Shown here piece by piece: positions 1-64,000 of a stretch of 64,000 bases of DNA (the first letter of the stretch is position 1; each line of letters starts with the position of its first letter). The notes under the pieces are model-generated. The model had not been told where the DNA came from, searched no databases, and saw only the letters and a program-made list of their open reading frames with translations. Origin of the DNA: Pontimicrobium sp. SW4 (GTDB lineage: Bacteria > Bacteroidota > Bacteroidia > Flavobacteriales > Flavobacteriaceae); contig NZ_CP157199.1 in the NCBI RefSeq assembly GCF_039954625.1, positions 1,364,001 through 1,428,000 on the forward strand, in the 5' to 3' direction. Both the position numbers and the translations under genes were made by a program.

Positions 1-74
1 TTTTATTAAAAATATAGAATCTTTGCAGCACAATAAATCCATACGCTTATTATTGTTAACCATGTTATTAACAT

Positions 75-103
75 AAAAAAGCCAATTTATAATAAATCGG
101 CTT
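75..103 (-). terminator. Rho-independent terminator of the first BNR-repeat gene
   Basis: Inverted repeat with 12-base arms (AAGCCAATTTAT and ATAAATCGGCTT, one mismatch that can be a G-U pair in RNA) and a one-base loop. Read on the minus strand it ends in a run of six T, just past the stop codon of the gene at 130-3141. Confidence 0.75.
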
Positions 104-129
104 GTAAAGGTTGAATTAAATGATAAATT

Positions 130-3100
130 CTATTCTTGAAGAAATTCTTGAAATGTCTTAAATTTAATATTTTTAGCTTTCTTTTCCAGTTTTGCTAAAT
201 CTGATTTTGCTTTATTGAAACGAGTTTCAATAATTTTTAAATTTTCTAATTCGTTATTAGATGGTTTATCATAACTAGTTGCAATTTTACTGTATAAGTT
301 AGCCATTTTTTCACGTAACTCAGGTTCTGCTGTACCAACATAATTATCCCCAGTGGTCACAACCATTGTTTTCTTTAAACTATTTAAGGATGATTTTACT
401 TTACTCTTTACTGAAGCGGATTCTAGCATAGTATCTAATTTATAAACCAAATATGCCAACTCTTGAGTCATATCATATAGCTTCATTGTTGTGTCATGCT
501 TTAACTTTCGATCAATATTAGATAATCCAGTTCTTTTATCATAAATAATTTCAAAGGTATGTTCAAAGGTTTCTTTGCCTTTAGTAATTACTGCCATATA
601 CTTGCCAGCTGGAACTCTAGGTGAGGTAAAGCCACCAAAACTAAAAGTTTTACCCTTTGCAATTTTTGGATTTTTAATATTTCCTGGCCAATTTACAATA
701 TTAATTCCTTTAGATTTTCCAGGTGTTAATGTAGAAATTACATTTCCGTCCATGTCCTTTATTTCCATAATCATCTTCCCAAACGTATGTCGTTTTGGAA
801 GTAAATATTTAATCTTTGGAGATGTAGATGCATTTTGACCTACAAATTGTGTTTCAGCACCAAAGCTTCCTGCAAATCCACTTTCATCAGATAGAACCGC
901 AGGTTCACTATTAAAGAAGTGAATTTTTTTTGATAAGATTTTTGAGGTAATTTCTCGCAGTGGCGAAATATCATCAATAATAATGACACCACGACCATGA
1001 GTTCCCATAACAATATCATTAGTTCTTTTTTGCAAGTCAATAAAATGAACAGCAACTGAAGGCATATTTTTTGTAAACTTGCTCCATGACTTTCCACTAT
1101 CTACAGTGATATATAATCCAAACTCTGTTCCTAAAAAGAGTAAGTTTTCATTTATATAATCTTCCTGAATGTTTCTAGTGGTTCCAACAACGTCATCCGA
1201 AATAATGTTAGTCCAAGTTTTTCCGAAATCCGTTGTTTTATATGTATAAGGATTCATATCACCCATTGTGTGCCCATCAAAAACTGCATAAGCAGTCCCT
1301 TTTCCATGAACACTTGCTTCAATATGATAAGTCCACGTGTTTTTTGGCAAACCTTGAATATTTTCAATTGTATTTGTCCAAGTCTTTCCACCATCTTGAG
1401 TCACTTGTACATTACCATCATCTGTTCCAACCCAAATAACATTTTCATCTAAAGGAGATTCAGCAATGGTGAAAATGGTTGTATGATTTTCGGCTCCTGA
1501 ATTATCCATAGATAAACCACCAGAATCTGCCTGTTGTTGTTTTGTAGGATCGTTAGTAGTTAAATCGGGAGAGATAATTGTCCAAGTATCTCCCATATCT
1601 TCAGATTTATGTAAGAACTGGCTTCCCATGTAAAAACGATTTGGTTGATGTGCACTTATTGCCATTGGTGCATTCCAATTATACCTGAGTTTTGCATGAC
1701 CTTCTTGTGCCAATGGCTGAATAGTTTTAACCAATTTTCTATCAACATCATAACGCCAAACATTTTCAGCACCTTGCATTTCAGAATAAATAATATTTTT
1801 GGTTGGATGTTTTAGCACCCTAAAGCCATCACCACCACCAATAGAATTCCAATCTCCTGCATTTATACCTCCGCTAGAAGAGGAAGGACCATACCAAGAA
1901 CCATTGTCTTGAAGACCCCCATAAACATTGTAAGGCTCTGCATCATCAACACTAACTTGATAGAATTGAGATAATGGCAAATTTTCAACAATTTCCATAG
2001 TGGTTCCACCATTCCATGAACGATACACACCACCATCAGTTCCTGCATAGATTCTATCAGAATCGTTAATGTCAAAAATAATATCGTGAATATCACTATG
2101 CATATTACCTAATGACTTAAATGTTTTTCCACCATCTCTAGAAATAGAACCCGTTAAACCACCTTTAACAACTACATCAGGATTTCTTGGGTCAACAGTT
2201 ATTCGTGAAAAATAGAAAGGCCTTACTGTAATACCAAAATCATTATTAAGTTGTTTCCAGCTTTCTCCAGCGTCATCACTTCTATATAATCCTTTACGCT
2301 CTGGTTGTTCTGCCTCAATAACTGTATAAAGAATATTAGAATTAGAAGGTGCAACAGCAATAGCTAAACGACCCAGTTGTCCTTTAGGGAAACCGTTATG
2401 AATTTTATTCCAAGTTTTACCAGCATCTGTGGATTTATATAAAGCACTGTTTTCCCCTCCTGATTCAAATGACCATCCTGTTCGTCTAAATTCCCACATA
2501 GAAACATAAAGCGTTGATGAATTATTAGGATCTATGGTCATGTCTGCTGCTCCAGTTTTTTCATTTACATAAAGAATTTTCTCCCAAGTCTCTCCAGCAT
2601 CTAATGATTTATAAACACCTCGTTCATCACTATCTGACCACAAAGCACCTAATACGGCAACATAAACTTCATTTGAGTTTTTTGGGTTAACTATAATGTT
2701 AGCAATACGCTCTGATTTTTCAAAACCAAGTTTCTTCCAATTGGTTCCACCATCAGTAGATTTGTACAATCCATCTCCATAGGATACACTATTTCGTGTC
2801 CAAGTCTCTCCAGTTCCCACATAAACAACATTATCTGGATTATTTGGGTCAACTGCAACAGCTCCTATAGATTGACAATAGTCATCAAAAATGGGGTTGA
2901 AGGTTGTTCCGGCATCATTTGATTTCCAAACACCACCACCTGCGGTTCCTGCATAAATAATTCTAGGATTTGTTGGATGTGCTTCCATATCATTAATTCG
3001 TCCACTCATAAGAGCAGGACCAATATGTCGTGCACGTAAATCACCGAATAAATCTTTGATATCAATAGAGCTGTCTTCTTGAGCTTGCAGTTGCCAAGAC

Positions 3101-3141
3101 ATTAATGCAACACCCAAAACAAGGATTAATAGTTTTTTCAT
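130..3141 (-). CDS. Secreted BNR/Asp-box repeat (sortilin-like beta-propeller) protein
   Basis: A 1003-residue protein with an N-terminal signal peptide (about residues 1-20, ending LQAQ). At least ten Asp-box repeats of the S-x-D-x-G-x-T-W type can be read (KSTDGGTNW, KSLDAGETW, KSTDAGKTW, RSDDAGESW, TQDGGKTW and others), so most of the protein should fold as one or two beta-propellers of the VPS10/sialidase type. A C-terminal part of about 250 residues has no such repeats and ends in a lysine-rich helical region. Proteins of this size and layout are common in Bacteroidota and are often annotated as glycosyl hydrolases, but no catalytic residues of a glycosidase can be assigned here, so enzyme activity is doubtful. 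A paralogue of the same length lies at 54754-57780. Exported; the substrate is unknown. Confidence 0.85.
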   Translation of the reverse strand: MKKLLILVLGVALMSWQLQAQEDSSIDIKDLFGDLRARHIGPALMSGRINDMEAHPTNPRIIYAGTAGGGVWKSNDAGTTFNPIFDDYCQSIGAVAVDPNNPDNVVYVGTGETWTRNSVSYGDGLYKSTDGGTNWKKLGFEKSERIANIIVNPKNSNEVYVAVLGALWSDSDERGVYKSLDAGETWEKILYVNEKTGAADMTIDPNNSSTLYVSMWEFRRTGWSFESGGENSALYKSTDAGKTWNKIHNGFPKGQLGRLAIAVAPSNSNILYTVIEAEQPERKGLYRSDDAGESWKQLNNDFGITVRPFYFSRITVDPRNPDVVVKGGLTGSISRDGGKTFKSLGNMHSDIHDIIFDINDSDRIYAGTDGGVYRSWNGGTTMEIVENLPLSQFYQVSVDDAEPYNVYGGLQDNGSWYGPSSSSGGINAGDWNSIGGGDGFRVLKHPTKNIIYSEMQGAENVWRYDVDRKLVKTIQPLAQEGHAKLRYNWNAPMAISAHQPNRFYMGSQFLHKSEDMGDTWTIISPDLTTNDPTKQQQADSGGLSMDNSGAENHTTIFTIAESPLDENVIWVGTDDGNVQVTQDGGKTWTNTIENIQGLPKNTWTYHIEASVHGKGTAYAVFDGHTMGDMNPYTYKTTDFGKTWTNIISDDVVGTTRNIQEDYINENLLFLGTEFGLYITVDSGKSWSKFTKNMPSVAVHFIDLQKRTNDIVMGTHGRGVIIIDDISPLREITSKILSKKIHFFNSEPAVLSDESGFAGSFGAETQFVGQNASTSPKIKYLLPKRHTFGKMIMEIKDMDGNVISTLTPGKSKGINIVNWPGNIKNPKIAKGKTFSFGGFTSPRVPAGKYMAVITKGKETFEHTFEIIYDKRTGLSNIDRKLKHDTTMKLYDMTQELAYLVYKLDTMLESASVKSKVKSSLNSLKKTMVVTTGDNYVGTAEPELREKMANLYSKIATSYDKPSNNELENLKIIETRFNKAKSDLAKLEKKAKNIKFKTFQEFLQE

Positions 3142-3171
3142 GTGTTAATATTTATTGTAGTTATATAAATA

Positions 3172-3202
3172 AAAAACCTCAATAGAAACTATTGAGGTTT
3201 TT
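3172..3202 (-). terminator. Rho-independent terminator
   Basis: Perfect 14-base inverted repeat (AAAAACCTCAATAG / CTATTGAGGTTTTT, loop AAA). It lies just after the stop codon of the gene at 3211-3984 and before the start region of the next minus-strand gene. Confidence 0.85.
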
Positions 3203-3210
3203 AATAAATT

Positions 3211-3984
3211 TTAGTTTTTCTTATCTTCAGTTACAGCTTCTTCTGGAAACTTGAAAGCATCATCATCAATTGTTGGGTTTAACTCGATTTTATCAATAGT
3301 TATTCCCTGTCCAGCTTGGTCTTTAATCCCTTGGGTTAATGAAAAAGGGAAATATAAACCATCTACTTCTTGATAGTCACTCATTTTAATTTCTGAAATC
3401 ATTCCTTTTTGAGGACCCATTCTTACTTCGGTATGCACAACCAGAGGGACAAAGTTTTCAGCGTCAAAATAATATATACTCGAATTTTCTTCTTCTTTCC
3501 CTTCAACTATCAATGGTTTCTTTGTTAACTTCAATTTAAATGTTTCAGTACCATCTAAATTTTCTTTACCTAATAATTCTAATGTATAACCTTTTTCTTT
3601 ATAGTTTAAAAATGCATCAGGAAAGTCCATAGCTTGAATTTTCATATTATCTGTGGTCTCTTTATCACTTTTTTCAGCTTTTTGAGTCATGAAATTATCA
3701 CTCCATAATACTTCGCCATCAAATACTCCCTGCTTAATTTCTTTGCCTTGAAAGTTAATAACTGTCATTTGTTTCCCACTTTTAAGTTGAGTAATAGCCA
3801 AAGGAATTTCCATTCCGCCTTGATTTACCTTTGCACTCATAGTTATACCTTCTAATTTTTTCCAATTTTCTAGTCCACCTGTGTTTTCGTAGTAACTTGC
3901 TATAATTTCGTCTGCAGTTTGTGCACTTACTTGTGAAAAAGTAATTACTAATAAAGCAACCAATAATAATTTAATAGTTTTCAT
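3211..3984 (-). CDS. Secreted LolA-like (outer-membrane-lipoprotein-sorting-protein fold) protein
   Basis: About 257 residues from the ATG at 3984. That start places a clean signal peptide (MKTIKLLL... ending SQVSAQ) at the terminus, whereas the longer frame to 4014 adds ten charged residues before it. The mature protein opens with TADEIIASYYENTGG and has alternating beta-strand patterns typical of the LolA/LolB-like fold annotated in Bacteroidota as outer membrane lipoprotein-sorting protein. It is a tandem paralogue of 4250-4999: both share the block (F/L)PDAF-x2-YKEKGY followed by ELLGKE. True LolA function is not shown, since this family is large and mostly uncharacterised. The mature protein should act in the periplasm or at the outer membrane. 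A strong terminator follows it. Confidence 0.7.
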   Translation of the reverse strand: MKTIKLLLVALLVITFSQVSAQTADEIIASYYENTGGLENWKKLEGITMSAKVNQGGMEIPLAITQLKSGKQMTVINFQGKEIKQGVFDGEVLWSDNFMTQKAEKSDKETTDNMKIQAMDFPDAFLNYKEKGYTLELLGKENLDGTETFKLKLTKKPLIVEGKEEENSSIYYFDAENFVPLVVHTEVRMGPQKGMISEIKMSDYQEVDGLYFPFSLTQGIKDQAGQGITIDKIELNPTIDDDAFKFPEEAVTEDKKN

Positions 3985-4249
3985 GTGTCTTTGTTTAATT
4001 TTTTTAATTGTCACATATTGAACTCATATAAAAGCACAAAAAATAAAAAGCTTTTTAAATATGAATGATAAATGTTTTAATTTTATTGTTATATGTTTTT
4101 GATTTTCAACATCACTTCCAAAATTCAAGTGGAAGCATCTATTGATAAGAAAATATAATTCTTAGTTGTTGGTATTCAAATTTACTAAAATGTTACAGTT
4201 TCATTCTCGTTTTTTATAACAAAAAAACAAGTGTTTTTGATATTGAACT

Positions 4250-4999
4250 TTATTCTTTTGGCATTTTAAATATGCTATCATCAACTTCACCATTAAATGA
4301 AACTGATTTAAAAATCATTTCTAAGCCAACTTGTCCACTAAACTTGTCAATTCTAGTAAATGGCAAATATAGTCCATCTACTTCTTGATAGTCACTAAAT
4401 ATTGATTGAGCAGTTGTTCCTTTTGCTGGGCCAGACATTACTTTGTATTCCATTGCTATAGGTACGGAGTTGTCAATATCAAAAAAATAATACTCAACAT
4501 TATCTTCTTTCTTTCCATCGGACATTTGAGGAGTTTTTGTTAATTTAATTTTATAACATTCGGTACCTTCCCAACTTTCTTTTCCAAGGAGCTCAATAGC
4601 ATACCCTTTCTCTTTATAATCCATAAAGGCATCAGGTAAGTTGTCCTTTGCATTTATTTTATAATTATACGATTCTTCAGAATCCCAAGCTTCTGCTTTT
4701 TGAGTTTGAAAATTCATTGCCCACGCTGTTTCTCCATCAAAAGCTTCTACGATAAATGATTGACCCTGAATATCTACGTTAATTACACCTCTACCATCCT
4801 TTAAGTATGTTGCAACAAAAGGATAGTCAACACCTTGCTGTTTGCCAATACCTTTTACTTCCATAGAGTTAATTTTTGACCAAGCATCATTCCCTCCTAT
4901 ATTTTCTATGTAAGTGTCTACAATTTCTTGTGCAGTTTGCGTATATGCAAAGGGAGTAATACAAAAGGTAAGCATTACAAATAGTTTTAAAGTTTTCAT
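4250..4999 (-). CDS. Secreted LolA-like protein, paralogue of 3211-3984
   Basis: About 249 residues from the ATG at 4999. The longer frame to 5035 would put 12 extra residues before an obvious signal peptide (MKTLKLFVML... ending FAYTQ). The mature part begins TAQEIVDTYIENIGG and follows the same pattern as its neighbour, including DAF-x2-YKEKGY, ELLGKE and a C-terminal SDYQEVDGLYLPF block that corresponds to SDYQEVDGLYFPF in the paralogue. The two genes are separated by 265 bases and probably arose by tandem duplication. Role unknown; likely a periplasmic or outer-membrane lipid-binding-fold protein. Confidence 0.7.
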   Translation of the reverse strand: MKTLKLFVMLTFCITPFAYTQTAQEIVDTYIENIGGNDAWSKINSMEVKGIGKQQGVDYPFVATYLKDGRGVINVDIQGQSFIVEAFDGETAWAMNFQTQKAEAWDSEESYNYKINAKDNLPDAFMDYKEKGYAIELLGKESWEGTECYKIKLTKTPQMSDGKKEDNVEYYFFDIDNSVPIAMEYKVMSGPAKGTTAQSIFSDYQEVDGLYLPFTRIDKFSGQVGLEMIFKSVSFNGEVDDSIFKMPKE

Positions 5000-5083
5000 T
5001 TTTATAGTTTTAAGATTGATTTTTATTTGACTCACAATTTACAAAATTGTTACATTAGTAGTATCTTTTAAAAATATAGAACT

Positions 5084-5977
5084 ATGAAATTTGGAAGTGT
5101 AGATAACCCAGAGATTATTGACTTTACTTTACCTCCAGACCATCCTGATACTAAGCGAGTATTAAATAAGCACAAGAAAGATTCTAACTTTAGTTTATTT
5201 GTAGGATGTGCTAAATGGAATAAAGCAGATTTAAAAGGGTTTTATCCAAGAGGCACCAAAGACGAATTGGAGTATTATTCTACCCAGTTTAATTCCATAG
5301 AACTTAATGCAACATTTTATAGAATATTTCCTGCTGATACATTTTCAAAATGGTACGATAAAACACCAGAAGGGTTTAAGTTTTTTCCAAAATTAAACCA
5401 AGAAATTAGTCATTGGAAACGATTAAACGATGAAGTAAAGCCAGTAGTTGAAAATTATTTATATAACGCCTCCAACCTAAAGGAAAAATTAGGCACTATC
5501 TTTTTACAAATGCACACAAATTTTGCGCCAAAAGAGTTTGAACGTGTTATTAATTTTGCAGAAAGTTGGCCAAAAGAAGTTCCTTTAGCTATAGAGTTTA
5601 GACATACCAATTGGTATAATGATAAAGCAGTTGCTGAAGACTTATATCAACTTTTGGAAGAAAACAATATATCCAATATCATAGTAGATACAGCTGGACG
5701 ACGTGATTTAATGCACATGCGCTTAACAAATAATAATGCATTTATAAGATATGTTGGTGCCAACCACCAAAGTGATTATAACAGATTAAATGATTGGGTA
5801 GAACGCATTGCTATTTGGAAAAATGAAGGCATTGGAGAAGTAGACTTTTTTGTACATCAAAATATTGAAAAAGCTTCACCTTTATTGTCTGCCCATTTTA
5901 TTAAAAATGCTAATAAAACGTTAGGCACAAATCTTACCATTCCATTAATGGAAAAAAATACAGATACCTTATTTTAA
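5084..5977 (+). CDS. DUF72 (YecE-like) family protein
   Basis: A 297-residue cytoplasmic protein without signal peptide. It shows the DUF72 pattern along its length: FVGCAKW near residue 40, then YYSTQFNSIELNATFYRI, FKFFPKLNQEISH, LGTIFLQMH and LAIEFRHTNWY. The family has a TIM-barrel-like fold and no agreed biochemical function. The start at 5084 fits because the family-specific part begins about 35 residues in, after a short N-terminal stretch. It is transcribed away from the two LolA-like genes and is followed by about 150 bases before ftcD. Confidence 0.85.
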   Translation: MKFGSVDNPEIIDFTLPPDHPDTKRVLNKHKKDSNFSLFVGCAKWNKADLKGFYPRGTKDELEYYSTQFNSIELNATFYRIFPADTFSKWYDKTPEGFKFFPKLNQEISHWKRLNDEVKPVVENYLYNASNLKEKLGTIFLQMHTNFAPKEFERVINFAESWPKEVPLAIEFRHTNWYNDKAVAEDLYQLLEENNISNIIVDTAGRRDLMHMRLTNNNAFIRYVGANHQSDYNRLNDWVERIAIWKNEGIGEVDFFVHQNIEKASPLLSAHFIKNANKTLGTNLTIPLMEKNTDTLF

Positions 5978-6092
5978 ATTAATAATTTGGAATATTTAGC
6001 TTTAAAATAGCATCACATTTTGCAATGTCAATGTTATTTAATCTTTTCTCATCATTTTATAAAACTAAGTGAGTAAAAACTAATCGAATTAT

Positions 6093-6100
6093 TATCTTTG
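6093..6100 (+). promoter_or_regulatory. Bacteroidota -7 box TATCTTTG upstream of ftcD
   Basis: TATCTTTG matches the TAnnTTTG consensus and lies 28 bases before the ftcD start codon. A matching TTG at -33 was not seen, so only the -7 element is supported. Confidence 0.45.
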
Positions 6101-6128
6101 AAATAAAATAATTACCATTCTATTTACT

Positions 6129-7823
6129 ATGCAAAAACAACTCATTGAATGCGTACCAAATATTAGTGAAGGACGCGATTTAGATAAAATACATGCTATT
6201 GCTAATATTGTTGAAACTGTTGAAGGTGTTAAACTTTTAGATGTAGATCCTGGAGCTGCCACTAACCGAACAGTAATCACCTTTGTTGGTGAACCCGAGC
6301 AAGTTATTAAAGCTGCTTTTATTCTCATTAAAAAGGCATCAGAACTTATCGATATGAGTAAGCATAGTGGTGAGCATCCTCGTTTTGGAGCAACAGATGT
6401 GTGTCCTCTGGTACCAATTTCTGGAATTACTTTAGAGGAAACAGCTGCATATGCTCAAAAACTTGGAAAACGTGTAGGAGAGGAGTTAGATATTCCAGTG
6501 TATTTGTATGAAAAAGCTGCAAAAGAAGAAAAACGTGTCAATCTAGCAAATTGTAGAGCAGGTGAGTACGAGGGCTTACCAAAAAAATTATCGGATCCAA
6601 ATTGGAAACCAGACTATGGACCAGCTGAATTTAACAAAAAAGTAGCTTCAACTGGAGCAACAGCAGTTTCGGCAAGAGATTTTTTAGTAGCTTATAATGT
6701 AAACCTCAATACAACATCAACACGTCGTGCTAATGCCATTGCTTTTGATATTCGTGAAGCTGGTCGTGTGAAGCGAGAAGGAAACCCTATAACTGGTAAA
6801 AAAGTATTGGATGCTAATGGAGAACCTGAACGTATTCCTGGAAAACTAAAAGCTGTAAAAGGAATTGGTTGGTTTATTGAAGAATATGGTATAGCTCAAA
6901 TATCTTACAATCTTACTAATATAAGCATCACATCTATGCATAAAGCATTTGATGAAACTTGTAAGGTAGCTGAGGAAAGAGGCTTGCGTGTTACTGGGTC
7001 TGAACTTATTGGTTTAATTCCTTTAAAAGCTATGTTAGACGCTGGCGATTTCTTTTTGAAGAAGCAAGAACGATCTTTAGGTATTTCTGAAGCTGAAAAA
7101 ATTAAAATAGCAGTAAAGTCTTTAGGATTGGATGATTTAAAACCTTTTAATCCTAATGAAAAAATTATTGAGTATGTTTTAAAGAGTAAAGATGAAAAGC
7201 AACTCATTGATCTTACTTTAACTGATTTTGCTGATGAAACTGCTGGAGAATCTATGGCTCCAGGAGGAGGTTCAATTTCTGCATATGTTGGAACACTAGG
7301 AGTGTCTTTAGGTACTATGGTTGCAAATTTATCTGCACACAAACCAGGTTGGGATGAACGCTGGGAAGAATTTTCAAAATGGGCAGAAAAAGGACAAACT
7401 TATAAAAATAAATTACTGGCTTTGGTTGATGAAGACACCAATGCATTTAATAAAATTATTGAAGGTTTTAGAATGCCTAAGGCAACTGATGAAGAAAAGA
7501 AGGCAAGAGCAGCAGCAGTAGAATCTGCAACTATTTATGCTACAGAAGTACCTCTACTCGTTATGGAAACAGCTTGTGATTCGATGGAAGTAATGATGGC
7601 AATGGCAAAAGGTGGTTTGCAAAATTCGCTATCTGATGCTGGAGTAGGAGCTTTGTGCGCAAGAACTGCGGTTTATGGCGCTTACTTCAATGTTCGTATT
7701 AATGCAAAAGATATTAAGAATAGAGAGACTGCTGAAAAATTACTAGCTAAAGCTAAAGCTATATTTGATAAGTCTATAGCAATGGAAAATGAAATGATTG
7801 CTTATATAAATGAAAAGATATAA
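6129..7823 (+). CDS. ftcD: Bifunctional glutamate formimidoyltransferase / formimidoyltetrahydrofolate cyclodeaminase
   Basis: A 564-residue fusion. The N-terminal half is the formiminotransferase (starts QLIECVPNISEGRD, with LLDVDPGAATNRTV and KHSGEHPRFGATDVCPLVPI), and the C-terminal 200 residues are the cyclodeaminase (MAPGGGS...GTMVANLS). The length equals that of the animal bifunctional enzyme, and Bacteroidota have the same fusion. It transfers the formimino group of N-formimidoylglutamate, from histidine breakdown, to tetrahydrofolate and then releases ammonia to give methenyl-THF. It acts in the cytosol. No other hut genes are visible in this window. The stop overlaps the start of the thioesterase gene by one base (TAATG), so the two are probably co-translated. 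Confidence 0.95.
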   Translation: MQKQLIECVPNISEGRDLDKIHAIANIVETVEGVKLLDVDPGAATNRTVITFVGEPEQVIKAAFILIKKASELIDMSKHSGEHPRFGATDVCPLVPISGITLEETAAYAQKLGKRVGEELDIPVYLYEKAAKEEKRVNLANCRAGEYEGLPKKLSDPNWKPDYGPAEFNKKVASTGATAVSARDFLVAYNVNLNTTSTRRANAIAFDIREAGRVKREGNPITGKKVLDANGEPERIPGKLKAVKGIGWFIEEYGIAQISYNLTNISITSMHKAFDETCKVAEERGLRVTGSELIGLIPLKAMLDAGDFFLKKQERSLGISEAEKIKIAVKSLGLDDLKPFNPNEKIIEYVLKSKDEKQLIDLTLTDFADETAGESMAPGGGSISAYVGTLGVSLGTMVANLSAHKPGWDERWEEFSKWAEKGQTYKNKLLALVDEDTNAFNKIIEGFRMPKATDEEKKARAAAVESATIYATEVPLLVMETACDSMEVMMAMAKGGLQNSLSDAGVGALCARTAVYGAYFNVRINAKDIKNRETAEKLLAKAKAIFDKSIAMENEMIAYINEKI

Positions 7824-8209
7824 TGAGATTTCATACACGTAATTGGGTAAAACCACAGGATTTGAATCCAAATGGTACTTTATTTGGTGGACGTTTATTA
7901 GAATGGATTGATGAGGAATCTGCCTTATATACAGTTATTCAGCTTGAAAATCCAAAAATAGTTACTAAATATATTTCGGAAATCAATTTTATGAGCTCCG
8001 CCAAACAAGGAGATATTATAGAGTTAGGAATAGAGGTCACTAAATTTGGGAAAACTTCTATAACGCTTAAGTGTGAAGCTAGAAACAAAATGACCAGAGA
8101 AACCATTTTAACCGTTGATAATATTATCATGGTTAACCTTGATGAGCATGGTAAACCTACACCTCATGGTAAAACAAAAGTAGAGTTTGTAAAAGACAGA
8201 TTAAAATAA
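7823..8209 (+). CDS. Hotdog-fold acyl-CoA thioesterase
   Basis: A 128-residue protein with the acyl-CoA thioesterase signature LNPNGTLFGGRLLEWIDE near residue 12 and a hotdog-fold helix/strand pattern, including a second half with ISEINFMSSAKQGDIIELG. It hydrolyses acyl-CoA esters in the cytosol; the chain-length preference cannot be read. The start codon overlaps the ftcD stop by one base, so it is the second gene of a two-gene operon. A metabolic link with histidine breakdown is not evident. It ends seven bases before the convergent MscS gene. Confidence 0.85.
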   Translation: MRFHTRNWVKPQDLNPNGTLFGGRLLEWIDEESALYTVIQLENPKIVTKYISEINFMSSAKQGDIIELGIEVTKFGKTSITLKCEARNKMTRETILTVDNIIMVNLDEHGKPTPHGKTKVEFVKDRLK

Positions 8210-8216
8210 CTAAATG

Positions 8217-9461
8217 TTATTCAGATACATTTACAATAGTATCCAACTCGTAAATTTCTAGATCAAAATAAGTAACTGCTGAGAGTGCATGATCAAAAAT
8301 ATCTGACATGATGTATTCATAATTTTCCCAACGCTTATCACTACTAAAACAATAAATCTCTAAAGGGAGTCCTTGTGGTGTTGGAGCTAATTGCCTAACC
8401 ATAATAAACATATCTTTGTTAATAGCTGAATGGTTCTCAATATAAGATTGTAAATACTTTCTAAAAACACCAAGATTAGTAAGATTTCTACCATTTATCA
8501 TCACAGACTTATTAATCTCATGCTGACGGTTAAAATTATCAATATCTCTTTGCCTTGTGTTTAAATATTCAGTAATAAGTTGAATACCTTTTAGCTCTTC
8601 AATCTTTTCATCAGTTAAATAGTGAATGCTTTTTGCTTTTAAAAGTATAGAACGCTTTATACGTCTTCCGCCTGAAGCTTGCATACCTCTCCAGTTTTTA
8701 AACGAATCAGATATTAATGCATAAGTAGGGATATTAGTAATGGTCATGTCAAAATTCTGAATTTGAATGGTTGACAAGTTTATTTCTATAACATCACCAT
8801 CAGCACCATATTTTTCCATGGTAATCCAATCTCCAATTCTTACGGTATCATTAATTGCAACTTGAATACTTGCCACAAAACCTAAAATGGTATCCTTAAA
8901 AATTAATAACAAAATAGCTGATGCAGCACCAAGCGTTGTAAAGAATTTTAAGAACGATAAGTTTATTACAACAGCTAAACACGAAGCTATGGCAATAATC
9001 CAAACAAAAAGCATAACTACTTGTATATAGCTATCAATAGGTTTGTCTTTAAGTCTTGGTAAGGTTTTAAAATACGATTCAAACGTTTTTAAAACACTAC
9101 GTATAATCCAAACAGTAAGGACTATTGCGTAAACTTTTAAAAGAATTATGATATACTTTTCAAATTCAGGGAAATCGTAAAAAACAACTGGAAATAATTC
9201 AATAGTTAAAAATAAAGGCACTAAATGGGCAATATTTCGTGGTGCTCTATGGCTTATTAAGAGGTTATCGAAATTTGTTTTAGTTTTTTGTGCAAATTTG
9301 CTAAATGCTCTACGTAGTATTTTTCGTGTAATAAAATCTGTTATATAAATAATTACAGCAAGAATGATAAGCAAACAAATCATATTCAAATACTTTGCTG
9401 TTGAATCTGGTATACCAGAAGCTATAAATAAATCGTAAAAAAAACACTGTAATTCTCTCAT
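8217..9461 (-). CDS. MscS-family mechanosensitive ion channel (YbdG-like)
   Basis: A 414-residue inner-membrane protein. Several hydrophobic segments occupy the first 190 residues (for example MICLLIILAVIIYITDF and VVMLFVWIIAIASCLAVVI). The pore-lining helix region follows (FFTTLGAASAILLLIFKDTILGF), and then the cytoplasmic MscS beta domain with IRIGDWITM-type residues (VRIGDWITMEKYGADGDVIEI). The size and extended C-terminus resemble the YbdG/MscM branch. It should gate during osmotic downshock. The start codon overlaps the stop of the upstream DUF3817 gene by one base, giving a two-gene operon on the minus strand. Confidence 0.9.
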   Translation of the reverse strand: MRELQCFFYDLFIASGIPDSTAKYLNMICLLIILAVIIYITDFITRKILRRAFSKFAQKTKTNFDNLLISHRAPRNIAHLVPLFLTIELFPVVFYDFPEFEKYIIILLKVYAIVLTVWIIRSVLKTFESYFKTLPRLKDKPIDSYIQVVMLFVWIIAIASCLAVVINLSFLKFFTTLGAASAILLLIFKDTILGFVASIQVAINDTVRIGDWITMEKYGADGDVIEINLSTIQIQNFDMTITNIPTYALISDSFKNWRGMQASGGRRIKRSILLKAKSIHYLTDEKIEELKGIQLITEYLNTRQRDIDNFNRQHEINKSVMINGRNLTNLGVFRKYLQSYIENHSAINKDMFIMVRQLAPTPQGLPLEIYCFSSDKRWENYEYIMSDIFDHALSAVTYFDLEIYELDTIVNVSE

Positions 9462-9751
9462 TAACGTGTTGCTTTATTATACTTGCGTTCTAAAATAAAA
9501 GTTCCAAATGGAATAATAGATGCTAATAAAACAAACTTAAAATTTTCTTTAAACCATGTGTTTTCTTGTTTTAACATAAAAGTAAGTATTATGTATAACA
9601 TGAAAAGAATACCATGAGGCATACCAAGCATTTTAACATATTGTGGGTCGTCTCCAAAATATTTAATAGGAGTGGCTATAAAAAGTAATAAGAGATATGA
9701 TACGCCTTCTAAAAAAGCGACAATTCTAAAAATAGATATAAGTGAAAACAT
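9461..9751 (-). CDS. DUF3817 family small membrane protein
   Basis: A 96-residue integral membrane protein with three or so hydrophobic segments. It matches the DUF3817 pattern: FRIVAFLEGVSYLLLLF, a central PIKYFG-x8-GMPHGILF and a final hydrophobic segment with GTFILERK. Function unknown. It has its own promoter (TTG/19/TATCTTTG at 9771-9800) and its stop codon overlaps the MscS start in TAATG. Confidence 0.85.
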   Translation of the reverse strand: MFSLISIFRIVAFLEGVSYLLLLFIATPIKYFGDDPQYVKMLGMPHGILFMLYIILTFMLKQENTWFKENFKFVLLASIIPFGTFILERKYNKATR

Positions 9752-9770
9752 TTGTTAGTTTTATTTCGTG

Positions 9771-9800
9771 CAAAGATATTATAACGCTTTTGCGTACCAA
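9771..9800 (-). promoter_or_regulatory. Bacteroidota-type promoter for the DUF3817-MscS operon
   Basis: On the minus strand a TTG (9798-9800) is followed after 19 bases by TATCTTTG (9771-9778), matching the TTG/TAnnTTTG promoter used by Bacteroidota sigma factor. It lies 20 bases before the start codon, so the leader is very short. Confidence 0.7.
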
Positions 9801-9814
9801 AGTATTTAACAAAC

Positions 9815-9845
9815 AAAAAGCGCTACCTATTAAAGCGCGCTTTTT
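9815..9845 (-). terminator. Rho-independent terminator of the OmpA-type lipoprotein gene
   Basis: AAAAAGCGC and GCGCTTTTT form a perfect 9-base inverted repeat with a 13-base loop, 22 bases past the stop codon of 9868-10731. It also shields the promoter of the next operon. Confidence 0.75.
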
Positions 9846-9867
9846 GATGTAATTTGAGGCAATAGAA

Positions 9868-10731
9868 TTATTCTTCGACTGTCGAATCTGACATTAATGC
9901 GAAAAATTTATTAATGTTTGGCAAAATCATAATACGAGTTCTTCTATTCTTTGCTCTGTTTTCTTTAGAGTCATTATCAACCAATGGTTGGTAGCTACTA
10001 CGTCCAGATGCAATTAACTTTTCTGGAGCAACATTATATTGATTTTGCAGCTTTCTAACAACCGATGTAGCACGTAAAACACTTAAGTCCCAATTGTCTG
10101 TTACTTTAGCATTATTTATGCTTCTAGCGTCAGTATGACCTTCTACCATAACATCAATGCTAGGTTCTGAGTTTATAACATCTGCTAGTTTTTGCAAAAT
10201 GGCATCAGCTTTATTACTTACTCGGTAACTTGCTGTGTTAAATAATAACTTATCAGAAATAGAAATCATTACTACAGTTTCATCAATACTAATTGCAATA
10301 TCTTCATCTTCATTAAGACTAGATGTATCAAGGGTTTTAGTTAAGTTATGTGAAACAGCAAGATTCATAGAATCTTTTAATGTATTTGCTTGACTTAGAA
10401 GCTCAGGGTCAACTTGCTTTAAAGTCTCACGCATTTTTCTTTTAGTATCGTTAGAAATTACAGCTACATTCTCAATAGTTTCAAGTTTAGCATCATTCTC
10501 AACGCTTAATTCTGTATTTAATTCAGACAAAGAATTAATTTTTTTGTTGTATTGATCTACACGAACTTGAATAGCACTAAACTTAGTTTCTAAATCTTCT
10601 TTTTCGACTCTAGTTTTAGTTAGTTCACTTTTTATTTGTCCGTTTTCAGTCTCTAATGCAACATACTTTTTTTTAGACACACAAGAGGTTAAAATCAATC
10701 CGCTTAATAATAGAATTGAGAGTTTTTTCAT
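9868..10731 (-). CDS. OmpA-family peptidoglycan-binding lipoprotein
   Basis: A 287-residue lipoprotein. The N-terminus has a lipobox (LTSC near residue 16). Residues about 25-110 are heptad-rich and should form a coiled coil (EKEDLETKF, INSLSELNTEL). The C-terminal OmpA domain carries the motif VEGHTDARS followed by LSVLRATSVV and ends with ENRAKNRRTRI. Such proteins tether the outer membrane to peptidoglycan in the periplasm. A strong terminator lies just downstream, so it is monocistronic, and it is divergent from the EF-G-like gene. Confidence 0.9.
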   Translation of the reverse strand: MKKLSILLLSGLILTSCVSKKKYVALETENGQIKSELTKTRVEKEDLETKFSAIQVRVDQYNKKINSLSELNTELSVENDAKLETIENVAVISNDTKRKMRETLKQVDPELLSQANTLKDSMNLAVSHNLTKTLDTSSLNEDEDIAISIDETVVMISISDKLLFNTASYRVSNKADAILQKLADVINSEPSIDVMVEGHTDARSINNAKVTDNWDLSVLRATSVVRKLQNQYNVAPEKLIASGRSSYQPLVDNDSKENRAKNRRTRIMILPNINKFFALMSDSTVEE

Positions 10732-10975
10732 AATGATAGTTTTATGGATTAAATTGTTTAAGAGTATTTACGGTTATAATCTATAATTGGATTTTTTTAA
10801 TACAGTTTTTTGTCAAAAAGTTGAAATGAGTTGAAAACAAGTCAAGTTTTTTGTATCTTAAATGCCCTCTTTTGTCTCAAAATACACTATGATACTTTAT
10901 AGTTATTAACTAACAAAAATCATGTTTTTATTTACTAAATGTGATTAGTTTTATTGAGTAATTAAATTAAAGCAT

Positions 10976-13084
10976 ATGAAAGTATTTGATGACAAGCACA
11001 TCAAAAATATAGTTTTTGTTGGCGCACATAATAGTGGAAAAACAACCCTTTCTGAGACCATGCTTTTTGAGGCTGGTCTTATTAATAGAAGAGGGAGAGT
11101 TGAGGATAAAAATACCATATCAGATTACCATGAGATAGAGCACCAGCGTGGTGCTTCAGTTTTTGCAACACCTTTGCATACAGAATGGAGGAATTACAAA
11201 ATAAATATTATTGACACTCCAGGATTGGATGACTTTATTGGCGAAATCATTTCATCTATTCGGGTAGCAGACACTGTTGTTACTGTAATTAATGGTAGAC
11301 AAGGAGTTGAAGTAGGTACAGAAATTATTTGGAATTACATAGACAAATACCATCGACCAACCTTATTTGTAGTAAATCAAATAGATCATACAGATACTAA
11401 TTTTGAAGATAATTTTAAAAGTATAAAAAGCTTAGTTGGTAATAATGCAGTTATGATGCAATATCCAATTAAGATTGATGGCGCACAATGTATTATAGAT
11501 GTATTAAAAATGCGTTGTTATAAATTTAAACCAGAAGGAGGGAAGCCAGAAAAAATTGATATTCCAGAAGATCAACTGGATAAAGCCAATAAACTACACA
11601 ATGAGTTAGTTGAAAAAGCAGCTGAAAATGATGAGAATTTATTAGAATTATATGTTGATAGAGGGACTCTTAACGAAGATGAGATGCGCCAAGGGCTTAA
11701 AGCTGGAATGCTTAATCACGAAGTTTTTCCAGTATTCTGTGTGTCAGCACTTAACGATATGGGAACAGGTCGTTTAATGGGCTTTATTGATAATGTGGCG
11801 CCAGCTGCAGCCGATTTAAAGCCAGTACAAAGTAGAGAAGGAAAAACAATTGAAGCTAAAAAAGATGACGAAACAGTTTTATTTGTTTTTAAAACATTAT
11901 ACCAACCAAATTTAGGACAAATAAGCTTTTTTAAAGTAAAATCTGGCGAGGTTAATTTGAATGATAAATTAACAAATTCGCATACAAATGAAACAGAAAC
12001 TATTAACCAACTGTTTATAATGGATGGTAAGAACAGGGAGTCGGTCTCTAAACTTTCTGTAGGTGATATTGGAGCAACTCTTAAGCTAAAACATACTAGA
12101 ACTAATGATACTTTGCATAGCGGAAATACATCAATTAGTATAAAGTATATCCAGTATCCAGAATCTCGTATTACTAAGGCTGTAGAGGCTGTAAATAAAA
12201 ATGATGATGAAAAGTTAAGCGATGCTTTAAAGCGTATACATAGTCAAGATCCAACTGTAGTTATTATATATTCTAAAGAATCTAAAGAACAATTATTGGG
12301 TTGTCAAGGAGAATTGCATTTAGCAACTATTAAATGGACTTTAGAGAATATATATGGAGTAGAAGCGAAGTTTAAGAAACCAAAGATTCAATATAGAGAA
12401 ACCATACAGCGCTCATCAACAGCAAGTTATAGACATAAAAAACAATCTGGTGGATCAGGACAGTTTGCACAAGTGCACATGAAGATTGAACCATGGCATG
12501 AAAATATGCCTGAACCAGAAGGGTTTAACCTAAGAGGTAAAGAAGAGGTTAGCTTGCCTTGGGGAGGGAAGTTAGTGTTTTATAATTGTATTGTTGGAGG
12601 TGTTATAGACCAACGTTATTTACCTTCGATTATGAAAGGCGTATTGGAAGTTATGGAATCTGGACCGCTAACAGGATCATTTATACGCGATATTCGTGTT
12701 ATGGTATATGATGGAAAAATGCACTCGGTAGATTCTAATGATATATCATTTAAAATAGCAGGAGCGCATGCTTTTAAGGAAGCGTTTTTAAATGCTAATC
12801 CAAAGCTATTAGAACCAACAAACGAACTGACTGTAAAAGTACCAGAAGAAATGACTGGTAGCGTTATGACAGACTTGCAATCAAGACGATCTGTAATTCA
12901 GGGATTTGAAAATTTAGATAATTATCAAATATTAAAATGTCAAATTCCAGCAGCCGAATTGTTTGGATATTCAACCGATTTACGCTCATTAACACAAGGT
13001 AGAGCAACATTTAGTTCTACATTTTCGTCATACCAACCTGTGCCAGCAAATATTCAAAAAGAATTAGTAAAAGAAGAAGTTTAA
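10976..13084 (+). CDS. EF-G-like translational GTPase (EF-G2 type)
   Basis: A 702-residue protein with all EF-G domains. The G1 loop is GAHNSGKTT (residues 16-24), switch I contains EHQRGAS (55-61), G3 is DTPGL (80-84) and G4 is NQID (134-137). Domains III to V follow, including YRETI and SGGSGQFAQV. In canonical EF-G the G3 loop is DTPGHVDF with a catalytic histidine; here it reads DTPGLDDF, so that histidine is leucine. G1 and G4 also differ from housekeeping EF-G (GHVDAGKTT, NKMD). It is therefore a divergent paralogue, similar to the EF-G-like proteins annotated as EF-G2, and not the main elongation factor. The role is unknown. A small coiled-coil protein gene follows after 19 bases. Confidence 0.88.
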   Translation: MKVFDDKHIKNIVFVGAHNSGKTTLSETMLFEAGLINRRGRVEDKNTISDYHEIEHQRGASVFATPLHTEWRNYKINIIDTPGLDDFIGEIISSIRVADTVVTVINGRQGVEVGTEIIWNYIDKYHRPTLFVVNQIDHTDTNFEDNFKSIKSLVGNNAVMMQYPIKIDGAQCIIDVLKMRCYKFKPEGGKPEKIDIPEDQLDKANKLHNELVEKAAENDENLLELYVDRGTLNEDEMRQGLKAGMLNHEVFPVFCVSALNDMGTGRLMGFIDNVAPAAADLKPVQSREGKTIEAKKDDETVLFVFKTLYQPNLGQISFFKVKSGEVNLNDKLTNSHTNETETINQLFIMDGKNRESVSKLSVGDIGATLKLKHTRTNDTLHSGNTSISIKYIQYPESRITKAVEAVNKNDDEKLSDALKRIHSQDPTVVIIYSKESKEQLLGCQGELHLATIKWTLENIYGVEAKFKKPKIQYRETIQRSSTASYRHKKQSGGSGQFAQVHMKIEPWHENMPEPEGFNLRGKEEVSLPWGGKLVFYNCIVGGVIDQRYLPSIMKGVLEVMESGPLTGSFIRDIRVMVYDGKMHSVDSNDISFKIAGAHAFKEAFLNANPKLLEPTNELTVKVPEEMTGSVMTDLQSRRSVIQGFENLDNYQILKCQIPAAELFGYSTDLRSLTQGRATFSSTFSSYQPVPANIQKELVKEEV

Positions 13085-13103
13085 CACATAATAAGCAAAA
13101 CAC

Positions 13104-13484
13104 ATGCAAGCGAAAGTATCATATTTAAGCGACCTCAAGTTTAATCTAGAAACTTGGAAAAGAGAATTACGTTTTCATTTTAATGAAATGGACACGTTTG
13201 AAGAAAAGCTAGAAGAAATAGCTAGTAGAGAGTTTGGAAAGCAAGCAACTATTCCTCTAGAGAATTTTCAAAACAAAATAATGATTGAAAAAAATGCTAT
13301 ATCAAAACTAATGCACAGAATTAGAAATAAAATGGCAAATATTAATAATGCAGATTTTAATGAAACAATAGATGGTCGCTTACAAAACGAGCAGCATACA
13401 TTAAAAGAAGATATGCGTACTTATATAAAAATGCATTATGATTTAAAAGAAGATATGATGGATTATTTCCGTGAATGGTTATAA
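13104..13484 (+). CDS. Small charged helical protein, unknown function
   Basis: I do not recognise this family. It has 126 residues, no signal peptide and no membrane segment. It is almost entirely helical and charged, with heptad-like spacing (LETWKRELRFHFNEMDTFEEKLEEI) and a C-terminal helix ending DYFREWL. The gene starts 19 bases after the EF-G-like gene, is on the same strand and is followed by a terminator, so the two form an operon. A role linked to the EF-G-like GTPase is possible, but only the gene order suggests it. Confidence 0.75.
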   Translation: MQAKVSYLSDLKFNLETWKRELRFHFNEMDTFEEKLEEIASREFGKQATIPLENFQNKIMIEKNAISKLMHRIRNKMANINNADFNETIDGRLQNEQHTLKEDMRTYIKMHYDLKEDMMDYFREWL

Positions 13485-13508
13485 TACTTAATTATCTAGG
13501 TTAATACG

Positions 13509-13545
13509 AAAAGGTCATATTTATTTAATGAAAGTGACCTTTTTT
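13509..13545 (+). terminator. Rho-independent terminator of the EF-G-like operon
   Basis: AAAAGGTCA and TGACCTTTT form an inverted repeat followed by more T, 25 bases after the stop codon of the small helical protein gene. Confidence 0.75.
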
Positions 13546-13639
13546 ATTTGCATTAAACTTATATTCATTTACAACTACATAATACTAATTTAAGAGAATT
13601 TTAAGTTAACTGTACATTCTTAATTTATATCTTGTAGTG

Positions 13640-14284
13640 ATGAATTTTATAAAGAAATATTTAGTGTTGTGTTTGTTTCCAATGATTGGATATTCACAAT
13701 ACTCACAAAATGATTGGGCAGAAAGAGATACTTGGATGCCAATAGAAAAAATATTTGAGTTAGCGTCTATTAGTGAAGGAAGCCATGTTGCAGATATTGG
13801 TTGTCATGAGGGTTATTTAAGTATTCACTTAGCAAATAAAGTTGGGACAAACGGAAAAGTTTATGCTGTAGATGTAAGAGAAGACCGATTAGATCTTTTA
13901 GAAGAGCATTTAAAAACTAGAGAGTTAAATAATGTGTCTGTGATTTTAGGTGATTATGATAATCCAAAATTGCCTAATGTATCCTTAGATGTTGTTGTAA
14001 TTATGGATACTTATCATGAAATGAAAGATTATATGACTATATTGGAACATGTCAAATTATCGTTAAAACCTGGTGGACGAATTGTGATTATTGAAAAGCA
14101 AAAGTTAAAAGTAAGAGATCAATCAAGAGCATCTCAAACTGATGCACATAGTATGTCAATAAAATATGTTAGAAAAGAATTGATTAATGCAGGTTTTAAT
14201 CAACTTGTTCAAAAGAGTAATATTGGTTTTTGGCAGAATGATAAGGACAAAGTAATTTGGATGCTCATTGCTACTAAAGAGTAG
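13640..14284 (+). CDS. SAM-dependent class I methyltransferase with apparent signal peptide
   Basis: About 214 residues from the ATG at 13640; the open frame can also start at a GTG one codon earlier. A Rossmann methyltransferase core is visible: motif I VADIGCHEGYLSIHLA, motif II region VYAVDVRED, VILGDYDNPKLP, and LKPGGRIVIIEK. The N-terminus MNFIKKYLVLCLFPMIGYSQ looks like a cleavable signal peptide, which is odd for an enzyme needing cytosolic SAM. The domain itself starts about 35 residues later. Similar signal-bearing methyltransferases are annotated in Bacteroidota. The substrate is unknown. It is the last gene before the repeat-rich accessory region. Confidence 0.8.
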   Translation: MNFIKKYLVLCLFPMIGYSQYSQNDWAERDTWMPIEKIFELASISEGSHVADIGCHEGYLSIHLANKVGTNGKVYAVDVREDRLDLLEEHLKTRELNNVSVILGDYDNPKLPNVSLDVVVIMDTYHEMKDYMTILEHVKLSLKPGGRIVIIEKQKLKVRDQSRASQTDAHSMSIKYVRKELINAGFNQLVQKSNIGFWQNDKDKVIWMLIATKE

Positions 14285-14301
14285 ATAGCAAGATAATTAT
14301 T

Positions 14302-14434
14302 TGACATAATATAAATTATAGTACATTTTGTAATATTGGTTTATCGAGTGGATGAAGCAAGATTATAAGAATGATGGCGCGCTGGCGATTAACGTGCGTA
14401 TTCTATGTAGCTATAATGATACTATGTAAAATAG
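14302..14434. repeat. Degenerate L/R intergenic repeat, left edge of the module array
   Basis: Contains a weak left motif (TGACATAATATAAATTATAG at about 14302-14321) and a clear right motif (TAGCTATAAT at 14408-14417, then TATGTAA at 14423-14429). The stretch between them (GGATGAAGCAAGATT... GCGCGCTGGC) resembles the corresponding stretch in the copy at 44153-44372. No coding frame is supported here. Confidence 0.7.
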
Positions 14435-14520
14435 AGCCTCTCGTATAAATTCAATATTCTGAACTATTGTATAGAAATTTTCAAATAAGAAATTCTCGTA
14501 AATTTAATATTTGCAGAAAA

Positions 14521-15105
14521 TGTATCTATAATTTGCCGTTATGTAAAATAGCCGCTACCAAGCGCTCGATTGTTTTATAAAATCAAATTGCTCTGGCAAT
14601 TTATTTTACACACAATTATCCAACGCTTGCCAACGCCAAAATAAAAGCTAACCTTTTTGCTGTTATTGAAATTTTAGCGTATTTGAATAATTGTGCATCA
14701 TATTTTTTTCTACGCGATTCTCGTAAGCTTGCCATAAGAGCTTAAATTTTAAGAAAAATAAAATTTCAAGCACTTATTCTATTCTCGTTATTATTTGAAC
14801 ATTTTTAATTGGAACTATTAATATTATGTAAAATAGAAATTGAAGATTTGAACTACTTAAGTTTTGATAATATCTTTTTTTCTTGGATAAAAAAAGAAAC
14901 AAAAAATCATGACTGCATATAATTTTGGAAACAATTACGGTTCGTTACGCTATATTTTAGGAAACATTGTAACTAACCAAGATTTCTGTAGAAAACGCTT
15001 TAAAGAGTTAAAAAACCAATAATAACAGTAACTAACTCCCTAAAATATTACGCTCCTCTCTCCTATTGTTTTAGCCAAAATTCTATGAGGTCGAGCACAA
15101 AACCG
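14521..15105 (+). repeat. Long direct repeat, copy 1, left of the restriction operon
   Basis: The first 121 bases (14521-14641) match 23162-23282 with only two differences by hand alignment. The rest is similar in blocks: the TTCTCGT...AAATTTTAA block, the TTTTGGAAACAATTA block, and the CCTATTGTTTTAGCCAAA...TATGAGGTCGA block. It includes a perfect AAATTGC/GCAATTT hairpin (14585-14602) and a wider TGTAAAATA/TATTTTACA pair (14542-14550 and 14603-14611). Together with the degenerate copy before it and about 30 bases after it, it accounts for the gene-free stretch 14285-15132. Confidence 0.85.
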
Positions 15106-15132
15106 AATTGCTAAAGTATAGTCTAATAATCT

Positions 15133-17772
15133 TTACATTCCACTAATCAATTCCTTTGCTTTGTCCAACGTAAATGCTCCTTTAACTTCTTTCTTGTCAA
15201 AAACCATAAAATAAGAAAAGTCGTGTCCAGATTGTTTTTCCCATTCGTTTCCAAGTCTGCACTTTCCTTCGCTGTCAGAACCATCCAAATGGTCTCCTTT
15301 CGTTTCTATTAAAATTGTTTTTCCAGATTTAGTCCTCAAAATAAAGTCAGGATAATGATTGGCTTTAAATCCGTTGATGTAAAATCCTTTTCCTCTTTCT
15401 AAATTTCTATGCCAAAACACAATGTTTGAAGAAGTTCCTATTTCCATTATAACTTTCTCCTCAAAGTTGTTCATTGTTCCTTCTTTTTCATACAATGAGT
15501 TTCCGATTGAAGAACCAACTTTTCCAGGAACTATTTCCTTTCCTAATTTCCAGTTTTCTTTAGCTGTTATGCGTTTCGATTTAATTAAATCCATAAATCG
15601 AGTTTCTGCATAACTGTCAGCAAGTTGTCTGATTTTAGCTTTAATTTTGTCTGTATAACTCCATTTTCTAACCAAAATATCACGCATTTGTTCTGCGTTC
15701 ATTCCTTTTAGGATTCTTCCAACATATACTTTTATTTCTTGGTCTGGAATTGGGTACATATTCCCAATAATTTGCATTATTTGATGCGTAATATCACTTA
15801 TTTGAGCATCTTTTGGTTTTGCCAAAATATATTCTGCAATTGGGTCTTTTATTTGACTTTCCTCAATCTTCACCCAATCTGGTGTATAATTGCCTTTGAC
15901 AGTTTCTGTTAAATCTACTTTGTATAAATCAGATGAAATTTGGTCAAAGTCGATTTTAATATCTTCATCAGAAAGTTTAAAATCTTTTAATAACGATTCT
16001 CTGTTTAGTAATTCTTCATCTGTGCCAAAAATGTCACTTGCTGTAACTTTTAAAAAGAATTGAGGAAAATTTATCTGTTCAATAAATTTTTTGTTCGCTT
16101 CTTTTACTCGATAGCGTTTTACTTTATCTCCCATTTCTCGAAAAATATTTTCGTCAACAGGTTGTTTTTCCTGTTCCCTAATTTGTTGTTCTAATTCATC
16201 ATTTTCTTCTTTAGAAATTGATTCAATTTCTTGATTGAAAGGATTGTTTTTTATTTCTTCCTCACTGGCATTTAGGTCAAAAGAAATTCTTCCTTTGTCA
16301 ATCGTTTCTTCTTTTTCTTCTACATGCTGTTCTGGAAATAGGAAAGATTCAACAGGATTTACAACTTGTTCTTCTTTTTCCTCTTCGGTCATTTTATCTG
16401 CAACTCTGTGTTCATTACCACTAAAACCAGATGCTTTTAAACCTTCAACAATGCTTTGTAAAGTTTCGTTGAATTTTGCAGAAGCAGTTAAAACGTAAGA
16501 AAGGTTTAATTGAAATGCTTTGTGTTTTTGAACATAAGGTTGACGTAAAACTCTACCCAAAATTTGTTCAACATCTACTGCACTTGATTTGTCAGCCAAG
16601 GAAGCTAAAATGTATGCAAAAGGACAATCCCAACCTTCTTTTAAAGCGTTGATCGTAATTATATATCTAACTTCACATTCTTTACTCTGTAAATCTGGAA
16701 TTCCTTTAAGCTCGTCAATGTTAGCAGTTTTTATTTTGATTTGATTTTCTGGAATACCTAATCCTAATAATTGTTCTTTTAATTTTTCAAAAGTTGTGTT
16801 GTCATCTTTAGTTTTTGGTTGAGCTTGAAACAGAACAATTGGTCTAATATATTTTCCACCATCAGCTTCTTCTTTCTTTGCAAGAATTTCCAGTTTCCGT
16901 TGTAAATGCAAAGCATTGTTTATGACTTCTGTTTTATCATGATTATTGTAAACAATAACAGGAAGTTTAACCATATGTTCCTTTTTTAATTCTATTGCTG
17001 GAACAAGACTTACAATGTTGCTATTGTCTTTTGGTGTTGCTGTTAAATCTAAAATAAAAGATGGATTCAAATTTTTTAACATATCTACACTCAAATCACT
17101 TTCTGCGTTGTGGCTTTCATCAACTACCAAAACAGGATGTAAACTTCTAATTACATTGATTAAAGCTGTGTCGTCAACACCTTCCAAAAGGTGTTTTCTA
17201 TTTGCATATTGAGGTACAAATGATGCTAATTGTCCGTTTTCTTGATATACTTTTCTGTCTTCTTTGTTTTTTGCTCTTAAACTCGCAAAACTCAAAACAA
17301 AAATGCTCAATTGTTCTTTTACAATTGTTGGATTGAAATTTGAACCTTGCTCTAAATCTGATTTTTCATAAATCTCGACTTTGTGATTAAAAAGTGCATT
17401 TAGCTTTTGACGATATGGATGCTCTGGATTAGATAACGCATTTACAGTTTGTTGTAATAAATTACTCCAAGGCACTAACCAAATGACTGCTTTAGTTTTG
17501 CTAGTGTCGTAAGCTGAAAAAATTGAATGTAAAGCATTGACAGCAATAAAGGTTTTTCCTCCAGCGGTTGGTACTTTTATACAAACGTGAGCTGATTTAG
17601 GAATGTTGTTTTTGTATGGTTGCATACCTGTATTATCCAAAGGATTGTATGGTCCAATTTTATCTTCCCAATACTGATTAAATGCAGTAGCGACATTTTT
17701 ATGTTCTTGAACATATTCTAAATACTCTTCAAGATTTTCTATTACTTTTTGTTGATAGCTCTTTAGTTCCAT
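15133..17772 (-). CDS. Type III restriction endonuclease, Res subunit
   Basis: An 879-residue helicase-nuclease. Superfamily 2 motifs: motif I PTAGGKT (residues 68-74), motif II DESH (218-221), DLTATP (about 242-247) and a late QILGRVLRQP (motif VI). The C-terminus carries a PD-(D/E)xK nuclease core with YPDF (PD at 808-809) and ETK (823-825). It cuts DNA after ATP-dependent translocation when two unmethylated sites are in inverted orientation, and needs the Mod subunit. The gene starts three bases after the mod stop and is the last gene of the five-gene operon. Length and motifs appear intact, so it should be active. Confidence 0.92.
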   Translation of the reverse strand: MELKSYQQKVIENLEEYLEYVQEHKNVATAFNQYWEDKIGPYNPLDNTGMQPYKNNIPKSAHVCIKVPTAGGKTFIAVNALHSIFSAYDTSKTKAVIWLVPWSNLLQQTVNALSNPEHPYRQKLNALFNHKVEIYEKSDLEQGSNFNPTIVKEQLSIFVLSFASLRAKNKEDRKVYQENGQLASFVPQYANRKHLLEGVDDTALINVIRSLHPVLVVDESHNAESDLSVDMLKNLNPSFILDLTATPKDNSNIVSLVPAIELKKEHMVKLPVIVYNNHDKTEVINNALHLQRKLEILAKKEEADGGKYIRPIVLFQAQPKTKDDNTTFEKLKEQLLGLGIPENQIKIKTANIDELKGIPDLQSKECEVRYIITINALKEGWDCPFAYILASLADKSSAVDVEQILGRVLRQPYVQKHKAFQLNLSYVLTASAKFNETLQSIVEGLKASGFSGNEHRVADKMTEEEKEEQVVNPVESFLFPEQHVEEKEETIDKGRISFDLNASEEEIKNNPFNQEIESISKEENDELEQQIREQEKQPVDENIFREMGDKVKRYRVKEANKKFIEQINFPQFFLKVTASDIFGTDEELLNRESLLKDFKLSDEDIKIDFDQISSDLYKVDLTETVKGNYTPDWVKIEESQIKDPIAEYILAKPKDAQISDITHQIMQIIGNMYPIPDQEIKVYVGRILKGMNAEQMRDILVRKWSYTDKIKAKIRQLADSYAETRFMDLIKSKRITAKENWKLGKEIVPGKVGSSIGNSLYEKEGTMNNFEEKVIMEIGTSSNIVFWHRNLERGKGFYINGFKANHYPDFILRTKSGKTILIETKGDHLDGSDSEGKCRLGNEWEKQSGHDFSYFMVFDKKEVKGAFTLDKAKELISGM

Positions 17773-17775
17773 AAT

Positions 17776-19530
17776 TTAAAATCTTGTAATGTCTCTCGGT
17801 ATTTTTTTGAAAATAATGTTGTTTTTTGCCATAAATTCTTTAGGTAATAAGCAATTGTCTGCATATATAACATATTGCTCTCCTTTGAATTTTATGAGTT
17901 CTAAAGCATCAAAATCTAATGTTGTTAATTGGTCTTTTTCGTAAATGAAATAGTAAATCGATTCTTCCTTTTTGCCTAAAAAGTAATTAGCTTCTTTTTG
18001 CTCTACAAAAGGTGTTCTGGTTTCTGAAAACCAAATGTATTCTCGTATTTTTTCTACTTCAACCTGTTCGTTCAAGTTTTGACTATCATCAAAAAGCGGT
18101 AATCCTAATTCGTAAAAATCAAATTTTCCATTATCATTTCCTGTTATTTGTTCACTCTTGTTATAACCATCAATTACTCTTTTAACTCTTTCTGCCGTAA
18201 TTTTATTCGCATATTCCTCTAATTCAATTAGAATATATTGTCTTTTACCATTATCCTCAATATTTAAATCAATAACTGAATGTGCAGTTGTACCAGAACC
18301 AGCAAATGAATCTAAAATGATATCATTACTGCTTGTTGACATATAAAGCAAGTCTCGAATTAATCGTTTAGGTTTTTTTGCATTATCAAATTTTGTATTC
18401 GCTTCTTTAGCCACGTTGCCCATATCCTTATAATATCCAGACCACCAATCACCTCTAATTGTAGTTAAACCATATGTGGTGTTGAAATCATTGGCATTAT
18501 TCACTTTTTCACCTAAAATTAATCTTTGGCGAATATTATCGTTAGAGTTTTTTGTTAACAAATATGACCTTGAGCTTTTATGTATTTTTTTTACGATTCC
18601 TTGTTCAAGTTCTAAATTTTCAAGACCAGATAAACTACTTACTTTATCGTCAGCTACTATAAATTCAGCATTCTTATGTACAAATTCTCTAAATTCTTCG
18701 GATACTGAATAGGCTTTTGCAATATTTTTATTTGATAGAGTGTATTTTCCTTTTTTCTCATTCGCAAGCTTTAAGTTTAGGAGATGTTGTAAAACATCCT
18801 TTTCATTTTCAATTATATGTTTTGATAATGTAATTTCTTTGAATGTATCATCATTTATTTGTTCTAAAAAGAGACTGTAATGAGTATCATAATCTTGCTT
18901 ATTATAAAGAATATTTTTTGCAATTGCTTTGTTTCCATTTTTCCTATACACTAAAATATATTCGCCATTTTTTACAATGTTTCCTTGTTTGGCAAACTTT
19001 ACTTTCTGGCCTTGAACAGAACTCATTTCTACGTGTAAAGTTGTGATGAAACTTTTTCGTCCAAAAATTTCATCCATGATGATTTTTAAATTTGCTTGTT
19101 CATTATCATCGATTGAAATAAAAATTATTCCTTCTGTTGATAATAGCTTATTCAGAAGCATTAATCTTGGATACATCATACACAACCATTTGTCGTGTCT
19201 TGTTAAATCGTCTCCTTCTTGACCAACTGTTTCACCCAACCATTTTTTAATTTTTGGATGATTAACATTGTCATTATATTGCCAGCCTTCATTTCCAGTA
19301 TTATATGGTGGGTCAATGTAAATAGCATTTACTCTTCCTTCGTATTCAGGTAATAAACTTTTAAGTGCTTCAAGGTTGTCTCCGTGTATTATTTTATTTC
19401 CGCTTTGAGTTGGTTCAGTTTGTTCTCCTTTTTTAGCGGTAAAACCGTATTTGTGTTCCAAAACTCTGTAAGGCACATCTTGGTGATGGCTTGTAACTTT
19501 GTCTTTTCCTATCCAATTGAGTGTTGGCAT
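17776..19530 (-). CDS. Type III DNA-methyltransferase, Mod subunit (N6-adenine, beta class)
   Basis: A 584-residue protein. Motif IV DPPY is at residues 73-76 and motif I FAGSGTT at 409-415, an order typical of beta-class N6-adenine methyltransferases including type III Mod. The variable middle region (about 170-350) is the expected target-recognition part, and it is larger than the core. ENGYILVYRK-like and GTTAHSVIDLN segments are also present. No simple-sequence repeat tract that would make it phase-variable was seen inside the gene. It directs both modification and target recognition for the Res subunit. It lies three bases from its neighbours on each side. Confidence 0.92.
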   Translation of the reverse strand: MPTLNWIGKDKVTSHHQDVPYRVLEHKYGFTAKKGEQTEPTQSGNKIIHGDNLEALKSLLPEYEGRVNAIYIDPPYNTGNEGWQYNDNVNHPKIKKWLGETVGQEGDDLTRHDKWLCMMYPRLMLLNKLLSTEGIIFISIDDNEQANLKIIMDEIFGRKSFITTLHVEMSSVQGQKVKFAKQGNIVKNGEYILVYRKNGNKAIAKNILYNKQDYDTHYSLFLEQINDDTFKEITLSKHIIENEKDVLQHLLNLKLANEKKGKYTLSNKNIAKAYSVSEEFREFVHKNAEFIVADDKVSSLSGLENLELEQGIVKKIHKSSRSYLLTKNSNDNIRQRLILGEKVNNANDFNTTYGLTTIRGDWWSGYYKDMGNVAKEANTKFDNAKKPKRLIRDLLYMSTSSNDIILDSFAGSGTTAHSVIDLNIEDNGKRQYILIELEEYANKITAERVKRVIDGYNKSEQITGNDNGKFDFYELGLPLFDDSQNLNEQVEVEKIREYIWFSETRTPFVEQKEANYFLGKKEESIYYFIYEKDQLTTLDFDALELIKFKGEQYVIYADNCLLPKEFMAKNNIIFKKIPRDITRF

Positions 19531-19533
19531 ATT

Positions 19534-20448
19534 TTATTCGAATTTTATATGTTCACCAATATGGCCAACAAGAATTTTATGATTACTTATATTTTCAAAT
19601 CCTTCGTGAAAATAAATGCGATGTTGATAATATGTGTTATCTCCATTTACATCACTTGAAGATAGCTTCATATGAGGTTCGCAACACACGGGTTGCATTA
19701 TTTTCTCATCATTTCTAAAATCATATGTAAAGTAAGGTTTTCTTTCAGCATGACCTTCTAAAGTTGCTGTTTCATCAAGATTACAATTCCCACTAAAATG
19801 ATCAAGAACTTGAGTTCTGTGACGAATCCCATCTTCAGATTCTCTAAATTTATCATTTAATGCTGTTAAGTGATAAACTATCTTCTTTGGAAAATTATCT
19901 AAAATAGCTCCAATTGTATTTCTGTTATTCTCATGAAACACTACATTTGGAAAATACTTCTCACATTCATCCAAGAAAAAATTTTCATCCTTTGGGTATA
20001 AACCTAAATAATGTCTTCTAAATTGAAACCAGCCATTTAAATTATAAACAACTTGATATTCTGGTTCGACACTATCAACTGTATTAAAACCAATTAACCC
20101 ATGACATTTATTTTCATCATGTTCAGGAAGTAAAACTTCTATAACTTCTTCAGAAGTACAAGTAGTTTCTTTTGATTCAATGATTATTTTTTTAATAGCT
20201 AAACGAACATCTCTATCAAGATTTTTATTCGCTATTTCTTCATTGAACATTAAATCTAAAAGAGGGATATCTTCTATAAAATTAACATTGTATATATCTG
20301 GGTGCACAAATAATTGATTAGTATCCCTATATCTTTTAATATATACAAAATCTTGAGCTAAAGATTTTACTTTGTTTTCAATTTCCTCTTTGGTAAAATT
20401 GGAATTATGCTCAAATGATTCAGCTATAATGTAAAATTCTGCAACCAT
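19534..20448 (-). CDS. Unknown protein within the defence operon
   Basis: A 304-residue soluble protein that I do not recognise. No signal peptide or membrane segment is visible. The C-terminal third is rich in His and Cys (RHRTQVLDHFSGNC, CCEPHMKL, YYQHRIYFHEG, VGHIGEHIKFE), a pattern that would suit a metal site or nuclease-like centre, but no named motif fits. The gene sits between an AAA ATPase gene (six bases upstream) and mod (three bases downstream), all on the same strand, so it is clearly part of the operon. It could be an accessory or effector protein of the ATPase/DUF262 part; this is inference from position only. Confidence 0.75.
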   Translation of the reverse strand: MVAEFYIIAESFEHNSNFTKEEIENKVKSLAQDFVYIKRYRDTNQLFVHPDIYNVNFIEDIPLLDLMFNEEIANKNLDRDVRLAIKKIIIESKETTCTSEEVIEVLLPEHDENKCHGLIGFNTVDSVEPEYQVVYNLNGWFQFRRHYLGLYPKDENFFLDECEKYFPNVVFHENNRNTIGAILDNFPKKIVYHLTALNDKFRESEDGIRHRTQVLDHFSGNCNLDETATLEGHAERKPYFTYDFRNDEKIMQPVCCEPHMKLSSSDVNGDNTYYQHRIYFHEGFENISNHKILVGHIGEHIKFE

Positions 20449-20454
20449 AGAAAA

Positions 20455-21597
20455 TCATCTTGAGAATTTAAAAATATCTGCTAAATCAATCTCTTGTTGG
20501 TCGAAAAAGCCATTCGGCCAATTAGCAATTTTCCCTTTTTCATTAATCTCAAGTTCTACTGAATTAAAATCTTCACTAAAATAATGCACTTTTAAATCGG
20601 TGTTATTAATTTCAACCTCCTTATTAAGTGCATTAACTCTTAAGCCATTCAAAATATGTTCACTATGAGATTCAATAAAAATTTGAACACCTGAAGAAGC
20701 CACTCTTGCGAAAAATTCTGCTATCTTGGATTGTGCTCTTGGATGTAAGTGAGCTTCAGGGTTTTCAACAATAATAATATCATTAGGTTTTGCAATTAAA
20801 CCCGTCACAATTAGTGGTAAAATGTAACTATATCCAAAGCCAACATTTATTGGTTTATATTCATGACTATCACTTTTATTATTTAAAAGCATGTATAAAA
20901 CACTACTATCTTTCTCTTTTCCTTTAATATTAATTTTAGCTCCTTCAAGAATATAATTTATCCATTCAGCAGTTTGTTGTATCAGTGATGCTGCGTCTTT
21001 ACCTAAATATAAATTTGGCCTTACAGGTCCAAACTGAATAGAATTAGCAAGAATATTAATACAATGTTCTCCTCTAGGACCAACATGTGGAAAATCTGGA
21101 AGGTTACTTTTTTCAACATATTTAACTGGTCCTAACCTATCAGCACTTACATAATGGATTTTCTTTATTTTATTTGAAAAAAGATTTAACTCACTCGTGT
21201 AGTCGACTGAATCATTTTTTTGTGTTTGAGCAGTTGGTCCAATTTCAACTTTACCCAAGTTGCCAATTAATGGTTTATCTAAATTTTCATTAAATGCCAA
21301 TTGTATGTTTTCTAAAAAAGGGGTATCATAAAATATTTTGAAATAAACACTTTCTCCTTTTGGTGTATCTCTATTTTTTATATCATCAAAATTTCCTAAA
21401 CTAACCAGAGAGCCATTAATTATTAATTCATCAAATTTAAAATCTTCACGTGTAGATTGTGATAAAACTAATAAAGCTTGAAGCACAGAGGATTTCCCCC
21501 TTCCATTAATTCCAGTTAATAAATTTAATTTACTAAAGTTAAATTTTGTTGGTTCTTTAAAGCATTTAAAGTTTCTTAATTCAAGAGCAGTAATCAT
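20455..21597 (-). CDS. AAA ATPase (AAA_15/AAA_21, DUF3696-like)
   Basis: A 380-residue ABC-type ATPase of the SMC/RecF-like group. It starts with ALELRNFKCF, then Walker A GINGRGKSS (from residue 29), Walker B IIIVENPEAHLHP (about 274-286) and the His-switch segment ESHSEHILNGLR (309-320). There is no TOPRIM or nuclease domain of the OLD type at the C-terminus, so any effector must be a partner. Such ATPases often act as sensors in phage defence. It overlaps the DUF262 gene by four bases (ATGA), which indicates translational coupling and a joint function. Confidence 0.88.
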   Translation of the reverse strand: MITALELRNFKCFKEPTKFNFSKLNLLTGINGRGKSSVLQALLVLSQSTREDFKFDELIINGSLVSLGNFDDIKNRDTPKGESVYFKIFYDTPFLENIQLAFNENLDKPLIGNLGKVEIGPTAQTQKNDSVDYTSELNLFSNKIKKIHYVSADRLGPVKYVEKSNLPDFPHVGPRGEHCINILANSIQFGPVRPNLYLGKDAASLIQQTAEWINYILEGAKINIKGKEKDSSVLYMLLNNKSDSHEYKPINVGFGYSYILPLIVTGLIAKPNDIIIVENPEAHLHPRAQSKIAEFFARVASSGVQIFIESHSEHILNGLRVNALNKEVEINNTDLKVHYFSEDFNSVELEINEKGKIANWPNGFFDQQEIDLADIFKFSR

Positions 21598-22700
21598 TGT
21601 GTGTTTTGGCTTAAGATATTGTGAGCAATTCTAAATCTATCTATTACTTTAGCTTTATTTCCTGTTGATTTTGTGACTGCTTGAAAATATTCATAATCTT
21701 TTATTAACAGTGAATAATTATTCTTAATTCGTTTCTTATTTCTTTTGAGAAAGTCATCATTTTGAGTAGATAAATAATTACAAACTGACTCCAAAATTGC
21801 TGTATTGATAGTTCCTCGTGTATATTCTGTAGGTATTCTGAAATTTTTATTATCCCAAATATCAAATGACCATTTCATAACCCTTTCAAAATCATTTTCA
21901 ATTTCATTAATTTGTATATCCTGCATGTGATTTATTCTTTTCATTGCATTTTCAACAAATTCACTCATGTCTCCTGTATACTCATTTTCATAATCGAACC
22001 ATCTGAATGCAATATATCTTAAAGCAACTTCTCTGTCTTTCATTCTTTTATCACTTACTCCCCACCAAATAGCCTTTTTATAATATTCTTCTTCAGAAAG
22101 TCTTTTTAATAATTTAGTAGCTTTACCAATATAAATACAGTTTCTTACCTCTTGCCTATTTAATTGTGTCCCACCAGTATTAATACGATTAAACAGGTCA
22201 TAAATTACAACCATTGGAGTTGATGGTTTTAAAATAAAAACTGTTAGTTTTTTATCTTCAAATTTATATTGTAATGATTCTGGTAAGTCTTTAAATTTAT
22301 ATCCATTGTATTTAGGAATTGCTTCAATTCCTTTTAATGCAAATTCACCATTATAAAATTGACGTAATGCAGTAGACCTTTGTAATCCATCAATTACAAT
22401 ATAAGTCGACTCTTTTGTTTCATTTAGATATATAGGTGGTAATGGAAAATTTAAAATAATAGATTCTATAAATTTACTTTTTTGAGTTAAATTCCAAACT
22501 TGATTTCTTTGAAAATCGGGTTGAATAGTAATTTTACCTTTCTCAAGTTGTCTTAAATATTCGAAAATTGAAAAAGGGTCTTCTCCTATTTCAATATTTT
22601 CGTAAGCTGGGTCATAAGGATAAAGGCCTCCTGTTTTTCCATCAGCAGTCTTTGTATCTTTATCAAGTTCAATAATTTTAGGTTTTTTTAACTCCTCCAT
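21594..22700 (-). CDS. DUF262 domain protein (GmrSD N-terminal-like / ParB-like)
   Basis: A 368-residue protein. The DUF262 hallmarks are PDFQR-x-VW (residues 61-69) and IDGLQR (103-108), the latter being the DGQQR-type nucleotide-binding motif. The C-terminal half is helical, and I see no HNH motif of the DUF1524 type, so it is not a complete GmrSD-type nuclease. DUF262 proteins are frequent in restriction and anti-phage loci. It is the first gene of the five-gene operon and its last codon overlaps the start of the AAA ATPase gene. The flanking long repeat begins about 140 bases upstream. Confidence 0.88.
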   Translation of the reverse strand: MEELKKPKIIELDKDTKTADGKTGGLYPYDPAYENIEIGEDPFSIFEYLRQLEKGKITIQPDFQRNQVWNLTQKSKFIESIILNFPLPPIYLNETKESTYIVIDGLQRSTALRQFYNGEFALKGIEAIPKYNGYKFKDLPESLQYKFEDKKLTVFILKPSTPMVVIYDLFNRINTGGTQLNRQEVRNCIYIGKATKLLKRLSEEEYYKKAIWWGVSDKRMKDREVALRYIAFRWFDYENEYTGDMSEFVENAMKRINHMQDIQINEIENDFERVMKWSFDIWDNKNFRIPTEYTRGTINTAILESVCNYLSTQNDDFLKRNKKRIKNNYSLLIKDYEYFQAVTKSTGNKAKVIDRFRIAHNILSQNTQ

Positions 22701-22842
22701 ATTTATGCATGTTCACATTTCAAATATACTTTTAATTACGATGATTTGAAAATAATCGGATACGGCATTTTTTCAAAAGAATTCTTGTCATTTTTGTTAG
22801 AATTCCATCAGTATTTTAATTAATATATTTAGTCCTTAATGT

Positions 22843-23161
22843 CATTTCACACACATTCCACTCCTCTCCTACGTCGCTTCGTAAAAAGAGTGTTCCATTA
22901 ACATCGTAGAGAAACATTTATCAAGAAAAAAATAAAGAAAATGATGTAACAACTTTCGCTTTTAACCAAAGCTCAAGTTACATAACGCAGAACATTATAG
23001 TACAAATGTATTGTTTAGTTGATAAGAGTGGTTTATCCATTTGATAGCTATAATGTAGTATTATGTAAAATATCCCAGAAGCATTCGTTTTCATAAGAAT
23101 AATTGGAACTTGGGTCATTAAACTAATAAGCGGTTTGCTTCGCAGAGTTTTTAAAACATTA
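22843..23161. repeat. L/R intergenic repeat junction between modules 1 and 2
   Basis: The left half (22843-23013) opens with the CATTTCACACACATT block and ends GCTCAAG, TTACATAA, six bases, ACATTATAG. Its final 43 bases (22971-23013) are identical to 27799-27841. The right half starts TAGCTATAAT at 23045, then TTATGTAA, and runs on through GGGTCATTAAACT and GCGGTTTGCTTCGCAGAG, as at 37765-37880. The two motifs form an inverted repeat around a spacer of about 43 bases. With the long direct repeat that follows, this fills the gene-free stretch 22701-23800. Confidence 0.85.
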
Positions 23162-23607
23162 TGTATCTATAATTAGCCGTTATGTAAAATAGCCGCTACA
23201 AAGCGCTCGATTGTTTTATAAAATCAAATTGCTCTGGCAATTTATTTTACACACAATTATCCAACGCTTGCCAACGCCAAAATTTTTAAGCAATTACTCA
23301 CGTCTTTAATATTGTTTTGGACGTGTTCGTGAATGCTGCGCATTTCTCGTGGATTGCCACTAGAGCATAAATTTTAAAAAAAATAAAATTCTATGAACTT
23401 GTTTTTTTTAGTACTTCTATTAATCCTTGATTTTAATGTTTCATTATTATGTATTTTAAAAATTGATACTCAATCAATTCTTTAAAATAGTGTCTTGAAA
23501 CACTATTTAGCGAAAACTAAATACCTAAAACAAAAATTCAAGGCTGCATAAACTTTTGGAAACAATTAACGGCTCATTCGCTATATTTTAGACTATTTGG
23601 CGTTAAG

Positions 23608-23628
23608 AAAATGTACAGTGTACATTTT
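23608..23628. repeat. Perfect palindrome inside direct repeat copy 2
   Basis: AAAATGTACA and TGTACATTTT are perfect 10-base arms around a single G. It is absent from copy 1. It could be an operator or a hairpin end of a small inserted segment. Confidence 0.6.
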
Positions 23629-23671
23629 TAGCTAAATACGATTTGAAACGTGATTTTAGTAAAGTGTTGTA

Positions 23672-23710
23672 TTCAAATGCAATCATCCACAGGATAATTG
23701 CATTTGTATA
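23672..23710. repeat. Long hairpin inside direct repeat copy 2
   Basis: Arms ATTCAAATGCAAT and ATTGCATTTGTAT pair at 12 of 13 positions, and inside them ATCC/GGAT pair around ACA. The structure is absent from copy 1. Confidence 0.6.
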
Positions 23711-23800
23711 GCCTAAAATATGGTCGCTCCACTCACCTATTGTTTTAGCCAAAGTTTTATGAGGTCGACTTTAAAAAGGAGTTTAGTATTAAATCAAAAT

Positions 23801-25615
23801 TTAGTTAGAGGAAGTAGGTATTTTGATATAGCTATTATTGTACCATTTAACTTCTAAAGGTATTTTAGCATCTTTGATAGTTTCATCACTCACATCCTTT
23901 CCTGTTCCATAATTCAATTGTTCAAAAGGATGCTTATTTATATTTAACACTAATATTAACCTGCTTCCCTTTTTAATTTTCTTACTAGTCATTCTTACAT
24001 TATTAAAAGGGATTTTAGTAATTTTATTTGGAGTTAATAATTCTCTATTTTCCCGATTTCTAGCAAGACTTGAACGACCAATATATTGAAGTGTTAGTTT
24101 AAAATATTTTCCTTCTGGAGTTTCTTCATATAGCACAATGGAACAATCCATATCTTTTTTATTAATTGAAATGCTTAATTCTCCAAGATATGAACCGTTT
24201 AACTCAAAATCTTTTGTAAAAATATCAGTTACAAATGAGAAACCATTTCCTATAGAGAGTGAATCATTTACTATAGAAGGTGCATAGTAGTTATTTTGCC
24301 CCTCCAATGTTCTATCTTTAAAATCAACACTTTGAGAAATAAAACCTTTTTCTTTGGGTTTTTCTGAAGCTAAAGTATAGTGGAAATCATATCCATTATT
24401 TCCAGGTGTAAATACTTTTGTAGTTTTAATATTTGATAATTTGTCACTTAAATAAAATGTTAGTGTATCATTGGCTACTTCCTTCAAAGAGGCAACGTGT
24501 TTCCATTGATTTGCTCCCATAACTTGGAAGTTTATTTTATCTTTCAGTATCTCAGGTTTTTTAGCTCCCTTGAAAATATAATCGAACCAATCCCAAATTA
24601 AATCAGTAATACTTATTTGTGCTACTTTATCTATTTCATAACCATTAAAATTATGTTCAGGTACTTTTTGAGCCCCAAAATGCCCATAAGGTCCAATCAC
24701 TAAATAATGCTCTACATTTTTATTGTATTTATAGTGTTGTTTTAGGTAATACATTGCTCCTATTTGTCCACCATCATAGTAACCTGTTGTACTTAATATT
24801 GGAATATTTATTTTAGAAAATTCTTCTTTATAAGGAATCATTTTTTGCCAATAAGCATCATAGGTTGGATGGTTTAGTTTATTTTGAAATTCAGGATTTG
24901 GTAATCCATCTAAACTATCAAGGGAACGATAAGACGTTCCTTTCTCATACCAAGTATTGTTCAATTTCCCCCATCTTTGATATTGGTTGTATAATGTGGT
25001 GTCTAAATACTTGTTATTCATCACATAATGAAACCAAGAATATTGAAAATTCATATACACACCATTTTCCATTGGTTCTGCAATTCCTGGCGCAGAAGAA
25101 ACTGATGGTACTATGGTTTTTAAAGCTGGATGCATTTTTTTTGTAGCTGCCCATTGTGTAAATCCGTTGTAACTACCACCATACATTCCAACCTTACCAT
25201 TACTCCAAGGCTGCTTACTAATCCAATCAATAACAGCATATGTATCATTAGGTTCAAACTCTCGATGTACCATTTTATCTGGACTCCAAGCTTTTCCTCT
25301 GGAGTAGCTTACAATTCCGATATATCCTTTTTTTGCGGCAGTTTTAGCTTTTTCTAAATCTTCTTTAGGACGTGCATAAATTGTATGTACCAATATGCTT
25401 GTGTTTGGCTTTGTAATTTTTGTGTTTCTTACAACAATTGCCGCTATTTGTGCTCCATCTGGGGTTTCTATTAACAGGCTATCTTGTACTAAATATTGCT
25501 CACCTTGTTCGTTGATTATTTTGACTTTTGACAGCGAGTCTTTGGTACTACAAGAAGAGATACCTATAAAGACTAATAGAAATATTATTCTGAAATTATT
25601 CAATGTTTTTTTCAT
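23801..25615 (-). CDS. CocE/NonD (S15-type) alpha/beta-hydrolase lipoprotein
   Basis: About 604 residues from the ATG at 25615. The frame opens eight codons earlier, but the internal start gives a proper lipoprotein signal with Cys22 (lipobox ISSC). The N-terminal alpha/beta-hydrolase domain has the nucleophile motif GMYGGSYNGF (Ser148), then STTGYYDGG with the probable acid and GPYGHFG with the probable histidine. The C-terminal X-Pro dipeptidyl-peptidase-like jelly-roll part follows (ending in NINKHPFEQLNYG). Family members hydrolyse acyl esters or X-Pro peptides; the substrate is unknown. It is the hydrolase of module 2 and lies on the same strand as the downstream-named sensor pair. Confidence 0.88.
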   Translation of the reverse strand: MKKTLNNFRIIFLLVFIGISSCSTKDSLSKVKIINEQGEQYLVQDSLLIETPDGAQIAAIVVRNTKITKPNTSILVHTIYARPKEDLEKAKTAAKKGYIGIVSYSRGKAWSPDKMVHREFEPNDTYAVIDWISKQPWSNGKVGMYGGSYNGFTQWAATKKMHPALKTIVPSVSSAPGIAEPMENGVYMNFQYSWFHYVMNNKYLDTTLYNQYQRWGKLNNTWYEKGTSYRSLDSLDGLPNPEFQNKLNHPTYDAYWQKMIPYKEEFSKINIPILSTTGYYDGGQIGAMYYLKQHYKYNKNVEHYLVIGPYGHFGAQKVPEHNFNGYEIDKVAQISITDLIWDWFDYIFKGAKKPEILKDKINFQVMGANQWKHVASLKEVANDTLTFYLSDKLSNIKTTKVFTPGNNGYDFHYTLASEKPKEKGFISQSVDFKDRTLEGQNNYYAPSIVNDSLSIGNGFSFVTDIFTKDFELNGSYLGELSISINKKDMDCSIVLYEETPEGKYFKLTLQYIGRSSLARNRENRELLTPNKITKIPFNNVRMTSKKIKKGSRLILVLNINKHPFEQLNYGTGKDVSDETIKDAKIPLEVKWYNNSYIKIPTSSN

Positions 25616-25709
25616 TTTTTCTTGATTATGTTTGGGCATAGGTATGCCATATAGTTGTTTTGAAAACAGCTATTATTAAAATTATTATATTGTTTGTATT
25701 ATTTGCGCT

Positions 25710-26429
25710 CTATAAACTATTCCAGTTTTTAAAACGTACTGATTGTCGACTTGAAACATCAAATGTTTCACCAGTAGTAAAAACTATTTTCAGTCTATTT
25801 TTTAAATGTGGATATACGTCTTTTATATATTGTGTGTTGATAATTTGACTTCTATTAACTCTAAAAAACACAGTTGCATCTAACTTCTTTTCAATTGTAT
25901 TTAGTGATTGTTTTAACATTGCTTTATTTCCATTAAAATGAAACCTAGCATAATTTTCCAATGAATCAATATATTTAATATCACCTAAAGGAATGAAATA
26001 ACATTTTGCTCCATCTTTAATAAATATTTTATGCTGTATAGAAAAGGTTTTTCTTTCTTGTCTTATTTTAGAAAATTCCTCCTTAACTTTTTCTATACTT
26101 TTTATAAATCGCTCTTCTCTAATTGGCTTTACTAAATAATCTAATGCATTTACATCAAATGCTTTTGTTGCATATTCACTATACGCAGTGGTAAATATAA
26201 TTTCAGGAACTGTAGTTAATTCATCTAATAAATCAAAGCCTGTTTTTTTTGGCATTTGGATATCTAGAAAAATAAGATGTGGTTTTTTTGTTTCTATAAG
26301 CTCTTTTCCGCTATCCGCATTATTTGCTTCACCTACAATTTCAAATTCTGGTAACGGTTGTAAATATCGCTTTACCTCTTCACGAGCCAACCGTTCATCA
26401 TCAATAATTATTACTTTATATTTTTCCAT
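25710..26429 (-). CDS. LytTR-family response regulator (module 2)
   Basis: A 239-residue regulator. The receiver has the acidic pair IIDDE (residues 8-12), phosphate-accepting Asp56 in IFLDIQMP, TTAYSEYA and the YLVKP lysine motif. The C-terminal LytTR DNA-binding domain follows (KYIDSLENYARFHF, FFRVNRSQIIN). It should bind DNA when phosphorylated by the kinase encoded five bases upstream, and probably controls the adjacent hydrolase gene, though no binding site can be named. It resembles the regulators at 36763, 43444 and 46635. Confidence 0.92.
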   Translation of the reverse strand: MEKYKVIIIDDERLAREEVKRYLQPLPEFEIVGEANNADSGKELIETKKPHLIFLDIQMPKKTGFDLLDELTTVPEIIFTTAYSEYATKAFDVNALDYLVKPIREERFIKSIEKVKEEFSKIRQERKTFSIQHKIFIKDGAKCYFIPLGDIKYIDSLENYARFHFNGNKAMLKQSLNTIEKKLDATVFFRVNRSQIINTQYIKDVYPHLKNRLKIVFTTGETFDVSSRQSVRFKNWNSL

Positions 26430-26434
26430 AATAC

Positions 26435-27508
26435 TTACTCATTTATGGGTATTATAATAGTTGCAACTACTATTGAATCAGAAGTTTCAACTAAAGTGAA
26501 CTTTGCCTTTTCTTTATAATGTAATTGAAGCCTTTTTGTTAAGTTATTCAGCCCTAAACGCTCATCAGTGTTTTTGTTAACAATTAATTGACCAGGGTTT
26601 TTAACTTGTATTAATATACTACCTGACTGTTTCGACATATTGATTTCGATTGTTCCTCCTTTTACTGAGCTTTGAATTCCATATTTTACTGCGTTTTCAA
26701 CTAAAGTTTGGATGGATAAAGATGGGATTTTATAGTTTAATACCATTTTATCTATTATCATTTTTAATTGTAACCGTTCTTCAAAACGAAGTTTTTCCAG
26801 TTCTATGTAATCGTACACTAATTGTAGTTCATTTTCTATCGTTATTAAACTGTCTTTAGTATAGATGGATGAACGTAATAAATCAGACAATAAATCAATT
26901 GATCGTCTAGCTTTAGAAGGGTTTTCTGAAATTAGAGATTTAACACTATTCAAAGAATTAAATAAGAAATGAGGTTTTAATTGTTTTGACAAATGATTTA
27001 ATTGTTCTTGTTTGGCTAGAACAGATAATTTTGCACTACGCTTTGTTATTATTATTTGTTGTTTATAATAATGATATAAGTGATAAGCTAACACCCATAT
27101 TGACATTAATCGTAAGCCTGTTATTAATGGAGGGTTCCAAAAAAATAATGAGTTTATAAAACCAAAATCTCTTTGTTGAATAATCACCCAATATATATAC
27201 CATTTTACATTGTTAAGAAGCATAAATAAAATAGCCAAAATTATGATTGATACTCCTACCTGAATGAAAGCAAACTTCTTAAAAGGTATATAAGCTACTT
27301 TACTTACTGTTAATTTATATAAATGTGTTAAAAAAACACCAATGCAAACATCTAAAATGAAATTAATAGTGGTATGAAACATTGAATAATCTTGTATGAA
27401 ATAGGCAATGTATGCCCAATATAAAGAAGCAAAGCTCCATCCTAATATTTGGTATCTCCAATATTGAGAATTTGTGTTTTTCAATTCTATATTTCCTTTT
27501 TGTATCAT
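26435..27508 (-). CDS. LytS-type sensor histidine kinase (module 2)
   Basis: About 357 residues from the ATG at 27508; the open frame extends four codons further to a TTG, which is a less likely start. Four or so membrane segments occupy the first 150 residues. The HisKA_7TM/LytS kinase core follows, with the phospho-accepting His in QLKPHFLFNSLNS, and an ATP-binding domain with LVENAVKYGI and RLGLNNLTKRL. No periplasmic sensor domain of note is seen, so the signal is probably sensed within the membrane. Its start lies 87 bases from the L repeat. Confidence 0.9.
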   Translation of the reverse strand: MIQKGNIELKNTNSQYWRYQILGWSFASLYWAYIAYFIQDYSMFHTTINFILDVCIGVFLTHLYKLTVSKVAYIPFKKFAFIQVGVSIIILAILFMLLNNVKWYIYWVIIQQRDFGFINSLFFWNPPLITGLRLMSIWVLAYHLYHYYKQQIIITKRSAKLSVLAKQEQLNHLSKQLKPHFLFNSLNSVKSLISENPSKARRSIDLLSDLLRSSIYTKDSLITIENELQLVYDYIELEKLRFEERLQLKMIIDKMVLNYKIPSLSIQTLVENAVKYGIQSSVKGGTIEINMSKQSGSILIQVKNPGQLIVNKNTDERLGLNNLTKRLQLHYKEKAKFTLVETSDSIVVATIIIPINE

Positions 27509-27594
27509 ATTCGCGTACAAAATAACTAAATATAAATAGGTTTGAAAAGATAAAATACATAAGCGTCGATATAAGTTGATGAGTGTGATTTGTT

Positions 27595-27841
27595 TCCATT
27601 ACACACACATTATGCTTCCCTCCTATGCTTCTACTTCGCTCAGCACAGGCTAGTCTCATAAAAAGAGTGTTTACTCGCACGAACTATTTTAATAAATAGG
27701 TGCTCGTGAACCGCAAGCGGTTTCATTAGCATTGTAGAAGAAACTTTTGGAGTAAATTTTTTCAAGAAAAGTAGTAACAACTTTCGCTTTTAATCAAAGC
27801 TCAAGTTACATAACGCAGAACATTATAGTACAAATGTATTG
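27595..27841. repeat. L half of the intergenic repeat (between modules 2 and 3)
   Basis: Begins CATTACACACACATTATGCTTCC and ends GCTCAAG, TTACATAA, six bases, ACATTATAG, TACAAATG. It aligns over its whole length with 37486-37730, and its end is identical to 22971-23013. A right half was not found next to it: the next bases are the end of a pseudogene. It fills the gene-free stretch 27509-27849. Confidence 0.85.
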
Positions 27842-27849
27842 CTTTGTCT

Positions 27850-28265
27850 TTATTGTATATAATCGGACATAAAAGAAGTCGTATATCCATTGGAGCCAGT
27901 AATTTTAGTCCAATGATTTTGCGTTCTAAATCTAATTTTGATTGAATCACCATCAATTCGTGGTTCTTGGCCAATGATTGTGTTGACTTGTGCAAAAACT
28001 TCTCCTTGAAAAATGGTTAGGAAGTCGGCTTGCGCTACATGTTCAACTCGAACACCTCCCCAACCAACTCTAACGGGATATCCTTTTCTAACAGCGTCAA
28101 TTAATTTTTACTTGCTTCCAAAAGTAGCATTTCCTGACTTATCATTTCTGTATGTCAATTGCCAGCCCCACTATTGTTTTCGTTTACTGTATCTAATTTA
28201 TAATTACCATTGCATCCAATTATAATTGATGTAATAATTAAAATGAAAAATGCATTTAATTTCAT
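27850..28265 (-). pseudogene. Broken copy of the neighbouring GWGG lipoprotein gene
   Basis: Reading the minus strand from the ATG at 28265 gives a lipoprotein-like start (MKLNAFFILIITSIIIGC) that hits a stop after NNSGAGN. A shift of frame near there resumes WQLTYRNDKSGNATFGSK, then an in-frame TAA where the gene beside it has Gln or Glu, then KLIDAVRKGYPVRVGWGGVRVEH and a long open stretch to a stop at 27850. The middle part matches the intact gene at 28279-28788 (GSKEQLITSIRNGVDIKVGWGG). One frameshift plus one nonsense codon make it a pseudogene; a sequencing error could explain one lesion but hardly both. Confidence 0.8.
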
Positions 28266-28278
28266 ATTTGTATTTTAT

Positions 28279-28788
28279 TTAATTAAAAAATGGACTCGAC
28301 TTTTCACTTTTTACATCTTTTACTAACCAAGTCATAACATGTCGTTGAGGGACACGCTTAATAACAGTATCTAGTTCCCTATCATACCATACTGCATCAA
28401 AAGTCCCCTTAGAAGTGATAACAACTCTCCATTCTTCTTTAAGCATTTTTGTATCACTATAATTGGCATCTAAACTATCCCAGTTAATGTGTGATAATAC
28501 TTGTGGATCAAGATGTGCTACAACTTCTGTTTCATCCAGAATAGATAACCAAATTGGTACGGCAAGATGCTCTATAGAGTGATTAAGGCCTTTACCACCC
28601 CAACCAACTTTTATATCTACGCCATTTCTAATACTTGTTATTAGTTGCTCTTTAGAACCTGCTATCACATTTCCTTGCTTATCAGTTCTTAAGGCTATAA
28701 CTATTTTAGTGCTTTTATCATTTTTATAGCAAGAGTTAAAAAGCATTAATGCTATAAAAATTAAAAGCTGCCTATTTATATAAATCAC
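28279..28788 (-). CDS. Small lipoprotein of unknown function (GWGG protein)
   Basis: A 169-residue protein starting at a GTG (28788). It has a lipoprotein signal ending in the lipobox LFNSC (Cys20). I do not recognise the family. The conserved part shared with the adjacent pseudogene is a (R/K)xGxx(I/V)(R/K)VGWGG block near the middle, preceded by GSKxxLI. A second half with a WRVVITSKGTFDAVWYDREL pattern looks beta-rich. It should be anchored in the periplasm or on the outer membrane. It lies in tandem, 13 bases apart, with its broken copy. Confidence 0.7.
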   Translation of the reverse strand: MIYINRQLLIFIALMLFNSCYKNDKSTKIVIALRTDKQGNVIAGSKEQLITSIRNGVDIKVGWGGKGLNHSIEHLAVPIWLSILDETEVVAHLDPQVLSHINWDSLDANYSDTKMLKEEWRVVITSKGTFDAVWYDRELDTVIKRVPQRHVMTWLVKDVKSEKSSPFFN

Positions 28789-28906
28789 AAATAATATTTT
28801 TTTAATGGTTCAAAACACTCGAAGACATCATTATATAAAGTATTAATTATCTTCTCTCTTTCACAATTTCTTCTTAGTTCTTGAAGAATTACCCTTATAA
28901 AAAGAA

Positions 28907-30436
28907 TTAATTTTTAAGTTTTGTAAAAGTGTACTCGTTACCTTCAATGCTTTCTATTAAAAGTTCAAATCGAATAACAGATTCGTTTTCTATAGTAAAT
29001 GGAATTATTACTTCACCAAACTCATAATGTGAAAATTTGCATAAAAACTTATCCTCTCCTATATATTCTAATATACCAGTTATATTTTTTTGATTTTCCA
29101 ATCTTATATGTAACTCATCGGATTTTTGAAAAATCATAACATTTCCATAAGCGTCATTGTTATAAGTACCTAGAAATTGTTTTGCATTATATCTATTCCG
29201 ATTTTTTCGCACCAAAGTATTTAGTGAATCTATTTCTGCTGATTTTCTAGCTAACTCTTCATGATAGAGTTTTAAAGAATTTGACGAGTAATCTTCAAAC
29301 GGCAAGCCTAAAAAAGAATCAACTACTACATTTGTTAAATCGATAAAAAAGTTATTTGTGTCATTATTAGTAAGGATAACAATTCCAAGTTCTTCTTCTG
29401 GAATAATTATATGATTTGCTGAGAATCCTGTTAATCCACCACTATGTTGATATGTTAAAATACCATTAATATCACGTACAAAAAAGCCTAATCCATATTG
29501 ATAAAAATGGGTTCTAGCATGATTTGATTGATTAAATCCCTGAATGGAAAAAGGCCTTCTTGTAATTCTTATTGCCTGTCTAGCAATTGCTTGTTTGCTA
29601 TTATATTTCCCTTCATTTATTTGAGCAATTAGCCAATGGCTTAAATCTTCAACAGATGAAAGCATAGAGCCTGCAGGCGATATATTCTTGGTTGTTGTAT
29701 AATTTAACTCTTTTACTTCATTATTAATAACTGTATGAGGGAAAGCAATATTTGTATAATCTTCTTCATAATCGTAAACCATTTTTGTACGATTCATTTC
29801 TAAAGGTGCAAGAATTTTTTCTCGGACAGTGTTTTCCCAACTAGAATTGGTAGCAGCTTCTATTACTTCTCCAATTGCCGTATATGCCGAATTAGAATAA
29901 CCATAACTATCGCGAAAACTTTTATTGATATCTAGCAAGGCCATGCTTTCAACGACTTCCTTTCTATTATAATCTGAAAAATAAGTTATCAAATCTCCTT
30001 TATAACTTTCAAAACCCGTTCTATGAGACAAGAAGTCTAATACATTTACTTCATTAGATATAAATGGATTCTTTAGCTTAAAATAGGGAAGCCATTTTTT
30101 GATATTATCTTTTAATGATAGTTTTTTTTCAGTATGTAAAATAGTTGCTGTGGTTGCTGTGAACGATTTGGTGATTGAACCAATTTGAAACAGCGTATTT
30201 TTGTTAACTTTTTGTGAGCTACTAATAGAAGAAATACCATAGCCTTTCATAAATAGCACTTCATCATTTTGAACTATTGCAATCGCTAATCCAGGAATGT
30301 TCCATGCTTTTAAGCCTCTTTTAATATAGTTATCCAAACTATCAGTAATAAAAATTGGTAATTCCTTTTTTTGACCATGAGAAATAGTAACAATTAATAA
30401 TGTGCAAAAAATTAAAAGTATGTGTTTTAGTGTCAT
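28907..30436 (-). CDS. Secreted beta-lactamase-fold serine hydrolase (module 3)
   Basis: A 509-residue protein of the class C beta-lactamase/DD-peptidase/esterase group (family S12). A signal peptide ends VTISHGQ. Catalytic motifs are intact: SxxK is SITK (residues 87-90), YxN is YSN (180-182), and the third motif is HSGGLTGF. The C-terminal 130 residues form an extra beta domain of the type seen in D-alanyl-D-alanine-hydrolase-like proteins. Substrate unknown: a peptide, ester or D-amino acid compound is possible. It precedes (on the minus strand) the broken and intact GWGG lipoprotein genes. Confidence 0.88.
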   Translation of the reverse strand: MTLKHILLIFCTLLIVTISHGQKKELPIFITDSLDNYIKRGLKAWNIPGLAIAIVQNDEVLFMKGYGISSISSSQKVNKNTLFQIGSITKSFTATTATILHTEKKLSLKDNIKKWLPYFKLKNPFISNEVNVLDFLSHRTGFESYKGDLITYFSDYNRKEVVESMALLDINKSFRDSYGYSNSAYTAIGEVIEAATNSSWENTVREKILAPLEMNRTKMVYDYEEDYTNIAFPHTVINNEVKELNYTTTKNISPAGSMLSSVEDLSHWLIAQINEGKYNSKQAIARQAIRITRRPFSIQGFNQSNHARTHFYQYGLGFFVRDINGILTYQHSGGLTGFSANHIIIPEEELGIVILTNNDTNNFFIDLTNVVVDSFLGLPFEDYSSNSLKLYHEELARKSAEIDSLNTLVRKNRNRYNAKQFLGTYNNDAYGNVMIFQKSDELHIRLENQKNITGILEYIGEDKFLCKFSHYEFGEVIIPFTIENESVIRFELLIESIEGNEYTFTKLKN

Positions 30437-30545
30437 AATAAATTTAATAGGTATAAATGAAAATATTAGCTATAATAAATTATAGCATCAAATAAAGAGA
30501 ATAATATGTAGAAAAAATTGGTTAATTGGGACAACTCAGGCTAGA

Positions 30546-31382
30546 CTAAAATGTCCAATGAGGGCCATTAGTATGAATTTGTTTTGTTGAAGAGAAAAAC
30601 TTTTTTGGATTAAAGCCTGTAAGAGATTTGAAATGATTAATAAACTCCGGTTGATCATAATATTGATTTTCAATCGCAACTTGAGTTAAACTTGGTTTTT
30701 TAACAGCTGCTTCGTACAGCGTAAGCGCTCTCCTAAATTTTACAACAGATTTAAATTCTTCAACAGAAAAACATAAATGCTTTCTAAATAATCTTAACAA
30801 CGTTTTTCTGCTAATAGAAAGGTTACTGGCAAGTTCTTTAACTTTGGGGATTTCTGTAGCATTAAAAATAATATTCACAGCCTTAACAATACGCTCTTCT
30901 TCTATTTTTTTAAAGTGTGATTTAAAAAAAGAGTCTAATATTTCTCGTTTATTTTTCAAATTTGATTCCCTAAACGCTAAATCAGAAATAGTTATGAAAT
31001 CTTTGCCAAAATAGTCAAAACGAGAAACTCGGTTATCAGTAACAACTTCACTCAATGGACGATTAATGAAATGATTGATTCCAAGGGGGTAGAAGACAAT
31101 ACCAATTTTATTAAAACTTCCTCTTAAACGCACTACTTTACTAGTTTTATTATTTATTGTTAAAAGGACTTCTGCTTGATTAGATTTAACAGGTATATAC
31201 GTCCTTCCTTTTTCATTCAATACAACTCTAACATTTTTGTAAACATTTAGAGCCACCAAATAATGAGGGTGATATATAATATCTTTACTAAAATTCTCAT
31301 TTTTTGATTCATGAAAATAATAATAAGCAATCCTCTTTGATAAATCTTTACACTTAGGTTGTATTGTTTTAAATGTATCCAA
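30546..31382 (-). CDS. AraC-family transcriptional regulator
   Basis: A 278-residue regulator starting at a TTG (31382), since no ATG lies near the N-terminus. The last 100 residues hold two helix-turn-helix motifs (VKELASNLSISRKTLLRLF and LTQVAIENQYYDQPEFINHF followed by the typical KSLTGFNPKKFF). The N-terminal 170 residues resemble the effector domain (DUF6597-type) found in many Bacteroidota AraC proteins. It lies upstream of the serine hydrolase gene on the same strand, about 110 bases away, and may control it. Confidence 0.85.
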   Translation of the reverse strand: MDTFKTIQPKCKDLSKRIAYYYFHESKNENFSKDIIYHPHYLVALNVYKNVRVVLNEKGRTYIPVKSNQAEVLLTINNKTSKVVRLRGSFNKIGIVFYPLGINHFINRPLSEVVTDNRVSRFDYFGKDFITISDLAFRESNLKNKREILDSFFKSHFKKIEEERIVKAVNIIFNATEIPKVKELASNLSISRKTLLRLFRKHLCFSVEEFKSVVKFRRALTLYEAAVKKPSLTQVAIENQYYDQPEFINHFKSLTGFNPKKFFSSTKQIHTNGPHWTF

Positions 31383-31580
31383 TGCTTAAAAAATTATATA
31401 TAGTTCTAGTAGTCTTTTTAACTTAAGCTTAAATTTTATGTCTGGCTAAAGATAATAACTCAGGAATTAATATTTATTGTCGCTTTACACCTATTAGTTT
31501 ATCTCAATCAAATAATCAAAAGTATTTTCTATTTGTTATTTATTAAGGGTAAACTGGATATAGCTTTTTAATTCACAAAG

Positions 31581-34500
31581 TTACTCTTCTAATAGAGGCT
31601 TCACCTTTTCAAACAGATCTGTTATCAGATACTGAAGCGAATCTGGTGTTACCTCTCTAAAATAGCCTAATAAGTCTTGCGTTGTGGCGTATCTGTCCGT
31701 TTTTAACTTTAATGAACCATCTATAGTATTCCAATCTTCAAGAAAACACTTTAATGCTTTATTTACTCGCTCCTCTCCTATTGCTTTTTGAAACTCATAC
31801 ATATTGATAGCTCCTTTTGCATAATACACATAGTCTTGATTCTCCACCAAGGCAAGGGATGGTTCTTTTCCTGCTTCTCTATCTTTTCCTTTTGTATAAA
31901 CCTCTTTTTGGGTTTCTAAAAACTGTAATACTTTTTCTTCGGAATACTTTTGCTTTAATACCATAATCGCTGCGTATTGCGACAAGGTTTCTAATATCAT
32001 CAGTCGTCCCTTAACATTTGCTGCTTCTACTTGCATACCAAACCATTGATGCGCAATTTCATGAGCTGTTACGTAAAATGCCATATCTACATCTTTTTCA
32101 TCATCTATATCCAAAACAAAACCGATAGCTTCTGAAAATGGAATGGTACCAGGAAATGATTGTGCAAATTCTGCATAACGTGGAAACTCCATAATACGCA
32201 ATTGCTCGTATTGATATGGGTTAAAATTTTTACTGTAATAGTTTAGAGAAGCTTTCATAGAGGTTATCATTCTATCAATATTATAATCGTGCCCTTTATG
32301 GTAGTAAATTTCAAGATCTACAAATTTTTTTATTGAATCCTTATTTGAAGTCCATTTATCCTTCTTTATTTCATAGTTAGCAGATACTATGGAGTAAAAA
32401 TTAATCATTGGAATCTCCATTTTATAATGAAAATAGTTACGTTTATTTTCTGTCCACTGTCTCAATAAATTCCCAGGGACTAAAGCTGTTTGATCTTTAG
32501 ATGTGCCAATAATCATTTCAAAATGAATACCATCTGAATCACTACCAGACCTCGCATTTATAAGCTCATTTGCATCTTCTCTGTCTGCTTTATTAAATCG
32601 AATAGGTAAATTATAGTCTTCACGATCACTAGTATTGTTAAGTTCATATTTACGATTGTATCCTATGGTTGGTAAATCTGAATTATTGAAAAATGTTCCA
32701 TTATTATTAATATTCACATTAGAGTTTCCCAATTCAAAACCTTTAGTGGTAAAGCTTTGCTTGAAATACATTTTTACAGAATCCCCAGACTTTAAAGCTG
32801 TATTTAGATTGAAAATGTAATAATCAAACTTTTTATATTGATTATCTAACATTGCTCCACCTTCAAAAGCTATGCTATCAATCATGGCATTCTCTTCAAT
32901 AAGTTTTTGAATGTGAATGGATTTGATGTCTTCCGAATTGGTGTTTTTCAATATGTAATAGCCTTCAACTTTATAATCTCTAGTTTCAGGATACAGTTCT
33001 AATTGTAAGTTCACATCTATTAACTTAGGTTGTGGTATATATTCAAATTGCTTAAGCTCTTTTTCATATGCAACTCTAAAGTCAGTCGCATCTGAGTTAG
33101 TCCAATAGGTGTTTAAAATATTGGTATTGTAAAAGATAAAACTTCCAATAGTTATAAATGCTAAACAAACAACACTGACGAGTTTAAAAAGTGGCTTGCT
33201 TAACCTGTATTTGCTTGCTCTAAGACGCTTTACCAAGTTAGTTTCTGTACCTCGAACGATTACTAAAGATCCTATGATTAGCAATAGCATTCCGAAGAGA
33301 AACCAATACGATTTAATCCATAGATATGGTTTTAGAAAATGACCGTAACCATTCATATCTGAATATGCTCCTAAAGCGCTTCCACCGAAAAAGTATAAAT
33401 CGTGATCAAACCCAAATAAGCCTAAAGCTATATTGACAGCAAAGAATATAATTACCAACATAACACCAACAAACTTATGATTAACAACAGATTGAATAAA
33501 AAATGCAACACAGGTATATAATGCTAAAAATGGTAAAATTTCTAGAAAGAATCCATTAAAGTAAACTTGAAATTTATATTCATAATAACCATTTACTGTT
33601 TGGAATATAATTCCTGAACCAATTAAAGCAAGCATTAAAACTACATAGATTAAGTTCAATCCAATAAACTTACCTAACAGCTTTATAAAGCTTGACATTG
33701 GTGTAGTATCATAAATAAGATCTAGTTTTGCAACTCGCTCTTTCCATACCAATTCTCCTGAATAAAATACTAAAAGGATAAGAAAGAAATACATGGAAGT
33801 TTCTTTAAGTTCTTCTACAATAAAATATGTAGCTGGATAACTATCCACTCCATATACAGTTCCTAGATTTACAGAATTAATAAGAATGATAATCATTCCA
33901 CAAATAACAATTCCCCAAAAAGATGATTGCTTGCAAATACTTATGAAATAGAACCAAGAAAATTGTTTTAATTGGTTCCATTTAGATAGTAAACCATATT
34001 GCTTTTTAGCTTCAGGTATCACTACATTATCCTTTGCATTTGTATATTTAATAGCTAACGCTTGCTTTCTTTTAGATCGCTTTTCTTTAACCACATTAAA
34101 GTTGAATTTTTTATAACCATATAGCAACGCAACTATCCCAATAGACAACCAAAACAATTTGTTATACATAAGTGCTCCTATAAAAGGAATACTCTGTGTA
34201 CTCTTTTCTAAAACTGACCAAGACTTTGTAACAAAAGTTGTTGTTGTCAATGAAAATGGATCTAGAATGGCTTGCCAAAACTCATTGGTAATAGATTTGG
34301 TTAGCATAAACAGAACAAATAAAAAGATGCCTTGTGTATATACGACAACTAGATTTCTGCTTAACGCTCCAGTGACAAAAAAGAGTGCTGCTCCAAAAAA
34401 TAAGGTTGGCAAGGTTATCATTATAAATGTCTTTACATAAACCATGACATTAAATGCTAAAAAGTCTTCTGGATTTTGCCATGGCATAAATTCACCTAAT

Positions 34501-34868
34501 ATCATACCAAATAAAATGCCTGTAAATGCAAATAGTAACACAGTAAACGACCCTAAAAATCGACCTAATAAATAGTCTTTTTTGTTGATTGTCGTAGTAA
34601 ACATCAATGACTCTATATTGTATTCAAAATCTCTTAACACAGAAACTCCCATAATCATAGAGGCTAAAATCATAAATATACCAGTAATTGCTCCCATCGT
34701 TTTTGCAATTACTATGGGTGAATTTTTTTTCATGAGCCCCATTTCTGAACCTTGAAAAATAAAGTCTACTCCAACAATTGAAAATAAAAAGAGAAACAGA
34801 AAGAACACATACGTGTCTGGTCGTTTAATTCGATATTGTAATTCGAATTTAAAAATAGCATACCACAT
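31581..34868 (-). CDS. ABC-2 permease fused to an M1-type aminopeptidase (module 3)
   Basis: A 1095-residue fusion. The N-terminal half has about twelve hydrophobic segments of two ABC-2 permease-like blocks. The C-terminal half is an M1 metallopeptidase with zinc motif HEIAHQW (HExxH at 936-940) and a probable third ligand Glu960 in ETLSQY, 19 residues later. The peptidase should face the periplasm. The partner ATPase gene lies two bases upstream. This fusion type is known in Bacteroidota, and its substrate is not established. Export with peptide trimming is the natural guess. The pair is divergent from the module 3 sensor kinase gene. Confidence 0.9.
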   Translation of the reverse strand: MWYAIFKFELQYRIKRPDTYVFFLFLFLFSIVGVDFIFQGSEMGLMKKNSPIVIAKTMGAITGIFMILASMIMGVSVLRDFEYNIESLMFTTTINKKDYLLGRFLGSFTVLLFAFTGILFGMILGEFMPWQNPEDFLAFNVMVYVKTFIMITLPTLFFGAALFFVTGALSRNLVVVYTQGIFLFVLFMLTKSITNEFWQAILDPFSLTTTTFVTKSWSVLEKSTQSIPFIGALMYNKLFWLSIGIVALLYGYKKFNFNVVKEKRSKRKQALAIKYTNAKDNVVIPEAKKQYGLLSKWNQLKQFSWFYFISICKQSSFWGIVICGMIIILINSVNLGTVYGVDSYPATYFIVEELKETSMYFFLILLVFYSGELVWKERVAKLDLIYDTTPMSSFIKLLGKFIGLNLIYVVLMLALIGSGIIFQTVNGYYEYKFQVYFNGFFLEILPFLALYTCVAFFIQSVVNHKFVGVMLVIIFFAVNIALGLFGFDHDLYFFGGSALGAYSDMNGYGHFLKPYLWIKSYWFLFGMLLLIIGSLVIVRGTETNLVKRLRASKYRLSKPLFKLVSVVCLAFITIGSFIFYNTNILNTYWTNSDATDFRVAYEKELKQFEYIPQPKLIDVNLQLELYPETRDYKVEGYYILKNTNSEDIKSIHIQKLIEENAMIDSIAFEGGAMLDNQYKKFDYYIFNLNTALKSGDSVKMYFKQSFTTKGFELGNSNVNINNNGTFFNNSDLPTIGYNRKYELNNTSDREDYNLPIRFNKADREDANELINARSGSDSDGIHFEMIIGTSKDQTALVPGNLLRQWTENKRNYFHYKMEIPMINFYSIVSANYEIKKDKWTSNKDSIKKFVDLEIYYHKGHDYNIDRMITSMKASLNYYSKNFNPYQYEQLRIMEFPRYAEFAQSFPGTIPFSEAIGFVLDIDDEKDVDMAFYVTAHEIAHQWFGMQVEAANVKGRLMILETLSQYAAIMVLKQKYSEEKVLQFLETQKEVYTKGKDREAGKEPSLALVENQDYVYYAKGAINMYEFQKAIGEERVNKALKCFLEDWNTIDGSLKLKTDRYATTQDLLGYFREVTPDSLQYLITDLFEKVKPLLEE

Positions 34869-34870
34869 AA

Positions 34871-35758
34871 TTAGTTAGATTTAGAGTTATCATTATTAAA
34901 AATTTCTGAGAAATACACATCTTCTAATTCTGTATTAATAAGAGAAAAGCCATCTCCTGGATTCACATCACTTAAGACATGAATGGTTGGTTTTCCAAGA
35001 AATAGCTTTTCACTAATGACTTTATAATTTTGTTTATAAGCCTTTAATTCTTGCTTATGTATTGTTTTTTTATAGACTTTACCTTTTAGGTCTTCCAGTA
35101 TTTGTAACGGATTTCCTTTTAAGCTAACTTCTCCTTGATTAATGATTGCCATATTTGTGCAAAGCTCCTTAACATCATCAACAATATGTGTAGATAAGAT
35201 CACAACTGTATGCTCTCCTAATTCACTTAAAATATTATAAAATCGATTTCTCTCTACAGGATCCAACCCAGCAGTTGGTTCATCTACAATAAGTAATTTC
35301 GGATTATTAAGTAAGGCTTGTGCAATACCAAAGCGTTGCTTCATTCCACCAGAATAGCCTTTAAGATTTTGTTGTCGCACATCGTACAAATTAGTTTTAT
35401 GCAACAATGCATCTACTAAATCTTTACGCTCACCTTTATGAGTAATTCCTTTTAGAACAGCAAAATGATTGAGTAATACTTCGGCAGAGATTTTAGGATA
35501 CAAACCAAACTGTTGTGGTAAATAACCTAATACCTGACGCAATTCATTTTTTTGTTTTAATACGTCTATATCTCCAAGCGTAATAGATCCAGTATCTGCT
35601 TCTTGTAATGTTGCAATGGTTCTCATCAAAGTAGATTTTCCAGCGCCATTTGGTCCTAGTAAACCAAACATTCCTATTGGAATTTCTAAAGAAATGTTTT
35701 GCAATGCCTTAACACCATTAGAATAGGTTTTTGATAGATTGTTAATAATGAGTTCCAT
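34871..35758 (-). CDS. ABC transporter ATP-binding protein
   Basis: A 295-residue ATPase with Walker A GPNGAGKST (35-43), signature YSGGMKQR (135-142) and Walker B LLIVDEP (155-161), followed by the H-loop STHIVDD. The last 70 residues are the C-terminal extension seen in export-type ATPases. It pairs with the permease-peptidase fusion two bases downstream, so the two form an exporter. It is transcribed away from the kinase gene at 35972 across a 213-base gap. Confidence 0.92.
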   Translation of the reverse strand: MELIINNLSKTYSNGVKALQNISLEIPIGMFGLLGPNGAGKSTLMRTIATLQEADTGSITLGDIDVLKQKNELRQVLGYLPQQFGLYPKISAEVLLNHFAVLKGITHKGERKDLVDALLHKTNLYDVRQQNLKGYSGGMKQRFGIAQALLNNPKLLIVDEPTAGLDPVERNRFYNILSELGEHTVVILSTHIVDDVKELCTNMAIINQGEVSLKGNPLQILEDLKGKVYKKTIHKQELKAYKQNYKVISEKLFLGKPTIHVLSDVNPGDGFSLINTELEDVYFSEIFNNDNSKSN

Positions 35759-35971
35759 AATTGTTCGTTTTTTGAGTTACTATTTGACGCAAACTTATGC
35801 GTGTTTTCAACCTGACAAAAATGTTAGTGACACGAATAGATATATATGGGACAAACAGATTAAATTGATTTACAAAGGATGCTTAAATCACTTTTACATT
35901 AGTTTATCACGAATTACATATTGTTTATCAACTAATTTGTGCAAGGTGTTTTATTTAATTAATATTGACTT

Positions 35972-36766
35972 ATGAAGTTTAAAATAACCGATAGAAAAAA
36001 GAAAATTATAAAGCGCATTTATAGAATAGCACTTATTCTTATTGGTATAATCATTATCATTTTCAATGACACCTTTGGTAAGCTTGAAGGGTTTGCAGAG
36101 TTTATACTTTTCTATTTTCTAATTTTAATTGCCACTATTTGTCATTGGCTTTTTATTCAAATCAAATCAATTATTCGATTAAAAAATGAAAAGTCTCAAA
36201 CCGAACTCATGCACTTAAAAAATCAGGTAAATCCTCACTTCTTTTTTAACATGCTTAATAACCTTTATGGATTGGTTGAAAAAGACTCTAAAAAAGCACA
36301 AGAATTAATTTTAAAGCTTTCTGATATGATGCGCTATAGTATTTATGAAGGTCAAAATGAAACTGTATTATTATCTGAAGAAATAAGCTATCTACAGAAT
36401 TATATTGAGCTTCATAAAATGCGCTATCATAAAGTTATTGATATGCAATTCAATATTGAAACAAAGGATAATGATTATGAAATAATGCCGCTACTTTTTA
36501 TTATTCTTTTAGAAAATGCATTTAAACATGGTGTCGAAAATTTAAGAGATAATGCTTATGTGCATATTAATTTAGTAGCACACAATAATGAAGTGAAATT
36601 TGAAATTGAAAATAACTTTGATGCTATAGAAGATAATCAAGAATCTGGGATAGGTTTAAGAAACCTAAAACGAAGATTAGAGTTAGTGTATCCAAAAAAT
36701 CATACTTTAACAATTACAAAAACTGATAATACCTATAACGCTAAATTGAATATTAATGGATTATGA
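35972..36766 (+). CDS. LytS-type sensor histidine kinase (module 3)
   Basis: A short (264-residue) kinase with two membrane segments in the first 70 residues (IALILIGIIIIIF and FILFYFLILIATI). The phospho-accepting His lies in QVNPHFFFNMLNNLYGL and the ATP site in ILLENAFKHGVEN and IGLRNLKRRL. Its last four bases overlap the regulator start, so they are co-translated. The small membrane part suggests sensing of membrane state or of a partner such as the adjacent ABC exporter, similar to Bce-type logic, but this is inference. Confidence 0.9.
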   Translation: MKFKITDRKKKIIKRIYRIALILIGIIIIIFNDTFGKLEGFAEFILFYFLILIATICHWLFIQIKSIIRLKNEKSQTELMHLKNQVNPHFFFNMLNNLYGLVEKDSKKAQELILKLSDMMRYSIYEGQNETVLLSEEISYLQNYIELHKMRYHKVIDMQFNIETKDNDYEIMPLLFIILLENAFKHGVENLRDNAYVHINLVAHNNEVKFEIENNFDAIEDNQESGIGLRNLKRRLELVYPKNHTLTITKTDNTYNAKLNINGL

Positions 36767-37464
36767 TTAAATATCTCATTATTGATGACGAACATATTGC
36801 ACATGATATCATAAAAAAGTATTGTGATATGTTACCAAATTTAGAATTCAAAGCAGATTGCTATGATGCTATTGAAGCCATTGACTATTTAAGCGAGTAT
36901 GATATTGATCTCATCTTTTTAGATTTAAATATGCCCAAGCTAAAAGGTTTTGAATTTTTAAAAACCTTATCCAATCCTCCGAAAGTTATTGTAACTACAG
37001 CATATAGTGAGTTTGCTTTGGAAGGCTACGAGCTAAATATTGTAGATTATTTATTAAAGCCATTTAGTTTTGAACGTTTTTTAAGTGCTATTAATAAAGT
37101 AACATCTTCAAAGACTAGCACATTAAAAAAAGAAAATAATGCAAACCTAAAACCTGAAGAAAAGTATATTTTTTTAAAGCAAAACAATAGTCATATTCAA
37201 GTAGATTTAGATACTATCTTATTTATTGAAGCCTCTGGTAATTATACCAAAATTATTACGAGTGATAATACCATAAGTATTCGTGAAAAAATATCTGATA
37301 CTATACAATTGCTTTCTGATAATGATATTCTACAAGTTCATAAATCTTTTGCCATTGCAAAAATGCATATAAACAGTATTGAAGGTAATAGGATTTATAT
37401 AGGAGATTATGTTATACCTATTGGCAAACTTTATAAGGCTAATGTCAATAAGCTTTTAACGTAG
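36763..37464 (+). CDS. LytTR-family response regulator (module 3)
   Basis: A 233-residue regulator with acidic pair IIDDE, Asp54 in IFLDLNMP, TTAYSEFA and YLLKPF, followed by a LytTR domain (LFIEASGNYTKI, LQVHKSFAIAKMHI). It overlaps the kinase gene by four bases. The L/R repeat starts 22 bases after its stop. It resembles the module 4 regulator most closely in layout. Confidence 0.92.
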   Translation: MIKYLIIDDEHIAHDIIKKYCDMLPNLEFKADCYDAIEAIDYLSEYDIDLIFLDLNMPKLKGFEFLKTLSNPPKVIVTTAYSEFALEGYELNIVDYLLKPFSFERFLSAINKVTSSKTSTLKKENNANLKPEEKYIFLKQNNSHIQVDLDTILFIEASGNYTKIITSDNTISIREKISDTIQLLSDNDILQVHKSFAIAKMHINSIEGNRIYIGDYVIPIGKLYKANVNKLLT

Positions 37465-37485
37465 ATTTGAATTGAGTATTGCTTT

Positions 37486-37911
37486 TTCATTCCACACACA
37501 TTATGCTTTCTTCCTATGCTTCGACTTCGCCCAGCACAGGCTAGTCGCATAAAAAGTGTTTATTCACAAAGTTAATATTGTTTTAGAGGAGTTCATGAAT
37601 CTCGTAAACTCGATTTCATTAACATCGTAGAAGAAATTTTTTAGAATAAATTTTTTCAAAAACAGTAGTAACAACTTTCGCTTTTAACCAAAGCTCAAGT
37701 TACATAACACGAGAACATTATATTAAAACAACATTGAGTTATAAATTCGATGTGTGTTACTATTTAGCTATAATTCTCTATTATGTAAAATATCCCAGAA
37801 ACATCTGTTTTCATTAGAATAATTAGAATTTGGGTCATTAAACTGTTAAGCGGTTTGTTTCGCAGAGTTTATAAAACATTTGTATCTATAATTAAACGTT
37901 ACATAAAATAG
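37486..37911. repeat. Complete L/R intergenic repeat junction between modules 3 and 4
   Basis: The best-preserved junction. Left half 37486-37730 opens TCATTCCACACACATTATGC and ends GCTCAAG, TTACATAA, ACACGAGAA, CATTATA. The right half starts TAGCTATAAT (37765), six bases, TTATGTAA, and continues GGGTCATTAAACT and GCGGTTTGTTTCGCAGAG to a second motif TATCTATAAT (37883) ... ACATAAAATAGC. It accounts for almost all of the gene-free stretch 37465-37955. Confidence 0.85.
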
Positions 37912-37955
37912 CTTCTTAACGACTTATATAGTGAGATATTGTTTTATTGGAATTA

Positions 37956-39941
37956 TTACTTTACAAAGGCTGGGATAATAATCTCAGAAATTTGAGTCAT
38001 TATTTTATCTTCTCCATCATGACCTGAAATTACAATAGTTAAATCAAGTTCTTCTATCACTATTACACGTTGTCCACCACCTCCCCAAGCAAATGCAGTA
38101 TCATAACTTTTGTCACCTATCTTTACGAGTGTTTGGTACCAAAAATAGCCGTAACGATAGTCTTTAGGCATCCAATCTTGAGTAGGTTTCACAATTCCAC
38201 TGGTGGCTTTGGCAAGATATTCTACAGAAATAAGCTGTTCGCCATTTAATTTACCCTTATTGAGAACCAAATTACCCAATTTGAGCATGTCGCGAGACAA
38301 GATACTTACACGCCACCCAGCTTCTGGAAAGCCGCTAATATGATTTGACCATTTATATTCTGTAATACCAAGTTTGTCAAGTAGCTCAGTTTTAATAAAG
38401 TTCTCAGCTGTTCCAGGGACAACGGCGTCAATGACCGTCATCACCAACATCGGATTAAAATTACCATATAAATACGTCTGAGACTCTTGGGTTATAGGTC
38501 CGCTTTGCTCCAGAAGCGTCTGAACCAGCCCCTGGCCTTTTAGTCGAACCGAATCTTTCTCAATGTCTTTCCATTTATCGTTATCTATAGTCAATCCTCC
38601 GTGCATGGTCAATGCCTTATGAAGTGTGATGCTTTCGGCACCTTTGGTGATTTTTTTTGGATCAACATCTTTTAGAAAACTAATCAAAGGTTTGTCTAAA
38701 TCTTCCATGGATAGGTAACCCATTTGAATAGCTCTACCCAAAACCAAACTGGTATAAGCTTTTACTGCTGATGCTTGTCCATGAGGCAAGTTGATACGAC
38801 CTTTTTTATAATAGGATTCAAAAACTAATTTGTTTTTGTGTGAAATGAGTACCGCATCATAGCTTCCATGTTTACCATCAAAAATCTCTTTTGACAGGTT
38901 GAGAATGGCCTTTTGATCATTGCTGTTTACCGATAATGTATCAACTAATATACCGTCGTTTCTGTCCTCTGGCGTTGTAGTGACAAATGCATTATTGAGA
39001 TGCGGCATATCCCAGAATGAGACATCATAGTTTTCACTAGCCACAGGATTCATCAAGGATGACAACCAAGCGACACTACGAACTGCTGACATAGGAAATG
39101 CAGTTCCATGATTACCATGAATCACTTCTTTTAATACGGCTAAACCGTCATCTCTTCTATCCTTTAATAATTTAACAAACGCATCGATAGGTTCCACCAT
39201 GTTTTCTTCTAATGAACCATGTGAAATGAATACATTGGCCTCCAGACTCGAGCTTCTATTTGAGGCCTCATAAGGTCCAAATTTAGTATTAAGTTCAGAT
39301 AAATAATCAACTTCATCTTTAATCGTTGGACTACCAATAATGTAATTGTTAAAGGTATTAGGTTGCGTCATTAGTATATATGCACCAAATTCACCACTCA
39401 GTGAATACCCAAAATACGAGCGACTGTTTGGATTGGTTCTATAGGTATTATCGACATATTTAATGACATCATTGCGAATAAAGTCTAAATGTGTTTTGGC
39501 TTGACCCATTTGGTATTTTGCTTGAATTTCTGGCTTGCTGTGTTTGCTTATTGAGTAATCTCGAAACCGGCTAACATGCGCTCCTCTCTCTTTTTTTAGG
39601 TCTTCATTGATATCTAATTGCCAGGAAATTCCAACTAGAATTATATCTTCTAATATGTATTCTGTTGCCCCAGATAACATTTCGAGATGCCACATAGCAT
39701 CTGTATAATAAAGAACAGGATAGGTTTTATTAGTATTCTCAGAATAATCTTCTGGCAATTCTATATAAAGCTCGTAGTTTCTTTCGGTCTTAGTATCTTT
39801 TATTGGGACGACCTGAATTTGTGGTAATACCAAGGAAGTTCCTTCTCCATTTGATGTGAACTCTTTTTCATTGCTTTCTTGTGCAAAGGCAGTGTTTAGC
39901 GATATAGCAAATGCCACTATTAGTAATTTAGTAATTTTCAT
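37956..39941 (-). CDS. Secreted esterase / beta-lactamase-fold fusion (module 4)
   Basis: A 661-residue secreted protein (signal peptide ending TAFAQ). Residues about 40-300 are an esterase D/enterochelin-esterase-like alpha/beta hydrolase (ERNYELYIELPEDY, nucleophile elbow GYSLSG with Ser180, HGNHGTAFP with probable His278). Residues about 330-661 are a class C beta-lactamase-like domain with SAVK (391-394) and YGN (492-494); the third motif is changed to a glycine run (WGGGGQ). So the protein couples two hydrolase types in one chain. The substrate is unknown. It lies about 45 bases from the second motif of the repeat junction. Confidence 0.85.
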   Translation of the reverse strand: MKITKLLIVAFAISLNTAFAQESNEKEFTSNGEGTSLVLPQIQVVPIKDTKTERNYELYIELPEDYSENTNKTYPVLYYTDAMWHLEMLSGATEYILEDIILVGISWQLDINEDLKKERGAHVSRFRDYSISKHSKPEIQAKYQMGQAKTHLDFIRNDVIKYVDNTYRTNPNSRSYFGYSLSGEFGAYILMTQPNTFNNYIIGSPTIKDEVDYLSELNTKFGPYEASNRSSSLEANVFISHGSLEENMVEPIDAFVKLLKDRRDDGLAVLKEVIHGNHGTAFPMSAVRSVAWLSSLMNPVASENYDVSFWDMPHLNNAFVTTTPEDRNDGILVDTLSVNSNDQKAILNLSKEIFDGKHGSYDAVLISHKNKLVFESYYKKGRINLPHGQASAVKAYTSLVLGRAIQMGYLSMEDLDKPLISFLKDVDPKKITKGAESITLHKALTMHGGLTIDNDKWKDIEKDSVRLKGQGLVQTLLEQSGPITQESQTYLYGNFNPMLVMTVIDAVVPGTAENFIKTELLDKLGITEYKWSNHISGFPEAGWRVSILSRDMLKLGNLVLNKGKLNGEQLISVEYLAKATSGIVKPTQDWMPKDYRYGYFWYQTLVKIGDKSYDTAFAWGGGGQRVIVIEELDLTIVISGHDGEDKIMTQISEIIIPAFVK

Positions 39942-40017
39942 GTTTTGTTATTTGTGTTTGCAATTTATAATTCCAACCCGCCAGCTAGCTCGTTTACTCT
40001 TTTCTATAAGTTCCGAC

Positions 40018-40938
40018 CTATTTTGGTCTAAGTTTTTCAATAACTTCTGTGCTTACCCAATAGATATCTGCCAACCCAGGCTCAATATTTCTTTCGTCTC
40101 TGCCAAAAAACAAATACTTTCCATCTGGACTGATTCTTGGAGCCTTTTCATTAAGGATAGTGTTTATAGAATTTCCAAGATTTATTGGTTTTGTCCACGT
40201 TTCGTCTTTCTCTTTGAAATAAACATACATATCATTATCCTTTCTTCCATCTTCTTCGTTGTTCCGTTCAGTTACGATCAGGTAATCTTGAGATGGGGAA
40301 ATGAAAGCATGATGACCAAATTCAATGTCAACTTCCCGTGCTTCGGGAAATTCGCCATTTTTATTGGGTGCATGATACATTTTGAATTTTGACAAATTGA
40401 AATAATAAAGGTCACCATTTTTGGCCTGATTAGGAAAAAACACAAGATCGTCGTTCACAGGTGAGTCGAGCAGCATTGCATCACTCCAAGAATCTTCTAA
40501 ACGGTTTACATACCAGATTTTTTCATCTGCAAAAGCAGAGTCCATAGCTGTGAAATAAATCCTTTCACCATCAGGGCTAACAAATGGATGAAATTCTTCC
40601 TTTTTTTTCCCATTAGTAAAACCCACTCTTTTTATGGGAGTCCATTTATCATCTTCGAGTTTTGAGAAATAGATAGATGTTATCTCGGCTTCGTTTTTAG
40701 CTGCAAAATACATTTCAGTCAATTCAGGAGAAAACGAAACCGTGCCTTCAAACCTTCCATCAATTGAAACGATACCAGGTGCAAACAATTGAGGAATTAA
40801 ATCTGGTGGTTTTTGATCAAAATAAAAACTTTCTTCTATTGAAGAGCCATCCTCTTTTGCGCTCGATTTTTCAGTTTTGCAAGCAATTAAAAATAATATC
40901 GATACTAGTACTGAGAATTTAATTATGTGGTTTTTCAT
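40018..40938 (-). CDS. PD40/WD40-like beta-propeller lipoprotein
   Basis: A 306-residue lipoprotein (lipobox LIAC). It contains PD40 (TolB-type) repeats: SFSPELTEMYFAA, FVSPDGERIYFTA, ISPSQDYLIV and ISPDGKYLFFG. Such propellers bind peptides or sugars or act as scaffolds; no catalytic function can be inferred. It lies between the two beta-lactamase-fold genes of module 4 on the same strand, with gaps of about 76 and 44 bases, so the three are probably an operon. Confidence 0.82.
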   Translation of the reverse strand: MKNHIIKFSVLVSILFLIACKTEKSSAKEDGSSIEESFYFDQKPPDLIPQLFAPGIVSIDGRFEGTVSFSPELTEMYFAAKNEAEITSIYFSKLEDDKWTPIKRVGFTNGKKKEEFHPFVSPDGERIYFTAMDSAFADEKIWYVNRLEDSWSDAMLLDSPVNDDLVFFPNQAKNGDLYYFNLSKFKMYHAPNKNGEFPEAREVDIEFGHHAFISPSQDYLIVTERNNEEDGRKDNDMYVYFKEKDETWTKPINLGNSINTILNEKAPRISPDGKYLFFGRDERNIEPGLADIYWVSTEVIEKLRPK

Positions 40939-40982
40939 TTCCTAATTTATTTTAGTTACTACCAACTCACCTATTGGTTATT

Positions 40983-42236
40983 TCATTCAAGATCAAACAG
41001 TCCAGATTTGGAAAGCTGTCGAGAAATGACATGAAGTTGATTGCTTTCCCGATCTGTATTGGCAGTTCCGAAAAATGCAATAACCAAATCTTTCGAAGGT
41101 GAGATATAAAGGCCTTGACCTCCATGTGCTCCTTTGTAAAAATCGCCATCATCGAATACGGCACCCCATTGATAACTGCTATATATCGTTTCTTTAAAAT
41201 TCCGTGACATCGCCCTGAGGTTTATATTTACATTTCGGATTTTAGATAAGTGCGCATCAGAAATTATTGGATTGGCGCTCTTTCTTCCACTAGGTGTAAA
41301 AGCAAGACCAAATCTAGCAAGGTCTCGAAGTGTTGTTGACATGCCATCGGCATATGAAATAGAGGTCCCATTTTTATTGAATCCTAAAAGGGCACTATGT
41401 TCTGAACCTATCTTTCTCCATATTTCCTGTTCTACAAAATCGCGGAAGGTAAGACCACTAATTTTTTCAACTAGTAATGTTAATACCATAGCATCGGCAT
41501 TCGACCATTGGAACTCCGTTCCTGATGGCTTAGCAGACTTTGCTTTAGCTAAATCTTTAATGGGGTCAAAACTTACCTCATAGTTCTCTAATGGGATGCG
41601 ATCAATTCCGGAACTCATAGAAAGTATATCTAGTACTGAAACACCTTCCCAACCAGAATTTTTAAGGGCATCAAAGTAGTAATCTATAGGTTTGCTAGTA
41701 TCGATTAAATGGCGATCCTCCAAAATAGCAATGGATGTACTAACAAAAACTTGGGTTATTACCATATTAATATGCAAATCGGTAGGAAACATTCTCGGAT
41801 AGCCTTCAAAGACGATGTTGCCTTTATGAATTATAATTAACCCATTAACTTCTACTTGCTGTGCATAGTCGTTTAATGATAGTCCACCACCTTTTTTTAA
41901 ATCTGTCGTGGTTATAAAATGTTTCACATCATCTCTTGGCGTTTCTTCAAGGATTTTTGGTGTATTTGACCTAAGTATGCGCGAGTGTTCCTTTATTTCG
42001 GAGAAGTTTAAATAATAATATCGTTCCAGATCACCATATTCGGTCCAATTGCCTCCTTCAAAAATGCGTTTATGGAATCCATAAATCTCTTCTTTTGTAA
42101 ATCCAGAATAATTATACGTTTCATATTTTGGAGGTGCAATGCTTAAGGTATCGGAGTCATTTTTTGGATCGTTTTTACAGGCTAGAAAAAGAAGTATTAA
42201 AAGTAGTAGTCCTGTTATGTTTTTCATTATTTTCAT
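40983..42236 (-). CDS. Beta-lactamase-fold lipoprotein lacking catalytic residues (probable pseudoenzyme)
   Basis: A 417-residue lipoprotein (lipobox LFLAC). The overall pattern is that of S12 serine hydrolases: the DILSMSSGID block, the FREMW-type C-terminal region and an HGGQG third motif (from residue 371). But where SxxK is expected (VxxQ, residues 159-162, VITQVFVST) the nucleophile Ser is Val and the Lys is Gln, and the YxN tyrosine is Trp (WSN, 244-246). I checked these codons in the DNA. The protein should be catalytically dead and act by binding. It is the first gene of the module 4 hydrolase operon and is divergent from the kinase gene across 195 bases. Confidence 0.75.
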   Translation of the reverse strand: MKIMKNITGLLLLILLFLACKNDPKNDSDTLSIAPPKYETYNYSGFTKEEIYGFHKRIFEGGNWTEYGDLERYYYLNFSEIKEHSRILRSNTPKILEETPRDDVKHFITTTDLKKGGGLSLNDYAQQVEVNGLIIIHKGNIVFEGYPRMFPTDLHINMVITQVFVSTSIAILEDRHLIDTSKPIDYYFDALKNSGWEGVSVLDILSMSSGIDRIPLENYEVSFDPIKDLAKAKSAKPSGTEFQWSNADAMVLTLLVEKISGLTFRDFVEQEIWRKIGSEHSALLGFNKNGTSISYADGMSTTLRDLARFGLAFTPSGRKSANPIISDAHLSKIRNVNINLRAMSRNFKETIYSSYQWGAVFDDGDFYKGAHGGQGLYISPSKDLVIAFFGTANTDRESNQLHVISRQLSKSGLFDLE

Positions 42237-42431
42237 AGTTTATAAAAGTTCGACACCATAATTAAATGTTGTATAAAAATATAGCATAATACATGCTTAA
42301 GACCTTAAATAGGACAAACCCAACAAATAAATGATAAAACCATTTCGTCATTGATATAACCCTTTTGTAAGAAATTAAAGAATATTGTTTTTGTAGATAT
42401 TATCTTTATCAGATATTTAATAAAAGAGTTT

Positions 42432-43451
42432 ATGATTAAAAAGACTTTTAAGGATACCATACTCCTTAACATAGGAGCTTTTGTATTGGTGCTCATCCTT
42501 GAACTATTAAGTGGATGGATGAGCATAGATCGATATGATTCACCTTTTTCTTTTTTTTTATGGGCACTTAAATATGCCATTAATATTATGGCAGTTATAT
42601 GGGTAAATCATTTTGTTCTTATTCCTTATTTTTTTGATAAGAAAAGATATTTTATATACGGACTCTTGGTTATTGGGAGTATATTTCTTGTGGCATATTT
42701 AGAAGCTTATGCTAACAACAGTTGGCCTGGTGTTACTAAAACTTTTTTATTTCATTTTTATACTACAGGTACTGGAATGGCTGCCTTTTTTTTAAGAAGA
42801 AATATAATCATCCAAAGAGAAAATGCTGAGAAAGAAAATTTACAAAAGGAGATGGAGCTTACCTATTTAAAGGAGCAGGTGAATCCTCATTTTTTATTTA
42901 ACTCCTTAAATAGTATTTATTCACTTGCCAGACAACAATCGCCAGAAACTCCAGATCTTGTCATGCAACTCTCAGAATTAATGAGATATCAATTAGAGAG
43001 TTCTAAAAAAGATACTGTTTTATTAAAAGAAGAGATTGAGTTTATAGAAAATTATTTGTTACTTGAAGAAAAAAGACTAAGTAAACGTTGTACTATTGAA
43101 TTTTTAATTGGAGGAGATCTGTCGGAGTTAAGAATTGCTCCAATGTTACTCATCCCATTTATTGAAAATGCTGTTAAACATGGCGCTCAAAGCACTAACG
43201 AGCAGAGTACCATTGATATTTCTGTCTCTATAAAAAATTCTGTCCTTCATTTTTATGTAGATAATTCGAAGCCTCCCATGGTCTCTACATCTAAAAGAAA
43301 AGGTCTCGGTCTTGAAAATGTAAAAAGGCGTTTAAACCTTTTATATCCTAATTCTCACGCATTAAAAATTGAGGATACCGAAGAAGGTTATCATGTGAAT
43401 TTATCAATAGATTTTAAAGTTTCAAAATTAAAAAATACAGTTAATGATTAA
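42432..43451 (+). CDS. LytS-type sensor histidine kinase (module 4)
   Basis: A 339-residue kinase. About four hydrophobic segments lie in the first 120 residues. The kinase core has the phospho-accepting His in QVNPHFLFNSLNSIYSL and the ATP-binding segments LIPFIENAVKHGAQ and GLGLENVKRRLNLLYP. Its last eight bases overlap the regulator gene, which indicates translational coupling. The promoter region is shared with the divergent pseudoenzyme gene. Confidence 0.92.
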   Translation: MIKKTFKDTILLNIGAFVLVLILELLSGWMSIDRYDSPFSFFLWALKYAINIMAVIWVNHFVLIPYFFDKKRYFIYGLLVIGSIFLVAYLEAYANNSWPGVTKTFLFHFYTTGTGMAAFFLRRNIIIQRENAEKENLQKEMELTYLKEQVNPHFLFNSLNSIYSLARQQSPETPDLVMQLSELMRYQLESSKKDTVLLKEEIEFIENYLLLEEKRLSKRCTIEFLIGGDLSELRIAPMLLIPFIENAVKHGAQSTNEQSTIDISVSIKNSVLHFYVDNSKPPMVSTSKRKGLGLENVKRRLNLLYPNSHALKIEDTEEGYHVNLSIDFKVSKLKNTVND

Positions 43452-44127
43452 AGTAGGTATTGTAGATGATGAAATATTAGCGCGTAAAGTGCTAGAGGAG
43501 TATTGTTCTAAAATTGACAACTTAGAAATAGTACTAAGTACAGGGAATCCGCTTGAATTTATCAATTTCGCTCAACAAAATAATGTTGATCTCATCTTTC
43601 TAGATATTGAAATGCCCGAACTTAATGGTATGGAAATTTTACGCTCTATGATAAAACCACCTAAGGTTATTTTAACTACAGCTTATTCTGAATATGCATT
43701 GGAAAGTTATAATTACAGTGTTGTAGATTATTTATTAAAACCTATAAAAATTGAGCGCTTTTTAAAAGCCATCAACAAAGTGTCAGCTTCAAAAATAGCA
43801 CAGCCAAAAAAAAATAGTAGCACTGATGAACTTCAAATAAAACATGACGGCATACCTGTGAATATCTCATTTAAGTCCATTCTGTATATTCAAAGTTTTG
43901 GAAATTATTTGAAAATTTTTACAGATTCAAGAATGTACCTTATATCTGAAACACTAATTAATATCACTACATTATTATCTGAAAATTTCCAACGCACACA
44001 TAAATCATACATTGTCAATTTAAATAGAGTTTCAGAAGCAAGCAGAACACATTTGTTAATTGAAAACAAAAAAGTGCCAGTAAGTGCTATGTATAAGGTA
44101 ATTGTATTTGAAAAATTGGAAGCATAA
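43444..44127 (+). CDS. LytTR-family response regulator (module 4)
   Basis: A 227-residue regulator: acidic pair IVDDE, Asp54 in IFLDIEMP, TTAYSEYALE and YLLKPI in the receiver, then a LytTR domain (LYIQSFGNYLKIF, FQRTHKSYIVNLN). It begins inside the end of the kinase gene. The degenerate L/R repeat starts 25 bases after its stop codon. It probably controls the divergent hydrolase operon; no operator can be proven here. Confidence 0.92.
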   Translation: MIKVGIVDDEILARKVLEEYCSKIDNLEIVLSTGNPLEFINFAQQNNVDLIFLDIEMPELNGMEILRSMIKPPKVILTTAYSEYALESYNYSVVDYLLKPIKIERFLKAINKVSASKIAQPKKNSSTDELQIKHDGIPVNISFKSILYIQSFGNYLKIFTDSRMYLISETLINITTLLSENFQRTHKSYIVNLNRVSEASRTHLLIENKKVPVSAMYKVIVFEKLEA

Positions 44128-44152
44128 GCGAAATTATAAAATAGTTAATTTC

Positions 44153-44372
44153 CATTCTACATACCCTTTTTCCCTCCTACACTTCTACTTCACACACAGG
44201 CCATTATAGTATATTTCAACTATTTTATTTATCTTGTGGATAAAGCAATATTTAGGAAAGACAGCGCGCTGGCCAATGTGCATTCATTTCTATATCGCTA
44301 TAATTCCATATTATGTAAATATCCTAGAAACATTCATTTTCTTATTAATAATTAGAGCTTGGTTCATTAAAA
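44153..44372. repeat. Degenerate L/R intergenic repeat junction between modules 4 and 5
   Basis: The left half is shortened: CATTCTACATACCC...CTCCTACACTTCTACTTC is followed directly by CATTATAGTA. The right half is clear (TCGCTATAAT at 44295, six bases, TTATGTAA), with GGTTCATTAAA further on. The stretch between resembles that of 14302-14434. It occupies the 282-base gap before the CPBP gene. Confidence 0.75.
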
Positions 44373-44409
44373 TTTAATTACCCGATTCTCATGGGTTTTG
44401 ATTTTTAAA

Positions 44410-45090
44410 TTATATCAAAGACATCGTATTCATAGCACAATGCGCAATAATAACTGGCCATAGATTACGATCTAACTTCACGTAAGCGATTCCCATAATA
44501 ATTCCGATTAAAGCTACAGAAATTGATCGTTCAGAGATATCATATGAATGTCTAAATCCCCAAATGCAAGCTTGAATTATTATGGCAATTACGGTTTTAA
44601 ATTTTACATTTGAGAATAAGCCCTCAACCCAAGTGATTAGGAATCCGCGTTCTAATAATTCTTCTAAAGCAGATTGTAACCATACAAAAATGATAATCGA
44701 AAAGACATAGCCATAATCGCCATTACTCAAAGAATACCCTTTAATTGTACCTTTAGCAGCCTCACTACTTTCTTTAACTACAGCAAATTGATCTTGTATA
44801 ATATTAAAAATAAGAAACGTTGCTATAACAGTAACAAAAATTATTACCGAACTTAATAGTGCTTTTTTTATGTTTTTGGGACGAGATAAACCTAAAATTT
44901 TCCAGGTTACACCTCGTCTTTTCATCATCCAAGTAGCGACTAATAAAGTAGTTCCTGAATATAAAAAACCTGTTACTAAATAATGTGTATTTGGAATGGA
45001 TGTTTCCCTAATTAAAAACATTATTGCTATGTATGCAACTAAATCAATAAAATAACTTAACCTCAATTCCTTTTTTAGTTCTAACCTCAT
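44410..45090 (-). CDS. CPBP-family intramembrane metalloprotease
   Basis: A 226-residue protein with about six membrane segments. The CPBP (type II CAAX-like) motifs are EExxxR (EELLER, residues 143-148), a His in WGFRH (His181; the usual Phe is Trp) and HxxxN (His217-Asn221). It should cut within the membrane; in other bacteria such proteases process or give immunity to small peptides. It starts one base after the stop of the serine hydrolase gene, so both are in one operon. Confidence 0.88.
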   Translation of the reverse strand: MRLELKKELRLSYFIDLVAYIAIMFLIRETSIPNTHYLVTGFLYSGTTLLVATWMMKRRGVTWKILGLSRPKNIKKALLSSVIIFVTVIATFLIFNIIQDQFAVVKESSEAAKGTIKGYSLSNGDYGYVFSIIIFVWLQSALEELLERGFLITWVEGLFSNVKFKTVIAIIIQACIWGFRHSYDISERSISVALIGIIMGIAYVKLDRNLWPVIIAHCAMNTMSLI

Positions 45091-45091
45091 T

Positions 45092-46525
45092 TTATAAATC
45101 TTTACTTAGTTTTTTCTTAAATCTTTCTAAAGTAGATTGAAAAGAACTTAACAATCTGTGAGAGTGTTTTTTTGCTAACTCAACTGCTTTTTCGTAGTTT
45201 TTAAGTGCTAAATCGTATTGCTCATTTTTTTCATAAGCTTCACCTAAACTGTCATACATATTAGCCTCATTAGGAAATAAATGTGCATTTAGCTTAAATA
45301 GTTTAATTGCAAATTCTATATCATTTTCTTTAATAAATTCGTATGCAATACTATTCAGTCTTTGTGGGTGTTTTAACGAATAGTTATTTTTTGTAATGTA
45401 CTCGGTAATATCTTCAAATTGTCTAAAAGCTTTTATCTTGTTTTTATTTTTATATATAAAAAAGCGTAATCTTTCTTTGGGTAATTGATATGCTTTATTA
45501 TATAAAATATATTCAATATAATGCGCTATGTTTTTGGCTATCATATCGTAATTTGATAGTACAATGATGGTATATTTATCCTTTAAATATCTAGAGAAAT
45601 ACGATGAAAACCCAGGCATTCCTCCGCTATGACCAATAACAAGATTCTCTTGCCTGTTTTCTACCTGAAATGCTAAACCGTAGGTAACTTTTAGTGCTTT
45701 GAACATCTTTTTTTTGGAAGCTTCATTAATTAAGCTAGAACCATAAAGCGCTTGGTCAAATTTTAGCATATCTCCTACTGTAGATAGAATTCCTCCATCT
45801 GGATATGGAGAGCTACTTAGAAAGTAATTATTCTGATATTTACCTGAAATAGATTTCATATATCCTGTTGCTCTATTTTTAACTACTTCATCACCAAATC
45901 TCATTGCTGTGTTTTGCATTTGAGTTGGTTCGAGAATATTTTTAGTTATATATTCAGCATAAGATTGACCCGTAATTTCTTCAATCACTGCACCTAATAA
46001 TACCATTCCTGAATTTGAATATGCAAATCGTTTACCAGGGATTGTAAACTCCATTTTTTGCTCATAAATAACAGGCAATAAATCATTTATGCTTTTGTAT
46101 CCATGTCTGTTTGATCGATAATCTGGATGTCTCATATAACTTCCTACGCCTGATGTATGGGATAGTAAATGAAAAATTGTGATTTTATCTCCTAAAGGAA
46201 AATCTTTCAAATATTTAATAACAGGATCATTGATATTTAGCATCCCTCTTTCATGCAACTGCATTATAGAAACTCCGGTAAACATTTTCCCCATTGATGC
46301 AATGTTAAACTTAGTATCTATGTTGTTTTTTATCCCGTAACTCTTATTTGCATATCCAAAGGCTTTTGCGTATAATATTTTTCCTTCTTTAGCTAGAAGT
46401 ACGGTTCCAGAGAATTGATCTAATGCTATATGTTCTTGCATCATTTCCTCAATCTTTTGATTGATTGTTTGTGCGTATATAGTTGAAGATAAGAAAATAA
46501 TGGTAATAATTAATACTCGAATCAT
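45092..46525 (-). CDS. Secreted beta-lactamase-fold hydrolase with TPR tail (module 5)
   Basis: A 477-residue secreted protein (signal peptide ending IYAQ). S12-type catalytic motifs are intact: SMGK (77-80), YSN (169-171) and HSGG. The last 100 residues hold at least one clear tetratricopeptide repeat (ANMYDSLGEAYEKNEQYDLALKNYEKAVE), which would mediate protein-protein contact. Substrate unknown. The CPBP protease gene follows after one base. The regulator gene lies about 110 bases upstream on the same strand. Confidence 0.88.
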   Translation of the reverse strand: MIRVLIITIIFLSSTIYAQTINQKIEEMMQEHIALDQFSGTVLLAKEGKILYAKAFGYANKSYGIKNNIDTKFNIASMGKMFTGVSIMQLHERGMLNINDPVIKYLKDFPLGDKITIFHLLSHTSGVGSYMRHPDYRSNRHGYKSINDLLPVIYEQKMEFTIPGKRFAYSNSGMVLLGAVIEEITGQSYAEYITKNILEPTQMQNTAMRFGDEVVKNRATGYMKSISGKYQNNYFLSSSPYPDGGILSTVGDMLKFDQALYGSSLINEASKKKMFKALKVTYGLAFQVENRQENLVIGHSGGMPGFSSYFSRYLKDKYTIIVLSNYDMIAKNIAHYIEYILYNKAYQLPKERLRFFIYKNKNKIKAFRQFEDITEYITKNNYSLKHPQRLNSIAYEFIKENDIEFAIKLFKLNAHLFPNEANMYDSLGEAYEKNEQYDLALKNYEKAVELAKKHSHRLLSSFQSTLERFKKKLSKDL

Positions 46526-46634
46526 TGATGTATATTTTAAAATGAATACATCAAAATTGAATAATCTTACTTATTTTTTAAAATGAAATAGATATCTACA
46601 GAAGATAAATAGACGTTTAAGGGTATTTCATCTA

Positions 46635-47339
46635 TTATTGAAAATCAGATTTGATGAATTTCAAAAAATTATTTTTATATTTTTCTGAAACAGGAATGTA
46701 TTTATCTCCAAAAACAATACGATTGCGCTCAATAGTTGTAATCTTTTTTAGGTTTACCATAAACGAGCGATGTACACGCATAAACTGGCTTTTGGGCAAT
46801 TCTTCTTCTAAAGATTTCATGCTTTTTAAGGTAAGAATAGGTTTTTCTGAATGAACAGTATAAAGCTTTAAATAGTCTTTAAGACCTTCAACATAAATCA
46901 AATCTTTTAAATCAATCTTAATTAATTTATAATCTGATTTGACAAAAATATAATCATCAATTGCCACTTGAGTAGAGCCTTGAAGTATTTGCAGTTTCGC
47001 TTTACTAGCAGCTGTGAGAAATTCGGGATAACTGATTGGTTTTACTAAATAATCAATGGCATTTACTTTATAACTTTCTAGTGCAAATTCTTCAAACGCA
47101 GTCGTAAAAATAATTTTAGCCTTGCTATTTAAAATTAATTTTGAAAACTCCATCCCTGATAAATTTGGCATTTGTATATCTGAAAAAATTAAATCAACAG
47201 ATTCTTTTTCTAATAGTTCTATAGCAGCAATAGCACTATTACATTTAGCTATTAGCTTTAAAAATGGTGTAGCTCTAACATAATCTTCTAACAAGTTAAG
47301 CGCTAAAGGCTCGTCATCAATTAAAATACAAGTTAACAT
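46635..47339 (-). CDS. LytTR-family response regulator (module 5)
   Basis: A 234-residue regulator with acidic pair LIDDE, Asp54 in IFSDIQMP, TTAFEEFALE and YLVKPI, then a LytTR domain (YVEGLKDYLKLY, FMRVHRSFMVNL). Its start overlaps the kinase stop by one base (TAATG). The hydrolase gene lies about 110 bases downstream. Confidence 0.92.
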   Translation of the reverse strand: MLTCILIDDEPLALNLLEDYVRATPFLKLIAKCNSAIAAIELLEKESVDLIFSDIQMPNLSGMEFSKLILNSKAKIIFTTAFEEFALESYKVNAIDYLVKPISYPEFLTAASKAKLQILQGSTQVAIDDYIFVKSDYKLIKIDLKDLIYVEGLKDYLKLYTVHSEKPILTLKSMKSLEEELPKSQFMRVHRSFMVNLKKITTIERNRIVFGDKYIPVSEKYKNNFLKFIKSDFQ

Positions 47340-48352
47340 TATGCTTTATATTTAAGTGTTAGTTGTGCACTATAGGTACTATTTTCTTCTTTAGTAATCA
47401 AATTGAATTTATTTGGATATAAAATATCTAACCGCTTTTTTAAGTTTTCTAACCCAATTCCAGAATCTGTGATTTTTTCTTTTTCTGGAAAGGATGAATT
47501 GATTACTGAATAGTTTATGTGGTCTTTTTCAATTGTCAAATCAATAGTTATAAAACTATCTTTTATTGCATCAATTCCGTGTTTAAAAGCATTTTCTACA
47601 AAAGTAATTAATATCAGTGGCGCTATTTTTATAGGTTGATTCACAATTGGGAAGTTTTTCTCAAGGGTTAGATTAGAAGATACTCGTAATTGCATTAAAT
47701 CTATATAACGCACTAGAAATTCTATTTCTTTAACTAGTGGAACTTTATTATTAGAAGCATCATGCAAAACATAGCGCATCATTTTACTCATAGTATGTAT
47801 GGATTGTTTGGCTTTAACCGGAGATATATCAATCAATGCATATATATTATTCAGTGTATTAAATAGAAAGTGTGGTTGAACTTGATACTTTAAATATTTA
47901 ATTTCTGCGTTTAATTGAGTTTGTTTTATTTGTTGCAGTAATAACTTATTTTTATTTAAATGTGCATTTACTTTCAACGCTACACACATACCAATACTTA
48001 AAATTATGGGTAAAATGACTTGAACCGTGGTCATTGCACCGCTTCTTATTTCGCGTAGTGGCTCTCCATTTAATGATGGATGAAATATAGCATTACCTAC
48101 TATAAAACCTATTAAGATAAATAGAATTACAATAAGAAATACATTTAGTATATAAAATTGAAGCTTTTTATTTTTTAGAAAAAAATGTTCGACTAAAACA
48201 AAATAGTTAACATAAAAAGCTATAAAAATACTTGTTAAAGACAACCAATTTCTATAAATAAGATATTGATCATTTAAAGATGCCAACGGATAAATGAACA
48301 ATATCAACCACAAAATAAAATGCAACCCTATTTTTAGATAATTTAATTTCAT
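47339..48352 (-). CDS. LytS-type sensor histidine kinase (module 5)
   Basis: A 337-residue kinase with about four membrane segments in the first 130 residues. The phospho-accepting His lies in QVQPHFLFNTLNNIYAL, with the ATP-binding segments LITFVENAFKHGID and SGIGLENLKKRLDILYP. It is translationally coupled to the regulator. Its start lies about 165 bases from the last L repeat copy, a slightly larger gap than in the other modules. Confidence 0.92.
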   Translation of the reverse strand: MKLNYLKIGLHFILWLILFIYPLASLNDQYLIYRNWLSLTSIFIAFYVNYFVLVEHFFLKNKKLQFYILNVFLIVILFILIGFIVGNAIFHPSLNGEPLREIRSGAMTTVQVILPIILSIGMCVALKVNAHLNKNKLLLQQIKQTQLNAEIKYLKYQVQPHFLFNTLNNIYALIDISPVKAKQSIHTMSKMMRYVLHDASNNKVPLVKEIEFLVRYIDLMQLRVSSNLTLEKNFPIVNQPIKIAPLILITFVENAFKHGIDAIKDSFITIDLTIEKDHINYSVINSSFPEKEKITDSGIGLENLKKRLDILYPNKFNLITKEENSTYSAQLTLKYKA

Positions 48353-48519
48353 TTTTAATTTAAAAGACTAAAGTAATATAAAGAATGTTTGTGTTATAAT
48401 TTAATAGATGATCTATAATTTATTATGGAAGTTTGATGAGCTTTTATCTACTAATTGGTGTAAAGTAGCATCCCAAAACTATAATTACATAATCACCTTA
48501 CTAATAACAACATAAATGG

Positions 48520-48690
48520 CATTCCACATACATTGCATTATTCTCTTATTGTCGTTTCGTGTAATAAGTGTTCCATTAAGATTGTAAAAAAGCTTTGGAG
48601 AAGAAAACTCTTTAAAGATAAATTAGTAAATGAAACTATTGCTTTTGCCAAAGCAAAGTAACATAATGCTGACCATTATAGTACATTAAC
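48520..48690. repeat. L half of the intergenic repeat at the right edge of module 5
   Basis: Opens CATTCCACATACATT and ends TTACATAA-like (TAACATAATGCTGA, CCATTATAGTACATT). It carries a perfect hairpin TTGCTTT/AAAGCAA (48639-48656), where other L copies have GCTTT/AAAGC at the same place. No right half follows. The rest of the gene-free stretch 48353-48786 shows no other structure. Confidence 0.8.
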
Positions 48691-48786
48691 TTGAGAATAG
48701 TATCACATTTAAAATTGTATTATATTTACTAAGAGCACTTTATAGTTAATTAGCTAAATCACTTATACATTTTAAAAAAAATCTTT

Positions 48787-51024
48787 ATGGCAAACCCCAT
48801 AAATAAACCACATAAGTTTGGCACCTTTTTAGGTGTTTATACACCTAGTATATTAACAATACTCGGTCTAATTATGTATTTGAGATTTGGTTGGGTTGTT
48901 GGTAATGTAGGCTTTACTAAGACAGTCATTATTGTTTTAATGGCTAGTTCTATTACGTTTATTACTGGATTGAGTGCTTCAGCTATAGCAACAAATATTA
49001 AAGTTGGTGTTGGTGGCGAATATTTTATGATTTCTCGAAGTCTCGGTCTCGAACCTGGAGGCGCTATTGGTATTCCTTTATATTTATGTAGAACTTTAAG
49101 TGTTACATTTTATTGTTATGGTCTTTCTGAAGCAATTTTAGTATTATGGCCAGAAAGTCGAGGCATTTTGCCTTCATATGCCTTACAAGGGTTAACTATT
49201 GGTTTCATAGTTATAGTAACAGCATTATCTGGTAAAAGTGCTAAACTAGTGTTAAAATCACAAATTCCAATAATGATTATTGTAGGTGCTTCTATTCTTG
49301 CTTTAATAATAGGCGTACTTAGTAATGATATTCACATGCCAATTACTGAAGCAACCTATCAAACTGCACCTGAAGGGTTTTGGTATGTGTTTGCTGTGTT
49401 TTTTCCTGCAGTTACAGGGTTTACGGCTGGAATTGGATTAAGTGGTGATTTAAAGAACCCTCAAAAATCAATTCCAAAGGGGACATTGGGTGCAGTAGTA
49501 AGTGGCGCAATTATTTATCTTATCATTCCATTACTTCTAGCCATAACTGGAGCTTTAACTTTAGAACAAATAGCAGACCCAGAAGCAGGCGTCACTATTT
49601 GGACACGTTTAGCAATTTTTGGACCTTGGATTGTTTACCCAGCAGTTTGGGGAGCTGTTTTATCTTCAGCATTTGGAAGTATTTTGGGTGGCCCTAGAAT
49701 TCTTCAAGCATTGTCTATGGATGGTATTGTTCCTAAGTTTTTATCAAAGCTTTCTAAATCAGGACAACCAACAATCGCTACTTGGATAAGTGGCATTATT
49801 GCAATAGCCGCTGTTTTTCTGGGTGGTTTAAATACAATTGCACAATATGTTTCTGTATTATTTTTAACACTTTATGTTGCAGTTAATGTGAGTGCAGCTA
49901 CCGAGCAACTTATTAAAGAGCCTTCTTATCGTCCAAAGATTCATGTGCATTGGATGATTTCACTTTTGGGAGCTATTGCAGCAATGGTAGTTATGTGGTT
50001 AATAAATCCTTTAGCATTTTTATTTGCGCTTGGATTAGAAGCACTAATTTTTATTTATTTAATAAGCAAAAAACTAGAACAACAATGGGGAGATGCCTCA
50101 ACTGGAATATGGATGCATATGAGTAGATATGCTTTATTACGATTAAACACAAAAAAGATACATTCTAGAAATTGGCGTCCTATTATCATATTATTTATTC
50201 GAGATATTAAAGAGCATATTCAATTAGTAAAATTTACTGAAATGCTAGGTCAAAATAGTGGTTTATTAACTATTTCTAAACTTGTAACAATTAATGACAC
50301 AGTTGAATTTGAACGTCGAAATGAATTAGCTTTTGAAATGCAAAAAGATCTTGCCAAACAAGGATTGCAAGCTTTAACAGAAATAAATGTAGTTGATGAT
50401 TTTAAACGAGGTATGTTAGAAGTAGCTACTTCACATGGTGTTGCTGGAATAAAAACCAATACTGTAGTATTTGGTTGGTCGAGTTCGAAAGAAGGGAAAG
50501 TTCAAGAATTACAAATTATTAACGAGTTATCATTAACAGGAAAGAATATTTTAATGGCACATTTTAATAAACCTTTTAATGATCGTGCAAAAAAACGTAT
50601 TGACATTTGGTGGAGAGGTAAAGATAATAATGCTGATTTAATGCTTCTTCTCTCCTACTTAATTAAACTAAATAATAAGTGGAAAAAAGCTGAAATAAAT
50701 ATTTTCTCTATTGTAGATTCAGAAGAAGAAAAGCATAGAATGGATCAGTACATTCAATTTTCAACACGTGAAGCACGTATAGATGCTGAAATACATGTTT
50801 TAATTAAAAACAATGAAGACATAGTAGCCTTACTTATTGAAAAAAGTAGTAAAGCCGATCTTGTCTTTTCTGGATTAGCTCGTGGTAATAATAATTTGGA
50901 TAAACGTATTGAAGTTTTGGAGCATATTGCCTCCAAATTAAGGTCTGTTATTTTTGTTCAAAATAATGGAATGGTAAACGAAATCCCGATTATTTTTAAT
51001 TCTTCAAGAAATGATGTTAATTGA
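48787..51024 (+). CDS. Cation-chloride cotransporter-like (SLC12-type) APC permease
   Basis: A 745-residue membrane protein. The first 440 residues carry about twelve membrane segments starting GTFLGVYTPSILTILGLIMYLRFGWVVG, the opening typical of Na-K-Cl-type transporters, with a GFTAGIGLSGDLKNPQKSIPKG segment further on. The last 300 residues are soluble and resemble the C-terminal domain of that group. It should carry amino acids or chloride-coupled cations across the inner membrane. It has its own promoter region and is separate from module 5. Confidence 0.88.
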   Translation: MANPINKPHKFGTFLGVYTPSILTILGLIMYLRFGWVVGNVGFTKTVIIVLMASSITFITGLSASAIATNIKVGVGGEYFMISRSLGLEPGGAIGIPLYLCRTLSVTFYCYGLSEAILVLWPESRGILPSYALQGLTIGFIVIVTALSGKSAKLVLKSQIPIMIIVGASILALIIGVLSNDIHMPITEATYQTAPEGFWYVFAVFFPAVTGFTAGIGLSGDLKNPQKSIPKGTLGAVVSGAIIYLIIPLLLAITGALTLEQIADPEAGVTIWTRLAIFGPWIVYPAVWGAVLSSAFGSILGGPRILQALSMDGIVPKFLSKLSKSGQPTIATWISGIIAIAAVFLGGLNTIAQYVSVLFLTLYVAVNVSAATEQLIKEPSYRPKIHVHWMISLLGAIAAMVVMWLINPLAFLFALGLEALIFIYLISKKLEQQWGDASTGIWMHMSRYALLRLNTKKIHSRNWRPIIILFIRDIKEHIQLVKFTEMLGQNSGLLTISKLVTINDTVEFERRNELAFEMQKDLAKQGLQALTEINVVDDFKRGMLEVATSHGVAGIKTNTVVFGWSSSKEGKVQELQIINELSLTGKNILMAHFNKPFNDRAKKRIDIWWRGKDNNADLMLLLSYLIKLNNKWKKAEINIFSIVDSEEEKHRMDQYIQFSTREARIDAEIHVLIKNNEDIVALLIEKSSKADLVFSGLARGNNNLDKRIEVLEHIASKLRSVIFVQNNGMVNEIPIIFNSSRNDVN

Positions 51025-51146
51025 GTATTTATTAATCGTTTTTTAACCTTTTATTCATTTATTGACTCATATGATAATCCTTCTTGTTTTATCATATAAA
51101 AAGAAACTGCAATGCACAAGCGAATTGAAAGTGTTTAATAAAAAAA

Positions 51147-51608
51147 TTACTTGATTAATGTTACTTTTACGGCATTCATACCTTTCATTCCTTTTTCAAG
51201 CTCAAAAGATACTTTGTCGTTTTCGGTAACTTCATCAATAATACCACTTATGTGCGTAAAATATTTTTCTTGATTTTCGGAATCTACTATAAATCCAAAT
51301 CCTTTTGATGAATCGAAAAAAGATACAGTTCCATTTCTAACTGGATCTATTTCTTCTCTATCGCTTTCTAAAGTTCTAGGAATACTTATTTCTATGTGTT
51401 TTGCCTTTACTTTAATTTTTTTTGATGGATCTGGAGGTGTATCAGTTAAATTACCATTATGATCTACATAAGCAAACTCAATGCCTTTCTTCCCGCCTTC
51501 TTCTCTTTCAAGTTTTCGAGCTTCCATTTTCTTTCTCTTATCCTCACGCTTTTTTAAACGCTTTTTTTCTTTTTCACTCTTGTTAAATGTTTGCTGTGAT
51601 TTTGCCAT
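51147..51608 (-). CDS. Cold-shock-domain protein with basic N-terminal extension
   Basis: A 153-residue protein. The last 65 residues are a cold shock domain with RNP1-like KGFGFIVD and RNP2-like KYFTHIS. The first 35 residues are very basic and lysine/glutamate-rich (KKRLKKREDKRKKMEARK), and should bind RNA or nucleic acid non-specifically. Role unknown; probably an RNA-binding regulator. It has its own promoter (51652-51682). Confidence 0.88.
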   Translation of the reverse strand: MAKSQQTFNKSEKEKKRLKKREDKRKKMEARKLEREEGGKKGIEFAYVDHNGNLTDTPPDPSKKIKVKAKHIEISIPRTLESDREEIDPVRNGTVSFFDSSKGFGFIVDSENQEKYFTHISGIIDEVTENDKVSFELEKGMKGMNAVKVTLIK

Positions 51609-51651
51609 TTATATTTTTAAAATGTTTTAACTAATAATAGTCTTAATTCTT

Positions 51652-51682
51652 CAAAGATACCGCATACGCTAAAACTATGCAA
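51652..51682 (-). promoter_or_regulatory. Bacteroidota-type promoter for the cold-shock-domain gene
   Basis: On the minus strand TTG (51680-51682) is followed after 20 bases by TATCTTTG (51652-51659), 44 bases before the start codon. Confidence 0.65.
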
Positions 51683-51755
51683 AGAATAATGCAAACATAT
51701 CTTTTATTTAAAGCATTGTTTTATGAATAATAATTATTGAAAATACTTAAAAATA

Positions 51756-51785
51756 AAAAGCCCATCTAATTATAGATGGGCTTTT
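51756..51785 (-). terminator. Rho-independent terminator of the small cold-shock gene
   Basis: AAAAGCCCATCTA and TAGATGGGCTTTT form a perfect 13-base inverted repeat with a four-base loop, 22 bases past the stop of 51808-51999. Confidence 0.85.
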
Positions 51786-51807
51786 GTAACATAGTTAAGC
51801 GTATATG

Positions 51808-51999
51808 TTATAAAACTTTTACGTTTACTGCATTCAATCCTTTTTTACCTTCTGTAAGATCAAATTCAACTTCATCGCCTTCACGAATTTCATCTATTAA
51901 TCCAGAAATGTGTACAAAATGTTCTTTGTTTGAACCTTCTTCAGTAATGAATCCAAAACCTTTGGTATCATTGAAGAATTTTACTGTTCCTTTACTCAT
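51808..51999 (-). CDS. CspA-type cold-shock protein
   Basis: A 63-residue protein that is all cold shock domain: KGTVKFFNDTKGFGFITEE (RNP1 KGFGFI), HFVHISGL (RNP2), and EGDEVEFDL-x-EGKKGLNAVNV. It binds single-stranded nucleic acids and acts as an RNA chaperone. A -7 box TATCTTTG (52033-52040) lies upstream and a terminator downstream, so it is monocistronic. It resembles the C-terminal domain of the adjacent larger cold-shock protein. Confidence 0.95.
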   Translation of the reverse strand: MSKGTVKFFNDTKGFGFITEEGSNKEHFVHISGLIDEIREGDEVEFDLTEGKKGLNAVNVKVL

Positions 52000-52032
52000 T
52001 GTTAAAATATTTAATAATTACTATTTAGTAGG

Positions 52033-52040
52033 CAAAGATA
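52033..52040 (-). promoter_or_regulatory. -7 box TATCTTTG of the small cold-shock gene
   Basis: Matches TAnnTTTG and lies 33 bases before the start codon. No TTG at the expected distance was found. Confidence 0.5.
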
Positions 52041-52089
52041 GTGCCAGAAAGTTTATAAAACTATTTTTTGTACAATAAATTCAAAATAG

Positions 52090-52632
52090 TCATTTAATCA
52101 ACATGATACTTGCTATATTTAGTTGAAAGGATTCGTTGGTTTTATTACCAATTAAAAACGCAATTTCCTCCATCTTTTCCCCTTTATAATTTGGTGCATT
52201 TACTTTGTTACCTCTAAATTGAGGTATAAACTTCTTGAAAGGAATTATAATTGTTTCCCAGTCTCCAGTTGTTTCAAAGTTTGAAACATATGAATAGCGT
52301 TGACGCTTGTCGCTCTTTATTCTAAACTGATAAGGTATACCATCTCCTTTTACTCTAATCGCTATTTTATTAAAGGCTGAAACATCTTTTGGTTTGAATT
52401 GATATCGCAAAGAAGAAAAGCCACCATTATTTTCGGTTGTCACATCTCCATAATAAATTATATTTCCAGTTTTACTCATTTTAACATTCCCCCTAGATAA
52501 ACCACCCATTACCCTATCATCTAGAATAAACCAGTTTTTTAGCGTTTTGGAATCCTTATAATCAAAAATGATATTTGAAGAAGTGTCTTGATTTAATAAT
52601 ATAAGTAGCACCATAAGTACATTTATTTTCAT
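52090..52632 (-). CDS. CIA30-family protein
   Basis: A 180-residue protein with an N-terminal hydrophobic signal (MKINVLMVLLILL). It carries the CIA30 pattern: NWFILDDRVMGGLSRG near residue 33, then GDVTTENNGGFSSLRY, IRVKGDG and WETIIIPF. The fold is a carbohydrate-binding-like jelly roll. The family name comes from mitochondrial complex I assembly; in bacteria its job is unknown, and here it appears to be secreted. Confidence 0.85.
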   Translation of the reverse strand: MKINVLMVLLILLNQDTSSNIIFDYKDSKTLKNWFILDDRVMGGLSRGNVKMSKTGNIIYYGDVTTENNGGFSSLRYQFKPKDVSAFNKIAIRVKGDGIPYQFRIKSDKRQRYSYVSNFETTGDWETIIIPFKKFIPQFRGNKVNAPNYKGEKMEEIAFLIGNKTNESFQLNIASIMLIK

Positions 52633-52886
52633 TTTGTTAAAAAATTAATTTAACAAAAATAACAAATCGTATAGTTTCTTTTAACCAATTTAACTGTTAG
52701 TTTTCTTCTTTAACGTTTTGGTTACGAGTAAAAAAGGCTTGTTGAAAAATATTGAATCTTTGTTATTGGGGTACTTAATTAGGTTTAAATGTTTATATAT
52801 TATCCACTATTTAAATTTTTTGCTAAATTCGCATTCCTTACAATCCAAAATCTACACATTGTTTTACTACTGATTAGTTTTAGTAA

Positions 52887-53795
52887 ATGAAATTAATAAT
52901 TTATTCGTTTTTATTTTTTTGCCTGTCATTTAAGGCGTTTTCGCAGTCTAACATGAAATTTCCAAATGCGAAACCCATAGCAAGTATAACTATTGATAAT
53001 GATTCACTAAAGAGTTCTTTTATAGAAAAATCAGCAAATACGATTGATATTAAAGGAGAATTTTGGGATACTCAGAAATTTAATCCTTTTAAAGATGAAG
53101 TTGTTAAGTTCCCGATACAAATTAAGTTTGAGGATAGCATATATAGGTCTCCTATACTCGATAGCATGGTTATTACTTCACGATTTGGATGGCGTAATAG
53201 AAGAGCTCATAAAGGTATAGATATAGATCTTATTACTGGTGATGATGTGGTATCAATTTTGGATGGCGTTGTACGTTTTACTAGATATAATTCAGGTCAT
53301 GGAAAAACAGTAATTGTGAGACATTACAATGGTTTGGAAACCGTTTATGCACACTTATCTTCTTATGCTGTAAAAGTGAACGATTCTGTAAAACGTGGAC
53401 AAATTCTTGGTAAAGGTGGTGCTACTGGAAATGCACGGGGTAGCCATTTGCACTTAATTGTGAACTATAAAGGTATAGCTATTAACCCTGAATATTTATT
53501 TGACTTTAAAGAGGCAAATAAAATTAGATCATCTGAGATATGGGTTACACGCCGATGGGCAACTCCGTATTTGCATAGTTCAAAGCGAAGAACTAAGCTA
53601 GAGCTGTTAAGCACTGAAGATGAAGCAAAAGCAAGTCTTGTTAAAGAGATAAAAATATATGTGGTTAAGCGTGGAGATACGCTTTCTCACATTTCAAGAA
53701 GAAACAATGTTTCAATTCGATCAATTTGTATCGCAAATAATATAAAAAGCACAACGCTTTTAAAGGTTGGGCAAAAGCTTAAACTAGAAATGTAG
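52887..53795 (+). CDS. Secreted M23 peptidase with C-terminal LysM domain
   Basis: A 302-residue protein (signal peptide ending KAFSQ). The M23 (lysostaphin-type) zinc site is complete: HxxxD in AHKGIDID (His108, Asp112) and HLH (His187, His189). A LysM peptidoglycan-binding domain occupies about 255-301 (YVVKRGDTLSHISRRNNVS). It should cut peptidoglycan cross-links in the periplasm during growth or division. It is convergent with the EamA gene. Confidence 0.93.
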   Translation: MKLIIYSFLFFCLSFKAFSQSNMKFPNAKPIASITIDNDSLKSSFIEKSANTIDIKGEFWDTQKFNPFKDEVVKFPIQIKFEDSIYRSPILDSMVITSRFGWRNRRAHKGIDIDLITGDDVVSILDGVVRFTRYNSGHGKTVIVRHYNGLETVYAHLSSYAVKVNDSVKRGQILGKGGATGNARGSHLHLIVNYKGIAINPEYLFDFKEANKIRSSEIWVTRRWATPYLHSSKRRTKLELLSTEDEAKASLVKEIKIYVVKRGDTLSHISRRNNVSIRSICIANNIKSTTLLKVGQKLKLEM

Positions 53796-53835
53796 TCATA
53801 CTTAAAAAGTATATCACTTTCTAATCGTACAAATT

Positions 53836-54753
53836 TTATCTTCTAAACCTTGAAAATATGGCCAATTTTTTCTTGGTATTTATAAAATAAACACCTGTCA
53901 ACAACACTACTGCTGCGATTATAGACTGCATTGTAATTTGCTCATCTAAAAAATACCATCCTAAAAAAAGTGCTACAATTGGGTTTACATATGTTGAAGT
54001 CGCCACTTTTTCTGGTGATACAATCTTAAGTAAGTAGTTAAAAGATGTAAAAGCAACAATGCTTCCAAGTAATATTAATAATAGAATAGAAAGTTGTACT
54101 TCACTACTCCATTCCGTAGGTAATGACCAAGACTCACCAAATAATGCACTAACTATTAATAGCATTATACCACCTGTAAACATTTGATAACCTGTATTAA
54201 TAAAATAATTGGAAGGTAAATCTGCTTTTCCAACAAACAAACTTCCATAAGCCCAACTCAACATGCACACAAAAATCATGAGCATGCCAATAATTGAGTT
54301 TTCTTGACCAATTATTTGCTTCTGACTTACTAACAAATAAATACCAATAAAGCCTAGAACTACTCCAATAAAGGACATTAATTGAATTTTCTTTCCTTGA
54401 TGAATACGCATTAATAAAAGTATCACTAAGGGTTGAGCAGATATCTCTAAAGCAGCAAAACCACTATCTACATATTTAAGAGCCCAAACAACAATACCAT
54501 TTCCAAATGTCAAAAACAAAAAACCAGCGATAGTCGCATTTATTAACTGCCGTTTGGTGATTTTTAGTGAAATTCCAAGTGCTTTAGCAATAACAAAAAT
54601 GAACACTCCAGCAGTAACGAATCGTACTGAAGCAAGCATAAAAGGAGGTAATTCACCAACAGCAATTTTATTAAACAAGTACGTAGAACCCCAAATCACA
54701 TAGATTGAAAAAAATGCTAATACTATTAAGAGCGTATTATGAGGTTTTTGCAT
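53836..54753 (-). CDS. EamA (DMT superfamily) transporter
   Basis: A 305-residue protein with about ten membrane segments in two EamA repeats. The first starts FFSIYVIWGSTYLFNKIA, and the second includes SWAYGSLFVGK and a final PIVALFLGWYFLDE. Family members export amino acids and metabolites; the substrate cannot be read. Its start is adjacent to the stop codon of the upstream BNR-repeat gene, so the two are in one operon. Confidence 0.9.
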   Translation of the reverse strand: MQKPHNTLLIVLAFFSIYVIWGSTYLFNKIAVGELPPFMLASVRFVTAGVFIFVIAKALGISLKITKRQLINATIAGFLFLTFGNGIVVWALKYVDSGFAALEISAQPLVILLLMRIHQGKKIQLMSFIGVVLGFIGIYLLVSQKQIIGQENSIIGMLMIFVCMLSWAYGSLFVGKADLPSNYFINTGYQMFTGGIMLLIVSALFGESWSLPTEWSSEVQLSILLLILLGSIVAFTSFNYLLKIVSPEKVATSTYVNPIVALFLGWYFLDEQITMQSIIAAVVLLTGVYFINTKKKLAIFSRFRR

Positions 54754-57700
54754 CTATTCCGTTGCTTCTTGCTTAAGCTTATTGAATTGTATAACTAACT
54801 CTTCATATCTGTTTTTTGCTTCTTCTCCTGGTAATTGGTCTGCTCTACTTATCATATTCAATAAATATGAAATTTGCGATAGCATCATTTGTTGCGGATA
54901 AGCACCTTTTTTTTCGTTTTGCAATTGTTTTAAAACTACATTTATTTGTTCTAAACGTTCAACTTTAGCTTTGGCTTTTTTCTTTTTTAAAGATTTAGCC
55001 TCTTTTTCAAGACTAGCTTCTAATTTTCTAGCATCAGAAAGCAAATCCATAACTTTATTTTGCATAGTTATTTGCTCTTCTATATTTGTAGCTGTAATAC
55101 CTTCTTTTTTGACTCTAGGATCCAAAAGAATTTCAAAACTTTGCTCAAACGACTGTTCTCCAACTGTTAATCTAGCTGTATATACTCCAGGAGCTACCAT
55201 TGGCCCTCCTTTATAACGTCGTGCCTTATTTTTGTTCCAAGCTCCTTTTTGACTTAAATCCCAATCAAAACGATGTAGCCCAGGTTTTCCAACTAGTTTT
55301 TTATCAACAAAACGGAGTATTTGGCTTAAGTTCATATCTTCTACTTCTTTCACTGTAGATTTTAGTTTTGTACTATCACTTAATATTGTACTTATAACTT
55401 CTTTATTTGAGTTTAAAATTTCTAACTGCACACCTCCTTTAGTGTCTTTTGGAAGATAATAATCTATAGTAACACTTGTTCGTGGATATCTTGGAAATGA
55501 ACTACGTGCATTTGGATATCTATAACGAATTGTATTATCTGGTTTGAATAAATATGGTGTTTCTTTTAGATTATTAATTTGGCTTTGTCTTAACGAAGTA
55601 ATATTGTCTAAAATCCAGAATCCACGACCCATAGTACTAATAACTATATCTCCTCTAAAAATTTTAAGATCTGTTATTGGAGTTACTGGTAAATTTTGCT
55701 GGAATTTTTCCCATGACTCTCCATCATTAAATGATACGAATATTCCAAACTCTGTTCCAGCATATAATAGCCCTTCACGAACGGGATCTTCGCGTACAAC
55801 ACGCGTTGTGAAATCGGTAGGAATACCATTTTTATCGGTTGATAATAACTCCCATTTCTCACCATAATTATTAGTAACATAAATATATGGTTTAGCGTCT
55901 CCTAGCAAATGTCTATCAACAGCTATATATGCTTTAGCTGGATTAAATTGAGAAGGCTCCACAGATTCTACTCTACCACCTTTTGGTAATTTTTTTGGCG
56001 TTACATTTGACCAAGTTTTACCTCCATCTCTAGTAACAGACACAACACCATCATTAGATCCTGTCCAAATAAGTCCTTCTACTAGTTTTGATTCTCTAAT
56101 AGAATATAGAGTGCTATAGTATTCTTCACCTGTAATATCTCTTGTAATAGGGCTTCCAGAAATCACTTGCTTATCTTCTTCAAAAGCGGTAAGATCTGGA
56201 GAAATGGTTTCCCAAATAAGTCCATCTGTTACCGTTTTATGTAGGTATTGTGATCCGTGATACACAACATTAGGATTATGAGGAGATACATGGATTGGTG
56301 CTACTCGCTGGAATCTATATTTTAAGTCTTTAGGGTTATGTCCATAAATATTTGATGCACCTACATAGTAACCTCGTTCAACACCAGTAAGTTTATTAAA
56401 TACTCCGAAACGACCTTTACAATTCGCATACACAGTATTATGATTACCTGGTTTTGGAACAGCAGGTCCAGTTTCACAACCTCCTGTATTAATTATCCAC
56501 CCTGTTCCTGCATTTTGAATGGCGCTAGGTGGAAAACTAGGGACAGCAATAGTAGACGAGTTATCTTGTTGTCCTGCATACAGCCAATATGGGTATTGAT
56601 CGTCAACTTCTACTTGATACAATTCTGCTGTTGGTTGGTTAAACTGTGTCGACCATGTTTTTCCTCCATTATGAGTAACGTTTGCTCCACCATCATTTGC
56701 TTGAATCAATAAATCAGGATTATTTGGGTTTATCCAAATATCATGATTATCACCATGTGGCACACTCATACGCTTCCACGTTTTTCCTCCATCTATTGAC
56801 TTTAATAAAGGGTTAGCATTTGAGTAAATAATATCAGGATTTGTTGGATCTAATTCAATATTAGTGTAATAAAAAGGTCTGTTTACTAAACCTATATTAC
56901 TAGACACTTGCTTAAATGATTTTCCTTGGTCAACAGATTTGTATAGTCCACCCTCCTTTCCAGGGGCTTCAATTACTGCATATAAAATACTTGAGTTTAC
57001 AGGAGATACAGCTAAATCTATTTTACCAATTAACCCCTTAGGCAAACCCTTTTCTAGTTTAATCCAATCTTTTCCTCCATTAATTGATTTGTAAATTCCA
57101 CCTTCATCGTTATTCCCTCCAGAAATGATTGTCCAAGGTTTGCGTTCAGCTTTCCAAGCTGCTGCATAGACTATATTTGGATTTCCTGGAAGTAGTTCTA
57201 AATCGGAAAATCCCACTTTATCTGAAATAAAGAATACTTTCTCCCAGTTTTGACCACCATCTGTCGTTTTATAAATTCCACGTTCTTCATTTGCTTTAAA
57301 TGCATTTCCAATAGCTGCAACCCAAACTACATTATTATTCGTTGGATCTATTTCTACAGCACCAATTTGTCCAGTTTCTCTTAAACCAATATGTTCCCAT
57401 GTTTTTCCTGCATCTATAGATTTATAAACACCTTTACCACTAATGACGTTGCTTCGTAATCCGTCAGATCCTGTACCAACATAGACAATGTTTGGGTCAT
57501 TAACTGCAACTTCAATTGCACCAATGGATGGTGTTGCAAAAAAGCCATCAGATACATTATTCCAAGTAGTTCCATAATCGTCAGATTTCCATACACCAGC
57601 ACCAGAAGCACCTAAATAAAATGTTCCAGGTAGCATTGGTGTACCAGTTACTGTGGTAACTCTTCCACCTCTTTCCGGTCCAACTGTGCGGTATTTAAAA

Positions 57701-57780
57701 GCCTTAAAATCTTGGGCGATTAATGCACTAGTAATAAAAAATGATAATAGAAATTGAACAGAATAAAATCGAGTCTTCAT
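54754..57780 (-). CDS. Secreted BNR/Asp-box repeat (sortilin-like) protein, paralogue of 130-3141
   Basis: About 1008 residues from the ATG at 57780. The frame opens ten codons earlier, but the internal start gives a proper signal peptide (MKTRFYSVQFLLSF... ending LIAQ), and the -7 box TAACTTTG lies between the two candidates. Many Asp-box repeats can be read (KSDDYGTTW, KSIDAGKTW, KTTDGGQNW, KSINGGKDW, KSVDQGKSF, KSIDGGKTW, TRDGGKTW), as in its paralogue. The C-terminal 250 residues are repeat-free, and end in a lysine-rich helical part. Function unknown; often annotated as glycosyl hydrolase without catalytic support. Confidence 0.85.
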   Translation of the reverse strand: MKTRFYSVQFLLSFFITSALIAQDFKAFKYRTVGPERGGRVTTVTGTPMLPGTFYLGASGAGVWKSDDYGTTWNNVSDGFFATPSIGAIEVAVNDPNIVYVGTGSDGLRSNVISGKGVYKSIDAGKTWEHIGLRETGQIGAVEIDPTNNNVVWVAAIGNAFKANEERGIYKTTDGGQNWEKVFFISDKVGFSDLELLPGNPNIVYAAAWKAERKPWTIISGGNNDEGGIYKSINGGKDWIKLEKGLPKGLIGKIDLAVSPVNSSILYAVIEAPGKEGGLYKSVDQGKSFKQVSSNIGLVNRPFYYTNIELDPTNPDIIYSNANPLLKSIDGGKTWKRMSVPHGDNHDIWINPNNPDLLIQANDGGANVTHNGGKTWSTQFNQPTAELYQVEVDDQYPYWLYAGQQDNSSTIAVPSFPPSAIQNAGTGWIINTGGCETGPAVPKPGNHNTVYANCKGRFGVFNKLTGVERGYYVGASNIYGHNPKDLKYRFQRVAPIHVSPHNPNVVYHGSQYLHKTVTDGLIWETISPDLTAFEEDKQVISGSPITRDITGEEYYSTLYSIRESKLVEGLIWTGSNDGVVSVTRDGGKTWSNVTPKKLPKGGRVESVEPSQFNPAKAYIAVDRHLLGDAKPYIYVTNNYGEKWELLSTDKNGIPTDFTTRVVREDPVREGLLYAGTEFGIFVSFNDGESWEKFQQNLPVTPITDLKIFRGDIVISTMGRGFWILDNITSLRQSQINNLKETPYLFKPDNTIRYRYPNARSSFPRYPRTSVTIDYYLPKDTKGGVQLEILNSNKEVISTILSDSTKLKSTVKEVEDMNLSQILRFVDKKLVGKPGLHRFDWDLSQKGAWNKNKARRYKGGPMVAPGVYTARLTVGEQSFEQSFEILLDPRVKKEGITATNIEEQITMQNKVMDLLSDARKLEASLEKEAKSLKKKKAKAKVERLEQINVVLKQLQNEKKGAYPQQMMLSQISYLLNMISRADQLPGEEAKNRYEELVIQFNKLKQEATE

Positions 57781-57807
57781 ACGACAAAAAATTGGTTGGT
57801 TAGAATC

Positions 57808-57815
57808 CAAAGTTA
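57808..57815 (-). promoter_or_regulatory. -7 box TAACTTTG of the second BNR-repeat gene
   Basis: Matches TAnnTTTG on the minus strand. It lies 28 bases before the ATG at 57780 but almost on top of the alternative start at 57810, so it favours the shorter protein. Confidence 0.45.
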
Positions 57816-57876
57816 AGTAAAATTAGTGCTATATTTAATGTTAAAATTCAACAAATGTTTTTATTCATTTTTACTT

Positions 57877-59298
57877 ATGGAATTTAGAAAAGAAATTGAC
57901 TTATTAGGTGAATTAGATATTCATCAAGACAGCTATTATGGAATCCATACTCAAAGAGCTATTAATAATTTTAATATATCTAACTCAAAAATTGGAGATT
58001 ACCCTTTGTTTATAAAAGGTCTGGTTATTACTAAAAAAGCCTGTGCAATGGCTAATAAGGAAATTGGAGCCATAGCAGATGATAAAGCAGACATGATTAT
58101 TAGTGCATGCGATGAGATATTAAATAATCTTATACAATATTCAGATTATTTTCCGACAGACGTATTTCAAGGAGGTGCTGGAACTTCAGTAAATATGAAT
58201 ACGAACGAGGTGATTGCAAATGTTGCTCTTGAACTTCATGGTTATAAAAAAGGGAATTATAATGTTTTAAACCCAAATGATCACGTTAACAAATCACAAT
58301 CGACAAATGATGCCTACCCTACTGGTTTTAGAGTTGCTACATATTTTTACATTAATAGTTTACTTAAACATATTGAACATATTGTAATTCAGTTAGATAA
58401 AAAGTCTATTGAATTTTCAAAAGTTTTAAAAATGGGAAGAACTCAATTACAAGATGCAGTGCCCATGTCACTTGGTGATGAATTTAAAGCTTGGGGAGCA
58501 AATCTTACTGAGGAAATTAAAAACCTTAAAATGTGTCGCGATTTAGTTTTAGAAGTTAACTTAGGAGCTACAGCTATTGGTACAGGACTTAACGCGCCAA
58601 AAGGATATTCAGAGAAATCTATTGAGTATTTAAAAGAATTAACTAATGCAAACTTTATTAAAGCAGAAAACTTAATAGAAGCAACTTCTGATTGTGGTGC
58701 TTATGTTATGATTTCTGGAGCATTAAAAAGAACAGCCGTAAAATTGTCAAAAATTTGTAATGATTTAAGGTTACTATCTTCTGGTCCAAGATGTGGATTT
58801 AATGAAATAAATCTTCCAGAAATGCAAGCAGGTTCTTCTATCATGCCAGCAAAAGTAAATCCTGTTATTCCAGAAGTTGTAAACCAAGTTTGTTTTAAAA
58901 TTATTGGTAACGATGTCACTATCTCTTTTGCTGCAGAAGCTGGACAATTACAATTAAACGTTATGGAACCAGTAATTGCACAATCATTATTTGAGTCTAT
59001 AGATTTACTGTCAAATGCATTTGCTACATTAACGGATAAGTGTATTATTGGTATAACAGCAAATGCTGAGCACACTAAAAATATGGTTCTTAATTCTATT
59101 GGTTTAATTACTTTTTTAAACCCGTATATTGGGCATCATATGGGTGATGTTATTGGTAAAGAAGCTGTGCTTACTGGCAAAACAGTTAAGAAACTTGTAT
59201 TGGAAAAACAATTACTGTCAGAAGAAGAACTTGATGAAGTTTTAAGTTTTGAAAATTTAATGCACCCTCAATACAAAGCTCAACTCTATAAAAAATAG
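57877..59298 (+). CDS. aspA: Aspartate ammonia-lyase
   Basis: About 473 residues from the ATG at 57877; the open frame begins at 57826, but the longer form adds 17 residues before the family start ([13 protein letters not shown]). The fumarase/aspartase signature [10 protein letters not shown] is at about residues 319-328, with [11 protein letters not shown] and [10 protein letters not shown] further upstream. It converts aspartate to fumarate and ammonia in the cytosol. Aspartase is distinguished from fumarase by the typical [19 protein letters not shown] opening. It stands alone, 100 bases before the S9 peptidase gene. Confidence 0.93.
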
Positions 59299-59400
59299 TA
59301 AACTAATTTTAACATATCATTAACCTTATTCGTCTTAAAATCAATTTATCAATCTTATTAATTCAATTACCTTTACTAAAATTTAATAAATCCAACCAAA

Positions 59401-61527
59401 ATGTTTAAAAATCGTTTTAGAGCCATAGCATTAATGGCATTTGTAGCAACACTAGTTATTCCTTTCAACTCAAGTTTTGCACAAGACAAGTTAAAAAGGA
59501 TGCCAGGGTATGAACAATATCAAAAAATGGCACCACAAATTCGTAGCTCTGTTAAGTATGGAAGCTTATCTGCAACCTGGAGTGAAGATGGTAATTCTTT
59601 TACCTATAATCAAGATGGTAAGCAGTATAAATATGATGTAAAAAAGAAGAAGGCTACCGAAATAGGTGATGCCCAACCAAGACCTAGAAGAAGTTTTGGG
59701 AACAGACCAGCAAGAGGACGTCAGTATGCTTCAGCTGAATCTCCAAATAAAAAGCTAAAAGCATTTACTAAAGATAGAAATATGTACATCAGTAATCCTG
59801 ATGGTACTAATGTAATACCTATCACAACCGAGGGTAATGATGATAACCAAATTAAGTTTGGAATTGCAACTTGGGTATATGGTGAAGAATTAGGACAAAA
59901 CACTGCGATGTGGTGGTCTCCAGATAGTAAGAAAGTGGCTTTTTATAGATTTGAAGAAAAAGATGCTAAAAAATATTATGTTATTTACAACCAAACAAAA
60001 ATTCAAGATTCTGTAGAAATTGAAGCCTATCCAAAAGTAGGTGCTAAAAATTTACCTGTAGACTTAATAGTTTATGACTTAGATTCTAAAAAGACGATAA
60101 CGCTAGATATAAGAGATGGACAACCTTATAACGATGGAGCAATCGGAACTTATATCTACAACATAGATTGGTCTCCTGATGGTAAAGAACTATTATTCCA
60201 TAGCACAAATAGAAAGCAGGATATTATGGAGTATAAAGCAGCAGACCCAAACACAGGAAAAACAAGAGTTGTGGTTCGTGAGGAATGGCCAGCAAGTTTT
60301 ACTAGAAACTCTCCAGAAATGCGTTTCCTAGAAGATGGAAAACGATTTATTTGGGCGTCAGAAAGAAACGGATTTAATAACTACTACTTATACAATATTG
60401 ATGGTACATTAATAAATCCAATAACAACTCATAATTATGAAGTCTCAAGAATTATAGATGTTGACGAAAAAAATGGATATGTATATTACTATGCTAGAAG
60501 TGGTGATAATCATATGAAAATGCAATTACATCGTGTAAAGCTTGACGGGACTCAAAATACGCGATTAACAGATCCTGCGTTTAATCATAGCGTTACTATT
60601 TCCCCTAATGGCAAATATTTTGTTGATGTAGCTCAAACACACGATATACCACCATTTACTAGTTTGGTAAATTCAAAGGGTAAAGTAATTGATGAGCTTA
60701 CAAAAAGTGATATGACGAAGTTTAACGAACTTGGTTTAAAAAAGGTTGAAGCATTTACTTTTACATCAGCAGATGGTGTTACAGAATTACATGGGATGCT
60801 ACACTTCCCTTCTAATTTTGATCCTAATAAAAAGTACCCTTCGATTTTAGCTATATATGGAGGTCCTTCAACTAATGGTTTTAGAGAAAACTTCACACTG
60901 CCAAATGCTATGACTGAATATGGTTTTTTAGTTGTAAATCTTGATGGTAGAAATGTTGGTGGAAGAGGAAAAAAGATGTTAGATAAACTATATGGTAATT
61001 TAGGAATTGTTGAAATGGACGATTTTGCCGAAGGTATTAAATCGCTACATGATAGGCCATATTTTAATAAAAACAAAGTAGGTGTTGTAGGAACTTCTTA
61101 TGGTGGTACAACCGCAGCTACTAGCCTATTACGTTTCCCAGAGGTTTATCATGCAGCTGTTGCAAACTCTGCTGTAACGGATTGGAGAAACTACGACAAT
61201 GTATATACCGAAAGATATATGAACCTTATTGAAAATAACAAAGAAGGATATGATGCTGGTAGTATTATGAAGTATGCAGACAATCTTAAAGGTGAATTAA
61301 TGATTTTCTACGGAACAAATGATAACAATGTACATCCTGCGAATTCATTACAATTAATTCAAGCATTACAAAAAGCTGGTAAAAGCTTTGAAGTACAAGT
61401 TGGTCCTGATCAAGGACATACTGCTGTGAATAGAGATCGCATGATGGAATTTTTTATTACACACTTAGTAATTAACAACTTTACTCCAGATGTAAATCAA
61501 AGTAAAGCTGATCAATTTAAGAACTAG
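59401..61527 (+). CDS. Secreted S9 peptidase (dipeptidyl peptidase IV-like)
   Basis: A 708-residue secreted protein (signal peptide ending NSSFAQ). The N-terminal beta-propeller is of DPP IV type (with PDGTNVIPIT, WSPDGKELLF and WASERNGFNNYYLY). The catalytic triad is complete: Ser566 in GTSYGG, Asp641 in GTNDNN, His673 in QGHTAV. It removes dipeptides from peptides with proline or alanine at position two, outside the inner membrane. It is convergent with a second S9 peptidase and shares a bidirectional terminator. Confidence 0.93.
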   Translation: MFKNRFRAIALMAFVATLVIPFNSSFAQDKLKRMPGYEQYQKMAPQIRSSVKYGSLSATWSEDGNSFTYNQDGKQYKYDVKKKKATEIGDAQPRPRRSFGNRPARGRQYASAESPNKKLKAFTKDRNMYISNPDGTNVIPITTEGNDDNQIKFGIATWVYGEELGQNTAMWWSPDSKKVAFYRFEEKDAKKYYVIYNQTKIQDSVEIEAYPKVGAKNLPVDLIVYDLDSKKTITLDIRDGQPYNDGAIGTYIYNIDWSPDGKELLFHSTNRKQDIMEYKAADPNTGKTRVVVREEWPASFTRNSPEMRFLEDGKRFIWASERNGFNNYYLYNIDGTLINPITTHNYEVSRIIDVDEKNGYVYYYARSGDNHMKMQLHRVKLDGTQNTRLTDPAFNHSVTISPNGKYFVDVAQTHDIPPFTSLVNSKGKVIDELTKSDMTKFNELGLKKVEAFTFTSADGVTELHGMLHFPSNFDPNKKYPSILAIYGGPSTNGFRENFTLPNAMTEYGFLVVNLDGRNVGGRGKKMLDKLYGNLGIVEMDDFAEGIKSLHDRPYFNKNKVGVVGTSYGGTTAATSLLRFPEVYHAAVANSAVTDWRNYDNVYTERYMNLIENNKEGYDAGSIMKYADNLKGELMIFYGTNDNNVHPANSLQLIQALQKAGKSFEVQVGPDQGHTAVNRDRMMEFFITHLVINNFTPDVNQSKADQFKN

Positions 61528-61547
61528 TTTAAAATATTATTGATAAT

Positions 61548-61579
61548 AAAAAAGGGAAGCATTATTGCTTCCCTTTTTT
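61548..61579. terminator. Bidirectional terminator between two S9 peptidase genes
   Basis: AAAAAAGGGAAGC and GCTTCCCTTTTTT form a perfect 13-base inverted repeat with a six-base loop, between two convergent stop codons. Confidence 0.9.
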
Positions 61580-61580
61580 A

Positions 61581-64000
61581 TTAGTCTTTAGATTTGTTTT
61601 TCAATCTACGTTGTTGTTCAGCATAAGGTATTCCTTCTGTCATCCAATCTTCTGCTGGTTCGTCTTTTAAATAATGTCCAAACCATTTTAATATACGTTG
61701 CTGATAATCTATTCTGTTTTTATCCTGACGCAAACCATGTCCCTCTTTTGCATACACAAGTAGAACAAAAGGTTTAGCTGCTCTTCTAGCTGCATTATAA
61801 TAAGCTATTCCTTGAAACCAATTGACATTCTCATCATTATCACCAACTTCAAACATGATTGGTGTATTTAGTTTTTCAATATTCATCACAGATGAATTTC
61901 TTAAATAACTATCTGGAGCTTTCCATGGCGCAACTTCCATACGTTCTTGACTTACTTCAAAATGAGCGTTTTCTGGCGTACCTCCAAAAGCAGGTGTTAC
62001 AGCTAAGTTCATACTAATAAGCTCTGTTAAACCAGCACCAGCGACACTTGCCGCAAAAATATCTGTTTGCGTTGGCACAAAACCAGCTTGGTAACCACCC
62101 CAAGAATGTCCAATTAAACCAACTTTTTTAGCATCAACATCACCTTTTTCAATAATAGATTTTACCACATTCTCTAAGTTCTTAGCAGAAGAAATTCCTG
62201 GGTCTCCAGCGATAAACTCAATATCTGGATTCAATACAAAATAGCCATTTTGGGACCATACTGTAGTATTATAGTAATTCGTTTTAGACGGATTAATATA
62301 ACCATGAAATCTATCTGATAACTTCTCATATATATAAGTTATCATAGGATATTTTTCCCCCTTTACATAATCTGCCGGATAATACAAAATTCCTTGAGCC
62401 TCTTTCCCTAATGCATTTGTGTAAGTAATTAACTCCGCTTTTCCCCAAGCATAATCCTTCTGAAAAGCATTGGTGTTAGAAATTTGCTTTGTTTTTTTAA
62501 ATGACGTATTGGTTAAAAACAAATTTGGAGATTGTGTATACGTTTGTTCCATAAATGCAATATCATCAGATTTCTTTGCCTTAATAGTTCCAGAAATCAT
62601 AGTATCCTTATAGATTAAGGTCTTCATCTTTCCTTTAGATAACACAGCCATTCCAGAGTTTTTATTATACCTCCCAAATAATCTAAAATAAACTGGGTTT
62701 TTAAAATCTATGCTTTTTTGTGTTCTGTCAAAATTTTGATATCTGTAGATTATATTATCCTCCTTTCCATTAGTTAGTCGCTTCGGACTATTACCATCAG
62801 TGAAAAATTGCCAAACATCAAACTCAGAATTAACAAGGTAAGATTTACTATCACTACTCCATCCAGCAAACCCAAATGCTGGTTTTTGAGCCATTGGATG
62901 ATCATTGTCAACATCTATAAAACTTGCATCTATGTTTTTTGAAATATTTATTGATTCTTTAGTATCTATATTGTATAAGTACAAATGATCATTACTTAAA
63001 TATATAAAGTGCTTATTATTTGGGCTTACATCCCAATATCTACTGGCTTTAGTAACTACTTTTTCTAATGCACCATTTAAAGTGTTTACGGTATATAAAT
63101 CATAATCAGGTCTTCCAAACATAACTTCAAAATCATAAGGGGTTTGATCTTGACCAATACTAATTGAAGTTTCCGTTTGTATTCTCACACGATCGATTAC
63201 ATCGCTTTCTAATTGATAATACTTGTCGCTATTTGTATTCCAAACTGATAACTTAGAACCATAGTTTACATTTTTCTTTTGAGCTGGAATAATATCTACA
63301 TCTCCACTATTCCATATCTCCACTTCAGCAGCTTCATCGTTAGTCTCATTTTTATCGTTTTTCTCTTTTGGAGTTTTACTAACTCTAAAATCTGTGCTAA
63401 AAAATATGCTTTCACCATTATCTGAAAACGAAACACCTCTACTCTTAATTTGTGTGTTTTTTGGAAAATTTGTGTGTTTAATATGATTAAAAACTTTAGT
63501 CGAATTATTAACATTAGAATTATTTAATCCTTTCCATAACAAAATATCAAATGAATCATCTTTATACAGTGTGTCTTTGGCTGTTCTCAAAACCAACAGG
63601 TCTGAACTTTTTTCTCGCCATAGTAAGCCATTGTAAACTTCTTCTTTTTGATCTAAAACCTTTAAATTTCCAGTAATAGGATTATATAATTGCACCGAGT
63701 TTCCAACCTTATCATCAGTATTTATTATCATTGACAAAAGTGCTCCTTTGTCCTGCCATTCATATTGCTTAACGTTTCCAAAGGTAACTTCTAGACCACT
63801 CTTTAAATCTTTTACAATTAATGTATTTGCTTTATCTTTTTCTCGCTTCATCGCAAGGAATGAATTAACGCCACTAAACTTATAATTAACAACATCAATA
63901 AATTCTAAAGAATCTCCTGTAGATAAATTAACAACACCCATTTTTTGTGGAGCTTTCTTTTTCGTCTTCTTTTGTCTATTAGAGATGTCTAGCTTTTTTT
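61581..64000 (-). CDS. S9 peptidase (prolyl oligopeptidase-like), 5' end outside the window
   Basis: At least 800 residues; the frame stays open to the window edge past the first internal ATG at 63941, with KKKAPQK-type residues before it, so the true start lies outside. The C-terminal alpha/beta hydrolase has the nucleophile motif GHSWGGYQAG, EVGDNDENV (Asp) and EGHGLRQD (His). The N-terminal part is a beta-propeller (IFFSTDFRV, FVYLSNDHLYLYN patterns). It should be a periplasmic or secreted peptidase of the acylaminoacyl-peptidase/POP type. It is paired, convergently, with the DPP IV-like gene. Confidence 0.9.
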   Translation of the reverse strand, partial: KKLDISNRQKKTKKKAPQKMGVVNLSTGDSLEFIDVVNYKFSGVNSFLAMKREKDKANTLIVKDLKSGLEVTFGNVKQYEWQDKGALLSMIINTDDKVGNSVQLYNPITGNLKVLDQKEEVYNGLLWREKSSDLLVLRTAKDTLYKDDSFDILLWKGLNNSNVNNSTKVFNHIKHTNFPKNTQIKSRGVSFSDNGESIFFSTDFRVSKTPKEKNDKNETNDEAAEVEIWNSGDVDIIPAQKKNVNYGSKLSVWNTNSDKYYQLESDVIDRVRIQTETSISIGQDQTPYDFEVMFGRPDYDLYTVNTLNGALEKVVTKASRYWDVSPNNKHFIYLSNDHLYLYNIDTKESINISKNIDASFIDVDNDHPMAQKPAFGFAGWSSDSKSYLVNSEFDVWQFFTDGNSPKRLTNGKEDNIIYRYQNFDRTQKSIDFKNPVYFRLFGRYNKNSGMAVLSKGKMKTLIYKDTMISGTIKAKKSDDIAFMEQTYTQSPNLFLTNTSFKKTKQISNTNAFQKDYAWGKAELITYTNALGKEAQGILYYPADYVKGEKYPMITYIYEKLSDRFHGYINPSKTNYYNTTVWSQNGYFVLNPDIEFIAGDPGISSAKNLENVVKSIIEKGDVDAKKVGLIGHSWGGYQAGFVPTQTDIFAASVAGAGLTELISMNLAVTPAFGGTPENAHFEVSQERMEVAPWKAPDSYLRNSSVMNIEKLNTPIMFEVGDNDENVNWFQGIAYYNAARRAAKPFVLLVYAKEGHGLRQDKNRIDYQQRILKWFGHYLKDEPAEDWMTEGIPYAEQQRRLKNKSKD

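Follow-up and report, generated by a model that had tools for sequence, protein, structure and literature searches.

Elements that have no integrase of their own and integrate at chromosomal dif (IMEX) are already known, as are phages that reside at dif in the phylum Bacteroidota. The CTX-type IMEX comprise filamentous phages and a satellite that integrate at dif. In the phages, two sites separated by 90 nt fold into a structure of about 150 bp on which XerC acts; once integrated, the phage does not leave, since integration abolishes the fold and yields incompatible centres (PMC5357621; PMC4246890). In Bacteroidota, for which dif sites were predicted earlier (PMC3025954), PhiCjT23-like and microvirus-like proviruses lie at dif-like sites (PMC9719478; PMC3091885), and dif motifs have been described on either side of PhiCjT23-like prophages (PMC9719478). 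Two further comparisons are the pdif modules of Acinetobacter (PMC12907356; PMC7399989) and the gonococcal genetic island together with LME-1 (PMC5357621; PMC9765430).

The locus described here lies in a window (the whole stretch of 64,000 nucleotides of Pontimicrobium sp. SW4 DNA that was analysed) and is very probably a stack of cargo-only mobile elements of a family that integrates via host Xer at dif, the best reading of the sequence data being a new IMEX-type family. As in other IMEX, no integrase belonging to the element was recognised within the proteins scanned, and the elements sit at what is probably the chromosomal dif. With the CTX-type elements, the family shares the lack of a recognised recombinase, dif as the target, a dif kept at one edge, tandem arrays, inverted dif-like arms in the folding junction and a centre that would be mismatched after integration; unlike them, it is cargo-only, with no replication or virion gene recognised, has long conserved noncoding ends and is found in Flavobacteriaceae. 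The PhiCjT23-like and microvirus-like proviruses belong to the same phylum and likewise have dif-like flanks and no integrase, but they are phages, whereas no capsid gene was found in the element cargo scanned at Pfam. Gene cassettes bounded by Xer-type sites and served by host recombinases are also what the pdif modules consist of, from which the present family differs in its one chromosomal dif-like site, its long noncoding ends and its uniformly direct orientation. What this family has in common with the gonococcal island and LME-1 is its position at dif and a changed dif sequence on one side; in contrast to the gonococcal island (57 kb, with a secretion system), the units found here are stacked cargo of 3.6-11.2 kb. 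No description of cargo-only, defence-carrying, dif-stacked elements of Flavobacteriaceae was found in searches covering the open-licence papers of PMC.

The array starts with the dif-like site, followed by an R end, cargo and an L end, and again R, cargo and L, repeated (Table 1); in the naming taken over from the first-pass annotation, R is the left end of a unit and L its right end. That annotation had placed six copies of the repeat at the borders of the modules, and sequence comparison and profile search find all of them there, although the L part at 44153 is just a short remnant (77.8% identity over 45 nt to copy 3) that the profile misses. Module 3 has no R end. Elsewhere in this genome (main contig of 3.43 Mb), among matches with E up to 0.1, the repeat occurs as one remnant (C1:351212-351438), and a further 30-nt match lies at C1:1285453 (E 2e-4). 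The remnant (L040:10212-10438), which consists of a lone L end, a hairpin and about 28 nt of R and is located 1.03 Mb from the dif-like site, is the leftover of an off-dif insertion. That the repeats act as regulatory elements, terminators or RNAs was rejected: Rfam gave no match reaching the gathering score in the window and none at E 0.5 in 14290-23800, and relative to the adjacent genes L is upstream in modules 1, 2 and 5 but downstream in modules 3 and 4.

Table 1. Features of the array in window coordinates.
Feature	Position	Strand	Description
Chromosomal dif-like site, array left edge	14300..14325	+	XerD-like arm TTTGACATAA, 6-nt centre TATAAA, XerC-like arm TTATAGTACA
R end, element 1	14326..15110	+	Loop, inverted arm, conserved noncoding block, distal conserved block 15051-15109
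Cargo 1	15133..22700	-	Type III restriction helicase, type III methyltransferase, unknown 304 aa protein, NsnB-like ATPase, NsnA/GmrSD-like protein
L end, element 1	22841..23021	+	Terminates in GTTACATAACGCAGAACATTATAGTACA
Tandem junction	22970..23080	+	Inverted dif-like arms, hairpin with unpaired centre; z -2.9 on +, -2.7 on -
R end, element 2	23045..23783	+	Sequence comparison, profile search
Cargo 2	23801..27520	-	S15 peptidase, LytTR regulator, PF06580 kinase; related set in another genus (L101)
L end, element 2	27595..27849	+	Element 3 R end missing after it
Cargo 3	28279..37464	mixed	PF00144 hydrolase, HTH_18 regulator, M1-type peptidase, ABC ATPase (all -), kinase/LytTR pair (+)
L end, element 3	37487..37727	+	Sequence comparison, profile search
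R end, element 4, shortened	37765..37915	+	
Cargo 4	37956..44127	mixed	Esterase/PF00144 protein, PD40 protein, PF00144 hydrolase (-), kinase/LytTR pair (+)
Decayed junction	44153..44374	+	L remnant and R fragment 44297-44374
Cargo 5	44410..48352	-	Rce1-like protease, PF00144 hydrolase with TPR, LytTR/kinase pair
L end, element 5; array right edge	48518..48694	+	
R ends (profile search)	14408-14702, 23045-23329, 37765-37915, 44297-44374		
L ends (profile search)	22841-23021, 27595-27849, 37487-37727 (two pieces), 48518-48694		

Pfam confirms that the genes nearest to L in modules 2 to 5 encode a PF06580 kinase and a response regulator-LytTR protein. Measured from the ORF ends, these pairs lie 74, 22, 25 and 165 nt from L, values of which the last three agree with those first reported and the first replaces a gap of 87. 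Module 1 has no such pair, so that the arrangement holds in four of the five window modules; the array contains four of the 22 LytTR domains of the genome, and in sister genomes kinase/LytTR pairs adjoin L once in G002 and three times in G003. As a rule for the module, the position of the sensor pair beside L does not extend further: of 22 elements bounded by hand outside the genus, just one (L101) carries relatives (BLASTP) of a window pair, along with one of the module 2 S15 peptidase, at 55-64% protein identity. Because of this single occurrence in 22 elements, the kinase/LytTR pair is regarded as cargo that is common in this genus and is no part of the element. The earlier idea of a device built from LytS/LytTR pairs and hydrolases thus gives way to another one, in which the repeats appear to be the two noncoding termini of a small cargo-only mobile element common to many marine flavobacteria. 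A view close to the earlier one would be a lineage-specific tandem duplication of a sensor-hydrolase locus with the repeats inside the duplicated unit, which could account for the four paralogous kinase/LytTR pairs and for the PF00144 hydrolases of modules 3-5; however, module 1 is a restriction/Nsn set, similar ends enclose unrelated cargo in other genera, and the presence of a related pair in only one of the outside elements already contradicts it, making such a duplication extremely improbable.

The other part of the first interpretation, that the modules are of one kind with swappable cargo, was right and applies far more widely than had been proposed, with the blocks beside the dif-like site varying within both the genus and the family. 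All six compared genomes of the genus (one genome per species) have the repeat in clusters, and the blocks beside the site differ among them. The same locus is occupied by different cargo in these neighbours, a comparison with both flanks visible in G000-G003 and one flank in G004 and G005, and the array is inverted relative to its flanks in G002 and G003. Five genus-level pairs provided no clean pair of empty and filled sites, the comparison being blurred, partly by inversion near the terminus.

The site at the left edge of the array is a 26-nt sequence with one mismatch to the family pattern and is the sole match in this genome; it resembles the dif of E. coli. With up to three mismatches, it was found in 158 of 199 genomes (one genome per genus), exactly once in 154 of the 158, while the reversed pattern used as a control was found in six of 199; at three mismatches the site is absent from 41 of the 199 genomes (22 of the 165 good ones). 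A looser pattern matched this genome four times, versus ten times for its reversed control, and only the array site was mismatch-free. The site is also present in genomes in which the element search found no element, and the profile search detected no R or L end in the 20-kb stretches around it in L127, L130, L132 and L139, from which it follows that the site exists without the element. Over 25 stretches of this genome, the codon-3 GC skew is positive in 12 of 12 stretches left of the array and negative in 13 of 13 right of it, with near-zero stretches at 1.23 Mb (+0.008) and, half a genome away, at 3.09 Mb (-0.001). The array therefore lies at the terminus of this chromosome, a placement that rests on the skew of one genome because the distance to dnaA is uninformative. 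This distance, calculated by hand for 21 genomes of the family (single-contig or near-complete), in some of which the element stood in for the site and lengths were rounded, is roughly 0.05-0.24 of the genome and not the expected 0.5. Locating the terminus in this way thus failed, dnaA seems to be unlinked from the origin in this family, and the skew was used instead; in this genome, dnaA is at G000:C1:1980763. On the basis of its single copy, its presence without the element and the change of skew sign, the 26-nt site is read as dif, the XerC/XerD dimer-resolution site.

The element family occurs in many genera. At least 184 of 397 Flavobacteriaceae genomes, in 136 of 237 genera, have a match; since the scoring took in two candidates per genome, the true number may be higher. 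A wider genome scan yielded at least 118 stretches, and the 80 listed are, by their titles, mostly from Flavobacteriaceae (e.g., Maribacter, Zobellia, Polaribacter and Winogradskyella). One contig with both an L and an R end (L235) is labelled as a Pleomorphochaeta MAG, for which misbinning would be our guess. Among the matches listed and read by eye, the element lies within 25 kb of the dif-like site on the same contig in 40 of 44 genomes, the exceptions being G066 (1.46 Mb away), G157 and G167 (other contigs) and G061, in which the element is beside a site with three mismatches and a better match is found elsewhere. Additional site matches on another contig are present in G041, G013, G054 and G134. 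L and R are on the same strand in all 34 loci with both ends among the 80 listed 8-kb loci, and in all 10 of the 80 with the site in view L has the orientation of the site and lies on its XerC side; in L142, exceptionally, R is opposite to the site. Aligned left edges read CTATTTTACATAA-TATAAA-TTATAGTACAAAT, with variants, and aligned right edges GTTACATAA-CGCAGAACA-TTATAGTACA; the commonest right-end centre (loci not made unique) is CGCAGAACA, versus TATAAA in the dif-like site.

These observations bear on whether a site-specific step is needed at all. The ends could be passive homology arms, RecA recombination shuffling cargo between ends that already occupy a single terminal hotspot. Compared with the window copy, R ends in the compared loci of other genera show 73-98% identity over a length adequate for homologous exchange, and the terminus is itself fluid. 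However, this leaves the colonization of new sites unexplained: elements stand beside the site in many genera with flanks that appear unrelated by eye, they also occur at three weaker dif-like sites (G066, G061 and G339), and their left ends break at the same place of the dif-like core. Homologous exchange as the whole explanation is for these reasons considered unlikely. The three off-dif insertions begin with ACATAA-N6-TTATAG, as expected if the target supplies a half-site. No empty site was found for those of G066, whose genus is represented by one genome, and G339; in the latter, no 26-nt site was found (L114), and the flank, read by eye, is an island beside a tRNA.

Where one element meets the next, TTACATAA is complementary to TTATGTAA and ATTATAG to CTATAAT, and the centre between the paired arms stays unpaired. 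Thirty-three distinct junctions, picked by a pattern that already demands complementary arms, measure 91-195 nt end to end (91-96 nt in 18 of them), and 30 of them fold with z below -2 (mean z -4.7). For the loops alone, the mean z is -3.7 in the 12 long ones and -0.2 in the 21 short ones. The long loops (L106, L111, L131 and L070) contain a nested second inverted repeat with dif-like halves recognizable by eye, possibly a further small element, which short loops do not have. If one strand were the substrate, a bias in folding would be expected, but none is seen, the + strand folding better in 12 of 33 junctions; a strand preference hinted at by three window junctions was gone in this larger set.

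Imperfect hairpins with variable loops between cassettes are also what an integron-like array would present, in which the junctions would be attC-like sites moved by an integron integrase. Such an origin was rejected, as no integron integrase was found near the array: the nearest PF00589 match is 0.29 Mb away, with no tyrosine recombinase in between. Moreover, the cargo is often a multi-gene operon (median element 6.2 kb, n=22) and the attachment site is the single-copy dif-like site, so that an integron must be considered very unlikely. Among 24 cargo proteins of the window and 40 that belong to other loci, Pfam recognised no recombinase catalytic family. Arm-DNA-bind domains are usual in tyrosine recombinases; a 737 aa protein of L080 has one beside a methylase domain. 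Elsewhere in this genome, a tyrosine recombinase gene pair occurs twice, 6 kb apart and with identical scores (G000:C1:701799-703182 and 707789-709172). The genome encodes a XerD above the cut-off and a protein whose best family is XerC, below the cut-off of that family.

The similarity of the junction parts to those of CTX-type phages makes a one-way integration led by XerC the best reading. The array would then consist of five stacked integrated copies of a cargo-only element that uses host chromosome dimer resolution. An incoming copy would bear the junction of two inverted dif-like arms, whose single-stranded hairpin is the putative substrate, and the host XerC/XerD proteins, to which catalysis is assigned by analogy, would recombine this junction with dif at the edge of the XerC arm. 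Integration would keep dif on the left, place the element on its XerC side and leave the right end with a mismatched centre of 9-10 nt (CGCAGAACA vs TATAAA), and because of this mismatch recombination back would be poor. Repeated entry at the same dif would produce a tandem array with the newest copy probably next to dif. In 10 of 12 arrays with at least two R ends, the R end nearest to the dif-like site has a higher profile score than the farthest one, as judged with a profile trained mostly on dif-near copies and with the site out of view in L114 and L077; L077 and L143 are reversed, L105 is a near tie, and of the window copies the second R scores above the first. The better conservation of the R end nearest to the site is consistent with growth at dif.

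Outside the genus, the 22 hand-bounded elements are 3.6-11.2 kb long (median 6.2 kb), and in 19 of them most of the coding is directed toward the dif-like site. Cargo includes Tmn, a CBASS cyclase and SAVED effectors, a PtuA-like ATPase together with type I restriction, an NsnA-like protein and STAND/NACHT proteins. Further cargo comprises Eco57I-like and cytosine methylases, RND efflux, a P-type ATPase, an M43-type protease and an arginine decarboxylase-like protein with a deoxyhypusine synthase-like protein, the last two forming one cargo set in three genera (L079, L106 and L102). In a PADLOC search with 20 proteins, all four from the window matched at 1e-6, and of the 16 from outside nine matched and seven did not. 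Cargo is conserved across genera at the nucleotide level, with identities of 93.9% over 4,110 bp (L106 and L079), 87.2% over 4,473 bp (L102 and L106) and 84.7% over 6,311 bp (L109 and L112, whose R ends are 77.9% identical); as a core-gene baseline for these identities, the EF-G gene of the window gave no useful match in six genomes. Such similarity suggests that the elements have probably been transferred from cell to cell between genera. No phage replication or virion genes were recognised in the cargo scanned at Pfam, nor in the one window cargo protein scanned with PHROGs.

If the reading of stacked, Xer-integrated elements is right, a large part of the family would share a vehicle for cargo whose target is a single, nearly universal site, and each strain would have a readable stack of acquisitions next to its dif. 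Likewise, the source of some marine flavobacterial defence genes would be explained, reading between the ends would be a simple way to hunt for new defence systems, and movement between genera in elements with no recognised replication or transfer genes would become a testable question. One tentative idea, to which we give a rather modest chance, is that the elements are satellites of ssDNA phages. The conserved R ends of 300-800 nt and L ends of about 190 nt would hold replication, packaging and folded attachment signals. A helper, for example a PhiCjT23-like phage, would replicate and package any operon of 4-11 kb between these ends, often an anti-phage one, which would then be stacked at dif, and the array would be an ordered record of acquisitions. 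The repeat ends have no match in 50,697 phage records or in plasmid records (blastn), nor in IMG/VR (exact 22-25-mers); one IMG/VR contig has a dif-like 22-mer, but neither an L nor an R end turned up in 8.6 kb of it. In the sister genome G001, a 7.8-kb segment between two dif-like sites (L069, L070; G001:C20, about 65829-73660) lies beside an element and encodes a PhiCjT23-like capsid protein with 37.7% identity to that of phiCjT23, and PHROG virion or lysis/endolysin matches were obtained for four of its nine ORFs scanned. The presence of this PhiCjT23-like prophage beside the element makes a satellite life plausible.
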